A stretch of DNA of 32,481 nucleotides from Propionibacteriaceae bacterium (GTDB lineage: Bacteria > Actinomycetota > Actinomycetes > Propionibacteriales > Propionibacteriaceae), in the NCBI GenBank assembly GCA_031271975.1, contig JAISUR010000001.1, positions 1 through 32,481 on the forward strand, in the 5' to 3' direction. The position numbers and the translations under genes were made by a program. This document shows positions 1 to 32,481 of this stretch, piece by piece. Under the pieces are notes generated by a model. That model worked only from the letters and a program-made list of their open reading frames with translations, ran no database searches and had not been told where the DNA came from. The stretch's first letter is position 1. Each line of letters begins with the position of its first letter.

Positions 1-1
1 C

Positions 2-91
2 ACCCGCCTGCAAGTGCGCATCACCGGGTCAAAAGACGGCTACCCGACAGTGACACGCACATCCAACAAAACCATGAAAATCTACCGATAA
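2..91 (+). CDS. C-terminal end of a surface protein with an Ig-like repeat (partial)
   Basis: Only the last 29 codons are present; the gene enters from outside the window and stops with TAA at 89-91. The translated tail carries the pattern V-R-I-T-G-S-K-D-G-Y followed by T-R-T-S-N-K-T. This matches the ends of the three C-terminal repeats of the DUF218 protein at 5293-6996 (for example V-K-V-T-G-V-K-D-G-Y). Such repeats of about 80 residues are common in secreted actinobacterial proteins and probably form beta-sandwich spacers. The catalytic or binding part of this protein is not visible, so its function cannot be stated. Confidence 0.6.
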   Translation, partial: TRLQVRITGSKDGYPTVTRTSNKTMKIYR

Positions 92-130
92 CACCCGCCA
101 TGCCGGGGCACCCCTTGCGTGCCAACCACC

Positions 131-216
131 GTCATGCCGGACTCGTTCGGGGCCCCCGCAAAGTATCGAAGAACTTTGTGGGGTGATCTTGTTCCGGCAT
201 CTCGGACGCAGTCCGG
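131..216 (+). repeat. Dispersed composite palindromic element, copy 1
   Basis: Three modules follow one another: a CCGGACTCGTTCGG half-palindrome, a hairpin whose arms contain CAAAGT and ACTTTG flanked by CCCC and GGGG, and a TTCCGGCATCTCGGACGCAG module ending in GTCCGG. The same order recurs at 7081-7168 (opposite orientation) and 24470-24560. The element fills most of the gap between the partial gene on the left and the convergent MFS gene, so it may also act as a bidirectional terminator, but that is inference. Confidence 0.8.
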
Positions 217-251
217 CCACAAAGAACTGCGAGCGCGTAGCGCTCTCAATT

Positions 252-1544
252 TCAGCGTAAGTCTTCCGCAGGCCCGTCCAAGGGATGTTCGTCTTTGTCG
301 GCGCGGCCGGGCCAGTTCCAGTCGTTGCGGCGTAGCAGCCACAGGCCTACCACGGCCACGGTGATGAAGGAGGCTATCGCGCCTATCGCTACCGTCCAGC
401 GGGGGCCGAAAGCGTCGCCGATCCAGCCGACGATCGGGGAGCCGAGCGGGGTGCCGCCGAGGAAAATCGCCATGTAGAGCGCCATCACGCGGCCGCGCAT
501 TTCGGGCTCGACAGCCAACTGCACCGAGGCGTTGGCGCACGTCATCACGGTCAGGGCGAAGTAGCCGGTGGGGGCCAGCACGACCGCGTAGAACCAGTAG
601 TTGGGCGAGAACGTCAACACCAGCATCGCCAGGCCGAACAGGGCCATGGAGGCGACGATCATGCGCAACCTCGGACGGGTGCGGCGGGCAGCGACCAGGC
701 CCGCTGACAGGGAGCCCACCGCCATGATCGACGACAGGATGCCGAAGTCCTCCGAGCCGACGCCGAATGCGACGGTGGCCATGAGGATGTTGGAAATCTG
801 GAAGTTCAAGCCGAACGTGCCCAGCATGAACACGATGAACAGCAGCACGATGATGTCCGAGCGTTTTCGGACATAGCGTACCCCCGCGCGGATAGCCCCT
901 GGCTTGGTGGAACGCGGCGCGGGCGTCAACTCGCCCACGCGCATCAGCATCATCGACCCGATCACGGGCAGGAAGCTCAACGCGTTGATCAGCAGCGCCG
1001 GCGCCACACCCCACCAGGCGATCATGAAACCGGCCGCCGCCGGACCGAGCAGGCGGGCCGCGTTGAACGACGTGGTGTTCAAGCCGACGGCGTTCGGGAT
1101 CAGGCGGCTCGGCACCATCTCGGGAGCGAACGCCTGCCGGGCCGGGGCGTCGAAAGCGCCCGCGATGCCGGACAGGAACGCCAGCACATACACCTGCCAC
1201 ATCGTGATCAGCCCAAACCACACCAGCAGCGCCTGGATCAGGCCGGTGACGAGCATGCCGGATTGCGTGACCATCAGCAGCTTGCGCTTGTCGAAACGGT
1301 CCGCGGCCACGCCCGCCCACGGCACGCAGATCAGTGCGGGCAGGAACTGCAGCGCGGTCACCCAACCCAGTTCCAGCGACGAATTGTCAGTGAGGATCGT
1401 GACGACGAGCCAATCCTGGGCGATGCGGCCCATCCACGTGCCTACGTTGGAGACGAATCCGCCGAAGAAAAAGAGGCGATAGTTGTAGACGGCCAGCGAA
1501 GAGAATATGCGGACGTGCCCAGCCTGTTCTCCACCCGTGTTCAA
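252..1544 (-). CDS. MFS transporter, MFS_3 (EntS-like exporter) family
   Basis: A 430-residue, very hydrophobic protein with about 12 membrane segments, the usual size for a major facilitator. Family marks are visible: an N-terminal stretch with N-Y-R-L-F-F-F-G-G and G-T-W-M-G-R-I-A-Q-D-W, then G-V-A-A-D-R-F-D-K-R-K between helices 2 and 3, then A-F-D-A-P-A-R-Q-A-F and the asparagine-rich G-L-N-T-T-S-F-N-A-A-R. These are typical of the MFS_3 group that includes enterobactin exporter EntS and many actinobacterial drug or metabolite exporters. The substrate cannot be told from sequence. The start is TTG at 1544, preceded by a purine-rich GGGGACGAG. It lies 43 bases after the murJ stop, so it is probably co-transcribed with murJ. 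Confidence 0.88.
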   Translation of the reverse strand: MNTGGEQAGHVRIFSSLAVYNYRLFFFGGFVSNVGTWMGRIAQDWLVVTILTDNSSLELGWVTALQFLPALICVPWAGVAADRFDKRKLLMVTQSGMLVTGLIQALLVWFGLITMWQVYVLAFLSGIAGAFDAPARQAFAPEMVPSRLIPNAVGLNTTSFNAARLLGPAAAGFMIAWWGVAPALLINALSFLPVIGSMMLMRVGELTPAPRSTKPGAIRAGVRYVRKRSDIIVLLFIVFMLGTFGLNFQISNILMATVAFGVGSEDFGILSSIMAVGSLSAGLVAARRTRPRLRMIVASMALFGLAMLVLTFSPNYWFYAVVLAPTGYFALTVMTCANASVQLAVEPEMRGRVMALYMAIFLGGTPLGSPIVGWIGDAFGPRWTVAIGAIASFITVAVVGLWLLRRNDWNWPGRADKDEHPLDGPAEDLR

Positions 1545-1587
1545 CTCGTCCCCAAAGCTAGATTGCCGCCGCTCCCAGGCAATGATC

Positions 1588-4500
1588 CTACTCCTTGACG
1601 ACGGACACCTTCACCTCGGCGATGCCGCCGCGGTAGTTCTTACCGTCCTTCGGGAGCGAAGTCAGATAGATGAGCAGATACTTCGTCTTGACCGGTTCGA
1701 TCTCGAAGACGACGCTCTGACCGGCTTTGTCCGCTGCGGCGACTTCTTTCCAATCCGCGACGGTCTTGACCGAGTATTCGTCTGCGGGCACCATCAGCTT
1801 CAAATTTGTGGGTTCGCCGACAAGGGTCAGTTCCACTTTCGCGACCTGCGCCGACTTGGACAACTTCACCACCAGCCCAGCCCCCGGCTTCAGCCCGCCG
1901 AATGCCGCCTTGCCGTACCGCTCGGTCTTCCAGTTCGTGTTTGCCTTGCCGTCGATGGCTTTCTTCACGTTTCCGGGGTTCTCGCCCCCGCTGCCGCCAT
2001 CCGCTTTCGGGTCGAAATCCTTGGCCGAAGAGATCTTGGCCACCGCCAGTGCGACGGTCTCGGTGGGCGTCGGAGTAGCACTCGGAGTCGGTGTCGCCGG
2101 GACGTCCCGGAAGGTGGCCGACGCGTAGAGCGCGACCCCTACGATCGCAACCCCCAGCCCGATGACAAGCGCCGACACCCACGGCTTGGGGCGGGCCACC
2201 GTGGAATTGGCCGCAGGCGCTGTTGCCGGCGGTGGCACTGGCGTGAACACCTCCGCCCGCCGCATGGCCTCCGCCACGAAGGGCGCCGTGTGGCTGCTGG
2301 CCCCAGTGGGTGGGCCCGCCGAGGCCTCACCTTCAGGCAGCACCGGCTCGGGCGGCGTAACCTGCGAAATCGGCACCTCGTCGGTGGAAAGCTCCAAGCG
2401 TGTGCGCAAGTCCTGCGCGGCCGAGACCGGACCAAGGTAGAGCGACAGCGCGGTGGTCACCTCCTGGGCAGTGGTCAGCCGCGAGGCGAAATGCTTGGGC
2501 ACCAGCGAGCCGATACGGTCGATGATGGTCTCCAAGCGCTGGTCGATGCCCAGTGGCCGCGTCGAATCGGCCCCTGGCAAGCCATAACGGGTGGCGCCGG
2601 GCCAGTGCGCGCTGAGCCCCGCGAACAACAGCCTCCCTAACGCCTGCACGTCCTTGGCTTCGTCGTCCCCGCCGCCGGGCACCTCGTTCAGAGCCTCGTC
2701 CGCGAGCATGCCCGTTACTTTCACGTTGCCGTTGGACGTGATGATCACAGTGTCTGGATTCAAATGCCGGTGGTAGAGCCCTTGCGCGTGGCAGCTCGCC
2801 AACGCGTCGGCGATCTCGCGCACCACCCACGCCGTCTCCTCACCCGTCAGCGGGCCTTCGGCGAGCAGCGATCCAAGTGTCTGCCCGGCGACATACTCAC
2901 CGATCAGATAGACGCCGTGGGAACGCGGATCTTCCGGGATCACGTCGAGGATACGCAGGATGCGAGAGTCGGTGGCGGCGGCGATGTCCTTGGCGAGCGC
3001 GCTGACGTGCACGGCGCGGGGGTCGCCGGGAGCGAGCAGGTGGATCAACACCTCGCGTTCGAGCAGTTCGTCGAAGGCAAGGAACACCTGCGTCGTGCCG
3101 CGCACCCCGCGCAGCGCCTCCACCCGGTAGCGGTTCTCCAGCACGTCGCCGGGCGACACCAACCCTTGTACGGCTCCCGTGATCGGCGCGGTGTGCTCCG
3201 CATCAGCTTCCTGCTGCCCGGCCGCGGTCAACGGCACGAAGACTCCGCGGCCATCCGGGTCCGTGTTGTCTACGTCGGGGGCCGGACTTCGTCCGAGATC
3301 CCGGAACGAGTCCGGGATGACAGGTGAAGGGGAGACGCCGGACGCGCCCGCGATGACAGGTGAAGGGGAGACGCCGGACGACGCGCCCGCGATGACAGGT
3401 GAAGGCGAAATGCCGGACGCGCCCGCGACGGCGGCTGAAGGCGAAATGCCGGACGCGCCCGCGATTTCGGTTGGGTCTTCCGGCATGGGCTCGGCGATGA
3501 TCTCCGGGATGGCGGGGTTGTCGTCGGCGGGCACTACCGCCGTGGTGGTGTCCTCGTCGTCGACGGGCGTTTCCGCCGCCACGGCCGCCGAACTGCGTCG
3601 CAAGATGCCCACCAGTTGGGTGGCTTCCGCGATGTGCAGGCGTTTGGCGATGAAGAAGTAGATCACGACTGCCAGCGCCACGCCCACCAAAAGCCCGATG
3701 TTGGCGAGCAGACCCGAGCCGGATGTGCCCGCAAACCAGGTCACGCCGAACGCCACGCCCACGGCAGGAAGGGCCGCGACCAGCAGCCGCGCTAGGTGCC
3801 GTCCGACTTCCGCCCCACGCAGCCCGGGCAGGCGCTTGGCCAACGCCCGGTGCGTGATGAACACGCCCAGGATGTAGGAAAGCGAATACGCCAAGGCGAG
3901 CCGCGCGGCCACCGAGCCGGGGTGGTTCAGCATCCACACCAGGCCGATGGCAAGGGCGGCGTTCACGCCCGAGATGGCGATTTGCAGCAGGAACGGCGTC
4001 TTGGTGTCGTCGATGGCGTAGAACGCGCGCAGATACAGGTACTGCAGCGTGTACGGCACCAGCCCGATCGCGAAACACAGCAGCGCCCAGGAGATGAAGT
4101 GATAGTCGCGCGCGCCGGCCCCGTTGCCGAAGATCAGCCGCGTGATCGGGTCAAACAGAACCGCGTAGGCCAGGCAGGCGGGCACGATGAACGTCGTCGC
4201 CAGCCGCACGGCGCGCATCGCCTCCTGGGCAACGCCGGCCTTGTCGCCACTCACCCCAAAGCGGCTCGCCGAAGGCAGCATCGCGGTGGCCAGCGAGACG
4301 GTGATCAGCGAATGCGGCAGGATCCAGATAAGGTAGGCGTTCTGGTAGACCGTCCAGCCGCCCGCGACGGTCGCCTCGCCGGTGAGCGGGTTGATCGCAC
4401 CGGGCAGCGCCAACGAGGCTTGATTCTGCACCACGATCTGGGCCAGCGAGATGACGGCGACATAGCCGACCATCCATTTGGCCACGTGGAAGGTGCGGCC

Positions 4501-5244
4501 CAGGCCTGCGCCCTTGAAATCAAAGCGGGGCCGGTAGGAAAAGCCGACCTTCTTCAGGTACGGCACGAGCACGCAGGTCTGTAGGAAGATGCCCAGCGTC
4601 GAGCCGGCGCCCAGCAGGACGCACTGTTCGGTAGTGAACGCCGCGCCGTCGGCGGCACTGCTTCCCCAGACGCCCAGGTACACGCTGAGCACGGTGATCG
4701 ACACGACGTTGTTGACGATCGGAGCCCACATCATCGGGCCGAAACGGTCGCGCGCGTTCAGCACCTGCCCGATCATGAAGAACACGCCGTAGAAGAGGAC
4801 CTGCGGCATCGTGATGTAGCTCATCAGCAGCAGCGCCTGCCAATGCTCGGCCATCCAGTCGGTGCGCCACGCCTCGGACGTGTAGACGCTCATCACCCAC
4901 GGCGTCAGCAGCGTCAGCACCACGGTCAGCACGGCCAGGATCAGGAAGAACGCAGTCATGATCCGGTCCACGAACGCCTTGCCACCGTCCTCGTCATGCT
5001 GGATGGCGCGCACGATCTGCGGCACGAGCACATTCGTCAGCGTGCCGCCGATCACGAGGATGTAGAGCGAGTTGGGGACGGTCAGCGCGTTGGTGAAAGC
5101 ATCGACGCGCAGCGTGCCGTTGCCGATGGCGATGGCCAGCAGGATGTTCCGCGCAAACCCAAAGACCCGCGAGACCATGGTGCCGGACGCCATGATCGCA
5201 GTGGCATTGAGCAGGCGGCGTCCACCGGTTGCGGAATCACTCAT
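1588..5244 (-). CDS. murJ: Lipid II flippase MurJ fused to a pseudokinase and an extracellular discoidin-like domain
   Basis: A 1218-residue protein with four parts. Residues 1-550 are a MurJ/MviN flippase with about 14 membrane segments, expected to move lipid II across the membrane. Residues 551-695 are a low-complexity cytoplasmic linker containing a repeat array (594-646). Residues 701-940 are a protein-kinase fold that looks inactive: the HRD motif reads H825-R-H827, so the catalytic Asp is lost, the DFG region reads V-T-G-M-L, and the beta-3 Lys is absent (V-L-I-H-L-L). A single membrane helix (1021-1043) leads to an outside domain (1068-1216) resembling F5/8 type C folds, with A-I-D-G-K-A-N-T-N-W. 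This is the architecture of mycobacterial MviN, whose pseudokinase is bound by the FHA protein FhaA. The repeat-rich linker is unusual. ATG at 5244 has a TACGAT -10-like box 7 bases upstream. Confidence 0.95.
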   Translation of the reverse strand: MSDSATGGRRLLNATAIMASGTMVSRVFGFARNILLAIAIGNGTLRVDAFTNALTVPNSLYILVIGGTLTNVLVPQIVRAIQHDEDGGKAFVDRIMTAFFLILAVLTVVLTLLTPWVMSVYTSEAWRTDWMAEHWQALLLMSYITMPQVLFYGVFFMIGQVLNARDRFGPMMWAPIVNNVVSITVLSVYLGVWGSSAADGAAFTTEQCVLLGAGSTLGIFLQTCVLVPYLKKVGFSYRPRFDFKGAGLGRTFHVAKWMVGYVAVISLAQIVVQNQASLALPGAINPLTGEATVAGGWTVYQNAYLIWILPHSLITVSLATAMLPSASRFGVSGDKAGVAQEAMRAVRLATTFIVPACLAYAVLFDPITRLIFGNGAGARDYHFISWALLCFAIGLVPYTLQYLYLRAFYAIDDTKTPFLLQIAISGVNAALAIGLVWMLNHPGSVAARLALAYSLSYILGVFITHRALAKRLPGLRGAEVGRHLARLLVAALPAVGVAFGVTWFAGTSGSGLLANIGLLVGVALAVVIYFFIAKRLHIAEATQLVGILRRSSAAVAAETPVDDEDTTTAVVPADDNPAIPEIIAEPMPEDPTEIAGASGISPSAAVAGASGISPSPVIAGASSGVSPSPVIAGASGVSPSPVIPDSFRDLGRSPAPDVDNTDPDGRGVFVPLTAAGQQEADAEHTAPITGAVQGLVSPGDVLENRYRVEALRGVRGTTQVFLAFDELLEREVLIHLLAPGDPRAVHVSALAKDIAAATDSRILRILDVIPEDPRSHGVYLIGEYVAGQTLGSLLAEGPLTGEETAWVVREIADALASCHAQGLYHRHLNPDTVIITSNGNVKVTGMLADEALNEVPGGGDDEAKDVQALGRLLFAGLSAHWPGATRYGLPGADSTRPLGIDQRLETIIDRIGSLVPKHFASRLTTAQEVTTALSLYLGPVSAAQDLRTRLELSTDEVPISQVTPPEPVLPEGEASAGPPTGASSHTAPFVAEAMRRAEVFTPVPPPATAPAANSTVARPKPWVSALVIGLGVAIVGVALYASATFRDVPATPTPSATPTPTETVALAVAKISSAKDFDPKADGGSGGENPGNVKKAIDGKANTNWKTERYGKAAFGGLKPGAGLVVKLSKSAQVAKVELTLVGEPTNLKLMVPADEYSVKTVADWKEVAAADKAGQSVVFEIEPVKTKYLLIYLTSLPKDGKNYRGGIAEVKVSVVKE
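3282..3330 (-). repeat. Dispersed palindromic element inserted in frame in murJ
   Basis: On the plus strand this reads CCGGACTTCGTCCGAGATCC then CGGAACGAGTCCGGGATGAC, which is the inverted form of the intergenic elements. It is translated in the murJ frame as V-I-P-D-S-F-R-D-L-G in the flexible linker between flippase and pseudokinase. No frame shift or stop is introduced. It abuts the minisatellite at 3316-3462. Confidence 0.8.
3316..3462. repeat. Minisatellite of four 36/39/36/36-bp units in the murJ linker
   Basis: Units begin at 3316, 3352, 3391 and 3427. Each contains GAAGGNGA, then a variant of GCCGGACGCGCCCGC; the first three begin GATGACAGGTGAAGG. All unit lengths are multiples of three, so the murJ frame is kept and repeats of the type A-G-A-S-G-V-S-P-S-P-V-I are encoded. 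The unit start equals the outer edge of the palindromic element, which suggests the array grew from that edge. Confidence 0.85.
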
Positions 5245-5251
5245 CTAGCCC

Positions 5252-5257
5252 ATCGTA
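5252..5257 (-). promoter_or_regulatory. Candidate -10 box (TACGAT) for murJ, leaderless type
   Basis: TACGAT on the minus strand is followed by seven bases and then the murJ ATG, which would place transcription start at or next to the start codon. No clear -35 element is seen. It may supplement read-through from the upstream DUF218 gene. Confidence 0.35.
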
Positions 5258-5292
5258 GGCCGCGAACGCTCCGATTCCCGGTAGTCCGCGCG

Positions 5293-6996
5293 CTATGACA
5301 CCTTCTTCGACTTCGACGTGGCGGTCGCGCTGTAATAGCCGTCTCGGGCGCCGGTGGCCTTCACCGAGATGTACTTGCCCTTGTCGGCTTTCTGCAAAAC
5401 GTACTCGTCCCCGGCGGCGATCTTCTTGCCGGAGCGATACCACGCGCAAGAGGTCTGCACCTCTCCGGGGCCCCAAATGCCCGGATCGCAGGTGAGTGTC
5501 TCCCCGACCGAAAACTTGCCGACCATGACCGGCTTGACCGTCTGCAACACCCCGATCTTGGCCTTCGCCGAGGTCCGGGATGCCGCCGCGTACCCAGGCC
5601 GGTAACCGGTCACCTTCACCGTGATCGACTTCTTATAGTCGGATTTCGTCGTCTGGTAGGTGGCTTTGGTGGCTCCCTTGATGGCCTTGCCGCTGCGATA
5701 CCACTGGTACGTCCAGCGCTCCACGCCTGGATCCCACTCGCCTTGGTCGATCTCCAACAAGGCATCCTTGGCCGGATCCGAGGTGATCACCGGCGTGGGC
5801 TGCGTGGGCAGCTTCTTAGCCGCTATCTTCTTGGTGGCTTTCGACGTGGTCGAGGCGACCTTATAGCCGTCCTTGACGCCCGTCACTTTCACCGAGATGG
5901 TCTTGCCGACATCGGCGGCAGTCAGCGTATACGTCGGGTCTGTCGCTCCCGCGATGGCCTTGCCCGACCGCAGCCACTGGTACATCAGGAACACTGGCGA
6001 CGGGCTCCAGCCAGACATGCGCGCGCTCAGTTCGTCCTCGAACTTCGGCGCGTACTTCCGGGTGTCTTTGCCAGTGGTCAAGTTGACCACGGTAGCCGTC
6101 TTCTTGGTCAGCGTCTTCAGCGTCTTGCCGGCCGCCTCGTAGTACTTCTGGACTCCCATCAGGATCGAAACGTGGTTGGCGATCGCGGTGGCCGAGTTGT
6201 GGCCGTTGACATCCAGGTACGCCGTGGCCCCGATCAGCTTGAACGGCAGCACTTCGCCGTCGGCGGTTTCGGTGACGACGTGCTGCGCGTAGTAGAGCGC
6301 GCACGCCCGGCGCAGGTGCGAATAGTCAGAGATGAGCGTGTACGTGGTGATGCCCATCGTCTTCAGGATCGGGATCGAATAGCGCGCCTCGCCGACGGTT
6401 GACGCGGACTTCTCCTCGGTCCAGATCCGGTCGGCGGCAATGCCTTTGGAGATCAGGTAGTCCCGGCCAACTTGTGCCTCGGTGTGCCCGTTCTTCGGCT
6501 TGCCGCCGCTGACCAGCACCAGCGAGTTGGGGTTGGCTTTCAGCAGCTTGACGGCCACGTCGGCGCGCCGCTTCAGCTTGGTGGAGATCGTCCCGTCGGC
6601 CTTCAGCGCCGAAGTCAGCAGCACATACGCGTGGCCGCTTTCGGGCGGAGTGGGATCTGTGGTGGAGAACTTGATGGCGCTCCACTCGGCGACGAACCGC
6701 TCCCAGAGCGACCCCACGAACGGGTCGTTGGCTTTCACCGCGCGGATCAGCGCGTCCCGGTCCGAGGTCTTCTTGTGCGCCTGGTAATAGATGATCCGCC
6801 CATAGATGGACGACCAATTGATGCTGCTCGCCGCCGTCGGCGCACCCAGCACGGCCGTCTTGGGCGCGTCCACATAGGGATTGTCGTCACCGAAGATGTC
6901 GACGTCGTCCGCGCTGGCCGGCGCCGCGCCTCCCACCAGCAGGCACACCCCGGCCACGACCGCCACGACCGCACGCAACCAACGCATGCCAGTCAT
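5293..6996 (-). CDS. Secreted DUF218 (YdcF/SanA-like) protein with three C-terminal Ig-like repeats
   Basis: A 567-residue exported protein. A signal peptide is clear (R-W-L-R, a hydrophobic run, then A-P-A-S-A). The middle holds a DUF218 fold with its typical marks: L-V-L-V-S-G-G followed by H-T-E-A-Q-V-G-R-D-Y-L, G-I-A-A-D-R-I-W-T-E-E-K-S-A-S-T and later S-D-Y-S-H-L-R-R-A. The ElyC/SanA/YdcF family is linked to cell-envelope integrity, but the reaction is not established. The last ~240 residues are three repeats of about 80 residues, each with Y-Q-W-(L/Y)-R-S-G-K or A-W-Y-R-S-G-K and ending in V-(K)-V/A-T-G with G-Y. The start could be ATG at 6996 or 6987; the latter has CACAAT seven bases upstream. 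It lies 48 bases before murJ, on the same strand. Confidence 0.8.
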   Translation of the reverse strand: MTGMRWLRAVVAVVAGVCLLVGGAAPASADDVDIFGDDNPYVDAPKTAVLGAPTAASSINWSSIYGRIIYYQAHKKTSDRDALIRAVKANDPFVGSLWERFVAEWSAIKFSTTDPTPPESGHAYVLLTSALKADGTISTKLKRRADVAVKLLKANPNSLVLVSGGKPKNGHTEAQVGRDYLISKGIAADRIWTEEKSASTVGEARYSIPILKTMGITTYTLISDYSHLRRACALYYAQHVVTETADGEVLPFKLIGATAYLDVNGHNSATAIANHVSILMGVQKYYEAAGKTLKTLTKKTATVVNLTTGKDTRKYAPKFEDELSARMSGWSPSPVFLMYQWLRSGKAIAGATDPTYTLTAADVGKTISVKVTGVKDGYKVASTTSKATKKIAAKKLPTQPTPVITSDPAKDALLEIDQGEWDPGVERWTYQWYRSGKAIKGATKATYQTTKSDYKKSITVKVTGYRPGYAAASRTSAKAKIGVLQTVKPVMVGKFSVGETLTCDPGIWGPGEVQTSCAWYRSGKKIAAGDEYVLQKADKGKYISVKATGARDGYYSATATSKSKKVS

Positions 6997-7080
6997 TGTG
7001 GCAGACGGGCGCCCGCGCCGTCCCGTGCCAAATGACGCTTTCACGCCCAGTCTCAACCTGACAAGGAGAGCGGGGCACAC

Positions 7081-7168
7081 GGACTACGTCCGAGATCCCG
7101 GAACACCACCCCACAAAGTTCTTCGATACTTTGCGGGGTCTTATCCCGGAACGAGTCCGGGATGACGG
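7081..7168 (-). repeat. Dispersed composite palindromic element, overlapping the pyrC end
   Basis: An inverted copy of the composite element: GGACTACGTCCGAGATCCCG, then the CAAAGT/ACTTTG hairpin between CCCC and GGGG arms, then TATCCCGGAACGAGTCCGGG. Its right end (7141-7168) is read as the final pyrC codons and supplies the pyrC stop. It fills the gap between pyrC and the upstream end of the DUF218 gene. Confidence 0.88.
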
Positions 7169-8418
7169 TTGAAGGCAACGCGCCCAGCGCAAACGGTCAT
7201 CACGACCGGATCCGGCAAGTCCAGGCCTCGATACGGGTTGTTGCGCGACAGTGACGCCGACGTTTGCGGATCCACGGGCGCACGCCGGGCGGGATCGACC
7301 AGCACGACGTTGGCCGGCTCGCCTATTGCCAACGGGCGGCCCTGGTCGGCTACCCGCCCGATGCGGGCTGGGGTGTAGCTCATGCGTTCGGCCAGCGTGG
7401 GCCAATCCATGCGGCCGGTGTTGACCATCACGTCTATCACCACCGACAGCGCCTGCTCCAGGCCCAACATGCCCGGTGAAGCTTCCGGGAATGGCTTGGC
7501 CTTGTCGCTGGCGGCGTGCGGGGCGTGGTCGGTGGCGACGGCGTCGATGGTGCCGTCGGCGAGCGCTTCGCGGACGGCCTCCAAATGCTCGGTGGTGCGC
7601 AGCGGAGGGTTCACTTTGTACGTGGTGTCGCCGGAAGCGAGCAGCGGCGTGTCGAGCAGCAGGTGGTGGGGTGTGACTTCGGCCGTCACCGGGATGCCGC
7701 GCGCTTTGGCCCAGCGCAGCACGTCAACGGTCTCGGCGGTGGAGACGTGGCACACGTGCAGGCGCCCGGATGTCAACTCGGCTAGTTGCACGTCGCGGGC
7801 GACGATGGCCGATTCGGCTTGCGCGGGCCAGCCGTCCAGGCCGAGTTCGCGCGAGACGTGCGACTCGTGGCAGCAGGCCGTCGGCCCGGCCAAGCGCGGA
7901 TCTTGGGAGTGCTGCGCGATGACGGCGCCGGTCGCCGCGGCGAACTCCAGCGCGCGGCGCATCAGCAGCGAGTCCGCCACGCAGCGGCCGTCGTCGGAGA
8001 ATACCCGCGCGCCGCCAGCGGCCATCGCCTCCAAATCGGCCAGCTCTTCCCCAGCCAGGCCTTTCGTGACCGCGCCGACCACGGCCACCTCGCAGGATGC
8101 CTGCGCTGCGGCCGTCTGCCGGATCCACTCGGCACGCTCGGCCGTGTCGGTGACCGGCGTGGTGTTGGCCATGGCGTGCACGCAGGTGAAGCCGCCGCGC
8201 GCCGCCGCAAGCGTGCCGGTGGCGATCGTTTCGGCGTCTTCGCGACCGGGCTGGCGCAGGTGGGTGTGCAGGTCCACCAAGCCAGGCAGGGCCAGCAGCC
8301 CCGCCGCGTCAACGCGCCGCACATTCGGCGGGGCTTGCAGCGGATCGGCGAAAACACCGTCGCGGACATAGAAGTCGGTGGCGAAACCGTCAACGGTCCG
8401 CGCGCCGGTGATCAGCAT
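7141..8418 (-). CDS. pyrC: Dihydroorotase (type I)
   Basis: A 425-residue amidohydrolase that interconverts carbamoyl-aspartate and dihydroorotate, the third step of pyrimidine synthesis, in the cytoplasm. The metal motif D-L-H-T-H-L-R-Q-P-G lies near residues 49-58, followed by G-G-A-R-V-F-S-D-D-G, the H-V-S-T-A metal-ligand region and A-T-D-H-A-P-H near the end of the barrel, as expected for type I enzymes. ATG at 8418 follows the pyrB stop by two bases, with AGGAG inside the pyrB end, so the two are translationally linked. The last residues (R-H-P-G-L-V-P-G) are not family sequence: they are a translated palindromic element, which also supplies the TAA. Confidence 0.96.
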   Translation of the reverse strand: MLITGARTVDGFATDFYVRDGVFADPLQAPPNVRRVDAAGLLALPGLVDLHTHLRQPGREDAETIATGTLAAARGGFTCVHAMANTTPVTDTAERAEWIRQTAAAQASCEVAVVGAVTKGLAGEELADLEAMAAGGARVFSDDGRCVADSLLMRRALEFAAATGAVIAQHSQDPRLAGPTACCHESHVSRELGLDGWPAQAESAIVARDVQLAELTSGRLHVCHVSTAETVDVLRWAKARGIPVTAEVTPHHLLLDTPLLASGDTTYKVNPPLRTTEHLEAVREALADGTIDAVATDHAPHAASDKAKPFPEASPGMLGLEQALSVVIDVMVNTGRMDWPTLAERMSYTPARIGRVADQGRPLAIGEPANVVLVDPARRAPVDPQTSASLSRNNPYRGLDLPDPVVMTVCAGRVAFNRHPGLVPG

Positions 8419-8420
8419 GT

Positions 8421-9449
8421 TCACTCCTGCAGGGTCGCGCACCAGGGGCGCGGTTTGGTGGTGAGCGCGACGGCTTCGGTGGAGACGCCGAGCGCGGTGA
8501 GGAAGATCGCCATGCGCACGATCAAGCCGTTGTCGGTCTGCTTGAAGATCGCCAGGCCGGGCAAGTCGTCCACGTCCGTGGCGAGGTCGAAGGAGTCGCG
8601 CCGGGAGTCGCGCGGCAGCGGGTGCATGATGATGACGCCGAGGTTGTCCGCCTCGGTGAGGATCTGCTTATTGAGCAGGTCCCCAGCGGCGTTCGCGGCC
8701 GCCACATCTTCGGGCATGCGCTCGCGCTGCACCCGCGTCGCGTAGACGACGTCCGCACCCGTCACGGCCGCGCCAACCGAATCCGCGAAGCAGACCGTGT
8801 GCCCGCGCTCGGTGGCGTATGCCGCCACGGACTTGGGCAGTTCCAGGCCGGGCGGGGCGAAGAAGGCGAAGCTGACGCTCTGATACAAGCTGAGCAGCTT
8901 GACCAGGGAGTGCACCGTGCGCCCGTAGCGCAGGTCGCCCAGAATCGCGATGCGGCAGCCGTCGACCGACTTGCCGCGGGCCGACAGCTCTTTCTCCATC
9001 GTGTAAACGTCGAGGAGGGCCTGGGAAGGATGCTCGCCGGCGCCGTCGCCCGCATTCACGACCGGAACCATCGACGCAGCGGCGAACTCCGCGACCGAGC
9101 CGGTGTCCGGATGCCGCACGACCAGCACGTCCGAATAGCCGGAAACGACCCGCGCGGTGTCCGCGATGGACTCGCCTTTCGCCATCGACGAGAAGGTGAA
9201 GCCCGTGGTGGTGGTGACTTCGCCGCCGAGCCGCAGGAACGCCGACTCGAACGAGAGCCGGGTACGCGTGGACGGCTCGAAGAACAGCGACCCCAGCATC
9301 GCGCCGTCCAACACAGTGCAAACAGCTTGCCGCCGCGCGATCGGCCCCACGGTGTCGGCCAGCTCGAACAGGGCGGCCAAAGTCCGCTTGTCGAATTGGG
9401 AAACAGAAAGCAGGTGCCGGCCCTGCCCAAACAGCGGCAAGTCGCTCAT
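8421..9449 (-). CDS. pyrB: Aspartate carbamoyltransferase catalytic subunit
   Basis: A 342-residue enzyme that joins carbamoyl phosphate to aspartate, the committed step of pyrimidine synthesis. The carbamoyl-phosphate motif S-T-R-T-R-L-S-F-E is at residues 60-68, followed by S-M-A-K-G-E-S (Lys 91) and, near residue 278, H-P-L-P-R with the later D-V-D-D-L-P. The protein is about 30 residues longer than the E. coli chain, mostly at the C-terminus. No regulatory pyrI gene is next to it. The ATG at 9449 lies 19 bases after the fadD stop. A TAGGCT box just upstream suggests its own promoter, so pyrB-pyrC need not depend on fadD transcription. Confidence 0.96.
   Translation of the reverse strand: MSDLPLFGQGRHLLSVSQFDKRTLAALFELADTVGPIARRQAVCTVLDGAMLGSLFFEPSTRTRLSFESAFLRLGGEVTTTTGFTFSSMAKGESIADTARVVSGYSDVLVVRHPDTGSVAEFAAASMVPVVNAGDGAGEHPSQALLDVYTMEKELSARGKSVDGCRIAILGDLRYGRTVHSLVKLLSLYQSVSFAFFAPPGLELPKSVAAYATERGHTVCFADSVGAAVTGADVVYATRVQRERMPEDVAAANAAGDLLNKQILTEADNLGVIIMHPLPRDSRRDSFDLATDVDDLPGLAIFKQTDNGLIVRMAIFLTALGVSTEAVALTTKPRPWCATLQE
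8424..8428 (-). promoter_or_regulatory. Ribosome binding site of pyrC inside the pyrB end
   Basis: AGGAG on the minus strand overlaps the last pyrB codons and lies five bases before the pyrC ATG at 8418. It decides the pyrC start against an in-frame upstream alternative at 8442. Confidence 0.75.
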
Positions 9450-9456
9450 GCCCCGT

Positions 9457-9462
9457 AGCCTA
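9457..9462 (-). promoter_or_regulatory. Candidate -10 box (TAGGCT) for pyrB-pyrC, leaderless type
   Basis: Minus-strand TAGGCT followed by seven bases and the pyrB ATG. The same hexamer at the same distance precedes larC and the gene at 17023. No convincing -35 is visible in the overlapping fadD end. Confidence 0.45.
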
Positions 9463-9468
9463 CCGTGA

Positions 9469-11301
9469 CTACTCCCCAGCGACCTTCTCTTCTTCGTAGA
9501 GCGAATCGACGACGCCGGCGAAGCGCTGCGAGATGATCGCGCGGCGGATCTTCAAGCTGGGGGTGACGCCGCCGTCGTCCACGGAGAACTCGCTCGGCAG
9601 GATGGCGAACTTCTTCACCGTTTCCCAGCGTTCCAGCTTGGAGTTGGCCGTGTCGATGCCGCGTTCGATGGATTCGCGGAAGGCGGGCGACGCGAGGATC
9701 TCCTCGTAGGGGCGGCCGGTCATGCCGTGGCGCCCGGCCCAGTTCATCACGTTGTCGCGGTCCATGGTCAGCAGCGCCGAAATGTACTTGCGCCCATCCC
9801 CGACGGCGACGACCTGGGAGACGTACGGCACGGACGCGGCGACGACTGTCTCCACTTTCGCCGGGGCGACGTACTTCCCACCGGACGTCTTCATGAGGTC
9901 TTTCTTGCGGTCGGTGATGATCAGGTGGCCGTGCGAATCCAAGCGGCCGATGTCGCCGGTGTGGAACCAGCCGTCGGTAAGCGCCTCGGCCGTCAACTCC
10001 GGGTCTTTGTGGTACCCGCGCATGACGCCCGGCCCTTTGAGCAGCACTTCCCCATCGTCGGCGATGCGGCATTGCGTGCCGGGCAGCGGCGGCCCGACCG
10101 TCCCAAAACGCGGGTCTTCGCGGCGGGTGACGCACGAGATCGCGGACGTCTCCGTCAGGCCGTAGCCTTCGATGATGAGGATGCCGGCCGAATAGAACCA
10201 GGCCTGCACCTGCGCGGACAGCTTCGCGCCACCGGAGATGAAAAGCTCGACGTTGCCGCCCATCTTTTTCTTCAGCTGCGAGAAGACGAGCTTGTCGGCG
10301 ATGGCGTAGGCGGGCAGCAGCGGGAACGGCAGCTCGCGCCCGGCGAGGCGATGCGCGCGGGAGGCGCGGCCAACGGAGAAGGCCCAGCGGGCGATCTTGG
10401 ACTTGACGCCGGTGCGCGAGGTGAGCATCACAGTGGCGCGCACTTTTTCGAAGATGCGCGGCGCCCCGCACATGATCTGCGGCTGCAACTCGCCCAGGCC
10501 CTGCACGATGCGGTCCACGCGCCCGTCGACGGCCTGCCGGAAGCCGATCGCCAACTGCGCGGCGGCGATGCACTTTCCGAACACGTGCGACAGCGGCAGC
10601 CACAGGAAGTGCATGTCCACCGCCGGCTTGATGATCTTGATGTGCTCCACGGCGAAGCCTTCATAGACCCAGCCGCGGTGCGTGAGCTCGACGCCCTTCG
10701 GCATGCCGGTCGTGCCGGAGGTGTAGACCAGCGTGGCCAGCGAGTCGCCCGTCAGTCCCGCGTGGATGCGCTGCAGCATTTCCGGGTCGGCCACCAGGGC
10801 GTTCTGGCCGCGTCCGAGCAACTGCTCCCAGCTCAGCACGCGTTCCCCGTCGCCCTTGCCGTCGAACAGGATGACGTGCCGCACCTGGTCGGCGGCTGCT
10901 TCGCAGGCCTGGACTTTGGCAAGCTGGGTCTCGTTCTCCGCGAAGACGATCACGGAATCAGAATGCGTGACGATGTGGTCGAAGTCTTCGCCCTCGGTGT
11001 TGGGATAGATGGTCGTGGTGGCCCCGCCGGCGACGTTGACGCCCAAATCGGCCAGGATCCACTCGATGCGCGTGCCGGAAGCGATGGCTACGCGCTGCTC
11101 GGGCTGCAGGCCCAACGAGACGAGCCCGGCCGCCACCCGGTCGATGCGCCGCCGAGCCTCCGCCCAGTCGATCGATTCCCATTTGTCGTCCGGCAAGCGG
11201 TAGCGATACGCCTCCTGGTGCGGGGTCTGCTCGACGCGCCAGTAAAGGAGTTCCGGGATGGTCTGGGGCTTCCCGGCAAGTATCTCCTCGGCTGTGGTCA
11301 T
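9469..11301 (-). CDS. fadD: Long-chain fatty-acid-CoA ligase (FadD15-like AMP-binding enzyme)
   Basis: A 610-residue adenylate-forming enzyme that activates fatty acids with ATP and CoA. The P-loop motif T-S-G-T-T-G-M-P-K-G, the Y-G-L-T-E-T-S motif, D-G-W-F-H-T-G-D-I-G and the hinge region I-T-D-R-K-K-D-L-M-K-T-S-G-G-K are all intact and in order. Length and the F-L-P-L-S-H-V-type segment (here W-L-P-L-S-H-V-F-G-K) fit the long-chain group found in actinobacteria. ATG at 11301 has GGGAG five bases upstream; an in-frame ATG at 11313 is possible. A 12-bp palindrome just upstream may be an operator. The chain-length preference cannot be read from sequence. Confidence 0.92.
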   Translation of the reverse strand: MTTAEEILAGKPQTIPELLYWRVEQTPHQEAYRYRLPDDKWESIDWAEARRRIDRVAAGLVSLGLQPEQRVAIASGTRIEWILADLGVNVAGGATTTIYPNTEGEDFDHIVTHSDSVIVFAENETQLAKVQACEAAADQVRHVILFDGKGDGERVLSWEQLLGRGQNALVADPEMLQRIHAGLTGDSLATLVYTSGTTGMPKGVELTHRGWVYEGFAVEHIKIIKPAVDMHFLWLPLSHVFGKCIAAAQLAIGFRQAVDGRVDRIVQGLGELQPQIMCGAPRIFEKVRATVMLTSRTGVKSKIARWAFSVGRASRAHRLAGRELPFPLLPAYAIADKLVFSQLKKKMGGNVELFISGGAKLSAQVQAWFYSAGILIIEGYGLTETSAISCVTRREDPRFGTVGPPLPGTQCRIADDGEVLLKGPGVMRGYHKDPELTAEALTDGWFHTGDIGRLDSHGHLIITDRKKDLMKTSGGKYVAPAKVETVVAASVPYVSQVVAVGDGRKYISALLTMDRDNVMNWAGRHGMTGRPYEEILASPAFRESIERGIDTANSKLERWETVKKFAILPSEFSVDDGGVTPSLKIRRAIISQRFAGVVDSLYEEEKVAGE

Positions 11302-11325
11302 CGTCGCTCCCATCGACAAGGTCCA

Positions 11326-11337
11326 CCACAATTGTGG
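11326..11337 (-). promoter_or_regulatory. Candidate operator: 12-bp palindrome upstream of fadD
   Basis: CCACAATTGTGG is a perfect palindrome about 25 bases before the fadD start. Its place and symmetry suit a dimeric repressor such as a TetR- or MarR-type regulator of fatty-acid genes, but no regulator gene is adjacent and no second copy was noticed in the window. Confidence 0.35.
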
Positions 11338-11463
11338 GCTGTTGACAAAGCAGTCTAGGGGAACACACAGCCACATGTGCTGGAGTCTCCCCCAGGAAAC
11401 CAGTCGGGAAGTTGTCGGGTTCCTATGTCGCCGACCTCAGCCCACCAACGGTCGGGCTGCGTC

Positions 11464-11583
11464 CGTCATGCCGGAACGAGTCCGGCATGACGGCGGCCCA
11501 ACCTGTCATCGAGGGCTTGTCCCGGGATCTTCGGACGCAAGTCCGATGGCGCCCGAGAGGTCGCCCCTCCCGGGCCGCATGGG
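11464..11583. repeat. Dispersed palindromic elements between the subtilase gene and fadD
   Basis: The first part (11468-11494) is a near-perfect palindrome, GTCATGCCGGA, five bases, TCCGGCATGAC. The second part (11513-11583) contains CCCGGGATCTTCGGACGCAA, GTCCG and a GGGCCGCATGGGGCG end that recurs at 27361 and 24590. The subtilase stop lies within a few bases, so the hairpins may serve as its terminator. The remaining bases up to fadD (11338-11463) show nothing recognisable. Confidence 0.75.
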
Positions 11584-11587
11584 GCGA

Positions 11588-14500
11588 CTAAGCGTGCTTG
11601 CCCCGCCGCAGGAACATCGCGGCCGAGCCGGTCGCCAAGCCGAGCAGCAGCAGGATCGGCCACCACGACTCCAGCGGAGTGCCGCCGGCATTCGCATCCG
11701 AGCCGCCTCCACCTGAGCCAGCATCGCTGTCGGACGCCGGCACGGAGGCCGTGACCACGCTCGAACCAACTCCGTCCGCGTTGAACGCCTGCACGGTCAC
11801 GACAGTGCCCTCGGGTAGCCGCGTGGCGAACGTGACCGACCAAGCGGCGGGCGGCCCGGCAAACCCGGCGCCGCTCGCACCCGCGGCCGTCTCGTACGTC
11901 TGGCCGGCGGCCGTCACCACGACCCGGTTGCCCTGCTCGGCGGTGCCCGAAATCTGCGTCGCCGTCAACGACGTGATCACCGGGGCCGTCGGCGTCTCGG
12001 TCTCACCTGGCGTCACCGTCGGGCCCGGTGTGGGATCGGTCGGCTGGCCGCTGGGATCAGTTGTCGGCGTTGTCGGGTCGGTCGTCGGATCGGTCGTCGG
12101 GCCAGACGTGGGATCCGTAGTCGGATCCGTGGTCGGATCGGTCGTCGGGTCCGTCGTGGGGTCCGTCGTGGGATCCGTGGTCGGATCGGTCGTCGGGTCC
12201 GTCGTCGGGCCACTTGTCGGATCCGTAGTCGGATCGGTCGACGGGTCGGTCGTCGGGTCGGTCGTCGGGCCACTTGTCGGGTCCGTGGTCGGGTCCGTCG
12301 TGGGATCGGTAGTCGGGTCCGTCGTGGGATCGGTAGTCGGATCCGTCGTGGGATCCGTGGTCGGCGTGGACGCTGTCGTGAACGTCAACTCCAACGGGAA
12401 GCCCTCGATCTCGTACAGGCCCCAGACCAGGCCATCCACCGTGAGCGTGCCCGGCGAAGACTTTGTGTACGTCAACGTGTGCGTCCACTGGTTCTCCAAG
12501 CTGAGCGTCGTCAACTGGCCCACACCGCTCGGATCCCGAGTCCACACTGTCGCCTCGCCACCCAGCGGCTGGTAGATCTCGGGGCTCAGCGCCACCGCCA
12601 TAGCACCCTCCGGGGTCTTCGGGTAGTCCTGGCCGGCGGCCGTCAACGTCACTTCGATCACCTGCCCAGCCTCAGCTTCCGTGACCGCGGCAGTGGCCCG
12701 CAAGAGGGGCTGCGTCATGTCGGACGGATCGGTGAAGTTCGCAAACGTGTACAGGCCGGTCGCGTCCACCGAGTCGTTGCCTGGCGTCACCGGATCGTCC
12801 GCCTGGGAGTTCAGCGCCAAGCCGACTTTCAGCGCGCCCGGCTGCAACGACACCACCTCTGCGGTGAACGTGCCCTCCTCGTCCAAGACGATCGGGACGC
12901 ACGGGCCGTAGCAGATAGCCGCGTTCGGATAATCCGCCAATGACGTGATCGGATGGCCGAGCGTGTCCTTCGCCTCTAAGGTGACCTCCTGGATGGCGCG
13001 CCCATCGGCCGGCACATCCGGATATTCCGAGGCGGTCAAGGTCGACACGGACGCGTTGAACTCGCCGTTGCAGAAATCGACCAGGACATAGCCCAGATAG
13101 GAGTACCAACCGTCGCCGAGCGGCATGTCAATCTCCATCTCGAACCATCCTTCGGCGAGCCCATAGGCGTCTGCGGAAGCGGTGCCGTCCGGGCCGGTGG
13201 TCACCTCGTAGTCGTCGCCTTCCACCAACACCATGTCCCACGACCACGAGTAGAACGAAACGGTCACGCCCTCGATGGGATTGCCGTACTGGTCGAGCAT
13301 GCGAACCGTGACAGTCTTCAGGTCTTCGCCGTTTGCCGCCGCGTGATTGTCGGAAACCGTCATTTCGACCTCTCCAATGACGGCCGGCAGCACCTGCACT
13401 TCCATCTCAGACCAGTAATTCGGAACGTCGGCAAGAGATGCTTGCAAAGTCACCGTCGCCGGGCCCACATATTCGACGTCAAAAACACCCCAGCCATCAG
13501 AGTCCGGCTTGGAGATGGCGTTCAGGATGGTCACCTCCGGCGATTCGGATTCGAGCTTGGTCCGCAACCCCTTGATGATGTTCCAGTCCTCGTCAATGGG
13601 CACCAGATACACTTGGTTGCGGCCAGGCTGGGCCACGCCCAGGGCGTCGATGTAGACCATATAAGGCACCTCGGCGAACTTGAGCCCCGTGCCAATGCCC
13701 AACTGGCCGCCGAACCACTCCGACTGGCCCGAGTAGTAGGCCCCCACCGAGAACGAGCCGGCTTTGGTGGACCAGCAGAATGCCGAATACACGCCGACGC
13801 CCGTGCCTGTGGGCTCGACGTCGCCACAGCGCACCTGGGAGTCGTTCGTTTTGAAGCGCAGCTCGCGCGCCGGGACGTCCACCGGCTCACCGTCGGCGTC
13901 GAACACTTCGAGCGTCACGGTGTACGCCGAGTTGCCGTCGGCGATGCGCGCATATGGGTCGGCGCTCAGCGTGCCCGTCAGCAACTCGTCTGGCGCTCCC
14001 GCGCCACCGGTGAACTCCTGGACGACGGCAGCTTCAGCACTTGCCCAGCCGTATTCGCCGTATTCCTCGAACAGCGACGCGGAGACGGCGACAGACTGCC
14101 CGATCTTGGAATCGACCTCGACCCGCGCCTTGCCGGAGGCGTCCAGCGTGGCCCAATGCACGCTCAACTCCGCATCGGCGCCCGCCTGGAAGAACACCTC
14201 GGCGCCCGCCTGGGCGGGCGTCAACGCCACGGTGAGCGTGGCGGTCTCGCCCGCGGCTACGGGTGTGGTCGGCTCGAAGGCGAATGTCGATTCCTCGGGC
14301 TCCCCGACAATCAGCCACACGTCGCGGTAATACGCGTCGCCCGAGGCGCGGTGGATCTCGGCCACCAGGATCTCAACGCTGAGCAGGCCGTCCGGGACGG
14401 GATCGGGCAGCCGCACCACGGCGTCGCCGGATTCGGTGACGGCGATCCACTCAGGCAGCTCGCTGGTCCACACCATTTCTTCGTCTTCGATCTCGGCCAT

Positions 14501-16858
14501 GTACCAGGCCTTGGTGATGACCTCGTCCGCGTGCCATCCATTGGTCGACCGGCTCAAATAGGACTCCCCAGGGGCCAACTCCGCATAGTCGTAGTTGCGG
14601 CGGACGGTGCTTCCGGTGAAGGTCACGTTGGCCAGGCCGGCGTCGCCGGATTCCGCGTCCTCGACGAAGACCCGCAGTGGCTCTTCCCAGTCTTGGTCGG
14701 ACCAACCCAGCGCGCCCAGTAAGGCGCTCGCGCGCACACGGCAACCTTCTGCCGAGAAGATGGCTTCATCCCAGTAGTCGCCGGGCACCGGGCCGCATTC
14801 GATGTCGCGATCTCCGGCCGTCACCTGCACAGATGCGCCGCTTATCGGGTTGAAAGCCGCGTAGAAGGGATCCTCGTCCACTTCGAGCAACTGCCCCGAC
14901 TGCGAAACGATCAGCGTAACAAAGTCGGATTGGGTGGTTTGGCCGGTCGGCGTGAACTTCGCCGAAACGTAAAACTCGGTGGCAAATTTCTCATCGCAAT
15001 CCACCGACACCGCCGTCGCGGCGATCGTGACACACTCCGGGATCTCGACGCCGTAGCTCTCCAGAGTGAACTCGACGTCTTCGGCGTCAGGACCTTCAAG
15101 GATGATCGGGATGAGCGTGGCCTCGCCCACCTTGGCCGATACCAAGTTGGATTCGAAGCCCACGTTGAACACCGGCAGCGGCACTGTCGCCAGGAAGGTC
15201 GCGGTCGCGGACTCGGCGCCTTCGGAGGAAACCACCACGGTGACCGAGTAGGTGTCGCCCGGCTCGGCGTCTGCGGGCACGGTGTAGGTCAACAGGCCTG
15301 CCTCGCTCACAGCGGTGTCAGCGGGGTACGTCGGCCCGTCGTCGATCTCCACCTGCTTGAAGGTGAACTCGGGGTCGATGGTGTTTTCCACGACGGCGGT
15401 CACCTGGATGGCGACTTCCTCGCCCGCGCTGACTTCGCGCTTCAAGTCGTCGCGGATGTTGGTGATGAACACCTTCTTCGCGGTGGAGGCTTCCGTTTCG
15501 AAGGCCAGTTCCATGGCGTCCGCGGCGTTGACCGCTCCAAAGCCGCTGGTGGAATCCCGGCCCGGCTGGTCGACGTCGATGGCCGAGTCGTAGAGCACTT
15601 GCTGCACCTGCGACTGGGTCAATTCCGGATTCGCGCGGATGATCAGCGAAACCACGCCCGAAGTGAGGGCGGTCGCCGAAGACGTGCCGTTGGCATAGTC
15701 GATGTATCCGCCGCCGACCGCGAGCGAAACCTGGTCGCCGGAAGGCGCGGCCACATCGACTTCGGGATAGGCCATGGCCAGCGGATCGCGTTCACCGTCG
15801 ACATCGCGCCCGCCGACCGCGATCACTGTTGGATAGGCGGCCGGGTAGGACACATCTACATCGTCTTGCCAGGGGTAGTTGCCCGCCGCGGCCACGATGA
15901 CGACGCCGCGGGCAAACGCGTAGTCCATCGCCGCGGCGGTCAGGGCGTCCGGTAACTCGCCTCCCAGCGACATGCTGATCACGCGGACCCCGTCATCGGC
16001 GGCCATCATGATGCCGTCCGCGATGTCTTCGTAGGACAACGACCAGCCGTCTGCGCTGATCTGGTAGACGCGGACCGCTCCGTCCCAGGTGACGGAGGCC
16101 ATGCCCTCGTTGTTGTCCGTGTTGGCGGCCATCAAACCGCCCATGGCCGTCCCATGGAAGCCGCTGTCGACGACATGCTCGTTGTGCTCGGAGACGTTGT
16201 AGCCCGGCACGATGTTCGGCCCTTTGTCCTCGTGGGTGAAGTCGAAGCCCGTGTCCAGCAAGCCGATCACGGCCGCTTCCGGCCCCGCCGCCTGACTCAG
16301 CAAAGGCCAGGCATTCACGGCGTTGACGCCCGGATACTCCATATGCCCCCACTGCTGTTCGGGCGTGAACATCGGGTCATTCGGGTCGCTGTCATAGCTG
16401 GAGATCGTGTACTTGCCCTCATAGTCCACGGCTTGGAAAAGCCCGGACTCCACCAAGGCGGCGGCCACAGCCGGCGTCAGGCTCGGATCCATCCGCAAGG
16501 ACACGATCCTGCCCCTGTCGTCCGCGCCCGGATTGTTGATGATCTGGATGTCTGGCGAGATGGCCTTTACGGCGGCCTCGACCTGCTCAGCCGTGACGCC
16601 TTCCTTGGGCAGCATGCCCAGGCCCGCCGGGTTCACGTTCTCGCCGTTCGGATCAGAACGCGGCGCGAGTGTGCCCTCCCGGTCCGGGATCACGACCTTC
16701 CCGTCATGCGTGACCACGTTCAACGCGCTGCCGGACTTCTTGCCACTAGGCTGCACGGCCGAATCGTCGGTCTGGGTGGCGGCCAGGCTCAGGCCTGCGG
16801 TTGCTAGGAGCGTTAACGCGAGCATGCGTGCTAACCAATTGACGGTACGCCGGGGCAT
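11588..16858 (-). CDS. Giant secreted subtilisin-like (S8) protease with Ig-like domains, Thr-Asp-Pro repeats and a C-terminal membrane helix
   Basis: A 1756-residue exported protein. An N-terminal signal (R-R-T-V-N-W, then a hydrophobic run to S-L-A-A-T) is followed by a pro-region and an S8 domain with the triad D202 (L-L-D-T-G), H235 (F-H-G-T-A) and S393 (N-G-T-S-S-A-T), plus the oxyanion Asn 327 (A-A-A-G-N). About 1000 residues of beta-rich, Big/invasin-like domains follow, then a Thr-Asp-Pro-Thr spacer (about residues 1501-1600), another Ig-like domain, and a final membrane helix with an R-R-G-K-H-A tail. The tail looks like a sorting signal but has no LPXTG; T-P-L-E-S-W stands in its place. 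GAGGAAG precedes the ATG at 16858. The N-terminal half is clearly paralogous to the protein at 19853-24430. Confidence 0.9.
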   Translation of the reverse strand: MPRRTVNWLARMLALTLLATAGLSLAATQTDDSAVQPSGKKSGSALNVVTHDGKVVIPDREGTLAPRSDPNGENVNPAGLGMLPKEGVTAEQVEAAVKAISPDIQIINNPGADDRGRIVSLRMDPSLTPAVAAALVESGLFQAVDYEGKYTISSYDSDPNDPMFTPEQQWGHMEYPGVNAVNAWPLLSQAAGPEAAVIGLLDTGFDFTHEDKGPNIVPGYNVSEHNEHVVDSGFHGTAMGGLMAANTDNNEGMASVTWDGAVRVYQISADGWSLSYEDIADGIMMAADDGVRVISMSLGGELPDALTAAAMDYAFARGVVIVAAAGNYPWQDDVDVSYPAAYPTVIAVGGRDVDGERDPLAMAYPEVDVAAPSGDQVSLAVGGGYIDYANGTSSATALTSGVVSLIIRANPELTQSQVQQVLYDSAIDVDQPGRDSTSGFGAVNAADAMELAFETEASTAKKVFITNIRDDLKREVSAGEEVAIQVTAVVENTIDPEFTFKQVEIDDGPTYPADTAVSEAGLLTYTVPADAEPGDTYSVTVVVSSEGAESATATFLATVPLPVFNVGFESNLVSAKVGEATLIPIILEGPDAEDVEFTLESYGVEIPECVTIAATAVSVDCDEKFATEFYVSAKFTPTGQTTQSDFVTLIVSQSGQLLEVDEDPFYAAFNPISGASVQVTAGDRDIECGPVPGDYWDEAIFSAEGCRVRASALLGALGWSDQDWEEPLRVFVEDAESGDAGLANVTFTGSTVRRNYDYAELAPGESYLSRSTNGWHADEVITKAWYMAEIEDEEMVWTSELPEWIAVTESGDAVVRLPDPVPDGLLSVEILVAEIHRASGDAYYRDVWLIVGEPEESTFAFEPTTPVAAGETATLTVALTPAQAGAEVFFQAGADAELSVHWATLDASGKARVEVDSKIGQSVAVSASLFEEYGEYGWASAEAAVVQEFTGGAGAPDELLTGTLSADPYARIADGNSAYTVTLEVFDADGEPVDVPARELRFKTNDSQVRCGDVEPTGTGVGVYSAFCWSTKAGSFSVGAYYSGQSEWFGGQLGIGTGLKFAEVPYMVYIDALGVAQPGRNQVYLVPIDEDWNIIKGLRTKLESESPEVTILNAISKPDSDGWGVFDVEYVGPATVTLQASLADVPNYWSEMEVQVLPAVIGEVEMTVSDNHAAANGEDLKTVTVRMLDQYGNPIEGVTVSFYSWSWDMVLVEGDDYEVTTGPDGTASADAYGLAEGWFEMEIDMPLGDGWYSYLGYVLVDFCNGEFNASVSTLTASEYPDVPADGRAIQEVTLEAKDTLGHPITSLADYPNAAICYGPCVPIVLDEEGTFTAEVVSLQPGALKVGLALNSQADDPVTPGNDSVDATGLYTFANFTDPSDMTQPLLRATAAVTEAEAGQVIEVTLTAAGQDYPKTPEGAMAVALSPEIYQPLGGEATVWTRDPSGVGQLTTLSLENQWTHTLTYTKSSPGTLTVDGLVWGLYEIEGFPLELTFTTASTPTTDPTTDPTTDPTTDPTTDPTTDPTTDPTSGPTTDPTTDPSTDPTTDPTSGPTTDPTTDPTTDPTTDPTTDPTTDPTTDPTTDPTSGPTTDPTTDPTTPTTDPSGQPTDPTPGPTVTPGETETPTAPVITSLTATQISGTAEQGNRVVVTAAGQTYETAAGASGAGFAGPPAAWSVTFATRLPEGTVVTVQAFNADGVGSSVVTASVPASDSDAGSGGGGSDANAGGTPLESWWPILLLLGLATGSAAMFLRRGKHA
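12046..12360 (-). repeat. Coding tandem repeat for the Thr-Asp-Pro-Thr spacer
   Basis: About 300 bases of 12-bp units (plus-strand GGATCGGTNGTC or GGGTCCGTCGTC variants) encode roughly 25 tandem T-D-P-T units, interrupted at intervals by T-S-G-P-T. The variation is mostly at third positions, so the protein repeat is conserved better than the DNA. Such spacers usually carry a protein domain across the cell wall. Confidence 0.92.
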
Positions 16859-16895
16859 CGCTTCCTCATTTCTCGGGGAGACTTCGGGTGCTTCA

Positions 16896-16924
16896 AAGCT
16901 ACCGCACAGGGAGGCTAAGGGCAA
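16896..16924 (-). promoter_or_regulatory. Candidate promoter of the first subtilase gene
   Basis: On the minus strand TTGCCC (16919-16924) and TAGCTT (16896-16901) are exactly 17 bases apart, about 40 bases before the ATG. This leaves a normal leader with a GAGGAAG ribosome site. The match to consensus is partial. Confidence 0.4.
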
Positions 16925-17010
16925 CGCGCCTTGTTAGCGGCATGTTGATAGGTACCAAAGTGCGCGCAATTAGGTAAATCGGAGAGCGCTTCACCCGCAC
17001 TGTTCTCAGC

Positions 17011-17016
17011 TAGGCT
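17011..17016 (+). promoter_or_regulatory. Candidate -10 box (TAGGCT) of the ligase cassette, leaderless type
   Basis: TAGGCT is followed by six bases and the ATG at 17023, so transcription would begin at the start codon. No Shine-Dalgarno sequence precedes this ATG, which supports a leaderless message. Confidence 0.45.
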
Positions 17017-17022
17017 TCGTGC

Positions 17023-17622
17023 ATGGCTCGCAAACTGAGTTTTCGCCTCGGCGCAGGCGAGTATGGCGGGTCCCCCGTGAAGGTGGACCGCAAGAAGCTC
17101 TACGGCTGGAGTGAGATCGTCGCTTTGGACGACGCCGGCCAGGAATGCCAGGTGGCCTGGGTCGACCAAACTGGCACCTTGGTCATCCCGCGCGGCGGCG
17201 TGGGCCTGGGCATCCTCGATTCGCGCTCGCAGTGGGTGGACCGCTCCGACTTGCAAGCGGTGGCAGCAGACGGCAGTCCAGCCGTCACGCGGACGTCCAG
17301 CTACGACGCGCCGATCGAACTCGCCGAAAAGGCCAGCGTCGAGGATCTGCTCGATCTGACGCTCAGCGCGGTCTACCAGCTCGATGAGGCCGATCCCGGG
17401 TTGGCCGACGCGCTCGGCGCGGACATCTACGGCTTTGACTACTACTACCGGGCCGGCTATTCCGGCTCGCGGGCGTATCTGCTGGCCAATGAGGGCACCG
17501 TGTTCATGTTCACCGGCTACGTCAACGAGTTCGAGTGGTTGGGCTTGGAACAGGCCACCCTCGTCGAACCGGAAACTGAGGAATCCGAGGATTCCGACGA
17601 TCTCGACTTCTCTTTCATGTGA
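17023..17622 (+). CDS. Unrecognised 199-residue protein, first gene of the ligase cassette
   Basis: I do not recognise a named family. The protein is soluble, with no signal peptide or membrane helix. It starts basic (A-R-K-L-S-F-R-L-G), has a compact beta-rich N-terminal half with K-V-D-R-K-K-L-Y-G-W and G-T-L-V-I-P-R-G-G, an acidic helical middle, an aromatic Y-G-F-D-Y-Y-Y-R-A-G-Y stretch, and ends with a very acidic tail (E-T-E-E-S-E-D-S-D-D-L-D). Such a tail often contacts basic partners, but that is inference. The next gene begins eight bases after its TGA, and the ligase gene follows, so the three are probably one operon. It is transcribed away from the subtilase gene at 11588-16858. 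Confidence 0.8.
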   Translation: MARKLSFRLGAGEYGGSPVKVDRKKLYGWSEIVALDDAGQECQVAWVDQTGTLVIPRGGVGLGILDSRSQWVDRSDLQAVAADGSPAVTRTSSYDAPIELAEKASVEDLLDLTLSAVYQLDEADPGLADALGADIYGFDYYYRAGYSGSRAYLLANEGTVFMFTGYVNEFEWLGLEQATLVEPETEESEDSDDLDFSFM

Positions 17623-17629
17623 GGCCCAA

Positions 17630-18328
17630 ATGAGAGCGATGAACCTTGCCAACGAGAAACAGCGCGACGCCGAGATCGGCTTGGAATCGCTGCGCAAACG
17701 CGAGGCTGTCCGGATGGTGTTGCCCGACGGCGGCGAGCGCAGTTCCGTGAAGTTCCTGAAGACGACGGCCGACATGGACAAGCTGACGTCCCAGTTCGGC
17801 GACATCAAAGCTGTTGGCCAGGCCATCATCGACGGCGATCCGGAGACGGACATCGAGCTCGTGGGGCGTTATCTGCCCAAGACGCACCGCCTGTATCTGA
17901 CGGCGGCGGGCGACATCGCCTACCGCGTCCGCTTGGAGCAGGTGCGCTACAACCCGGACGGCGCCGAACTCGACCGCCGCGACGCCACCAAGACGCCCGC
18001 CAATGTGGCCACCGAGACGCCGATCACCTGGAGCGGCCGCAAGTTCCCGAAAGAGCAGGCCATCCGCAGGTTCGTCTTCACGCGCAAGTACCAGTTGCGG
18101 CATACCAACGGCCTGACGTTCGACTTCCTTTACGACATGGCCAAGCAGTTGCACGACGCCGATTCGCTGATGCTGGTCGGCGCCGGCCCCAAAGGCACCG
18201 AACCGCTGATCCTGACCACCGGCGGCGAGCCTTACCGCGCCTTCCTGGAAGGCCGCGTGGACTCGGACAAATACTGCCTGATCCTGCATCTGTCCAACCA
18301 AGAGCTGAAAGCGATCCCCGCCTCATGA
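17630..18328 (+). CDS. Unrecognised 232-residue protein, second gene of the ligase cassette
   Basis: I do not recognise a named family. There is no signal peptide or membrane segment. The N-terminus is charged and probably helical (N-L-A-N-E-K-Q-R-D-A-E). The middle has D-I-E-L-V-G-R-Y-L-P and a strand-rich R-L-Y-L-T-A-A-G-D-I-A-Y-R-V. Further on come R-R-F-V-F-T-R-K-Y-Q-L-R-H and a helix T-F-D-F-L-Y-D-M-A-K-Q-L. ATG at 17630 is chosen because GAGG lies five bases upstream and only eight bases separate it from the previous stop; an open frame continues further 5' but would overlap that gene. The tight spacing and position before a ligase suggest a joint role in nucleic-acid processing; the sequence alone does not prove this. 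Confidence 0.8.
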   Translation: MRAMNLANEKQRDAEIGLESLRKREAVRMVLPDGGERSSVKFLKTTADMDKLTSQFGDIKAVGQAIIDGDPETDIELVGRYLPKTHRLYLTAAGDIAYRVRLEQVRYNPDGAELDRRDATKTPANVATETPITWSGRKFPKEQAIRRFVFTRKYQLRHTNGLTFDFLYDMAKQLHDADSLMLVGAGPKGTEPLILTTGGEPYRAFLEGRVDSDKYCLILHLSNQELKAIPAS

Positions 18329-18386
18329 ACCCGGTACCGGACTGGCATCTCCGGACGAACCCCGGTCCCAACCGAAAGGTGACCCA

Positions 18387-19811
18387 ATGACCCTCGACCG
18401 ATCCAAGATGACCGACAAGGGCTACCTGGAAGGGGACGCCAGCGCGGTCGGCCAAGACACAGTCCAGCTCGTCGCGGACTACAAGAAGGATGTCTGCAAG
18501 GCGTACATCTCGCTCAACCCCACGCAGGTCGACACCCGCCTGGGCGGCACGAAATACCAGGTGACCAGGAAATATGACGGCGAGTTGGCCGTCATCTTCT
18601 ATTCCGGGGACGAGCTTTTCACCATCAACACGGGCGGCAAGGTGCGAGCCGGGCTGCCTTGCCACGACGCGGCGTTGGCGGCGCTCCAAGCCAGCGGGCT
18701 GAAGTCGGCCGTGATCCCGGCGGAGCTTTTCGTGGCCGAGGACGCCGGGCGCACGCGCGTTTTCGACGTGCTGGCCGCGCTGGCCGACAAGAAGCGCCTC
18801 GGCGAGCTGCGGCTGGCTCCGTTCGAGATCATCTCGCTGGACGGCGTGGACTACCAGCCCGGCTCGTACACCGAAGTGCACGCCAAGCTCACGGAGCTTT
18901 TCACCGGGTCGCAGGTGGCCCCGGTGCGCATGCGGGAGGCCGATTCGCGCGGCCAGGTGAAGGAGATTTTCGAACAGTGGGTGGGTGCCGAGGGGGCGGA
19001 AGGATTGGTGGTTCGCTGCGAGTTGCCGCTGGTCTACAAGGTCAAGCCGGTCTACACCGTCGACGTGGTGGTGGTCGGCTATTCCGAGTCTGCGGAAACC
19101 AAAGGCCTGGCCCGCTCGATGCTGGTGGCGATGATGACCGACGACGGCCGCTACCAGGTGGTCGGGCATGTCGGCGGCGGCTTCTCCGACACTGCCCGCA
19201 AGCAGTGGTTCGACCGCCTGGCGCCGCAGGAGGTGGAGTCGTCGTACATCGAGACGGATTCCAACCACGTCGCCTTCCACATGGTCGCCCCGACAACCGT
19301 CATCGAGGTGAAAGTCAACGACGTGCTCTTCGAGAACACGTCCGGACCGCTGGTCAATCCGATCTTGAGTTTCGATGGCGCTTGGAGCCGGCTCGGCCAG
19401 GCGCGCGGCATCGCGATCATCTCCCCGGTGTTCGAACGCGTCCGCGAGGACAAGCAGGCCACGCCCGACCAGGTGCGCCTGTCCCAGATCGAGGAGTTCA
19501 TGAGCTGGCCCACGCCGGCCGCCACCGAGCTGGGTGCCGACGTAGCCGCGTCTACCGTGCTGCGCCGCGCGGTGTTCCGCAAGGAGCTCGGCGACAAGTT
19601 GATGGTGATGAAGTTCCTGGTATGGAAGACGAACAAAGAGAAATATGGCTATCCCGCATACGTTTTCAGCTATACCAACTTCTCGTCGGACCGGGCCGAC
19701 CCGCTCGCCACGGAAGTGCGGATTTCCTCCGACGAAGCCCAGATTCTCCGAATTTGTGAAGAGTTTCAGGAGAAGAATGTGAAAAAGGGCTGGCACCCAG
19801 TCAGCGGGTAG
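18387..19811 (+). CDS. ATP-dependent DNA/RNA ligase-like protein with an extra C-terminal domain
   Basis: A 474-residue protein with the complete set of covalent nucleotidyltransferase motifs. Motif I is K62-Y-D-G, whose Lys would carry AMP. Motif III is around E113 (P-A-E-L-F), IIIa is F-E-I-I-S-L-D-G near 146, motif IV is E205-G-L-V-V-R and motif V is K218-V-K220. An OB-fold follows (about 223-355) with V-G-H-V-G-G-G-F-S-D-T, as in bacterial ATP-dependent DNA ligases of the LigC/LigD type, then R-E-D-K near 353 as a likely motif VI. Residues ~361-474 form an added domain I do not recognise. GAAAGGTG precedes the ATG. It lies 58 bases after the second cassette gene. Whether it seals DNA or RNA cannot be decided here. 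No Ku, polymerase or nuclease domain is fused or adjacent. Confidence 0.87.
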   Translation: MTLDRSKMTDKGYLEGDASAVGQDTVQLVADYKKDVCKAYISLNPTQVDTRLGGTKYQVTRKYDGELAVIFYSGDELFTINTGGKVRAGLPCHDAALAALQASGLKSAVIPAELFVAEDAGRTRVFDVLAALADKKRLGELRLAPFEIISLDGVDYQPGSYTEVHAKLTELFTGSQVAPVRMREADSRGQVKEIFEQWVGAEGAEGLVVRCELPLVYKVKPVYTVDVVVVGYSESAETKGLARSMLVAMMTDDGRYQVVGHVGGGFSDTARKQWFDRLAPQEVESSYIETDSNHVAFHMVAPTTVIEVKVNDVLFENTSGPLVNPILSFDGAWSRLGQARGIAIISPVFERVREDKQATPDQVRLSQIEEFMSWPTPAATELGADVAASTVLRRAVFRKELGDKLMVMKFLVWKTNKEKYGYPAYVFSYTNFSSDRADPLATEVRISSDEAQILRICEEFQEKNVKKGWHPVSG

Positions 19812-19852
19812 CGATAGTTTGGGCGACACCTGACAACAGTGCGAGGTGTTAC

Positions 19853-22800
19853 ATGTCCCCGAACATGCCCCGGCCGTCGCGCATTGGCTGCTTGGCAGCC
19901 GCGATCGCCCTTATCGTTTCCCTGTCCCCCGCGACCCCTGCGGATGCCGCGCCCGAGCCTGATCCGGCCGACACTCCCGCCGAAACCGCCGCCGAACTGC
20001 CACTGACCGCGGCGACGGCCATCCCAGACACGGAGGTCACACTGGCCCCGCGCCTGGATCCGACCGACGAAAACGTGGAGGCTTCGGCGCTGGTGGCGCT
20101 GCCCAACGACGGCGTCACCGCGGCCCAGGTCAAGGCGGCCGTGAAAGCCGCCGGCGGCGACATCGAGATCGTCCGCAACCCGAAGCCGGCGGACGCCCAG
20201 CGCACAGTCTTGCTGCAGATGGACCCGGCCAAGTCGGCGGCGGTAGCCGCGAAGCTGGTGCAATCGGGCCTTTTCCAAGCGGTGGACTACAAGGCCAAGG
20301 TGAAAGTGGCCGCGTACACGGTCGATCCCGACGACCCGATGTTCGGAACCGAGCAGTGGAATCTGAAAGCCTATCCGGGCGCGAACTTCCAGGCCGCCTG
20401 GGGGCAACTGGAGTCGGCAGCCGGCCCGGAAGCGGCGCCCATCGCGCTGATCGACACCGGTTTCGACCTCACCCACCCCGACAAGGGCGACAACATCATC
20501 TCCGGCTATGACTACGTGGCCGACGACCCGATCGTCGTCGACGAGGGCGGGCATGGCACGCAGATGGGCGGCGTGATGGCCGCCAAAACGAACAACGGCA
20601 TCATGGTCGCCGGAGCCGCCTGGGACGCCAAAGTTATCGCCTACCGCGTCGGCGACTACTACCTGGACACGGAGATGATCGCCAACGCGGTGTTCCAAGC
20701 AGTCGACGACGGCGCAAAGGTGATCTCTATGTCGTTCGGCTCCGAATACCCCGATTCGGTGATGCACCGCGCCTTGGATTACGCCTTCGCCAACCACGTG
20801 GTTTTGGTCGGCGCGGCCGGCAATGAGCCGGTGTGGCAGTGGCGAGACATGGAGTGGCCCAGCTCGCAGTATCCGGGCAACTATCCGCCGGTCATCACCG
20901 TCGGCGGCCGCACGCCAGAAGGTGAGCACGATCCCACAACCCTGGAATACGAAGGCATCGATGTCGCCGCACCTTCGACCGGCTTCATGTCGCTGGCCAC
21001 CGGTGGCGGTGTAACTATGACCGGTGGCACGTCTGCGGCCACGGCGGGCACTTCAGCGGCCGCCAGCCTGGTGTTGCGCGCTAACCCGTACCTGAGCGCG
21101 ATGCAGGTGCGCCAGATTCTCTTCGACACGGCGCGCGACGTGGGCCCGGCGGGCATCGACGACGAATCCGGGCACGGCATGATCGATGCCGCCGCCGCGA
21201 TGACGCTGGCCAAGAACACCGCGCCCTCCACCACGCGCTCGGTGATGATCACCAACGTGAAAGAAGACGTCAAGCTGAAAGTCCTGCCCGGACAGACCAG
21301 TTCCATACAGGTGACCGCCGTCGTGGAGGGTGACACTGGCCCCAGATTCACCTATTCGATGACCGCGCCCGACGGCTCCCCCGCGCCAGGCCAGCTGTCG
21401 CCGGAAGGCCTGTTGAGTTTCACCATGCCCAGCACCGCCCAACCCGGCGACCAGTTGCAGTTCCGGGTGACCGTCGCCGCGGCGGGCGCGACTGCCGACA
21501 CGGTCTTGTTCACCGCGACAGCGCAACTGCCCGACTTTGCGGTGGATTTCGCTTCGTACAATCTCGTCGCCAAAGCGGGCAGCAGCACGGCTTTGCCCCT
21601 GACCTACTCAGCGGGCATCGACCCGGCGAACGTCCGGCTAGAACTGCGCCCATCGGCCCTGGCGGTCACGTGCGAAATCGTCGACGGCCAGACCATTTGC
21701 CAGTCGATGGAGACACCCGACTGCATAAGCGTTTCCGGCCTGCAAGTCACCGTCAACTGCGCGGCCACGTTCGCCATGCCGATCCGGCTGCAAGCGACGT
21801 ACTTACCCACCGGCCAGCGCTACTCCTCCAGCTACTCCTTGCTGACCGTGTCGCGATCCGGGAAGCTGCTGGAGTTGGCCAATGCAACGCCCACGGCCCG
21901 GCTCGACCCGCTTTACGGCACCACTGTGCCGTTGGCCGCGGCGGACGGCCGGGCGGTGACCTGCTCAGCAGGCCTGGGCGAAGGCTGGGAACTCAACGAT
22001 CACTATTCGCTGTCCGGCTGCGATCTGGCGGTGCATCCGAACCTGGGCGCTAGGTGGTACGGCGCGCCAGGCGGGTTGGTGCACGACAACTCGGCACTCG
22101 TGTTCGTCGAGGACCCGGCCTCCGGAGACGCGGCTCCGGCCGAAGTGAGTATCACATCCACAGTGGGAGACCACAATTACGACGATGTCGACCTAGCGCC
22201 CGGCGAATCCCGCGTCGTTCCCGCCGCGGACACCGGCTTCACCTCGGACAACGTGCTGGTCACATCCTGGATGAACCCCTTGTGCAGCCCGGACTTCTAT
22301 CCGGACTTCCCACCACGCTCGATCGTGACCGTCTCGGGCGACTTGGTGGTGACCATGCCCGCAACGGACACGCCCTGGTGCTTTGAGCCGACTGTGGCAT
22401 TCGTGGATCTGGAGTCTGGAATCCCCTTCTACCAGGACTACTACATCTACAGCGAGGATTCCGGCGTGCCTGAGGTCACGGCGTCGTTCGGCGACCCTGG
22501 CCAGGCGGCCCCCGGGCAGACGCTCACAGCGACTCTGACCGTGAGCGTGTCCAGCGGGAGCAAGGCCAACCTTCCAGTGAGCTTCACCCTCTCAGACGGG
22601 TTGGAGTTGGTCTCCGCGTCAACCAAGACCAACTCAACGGGGAAGGCGACTGTCAGCTTCAAGTCATCCAAGGACATTGTCGCCGCTATCGCAGCCACGG
22701 TCACGAAGAACGGCGTGGAGTATCAGGCCGGTACCTACGCCAAGTTCACTTCCGGCCAGAGCCACCTGCACGCGACCTTGGATGCCGGTGTGTCGGCTGT

Positions 22801-24430
22801 GATCGCTGACGGCGCGAGCGCCCACACCGTCACCGCACGGGTATTCGACGAGAACGGACAGCCGGCGGACATTCCAGCCGGCGAGTTGACTCTCGCGTCA
22901 GACCTGGCGGGGTCGAGCGTGGGCCCGGCGCAGCGTGTCTCACAAGGGGTTTACCAAGCCCAGGTCACATCCACGCAGGCGGGGACCGCGCACATAACGG
23001 CGCATTGGGCCGATCAGTCCGATTGGTACGGCGGACTGCTCGGTGCCGCCATCGCGGTGCAGTTCGTCGGGGCACCGGCGCATCTGTCCGTGTGGTCGTT
23101 CCCCCAAGGCCCGGGTATACACGAGGTTTACGCCGTCGCCCACGACGAGGCGTGGAACCAACTGGACAACGTGCGCCTCAAACTCAGGGTCAGTTATGGA
23201 GCCACGCTGGTCAGCGGCGAAATCGCAGAAACGTCCGCAGGTGAGGCCACTTGGCTCGTCGACTACCAGGGCGGCGTGAACATACTCTTGACCGTCGCAC
23301 TCGTCGACGCCGAAGATCCGATGCCAACGGAAACCGTTGTCCACGTGCCCAGCGCCAAACCGACCGCGTTGCGACTGGAAGTCACCGGCGGCAAGGGCTC
23401 CTTCCGAGAGATCACCGCGACGCTGACCGATGCCGACGGCGCCCCGGTTACCAACGCGGACTTGTGGATGTGGGCGGACAACAGTCCGGGCATGATCCAG
23501 AGACGGAGTGCCGTCTACACCGACTCGAAGGGCCAGGTGACGGCCGAATACTGGGCGACCAGCCTCGGAAAACACACGGTCGGGGCGTCGGCAACCAGCT
23601 TGGAAACAGGCTGGCAGATCACCTCCTTCGAGATCACCGAACTCGGCTGCCTGGGCAAACCCGAGATGGTCGGCAACTACCGCGTCGGCCAACTCATGTC
23701 GGTGGTTTGGCCCGACTGCCCGCAGATCATGTACGTGACCTGGTTTGCGGGAAACCGGCAGGTGGGATACGACCCGCTGTATGTGCCAACTGAGGAAGAT
23801 CTGGGCAAGCGTATCCACGCCGTGGTCTTCAACCAGCAGGGGCACGACTACCGCTCCACCGCGACCGATGTGTCGCCGCGTTCGGTGCGTTGGTACTTGG
23901 ATGTGGGCACGGACCAGCGTTTCTATACGGCGATCAACTTCTTGGCGTCCAACCACATAGCTAGCGCCCAAACGTCCAACGACTACTTCTTCCCAGAGCG
24001 GGCGTTGACCCGCGGCGAATTCGCCGCCTACCTGTACCGGATCGGCGGCCGTCCCAAGTTCACCGCGCCGGACACGCCAACGTTTACCGACGTGCCCAAG
24101 ACACACATGTTCTACGCCGAGATTGAATGGATGAAGGCCACAGGCCTCACCAGCGGCAAAGGCGCGGGCACGTTCAAACCCGCAGACCCAGTCACCAGAG
24201 GCGAAATGGCCGCATTCCTGCACCGCTTCGACATCATGGTCAACGGACCCGCGAACGTGTCCGCCCCAGTGCCGCACTTCAAAGACGTGCCGCGCGACAA
24301 CACGTTCTACTTCGACATCGAATGGATGCTCGCCACCGGCCTGGCCTCGCCCAACACCTACTTCTACCCAACCCGCGAATGCCTACGCGACGAATTCGCC
24401 GCATTCGTGTCCCGGTACTTGGGAAGCTGA
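19853..24430 (+). CDS. Secreted subtilisin-like (S8) protease with Ig-like domains and three S-layer-homology domains
   Basis: A 1525-residue exported protein. The signal peptide is clear (hydrophobic run, then P-A-D-A-A). After a pro-region comes an S8 domain with D201 (L-I-D-T-G), H234 (G-G-H-G-T), N324 (A-A-G-N-E) and S394 (G-G-T-S-A-A-T). The middle has several beta-rich domains, some Big/invasin-like (V-T-A-R-V-F-D-E-N-G-Q-P). Residues ~1345-1525 hold three S-layer-homology domains, each with the F-x-D-V and (M/Y)-x-x-I-E-W-M patterns and an R-x-E-F-A-A or R-G-E-M-A-A helix. GAGGTG precedes the ATG at 19853, 41 bases after the ligase stop, so read-through is possible. Its N-terminal ~500 residues parallel the subtilase at 11588-16858, but the anchoring end differs entirely. 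Confidence 0.92.
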   Translation: MSPNMPRPSRIGCLAAAIALIVSLSPATPADAAPEPDPADTPAETAAELPLTAATAIPDTEVTLAPRLDPTDENVEASALVALPNDGVTAAQVKAAVKAAGGDIEIVRNPKPADAQRTVLLQMDPAKSAAVAAKLVQSGLFQAVDYKAKVKVAAYTVDPDDPMFGTEQWNLKAYPGANFQAAWGQLESAAGPEAAPIALIDTGFDLTHPDKGDNIISGYDYVADDPIVVDEGGHGTQMGGVMAAKTNNGIMVAGAAWDAKVIAYRVGDYYLDTEMIANAVFQAVDDGAKVISMSFGSEYPDSVMHRALDYAFANHVVLVGAAGNEPVWQWRDMEWPSSQYPGNYPPVITVGGRTPEGEHDPTTLEYEGIDVAAPSTGFMSLATGGGVTMTGGTSAATAGTSAAASLVLRANPYLSAMQVRQILFDTARDVGPAGIDDESGHGMIDAAAAMTLAKNTAPSTTRSVMITNVKEDVKLKVLPGQTSSIQVTAVVEGDTGPRFTYSMTAPDGSPAPGQLSPEGLLSFTMPSTAQPGDQLQFRVTVAAAGATADTVLFTATAQLPDFAVDFASYNLVAKAGSSTALPLTYSAGIDPANVRLELRPSALAVTCEIVDGQTICQSMETPDCISVSGLQVTVNCAATFAMPIRLQATYLPTGQRYSSSYSLLTVSRSGKLLELANATPTARLDPLYGTTVPLAAADGRAVTCSAGLGEGWELNDHYSLSGCDLAVHPNLGARWYGAPGGLVHDNSALVFVEDPASGDAAPAEVSITSTVGDHNYDDVDLAPGESRVVPAADTGFTSDNVLVTSWMNPLCSPDFYPDFPPRSIVTVSGDLVVTMPATDTPWCFEPTVAFVDLESGIPFYQDYYIYSEDSGVPEVTASFGDPGQAAPGQTLTATLTVSVSSGSKANLPVSFTLSDGLELVSASTKTNSTGKATVSFKSSKDIVAAIAATVTKNGVEYQAGTYAKFTSGQSHLHATLDAGVSAVIADGASAHTVTARVFDENGQPADIPAGELTLASDLAGSSVGPAQRVSQGVYQAQVTSTQAGTAHITAHWADQSDWYGGLLGAAIAVQFVGAPAHLSVWSFPQGPGIHEVYAVAHDEAWNQLDNVRLKLRVSYGATLVSGEIAETSAGEATWLVDYQGGVNILLTVALVDAEDPMPTETVVHVPSAKPTALRLEVTGGKGSFREITATLTDADGAPVTNADLWMWADNSPGMIQRRSAVYTDSKGQVTAEYWATSLGKHTVGASATSLETGWQITSFEITELGCLGKPEMVGNYRVGQLMSVVWPDCPQIMYVTWFAGNRQVGYDPLYVPTEEDLGKRIHAVVFNQQGHDYRSTATDVSPRSVRWYLDVGTDQRFYTAINFLASNHIASAQTSNDYFFPERALTRGEFAAYLYRIGGRPKFTAPDTPTFTDVPKTHMFYAEIEWMKATGLTSGKGAGTFKPADPVTRGEMAAFLHRFDIMVNGPANVSAPVPHFKDVPRDNTFYFDIEWMLATGLASPNTYFYPTRECLRDEFAAFVSRYLGS

Positions 24431-24446
24431 CCGGCAGCAAGGTCAT

Positions 24447-24600
24447 CCCGGACTAGTTCCGGCATCCCCCTTCACCTGTCATCCCGGACTAGTTCCGGGG
24501 TCCCCGCAAAGTATCGAAGAACTTTGTGGGGTGGTGTTCCGGGATCTCGGACGAAGTCCGTGTGCCCCGCAGGGGCACTCTTCCAGGGCGCATGGGACTC
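24447..24600 (+). repeat. Dispersed composite palindromic elements after the SLH subtilase
   Basis: A short copy (GTCATCCCGGACTAGTTCCG at 24443) is followed by the fullest copy in the window at 24478-24600. That copy has the palindromic core, the CAAAGT/ACTTTG hairpin, TTCCGGGATCTCGGACGAAG, and a GTGCCCC/GGGGCAC hairpin ending in a GCGCATGGGAC tail. It lies in the convergent gap between the subtilase and SRAP genes. Confidence 0.9.
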
Positions 24601-24608
24601 CGTCCCAA

Positions 24609-24710
24609 GATGCCGGAACAAGTCCGGCATGACGGTGGGGTCTTGCCGGAACTAGTCCGGCATGACGGTGGGGTCTTGCCGGAACAAGTCCGGCATGACG
24701 GCGGGGCCTT
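24609..24710. repeat. Three tandem 33-bp palindromic units at the SRAP gene end
   Basis: Units with GCCGGAAC at 24612, 24645 and 24678 share GTCCGGCATGACGGNGGGG and are almost identical. They are the core module of the dispersed element in head-to-tail array. The second and third units encode the end of the SRAP protein and supply its stop codon. There are no unique spacers, so it is not a CRISPR array. Confidence 0.9.
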
Positions 24711-25407
24711 GCCCACACCAGAAGGCGTCAATCAGCCCTGGGTCGTCGCGCTTCTGGCCGGGCACGGCGCTCAGCCACCCGCTGCCCACTTTGCGGTACT
24801 CCAGTGCCGTCGCCACCCCTCCCGACAAGTCCATGGCGGCGTCCAGCAGGGCGCGCTGGTCGGCGGCGGGGTCGAGCCAGTCGTCGTAGAGCCGCGGGGC
24901 CAGGTACAGCGGCTGCCTGTCGTGGATCAGCACCATTTCCCCTTGTGGGGGCCGGGTGATGATGGTGGCTGAAAGCACCCAGCGCTCCGGGTCGGCGCGG
25001 TCCTGCCACCATTCGTACAGTCCGGCGAGGGCCAACACGCCCCCGTCCGACGGCGTGGCGAAGTAGCTTTGCCGGTCGGCTTTGCGGCGCTCGTAGAAGC
25101 CGTCGACGGGGATGATCGCGCGCCGCCGGGCCATCGCGAAGCGGTACATGCCCGAGGTGAACAGCTTCTCGCAGCGCGCGTTGAAGGGCGTGGGCCCGTC
25201 GGTGAGCGACTTCTTGAACGGCGGCACCAACCCCCAGCGGGCCGACGCGAGCCGGCGCGGCTTCTCGGCGGGCTGCATGACGATGGCGATCTGTTCAGAT
25301 GGGGCGAAGTTGTAGGACGGGCCGGGCAGGTCGTCGGCGATTTCGGCGATGTCGAACAGCGGAGCCAAGTCCGAACTGGCCCGGGCGAGGACGAACCGCC
25401 CGCACAT
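24652..25407 (-). CDS. SRAP-domain protein (YedK/HMCES family, abasic-site DNA crosslinker)
   Basis: A 251-residue SOS-response-associated peptidase-fold protein. The family binds abasic sites in single-stranded DNA through a covalent bond to Cys2 and shields them from cleavage. The mature start M-C-G-R-F fixes ATG at 25407. The active-site set is present: C2, N76 (F-N-A-R), E106 (G-F-Y-E) and H162 (I-H-D-R-Q-P-L-Y-L). The start overlaps the stop of the upstream PAS gene by one base (TGATG), indicating translational coupling. The C-terminal ~16 residues (A-V-M-P-D-L-F-R-Q-D-P-T and V-M-P-D) are translated palindromic repeat and replace or extend the native end. Confidence 0.93.
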   Translation of the reverse strand: MCGRFVLARASSDLAPLFDIAEIADDLPGPSYNFAPSEQIAIVMQPAEKPRRLASARWGLVPPFKKSLTDGPTPFNARCEKLFTSGMYRFAMARRRAIIPVDGFYERRKADRQSYFATPSDGGVLALAGLYEWWQDRADPERWVLSATIITRPPQGEMVLIHDRQPLYLAPRLYDDWLDPAADQRALLDAAMDLSGGVATALEYRKVGSGWLSAVPGQKRDDPGLIDAFWCGQGPAVMPDLFRQDPTVMPD

Positions 25408-26819
25408 CAGGTTTCGTCGACGGAGCGGATGGAGGCCAGCAGGCGTTCCAACTCGGCGTTGACGGCGTCGGGCGGTGGCTCTTGGGCGATAGTGGAGCAT
25501 TCCTGCGCGAGGTCGGCCAGCAGCCGCAGTGATTCGTCGGTGCGCTGCACTTCGGCGGCGACGCGCGGCAGGAGGCTGGCGATGGCCGCGTCGTCCGAGC
25601 CGGCCACCATGGTCTGCCATTGCTGTATCAGCGAGCGCGGGATGGTGATGAGGTCGCGGATTTCATCGAGCTTGGCGGCGGTGTCGCGGGCCAGTTGGGC
25701 GTTGGCGATTTCCTGCAGGCGGGTGGCTTCGAAACCCTCGCTGAGTGCTTGGCCGAGCAGGCGCAGCGCTTGGCGCGAAGCTTGGTCGTCGTAGTCGGGC
25801 ACGGTCACACCGTCGATGAGTTCGACGGCGAACTGGGCGACGGTGTCGGTGTGCAGGGTTGCCAGCGCGAGGCGGAAGATCGTTTCGGTGGACGACGAGC
25901 GCAGCCGGTGCAAGTCGGCTTCGAGTTCTTCGATGAGGCGGTTGATCTCGCCCATCATTTCGGCCCAGACGGTCAACGAGAGCAGCAGCGGGGCGAATCT
26001 GTCTTTGGCGGCGTCCTCGAAGGCGCGGGCGGCTCCCAGCGCGCCGTCGGTGGCGGCACGCAGGCGGGGCAGGCCGTTGTCGAGGGCTTTGACCACCTGG
26101 CTGAGTTGTTCCTCGTGTCCGGACCAGTGGTGCAATTCTTCGCCGAGGCGGTGGGCGCCAGCCAGCAGTTCGGCGAACGGCCCGGCGGCGGCGGGGCGTT
26201 CCAGGCGCATGGCCGCGGTGTGGCGGATGCCGACCTCGGTGGCCAGCGCGTTCCACATGAACTCGTCGTAGCTGGGGAATCCCGCTGCCACAAGCAGGTT
26301 TGCGAGGTGTTCGAGGCCCAGTTCAGCTGCGCGGCGGGCCGATTCACCGTTGGAGCGCGCCATCAGTTCGAGCGGCCGGGTGGCTCGGTAGAGCGAGTCG
26401 GCGGCGGCTTTCAGCGCGGTCGCCATCGGGCGGGAACGCACCGACAGGTAGGAATCTTGGCCGAGCGGCGTGATGGTGGCGAAGACGCAGTAGGTGGAGC
26501 CGTCAGCGGCCAGATTGTCCACGTACGCGCAGAACGGCTTGCCGGCCTTGAGCGTGTCCCACATGAGTTTGAAAGCCCCGCCGGGCATCACTGGATGGCG
26601 GATGATGTTGTGGGGCGCGTCCATCAGCTCCTTGTAGCCGAAGCGCGACAGCCGCACGAACACCGGGTTTGCCGCCGTGATGACCCCGAGCAGGTCAGTC
26701 GTAGAGAAGAACAACTCGTCCACACCGACTTCGTGGGTCGCGCCAGTGGGCACCCGGTCACAGGGAAGACTGGGCCAATCCTGATCCTGTTCCGACACTA
26801 CCAACACCATGCCCGCCAT
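25407..26819 (-). CDS. Aer-like PAS sensor protein with a long helical C-terminus and no chemotaxis domain
   Basis: A soluble protein of about 470 residues. Residues ~31-135 are a PAS domain close to that of the redox sensor Aer, with S-T-T-D-L-L-G-V-I-T, A-N-P-V-F-V, P-H-N-I-I-R-H-P and M-W-D-T-L-K-A-G-K-P. In Aer the R-H-P-D segment helps bind FAD; here the Asp is Val (R-H-P-V-M-P), and an expected Trp in Y-W-V is Cys. Flavin binding is therefore doubtful. The remaining ~330 residues are helical, with many Leu, Glu and Ala. No membrane helix, HAMP, kinase, GGDEF or methyl-accepting region is seen. Starts at 26819 or 26810 are both possible. It is 45 bases after larB and coupled to the SRAP gene, so its output may be tied to DNA damage or redox state (inference). 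Confidence 0.78.
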   Translation of the reverse strand: MAGMVLVVSEQDQDWPSLPCDRVPTGATHEVGVDELFFSTTDLLGVITAANPVFVRLSRFGYKELMDAPHNIIRHPVMPGGAFKLMWDTLKAGKPFCAYVDNLAADGSTYCVFATITPLGQDSYLSVRSRPMATALKAAADSLYRATRPLELMARSNGESARRAAELGLEHLANLLVAAGFPSYDEFMWNALATEVGIRHTAAMRLERPAAAGPFAELLAGAHRLGEELHHWSGHEEQLSQVVKALDNGLPRLRAATDGALGAARAFEDAAKDRFAPLLLSLTVWAEMMGEINRLIEELEADLHRLRSSSTETIFRLALATLHTDTVAQFAVELIDGVTVPDYDDQASRQALRLLGQALSEGFEATRLQEIANAQLARDTAAKLDEIRDLITIPRSLIQQWQTMVAGSDDAAIASLLPRVAAEVQRTDESLRLLADLAQECSTIAQEPPPDAVNAELERLLASIRSVDET

Positions 26820-26843
26820 TGTGCCATCCGTTCGGCATCCTGA

Positions 26844-26857
26844 GAACCTCCAGGTTC
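26844..26857. promoter_or_regulatory. Inverted repeat between larB and the PAS gene
   Basis: GAACCTCCAGGTTC is a 6-bp inverted repeat with a two-base centre, 25 bases before the PAS gene start. Beside it CTCAGC/GCTGAG (26864-26880) straddles the larB stop. Either could be an operator or a weak attenuator hairpin. Confidence 0.3.
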
Positions 26858-26864
26858 CCAACTC

Positions 26865-27710
26865 TCAGCCGCTTGCTGAGGCTCCCAGGATCTTGATTGC
26901 GAGCGCCGCCGCCCCAAATCCGTTGTCGATGTTGACCACCGCCACGCCCGGCGCGCAACTGGCCAGGGCCGCGTCAAGCGCCACCCGCCCCCCGCTGGCC
27001 ACGCCGTAACCCACAGAAGTGGGACAGGCGATGAGCGGCGCCCGGATAAGCCCGGCCAGCACGGAGAACAACGCCCCTTCGAATCCGGCCACCGCGATGA
27101 CAACGCGAAACCGCCGAATCTCGGCGATCCGGGAAGTCAGCCGCCAAAGCCCGGCGACGCCCACATCGGCGATGATCCGAGCCGGATACCCGCAAAACTC
27201 CAAAGTCCGCCGCGCCTCCGCCGCCACCGCCAAATCGGAAGTCCCCGCCGTCACGATCCCGACCACGGCCGCGGCGCCGCCGTCCAGCTCCCCCACCGGG
27301 TCATCCCGGACTTGTTCCGGGATCTCGGACGCAGTCCGTGTGCCCCCAAGGGCACCCCCGCGGGCCGCATGGGACTTCGACCCGCCATCCAGAACACCCA
27401 CCCCGTCACCGAGAACGCCCACCTCGTCATCCCGGACTTGTTCCGGGATCTCGGACGCAGTCCGTGTGCCCCCAAGGGCACCCCTCTCCAAGTCCAGCAC
27501 AGCGGTCCCCGACAAGGGATCAAACTCCAGCACCGCGGCGACGTCGCCAGCCAACTCCCCATACGACCAAAGCCGCGTGAACAGCAGCCGCCGCCCGCTC
27601 GCGGCAGCTTCCCGGACGATCTCCTCGATCTGCGCGACAGTCTTGCCCTGGCACATGACTGCCTCCGGCATCCCAGTGCGGGCTTCCCGCTCCCAATCCA
27701 TGTTGGTCAC
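26865..27710 (-). CDS. larB: Pyridinium-3,5-biscarboxylic acid mononucleotide synthase LarB, with in-frame repeat insertions
   Basis: LarB carboxylates and hydrolyses nicotinic acid adenine dinucleotide in the first step of nickel-pincer nucleotide synthesis. The catalytic half resembles PurE: G-I-V-T-A-G-T-S-D-L, then A-C-P-T-S-V-G-Y-G, S-C-A-P-G (Cys 252, matching the essential Cys of characterised LarB) and V-V-N-I-D-N-G-F-G-A. The N-terminal part (Q-G-K-T, T-R-L) is also present. Residues ~77-144 are foreign: two copies of G-A-L-G-G-T-R-T-A-S-E-I-P-E-Q-V-R-D-D made by inserted palindromic elements, at the junction between the two halves. GTG at 27710 overlaps the larE stop (GTGA). Confidence 0.93.
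   Translation of the reverse strand: MTNMDWEREARTGMPEAVMCQGKTVAQIEEIVREAAASGRRLLFTRLWSYGELAGDVAAVLEFDPLSGTAVLDLERGALGGTRTASEIPEQVRDDEVGVLGDGVGVLDGGSKSHAARGGALGGTRTASEIPEQVRDDPVGELDGGAAAVVGIVTAGTSDLAVAAEARRTLEFCGYPARIIADVGVAGLWRLTSRIAEIRRFRVVIAVAGFEGALFSVLAGLIRAPLIACPTSVGYGVASGGRVALDAALASCAPGVAVVNIDNGFGAAALAIKILGASASG
27298..27375 (+). repeat. Dispersed palindromic element in larB, copy A
   Basis: TCATCCCGGACTTGTTCCGG followed by GATCTCGGACGCAGTCCG, a GTGCCCCCAAGGGCAC hairpin and a GGGCCGCATGGGAC end. It lies in the larB coding frame and lacks the CAAAGT hairpin of the longer copies. Confidence 0.9.
27425..27483 (+). repeat. Dispersed palindromic element in larB, copy B
   Basis: Nearly base-identical to the first ~55 bases of copy A, in the same orientation and same larB frame, about 125 bases away. 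The near identity suggests recent insertion or duplication. Confidence 0.9.
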
Positions 27711-28471
27711 GGGTGCACCCCGGTCATGGCCCCGCGCCGGTAAGGCCGGGCGCCGCAGAATCTATGCCCGGCGGACACAATGACCGCGCTGGCGGCGTCC
27801 AGCGCCGCGGCGTCGGGCGGATAAGGTTCGCTCTCCACGAATACGCCTGTGGGCGTGATCCGGCAGCGCAAGGTGGCGCCCGCAGGGGAGGCGGCAGCCA
27901 AGGCGCGTTCCACCCGGGCAACCAGCGCCAACTCGTCCGGGTGGATCACCATCCCGGTGTGCACGCGCGACGACAAACACGGCGACGCGGGCAATTCCGC
28001 GATGTCGCCGAGGCCGAAATCCCTTGCCAGCGCCCGAACGCTGGCTTTGTCCAGGCCAGCGGTGATGAAGGGGTGCACGATGCCGCGTTCGGCGGCGGCT
28101 TCCAGCCCGGGCCGGTAATCGGCCAGGTCGTCGGTGTTGGCGCCGGAGGCGATGGGAGCGTCGGTCAGTTCGCGGATGCGGTCGTAGAGGTGCGACTTGC
28201 AGAAATAGCAGCGGTTGACTGGGTTGGCCAAGTATCGCGCGTCGCCGAACTCTCCGGCGTCGACGATCTCCAGCCGCCAGCCGCGTTCTTCGGCCAGTGC
28301 GACTGCGCGCCGAGTCCCTTCGGGGGCCACCGCGGGCGAGATCGCGTGGTAGACGCGGGCGCGTTCACCCAGCACGCGGTGGGCGGCTTCGGCCAGCGTG
28401 AGCGAATCCACGCCACCGGATACCGCGATGGCCAGCGCCGGATATCCGGCCAGCACGTCTGCGATGTTCAC
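27707..28471 (-). CDS. larE: Pyridinium dicarboxylate sulfurtransferase LarE (three-cysteine type)
   Basis: A 254-residue PP-loop ATP pyrophosphatase that adenylates the LarB product and inserts sulfur, the second step of nickel-pincer synthesis. The PP-loop S-G-G-V-D-S is at residues 18-23, followed by G-A-N-T-D-D and S-S-R-V-H-T-G. Cysteines at 88 and 91 (R-C-Y-F-C-K) and 165 (S-P-C-L-S-S-R) match the three-Cys LarE proteins that bind a [4Fe-4S] cluster, unlike the Lactiplantibacillus enzyme that sacrifices one Cys. GTG at 28471 overlaps the larC stop (GTGA); both ends are thus coupled to neighbours. It is shorter than some LarE proteins but complete. Confidence 0.94.
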   Translation of the reverse strand: MNIADVLAGYPALAIAVSGGVDSLTLAEAAHRVLGERARVYHAISPAVAPEGTRRAVALAEERGWRLEIVDAGEFGDARYLANPVNRCYFCKSHLYDRIRELTDAPIASGANTDDLADYRPGLEAAAERGIVHPFITAGLDKASVRALARDFGLGDIAELPASPCLSSRVHTGMVIHPDELALVARVERALAAASPAGATLRCRITPTGVFVESEPYPPDAAALDAASAVIVSAGHRFCGARPYRRGAMTGVHP

Positions 28472-29625
28472 CGCGCCCTCCGCTCGGCCAGCGTAGCCCC
28501 GCTGCGGTCGTCGCTCTCCACCTTGGACGTGACCACGCCGCCGGGCCGCGTGACGGACTTGACCCGCACCCCGTCGACGGTGAAGTGGGCCCGCGGCAGT
28601 TCGCGCCGCTCGTCCGTCCGCAACCGCAACCCAATGGTGGAAGTCTGCGCGAAACACGCCGCGGCGACGCTGTCGGCCAACGCCACGTCGGCCAGCAAGC
28701 GGAACTCGACGGCCGGGCGCCCCTTCTTCCCGATCCGCTGTCCCAACGACACGTCCCGCACCCCGGCCGTGCCCCGCAACAGCTCAGCCGCGGTGCCGAT
28801 TTCTTCCCCAGTCATGTCGTCCACGTCAAACTCGATGACGCAGACGAACCGAACTCCGTCCGCCCCCACACCGTAATCCCAAACTCGATCCGGGATTGCG
28901 GACGCGCCCTGGTTGTCAAATACCAACACCCGCAGCACATTCGGCACCCCGGCAAAACGCTTGGTGCCAGCCCCGCACCCGACGCGCTCCAAAGTGCCCC
29001 CGGCCGTGCGCGCCCCAGGCACGGCCAAGTGCTTCAGAATCGCCGCCCCCGTGGGCGTGACCCGTTCCCCGGTCACCTGGTCGTCGCGCCACTCGAACCC
29101 CTCCAACAGCGCGGCGGTCGCCGGGGCCGGCACGGGCAGCACCCCGTGTTGCGTCTGCACGGTCCCGCCGCCGATCGGCAGCGCCGAGACGGTGTATCGC
29201 GCATCTGGCAGCGCGGCAGCGATGCTCCCGGCGACGACAGTGTCGGCGAGCGTATCCCAGTCGGCTATCTCGTGGAAGTGAACTTTTTCGATGTCCACTT
29301 GGTGGATGCGCGCCTCGGCTCCAGCGAGCAGCGCGAGGATGGCTAGAGCATGCTCTGCCGTCCCGGGGGCCAAGTCCGCAGCCTCGATTCTGGCCACCAT
29401 GTCGGCATAGGAGACATGCCCGGCGTGCTCCGCTTTCACCACGCGCAGGCTCAGCGCGCGTATGGAGTCGGCCCGCACTTCTTCCACGGTGACGGCGACG
29501 CCCGCTGGGAGCACGGCCTGGGCGTCGGCGAGAGCACGCTCGCGGTGCTCGGGGAAGGCGTCGAGCAGCGCGGCCGCGAACATGTCCCCGGCCACCCCGC
29601 CAACAGCGTCGAGGTGAATCTCCAC
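28468..29625 (-). CDS. larC: Nickel-insertion cyclometallase LarC (single frame)
   Basis: A 385-residue protein that inserts nickel into the pincer nucleotide in a CTP-dependent reaction. The N-terminal D-A-V-G-G-V-A-G-D-M-F, the metal-binding K-V-H-F-H-E-I with following D-T-L-A-D, and the G-G-G-T-V-Q-T segment are typical. The C-terminal domain has E-F-D-V-D-D-M-T-G-E. In Lactiplantibacillus larC is split and joined by frameshift; here it is one uninterrupted frame. A-S-A-I-P-D-R-V-W-D-Y-G (DNA 28877-28910) resembles the translated palindromic element. The start is GTG at 29625 without a ribosome site, six bases after TAGGCT. It is the first gene of larC-larE-larB. No larA is in the window. 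Confidence 0.93.
   Translation of the reverse strand: MEIHLDAVGGVAGDMFAAALLDAFPEHRERALADAQAVLPAGVAVTVEEVRADSIRALSLRVVKAEHAGHVSYADMVARIEAADLAPGTAEHALAILALLAGAEARIHQVDIEKVHFHEIADWDTLADTVVAGSIAAALPDARYTVSALPIGGGTVQTQHGVLPVPAPATAALLEGFEWRDDQVTGERVTPTGAAILKHLAVPGARTAGGTLERVGCGAGTKRFAGVPNVLRVLVFDNQGASAIPDRVWDYGVGADGVRFVCVIEFDVDDMTGEEIGTAAELLRGTAGVRDVSLGQRIGKKGRPAVEFRLLADVALADSVAAACFAQTSTIGLRLRTDERRELPRAHFTVDGVRVKSVTRPGGVVTSKVESDDRSGATLAERRAR
28877..28910 (+). repeat. Degenerate palindromic element inside larC
   Basis: ATCCCAAACTCGATCCGGGA followed by TTGCGGACGC aligns with the core of the larB copies. It is translated in the same frame as in larB (A-S-A-I-P-D-R-V-W-D-Y against A-S-E-I-P-E-Q-V-R-D-D). 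Divergence suggests an older insertion. Confidence 0.6.
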
Positions 29626-29627
29626 GC

Positions 29628-29659
29628 GCTTAGCCTACGACTGGGCCCGCGGCTAAGCT
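29628..29659. promoter_or_regulatory. Compact divergent promoter between larC and the Nudix gene
   Basis: An 8-bp inverted repeat GCTTAGCC (29628-29635) and GGCTAAGC (29651-29658) contains back-to-back -10-like boxes: TAGGCT on the minus strand (29632-29637) and TAAGCT on the plus strand (29654-29659). Each box is six bases from the start codon of its gene. With only 40 bases between the genes, both messages are probably leaderless and cannot be transcribed from this spot at full strength at once. Confidence 0.5.
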
Positions 29660-29665
29660 AGCGCC

Positions 29666-30127
29666 ATGGCGATGCCGGAGTTCATAGCCGAGTTGCGTTC
29701 CAAAGTGGGCCACATGCCGCTGTGGCTCTCCGGGGCGACGGCCGTGGTGCTGCGCGGCGACGAGGTGCTCTTGGTCAAGCGCGCCGACACCGGCGAGTGG
29801 ACTCCGGTCTCGGGCGTGGTCGATCCCGGCGAGCATCCGAAGCTGACGGCGACGCGCGAGGTGGCCGAAGAAGCCGGTGTCGCGTCGGAGGTGGAAAGGC
29901 TGGTCTGGCTGGCGGTCACCGGCATGGTCCGCTACCCGAATGGCGACCAGACGCAGTACATCGACCATGTCTTCCGCTGCCGCTGGCTTTCCGGCGATCC
30001 GCATCCGGCGGACGGCGAGGCCACCGCGGCGACGTTCTTCAAGCTGGACGCCCTGCCACAGTTGAGCGAGCGCCATGTGAAAGCCATCGCTTTGGCCGTG
30101 ACCGACGGCGAAGTCTGCCTGGACTAG
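29666..30127 (+). CDS. Nudix hydrolase
   Basis: A 153-residue cytoplasmic protein with a perfect Nudix box: G-V-V-D-P-G-E, seven residues, then R-E-V-A-E-E-A-G-V. The family hydrolyses nucleoside diphosphates linked to another group with Mg2+. The N-terminal A-T-A-V-V-L-R-G and the D-T-G-E-W-T-P-V-S-G strand suit an MutT-like fold; the substrate is not predictable. It has no ribosome site and an ATG six bases after TAAGCT. The ptsH gene follows 27 bases downstream and a TAGGAT box overlaps its stop codon, so ptsH may have its own start site. Confidence 0.92.
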   Translation: MAMPEFIAELRSKVGHMPLWLSGATAVVLRGDEVLLVKRADTGEWTPVSGVVDPGEHPKLTATREVAEEAGVASEVERLVWLAVTGMVRYPNGDQTQYIDHVFRCRWLSGDPHPADGEATAATFFKLDALPQLSERHVKAIALAVTDGEVCLD

Positions 30128-30154
30128 GATTGCGCCCAACGAAAGGAACCCGGC

Positions 30155-30424
30155 ATGGCCACCCGAACGGTAGCGATCGCGTCGGCGATTGGCCTGCACG
30201 CGCGCCCGGCGTCGCTGTTCGCGCAGGCGGCCACAGCCAGCGGCATCCCCATCACGATTGGCCGCCCTGGCCAGCCCCCGGTGGACGGCCGCAGCATCCT
30301 GATGGTGATGGCCCTGGGCGTGCAACACGGCGAGGAAGTGGAGTTGGCCTCAGACGCCGAAGGTGCCGAAACCACCCTGGACGCACTGGTGGCCCTGCTC
30401 TCCCGCGACCTCGACGCCGAGTGA
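30155..30424 (+). CDS. ptsH: Phosphocarrier protein HPr
   Basis: An 89-residue HPr of the sugar phosphotransferase system. The phosphorylation site G-L-H15-A-R17-P-A is intact, and the regulatory-site segment reads G-R-S47-I-L-M-V-M-A-L-G. HPr passes phosphate from enzyme I to sugar-specific EII components. No ptsI or HPr kinase gene is in the window. AAAGGA precedes the ATG by about nine bases, and a TAGGAT box lies at 30125-30130. It converges with the HTH gene, with only 25 bases between them. Confidence 0.94.
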   Translation: MATRTVAIASAIGLHARPASLFAQAATASGIPITIGRPGQPPVDGRSILMVMALGVQHGEEVELASDAEGAETTLDALVALLSRDLDAE

Positions 30425-30449
30425 CAATCCCCGCCAGGGCAGTTGTCGC

Positions 30450-30887
30450 CTACTCCATGCCGGTGTCCAGAGTTTTCAAGCCGAGCTGGGTGAGGAACTG
30501 GTACAGCTTGAAATTGTCGTAGCCGTGGTTGATGGCGAAGATGATCGCGGCGTCGCGTTTGATCAGCGGATGCAGCCCGCCGGATTGGGTGACGGCCAGC
30601 ATGCGCTGCGTGGTGCGCAGATCCAGGTGCATGGCGATAGCGATGGACAGGTAATAGTCGCGGCCGCCCACGCGCGTGCCGTCCATCACCTGGTAGCCGT
30701 AGGCGCGGGAGATATTCGCGTCGCGGATCACGTCGGCGCGTTTCAGCCCAGTAGTGCGCAGCAGGTCGTCGAAGAAGTCGCGGATGTCCGGGTCCAGAAA
30801 GCCGCACTCGTCCCAGCGCTGGCCCGGAAAGCTGTCCTGGCGCAGCAGATTCATCATGGCTTGCGAATCAAGCTCCCGTTCCGCCAT
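30450..30887 (-). CDS. HTH-type regulator-like protein paired with a protein kinase
   Basis: A 145-residue protein. Residues ~36-98 look like an XRE/cro-type helix-turn-helix: R-D-F-F-D-D-L-L, G-L-K-R-A-D-V-I-R-D-A-N-I-S-R-A-Y-G-Y-Q, then G-T-R-V-G-G-R-D-Y-Y-L-S-I-A-I-A. The rest (residues ~100-145, H-P-L-I-K-R-D-A-A-I-I-F-A-I-N-H-G) is a second helical part. ATG at 30887 is chosen for GGGAG six bases upstream. It is divergent from the kinase gene across a 200-bp gap. Small HTH proteins of this kind beside kinases are seen in other Gram-positives; phosphorylation by the neighbour is inference. Confidence 0.72.
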   Translation of the reverse strand: MAERELDSQAMMNLLRQDSFPGQRWDECGFLDPDIRDFFDDLLRTTGLKRADVIRDANISRAYGYQVMDGTRVGGRDYYLSIAIAMHLDLRTTQRMLAVTQSGGLHPLIKRDAAIIFAINHGYDNFKLYQFLTQLGLKTLDTGME

Positions 30888-31087
30888 GGCCAACTCCCGT
30901 CTCGCCGCGCCACCTCGCGCGCTGGCACCAATCGTAACGGCACTCTTGCCGCTAGGGCGCACGGCCACCATTTCGACAACCCCGGTTGTCTGCTTGGCGC
31001 AGACCCCGGCCGGACGCCGCCCCCGTAGAGTCTCGTCCAAGTGCAACTCGATACGACGGACGGGCTCTCTGGTCGAAGGAGGCGAGG

Positions 31088-31906
31088 ATGGCCGATTATC
31101 AGGACTTCTTGGAGTCATACCAGTCCGCGTTGTCTTCGCAGGCGCAGGCATGGCCGGCGCATTGGTCCCAGGCGTACCGGATCGACGAATGCTTGCAGGC
31201 GGACGACTCCAAACAGGTTTACCTGGTCACCGACCGGCGCACCGGCGTGCCCGTGATCGTGCGCGCCACGACGGGCACGGCCGCCCCAGACGCCGCGGCT
31301 GAGGCGGCGGTGCTGGCCAAATTGCGCCACGCGGGCATTCCCCAGGTGTATGGCAGCCAGTTGGAACCGGGGCGGTCTTTCGTGGCGCGGCAGTACTTCC
31401 CAGGAGAGTCGCTGGACAAGGTGGTGGCGCGCGGCCGGCTGACGGAACCACAAGCTGTCGGCGTGCTGCGGCAGCTGTGCGGCATCCTGATCTACCTGCA
31501 ATCCCGCACGCCGCCAGTCATGCACCGCGACCTGAAACCGCAGAACATCATCGTGCGGCCCGACGGCACGCTCGGCGTGACCGATTTCGACATCGCCCGC
31601 ACGTTGCGGCCCGGCCAGGCTTCCGGCACGTTGTTCGCCGGCACCCGCGGCTATGCCCCGCCGGAACAGTACGGCTATGGGCAGTCCACACCCGCGACGG
31701 ATGTTTTCGCCAGTGGCATGGTGATCATCTTCGCGCTCACCGGCCGCCCGGACCGCGCCGGGCTGGCGGCCATCACCGGCAAACGGCTGCGCGACACAGT
31801 GGCCAAATGCGTGGAGTTCGACCCCGCCAAGCGTTTCCCGAACGCCGCAGCGGTGCTCAAGGCGCTCGACGGCGGCGGCCACGCCCGCTGGCTGGCCCCA
31901 GCTTGA
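31088..31906 (+). CDS. Small soluble Ser/Thr protein kinase-like protein with an atypical ATP site
   Basis: A 272-residue kinase domain with no membrane helix or sensor domain. The catalytic loop H146-R-D148-L-K-P-Q-N is intact, as are G-T-R-G-Y-A-P-P-E-Q and the following D205. Two points are unusual: the beta-3 Lys is Arg (V-I-V-R59-A) and the metal motif reads D166-F-D rather than D-F-G; the glycine loop is also not recognisable. The alpha-C Glu (E72) is present. Activity is thus plausible but uncertain. AAGGAGG five bases before the ATG at 31088 is the strongest ribosome site in the window. The 200-bp gap to the HTH gene (30888-31087) shows no clear operator; TACGAT at 30931-30936 (minus) may be the -10 of the HTH gene. 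Confidence 0.85.
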   Translation: MADYQDFLESYQSALSSQAQAWPAHWSQAYRIDECLQADDSKQVYLVTDRRTGVPVIVRATTGTAAPDAAAEAAVLAKLRHAGIPQVYGSQLEPGRSFVARQYFPGESLDKVVARGRLTEPQAVGVLRQLCGILIYLQSRTPPVMHRDLKPQNIIVRPDGTLGVTDFDIARTLRPGQASGTLFAGTRGYAPPEQYGYGQSTPATDVFASGMVIIFALTGRPDRAGLAAITGKRLRDTVAKCVEFDPAKRFPNAAAVLKALDGGGHARWLAPA

Positions 31907-31948
31907 TTGGTGCAGATCGCGGCTTCCTGGCAAACTATTAATCCGCTC

Positions 31949-32021
31949 GGGGCATTAACTCAGTTGGTAGAGTGCGACCTTTGCAAGGTCGAAGTCAGGG
32001 GTTCGAGTCCCCTATGCTCCA
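31949..32021 (+). tRNA. tRNA-Ala (anticodon TGC)
   Basis: A full cloverleaf folds by eye: acceptor GGGGCAT with ATGCTCC and discriminator A, D-arm ACTC/GAGT, anticodon stem CGACC/GGTCG with loop TTTGCAA, and T-arm AGGGG/CCCCT with TTCGAGT. The G3-U70 pair that marks alanine tRNAs is present. CCA is not encoded. It reads TGC, decoding GCA and related alanine codons. Confidence 0.97.
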
Positions 32022-32022
32022 C

Positions 32023-32060
32023 TGGCCTCTGACAAGGGCTTTTGCCCTTGTCAGAGGCCA
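32023..32060 (+). terminator. Strong hairpin terminator after tRNA-Ala
   Basis: A perfect 17-bp stem, TGGCCTCTGACAAGGGC and its complement around a TTTT loop, starts one base after the tRNA. There is no long T-run after it (ATTAAG follows), as is common in high-GC actinobacteria. Confidence 0.75.
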
Positions 32061-32114
32061 ATTAAGTACCGTGGACTCGAACCCGCAGGGCTTGCGAGTT
32101 TTCGAGAGGAAGCC
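32037..32114 (+). repeat. 78-bp direct repeat, first copy
   Basis: Identical to 32218-32295, offset 181 bases. It contains the right arm of the terminator hairpin, AATTAAGTACCGTGGACTCG and AACCCGCAGGGCTTGCGAG. Read on the minus strand it contains GGGTTCGAGTCC, a T-arm-like sequence. Confidence 0.92.
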
Positions 32115-32217
32115 CGGTGGGCTTCCGAACACTCGCAAGACGCGAGGATTCCCCGAAGGGGAACCACAGCGGAACGGATTCGCTGAAAGCGAATACGTGT
32201 CGAGTCCCCGTCCCGGC
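32061..32217. other. Hairpin-rich non-coding stretch after tRNA-Ala
   Basis: No gene is visible from 32022 to about 32349. This part holds three short hairpins: GGAAGCCC/GGGCTTCC (32108-32126), TTCCCC/GGGGAA with a GAA loop (32149-32163) and TTCGCT/AGCGAA with a GAA loop (32179-32193). An outer pair CTTGCGAG (32091-32098) with CTCGCAAG (32132-32139) encloses the first. TCGAGTCCCC near 32199 resembles a tRNA T-arm. It could be a tRNA-derived remnant or a structured RNA. Confidence 0.45.
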
Positions 32218-32295
32218 GGCTTTTGCCCTTGTCAGAGGCCAATTAAGTACCGTGGACTCGAACCCGCAGGGCTTGCGAGTTTTCGAGAGGAAGCC
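32218..32295 (+). repeat. 78-bp direct repeat, second copy
   Basis: Exact copy of 32037-32114. Here the left arm of the terminator hairpin is missing, so it would not fold as a terminator. Bases 32296-32349 up to the next gene show only the possible promoter of that gene. Confidence 0.92.
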
Positions 32296-32349
32296 TGCCA
32301 ACACCGCTGGACACGCTCAGCCGTTCCTGCCCGCCGGGGGTGTATGCTC

Positions 32350-32481
32350 ATGTGTATGGGTGCACACCTGCTTGAGCGGACGAACATCGTTATCGATGTG
32401 GAGAAGATGCGGGAGGCTCTGAAGCTCTCCGGCCTCACCACCAAGCGCGCGGTCGTGGACGCGGCGCTGGATGAGTTCGTG
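32350..32481 (+). CDS. vapB: VapB-type antitoxin (partial, cut by window end)
   Basis: The first 44 residues are visible and the gene runs off the window. R-T-N-I-V-I-D-V-E-K-M-R-E-A-L followed by S-G-L-T-T-K-R-A-V-V-D-A-A-L-D-E-F is the typical ribbon-helix-helix start of VapB antitoxins, which bind their promoter and neutralise a partner PIN-domain RNase (VapC). The partner is expected directly downstream, outside the window. In-frame ATGs lie at 32344, 32350 and 32356. GGGGG at 32336 favours 32350, while TATGCT seven bases before 32356 would favour a leaderless start there. Confidence 0.85.
   Translation, partial: MCMGAHLLERTNIVIDVEKMREALKLSGLTTKRAVVDAALDEFV

Follow-up and report, generated by a model that had tools for sequence, protein, structure and literature searches.

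A genome-wide family of palindromic repeats resembling CGTC-tagged REP sequences in an actinobacterium

Introduction

The CGTC-tagged palindromic repeats form a superfamily of REP sequences which, in the survey that describes them (PMC3733652), takes in RPE-4 and RPE-6 of Rickettsia. The traits given there are a stem of 8-9 bp with AT residues at positions 1-2, a loop of 4-5 nt and a tail that fits CCA in most repeats, not in all. The dimers are predominantly inverted (HH), with heterodimers in CGTC-2 and CGTC-3. The survey lists five phyla, Actinobacteria not among them, and reports no flanking Y1 HUH genes for CGTC repeats in any species examined there. How CGTC repeats spread has been a question since that survey of 2013, in which no dedicated transposase was found.

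Here we describe a family of palindromic repeats in a stretch of 32,481 nucleotides from Propionibacteriaceae bacterium (the window; contig JAISUR010000001.1, assembly GCA_031271975.1), and in the genome from which it comes. The preliminary description of the window knew of no such family in actinobacteria. This holds for the family itself, for which there was no description in the literature searched, but generic REP-like palindromes have been counted in three Actinomycetota genomes (PMC12306157).

Results

The repeats are real and genome-wide. There are 281 exact copies of the core in the 2.70-Mb genome and none of a reversed-pattern control, together with 162 junctions between head and second hairpin (at most 2 mismatches) and 71 CAAAGT hairpins (at most 3 mismatches). 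The family therefore extends beyond the window, as the preliminary description had proposed, and because it is genome-wide the copies are neither missing elsewhere nor only local duplications. Searches of 29 further genomes of the genus found no CAAAGT hairpin, and a looser CGTC-type pattern matching 282 times in the source genome matches at most twice in each of 395 other sampled genomes of the phylum. Among the genomes sampled, the family is restricted to the source genome. With 88 distinct cores among 207 sampled, the copies may be old.

A minimal unit spans about 40 nt and consists of an xGTC tag, an 8-bp stem-loop with the 5-nt loop CTNGT (the head) and then a second hairpin of 5-6 bp with a C-GNA-G triloop. 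The tag is present in 186 of the 207 sampled heads, and is CGTC itself in 157. At the start of the stem there is an A-T pair in 76 and a T-A pair in 79 of the 80 distinct units. Compensatory changes have occurred in this stem: in the 80 distinct units, both sides had changed in 63 cells, compared with 19.5 in shuffles, and 98.2% are paired. None of 500 shuffles reached this covariation score and slid controls were far lower. The triloop is GNA in 91 of 99 cases, against a shuffle mean of 0.3. The helix of the second hairpin was counted on units chosen for carrying that hairpin, which 108 of the 186 tagged heads do. So conserved a triloop suggests that the DNA is recognised as a folded single strand. 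The tails that follow the 186 tagged heads are CTC (60), CTT (41), CCC (34) and CCA (2).

A-type and B-type heads are commonly paired. A-B heterodimers make up 31 of the 37 non-overlapping pairs with tails facing, and at composite ends the two heads are imperfect inverted repeats of each other, about 25 bp long. Neighbours in the same direction account for 67 of 121 pairs; such pairs are rare or negligible in CGTC repeats according to PMC3733652, whose 'HH' may not equal tails-facing. Tandem amplification proceeds in steps of 33 bp for heads and 43-45 bp for nested CAAAGT hairpins. The CAAAGT hairpin had been taken for a free module that may move separately. It sits within the right arm of a head. 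In 32 of 51 contexts it has an exact GTTCCGG on each side (44 with one mismatch allowed), a position that fits a single nested variant later multiplied in tandem and lends no support to independent movement.

In the window, the core GTCATNCCGGACTNGTTCCGGNAT at up to 3 mismatches gave 11 matches, with none in 100 dinucleotide shuffles, and a looser core lacking the tag gave 13 distinct sites at 4 mismatches (shuffle mean 0.09, maximum 2). Nine copies had been listed, of which eight do contain an element where they were placed, but the ninth (28877-28910) appears only at the looser setting. This weak copy (28876..28910, +) lies inside larC, is absent from the 11 stricter matches and has GTA in front instead of GTC; either decay of a copy or chance could account for it.

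The first copy (130..216, +) has a B-type head (ATGCCGG...CCGGCAT) with 3 mismatches, a nested CAAAGT hairpin (159-178; 159-184 in the CAAAGT-hairpin search) and then a GNA-loop hairpin. An A-type unit at 7072..7166 (-) carries a CAAAGT hairpin, a GNA hairpin and half of a GTGCCCC hairpin, and its tag end extends to the end of a pyrC-like ORF (7141-8442). The core search placed a tagged B-type head at 11468..11491 (-), and at 11505..11550 (+) the looser core found a degenerate unit that has a tag, a head and a second hairpin. The elements listed separately at 24443-24600 and 24609-24710 are present, but they belong to one composite of about 270 bp (24442..24710, +) rather than being two copies. 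It has two forward heads (at 24442 and 24478) and a hairpin spacer, with nested CAAAGT, GNA, GTGCCCC/GGGGCAC and reverse GNA hairpins in that order, followed by three reverse B-type heads as a 33-bp tandem. The fold z for 24478-24633 is about -6 as DNA on either strand. Because the RNA fold is equally good (z, -6.7), selection might also act on RNA.

Several copies are predicted to be read in frame inside genes. An A-type minimal unit with tag, head and GNA hairpin (3282..3322, -) falls in the linker of a MurJ-kinase ORF (1588-5244). In larB (26865..27710, -; identified by an NCBIfam match) there are two A-type units on the opposite strand, at 27299..27358 (+), with GNA and GTGCCCC hairpins, and at 27425..27484 (+), identical over about 60 bp. 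Alignment with five homologues places the insert in frame, and LarB containing both units still scores above the NCBIfam cut-off (216.4 bits vs 175). In-frame copies also occur in ORFs that have urease, UreG or CbiQ domains, LarB alone having been set against homologues. In total, 13 of the ORFs called in the sample contain 21 element-encoded peptides.

Phages and plasmids were considered as vehicles of transfer and rejected. No viral contig carries a head with the second hairpin or a CAAAGT hairpin; three carry the head alone, two of them with a CCA-type tail and then an inverted partner. Plasmid matches came from 12 records, all of sphingomonad-type genera, over only about 24-33 bases and with E values of 0.09 or worse. 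The phage match (two records of one phage, E 3) was taken as chance.

One contig (19.7 kb) in a MAG labelled Bifidobacteriaceae bacterium has three tandem CAAAGT hairpins and, at the end of the contig, the second hairpin. The CorC-like protein encoded there shares 63-65% identity with those of three genomes in the genus of the window; between the MurJ of the MAG and that of the window, identity is 36%. We therefore rejected this MAG, which has no exact core in its genome, as a second host, and regard the contig as that of a relative binned in the wrong MAG. It could also have been gained by horizontal transfer.

Discussion

The data are best explained by a lineage-specific expansion, in an actinobacterium, of a CGTC-type, non-autonomous hairpin element that spread as mobile DNA; we put the probability of this at roughly 0.65. 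A and B units commonly stand with tails facing around a hairpin spacer and form a REPIN-like composite, to which tandem amplification adds heads and nested CAAAGT hairpins. An enzyme would recognise the hairpins when the DNA is single-stranded, as in replication or repair, and copies would spread non-autonomously, inserting without target duplication. Copies in genes would survive where the frame is kept and the site is a linker, loop or tail. The mobiliser may be present yet unrecognised, or lost. No filled and empty site pair was found at the nucleotide level, so movement itself is what we infer. There was no clear strand bias relative to GC skew, in contigs too fragmentary for a firm test; such a bias might be a product of single-strand mobility.

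The repeats could instead be REP units moved by a canonical RAYT (Y1 HUH) whose gene was lost later or is hidden in a gap of the sequence. The tag, the paired hairpins and the lack of target duplication do resemble GTAG REPs and REPINs, and RAYT loss has been reported in E. coli strains. The Y1 HUH transposase (PF01797) that the preliminary description had in mind was, however, undetected in the genome, which is rated 99.86% complete, while the same profile was positive in 6 of 14 control genomes. According to PMC3733652, such genes are also missing beside the CGTC repeats of every species it examined. Taken together, this makes a RAYT unlikely, and with PF01797 undetected there is therefore no candidate enzyme left.

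Other mobilisers were also considered. The genome-wide transposase searches covered PF01797 and PF02371. The IS110 family uses palindromes as targets in other bacteria, but its transposase (PF02371) was undetected in the genome and was rejected. In the sample, six ORFs are flanked on each side by a head no more than 300 bp away; by appearance they are lysyl-tRNA-synthetase-like, a transporter, a lipoprotein, an antiporter, an HNH protein and an oxidoreductase. No recombinase was recognised among them, the HNH protein alone having been scanned, against PADLOC, and a repeat-flanked gene was rejected as mobiliser. Among repeats of at least 250 bp in the sample, none of the 39 matches listed exceeded 88% identity; draft assemblies break at insertion sequences, so that this argues only weakly against their presence.

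Alternatively, the repeats may be immobile structures kept for a function (3' end stabilisation, termination or supercoiling) and multiplied by recombination or slippage. In a 432-kb sample with 84 heads, 28 lie in 4.9 kb of convergent gaps, 22 in 17.2 kb of co-directional and 18 in 10.5 kb of divergent gaps; this richness of convergent gaps favours a function, and the tandem steps are a form of local amplification. Nevertheless, in-frame copies in unrelated genes and absence from 29 genomes of the genus make immobility improbable, and regulatory use is compatible with mobility anyway. An ordinary MITE, its heads acting as the terminal inverted repeats of a DDE-type transposase in trans, would account for the inverted A and B heads at composite ends but is very doubtful, given that single units and tandem heads are common, that PF02371 is undetected and that the outer ends of the 41 composites show no excess of direct repeats (observed/expected: 4-mers 4/2.5, 5-mers 1/0.66, 6-mers 0/0.06).

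Within the preferred reading, expansion of a mobile hairpin element, we tentatively raise the idea that a REP-type element spreads without a Y1 HUH. Paired mini-hairpins in single-stranded DNA, here the CTNGT head and the C-GNA-G triloop, would be acted on by an undescribed enzyme or by host replication or repair, and this would explain orphan CGTC repeats. As far as searched, the expansion is isolated and in a new phylum, with many copies in one genome and nearly none in the genus. If the reading is true, this genome offers a natural setting for tracing the enzyme or process behind the CGTC repeats that are orphans in alphaproteobacteria and Rickettsia.

How does the family compare with described ones? 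The preliminary description likened it to REP and RPE elements, and its tag, stem and loop do fit the CGTC-tagged REP superfamily that includes RPE-4 and RPE-6, as its heterodimers may; the nearest type is CGTC-2 (8-bp stem, 5-nt loop; Di Nocera et al., 2013). Shared with CGTC REPs are the unpaired CGTC tag or a one-base variant, the AT-pair start of the stem, the stem and loop lengths, possibly the heterodimer arrangement, structured spacers, a mostly extragenic location with some in-frame gene copies, and the absence of an associated transposase gene (here PF01797 and PF02371 were searched). The differences are the tail, typically CCA there but in 2 of 186 here, the second hairpin with its GNA triloop after the head, which is not in the survey's description, and a host outside the five phyla listed. 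With REPINs and BIMEs (GTAG REPs, RAYT) the family has in common short palindromes, inverted pairs with spacers and mosaic arrays, but the tag is xGTC instead of GTAG and no Y1_Tnp (PF01797), which marks a RAYT-type REPIN, was detected in the genome. A MITE of a DDE transposase would be expected to have target-site duplications, of which the 41 composites have no excess. RPE-4 and RPE-6, likened here by description and not by sequence, share the CGTC superfamily and in-frame insertion but differ in their AT-rich host, phylum and composite structure. Rickettsia palindromic elements insert in frame in otherwise normal protein genes, as the units in LarB do, and the LarB, urease, UreG and CbiQ copies suggest how such DNA may turn into protein sequence outside Rickettsia.

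Distribution of the repeat family

The preliminary description had proposed a family of palindromic repeats in the window, and the family is indeed real and genome-wide. The window is one complete contig (C6) of the genome G000, a draft of 2.70 Mb in 49 contigs with completeness rated at 99.86%. Across G000 there are 281 exact copies of the core CGGACTNGTTCCGG, 148 forward and 133 in reverse, and the reversed-pattern control gave no match. Within the window itself, GTCATNCCGGACTNGTTCCGGNAT with up to three mismatches has 11 matches versus none in 100 shuffles; of the nine copies first listed there, eight proved to be present, and the ninth is a weak one.

The family is missing from the rest of the genus as sampled. 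The relatives search covered 59 other genomes, where the highest count of the CGGACTNGTTCCGG core is five, in a genome of approximately 8 Mb from another family; each of the 29 same-genus genomes has it once or not at all. The CAAAGT hairpin (a CAAAGT/ACTTTG palindrome) is present in 71 copies in G000, and the same 29 genomes lack it. A general CGTC-type palindrome pattern gives 282 matches in G000 and one or two in 40 of 395 other sampled genomes of the phylum, and these outside matches generally look like single chance palindromes. The exact junction between the head of the unit and its second hairpin (23 specified bases) has one match, a metagenome-assembled genome (MAG) contig, in a genome-contig collection that may omit records very near G000. 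This contig, G060:C27 (loci L051 and L115), is titled Bifidobacteriaceae and is probably misbinned. It ends in a CAAAGT tandem, and the nearest relatives of its CorC-like protein are in the genus of the window.

Rfam models Actino-pnp and mraW, the latter of which we take to be actinobacterial, match in stretches of G000 and the best plasmid matches of one window protein are actinomycete, which supports an actinobacterial host.

Structure of the unit and of composites

Anatomy was analysed in 764,330 bases of G000: one set of 432 kb, combining the window with two long stretches of contigs and two more stretches, and a 332-kb set selected for the presence of copies. This sample holds 207 heads (8-bp stems with a 5-nt loop), preceded by GTC in 186 cases and by CGTC in 157; the stem is of type A (C-G at pair 3) in 106, type B (G-C) in 76 and other in 25. 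Another hairpin begins within 6 nt after 132 of the 186 tagged heads. It has a triloop in 99 cases, GNA in 91 (N being A in 39, C in 25, T in 20 and G in 7) and ANA in eight, and shuffled downstream sequence gave means of 29.6 hairpins and 0.3 GNA. Many of the 54 tagged heads lacking a downstream hairpin are tandem heads.

Covariation was measured in 80 distinct units, all chosen for the ACRNAGT motif (85 were built and five longer ones excluded). Standard pairs make up 98.2% of both helices, and double changes occur in seven of 13 pairs, with 63 double-change cells in all. In 500 shuffles, neither the pairing nor the number of double-change pairs or cells was ever equalled, although kinship of sequences inflates such tests. 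Covariation was 0.177 for the true structure versus at most 0.039 for slid structures.

There are 121 neighbouring head pairs: 67 in the same direction, mostly 10–16 nt apart as tandem heads, 46 with tails facing and eight with tags facing. Nine of the 46 are self-overlapping; the remaining 37 comprise 31 A-B pairs, three A-A pairs and three with untyped heads. Their spacers measure 63–67 nt (18 pairs), 108–110 nt (eight), 153–155 nt (three) or other lengths (eight), in steps of 44–45 nt, one per nested CAAAGT hairpin. GTTCCGG flanks this hairpin on both sides (exactly in 32 of 51 distinct G000 contexts, and with at most one mismatch in 44), so the hairpin sits within a head and has multiplied in tandem. 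One history that fits is that it inserted once, with a repeat of 8 bp, but a template switch would leave the same picture.

Placement relative to genes

Gene context came from a simple purpose-made gene caller. In the 432-kb set, 28 of 84 heads lie in convergent gaps, 22 in co-directional gaps, 18 in divergent gaps, 13 inside called genes and three at an edge, the gap lengths being 4.9, 17.2 and 10.5 kb for convergent, co-directional and divergent, respectively. Chance cores and overlaps with ORF ends account for some of these 13. The corresponding counts in the copy-chosen 332-kb set are 24, 58, 12, 19 and 10.

Two units are read in frame in larB (27299–27358 and 27425–27484). LarB is about 72 residues longer than its homologues from the genus (three genomes) and the order (two genomes), with most of the extra residues within or close to the two stretches that the element encodes, and it scores 216 bits with both units in place versus the LarB cut-off of 175. 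Downstream lie larE and larC, both intact (NCBIfam, Pfam). A MurJ-kinase ORF has one more window copy in its linker. Tandem repeats of 36/39 bp in this linker (3306–3491) start from the element's tag end (GATGACAGGTGAAGG...), as though it had seeded them.

The sample contains 21 element-coded peptides within 13 called ORFs, in the frames RHPGLVPG (12), VIPDxFRD (four), IPExVRDD (four) and SRNxSGMT (one). Going by domain matches, element peptides in some ORFs follow a UreG, cytidine deaminase, lactonase or PIN domain, and in others they lie within or adjoining GT87, CbiQ and LicD proteins. A CbiQ-domain ORF (L131:5121-6404, + strand) has three nested CAAAGT hairpins in frame. An ORF on the minus strand of L132 (3420-5651) matches Urease_beta (13–107) and Urease_alpha (179–298) on either side of an element stretch of about 70 residues, and may be a gene fusion made by the repeat. 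In the window, the 3' end of an SRAP-domain gene (24652–25407) enters a B-head tandem and its last residues are element-coded.

The window also has 12-bp repeat units in a run within a large subtilase ORF (12020–12424) and two identical 78-bp direct repeats (32037–32114 and 32218–32295) just after tRNA-Ala (31949–32022). Within the latter is an inverted partial copy (41 nt, 83%) of the tRNA-Ala 3' end, and they are possibly an integration scar.

Mode of dispersal

The palindromes are kept by compensatory change, a variable N lies within two fixed loops, the units are arranged in pairs and copies are present in frame in genes. Multiplication appears recent or ongoing, as 35 of 207 heads are identical. 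The repeats would be dispersed as non-autonomous mobile DNA, their hairpins being recognised in single-stranded form. Unusual stability is reported for C-GNA-G DNA mini-hairpins (Yoshizawa 1997, as cited in passages of PMC6479982), which fits selection of a DNA rather than an RNA form; the RNA fold is equally strong (z for composite 24478–24633: −6.0 on each DNA strand and −6.7 for RNA).

The REP-associated Y1 HUH transposase gene that the preliminary description suggested looking for did not appear: neither PF01797 nor the IS110 transposase (PF02371) was detected in G000. No target duplication was found at composites, and no REP-bounded recombinase within the sampled sequence.

Comparison with known repeats

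Searches of open-access papers turned up no description of this family. Passages of PMC6006769 give only subclass 1.1 Y1 proteins in Actinobacteridae, and those of PMC12306157 report thousands of generic REPs, under a broader definition, in three Actinomycetota genomes; RPEs are reviewed in PMC10969869. The CGTC REPs are defined in PMC3733652, where RPE-4 and RPE-6 are assigned to them; its relevant sections name Proteobacteria, Chlorobi, Bacteroidetes, Spirochaetes and Thermotogae as hosts and describe in-frame copies in genes and the lack of a dedicated transposase. As far as we have searched, the host phylum has not previously been listed for CGTC-type repeats. In contrast with the CGTC REPs as described in these sections, the G000 family does not have the CCA tail feature and has many direct tandem heads, an arrangement called rare there. 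It is like them in its tag, stem, loop and gene-insertion features.
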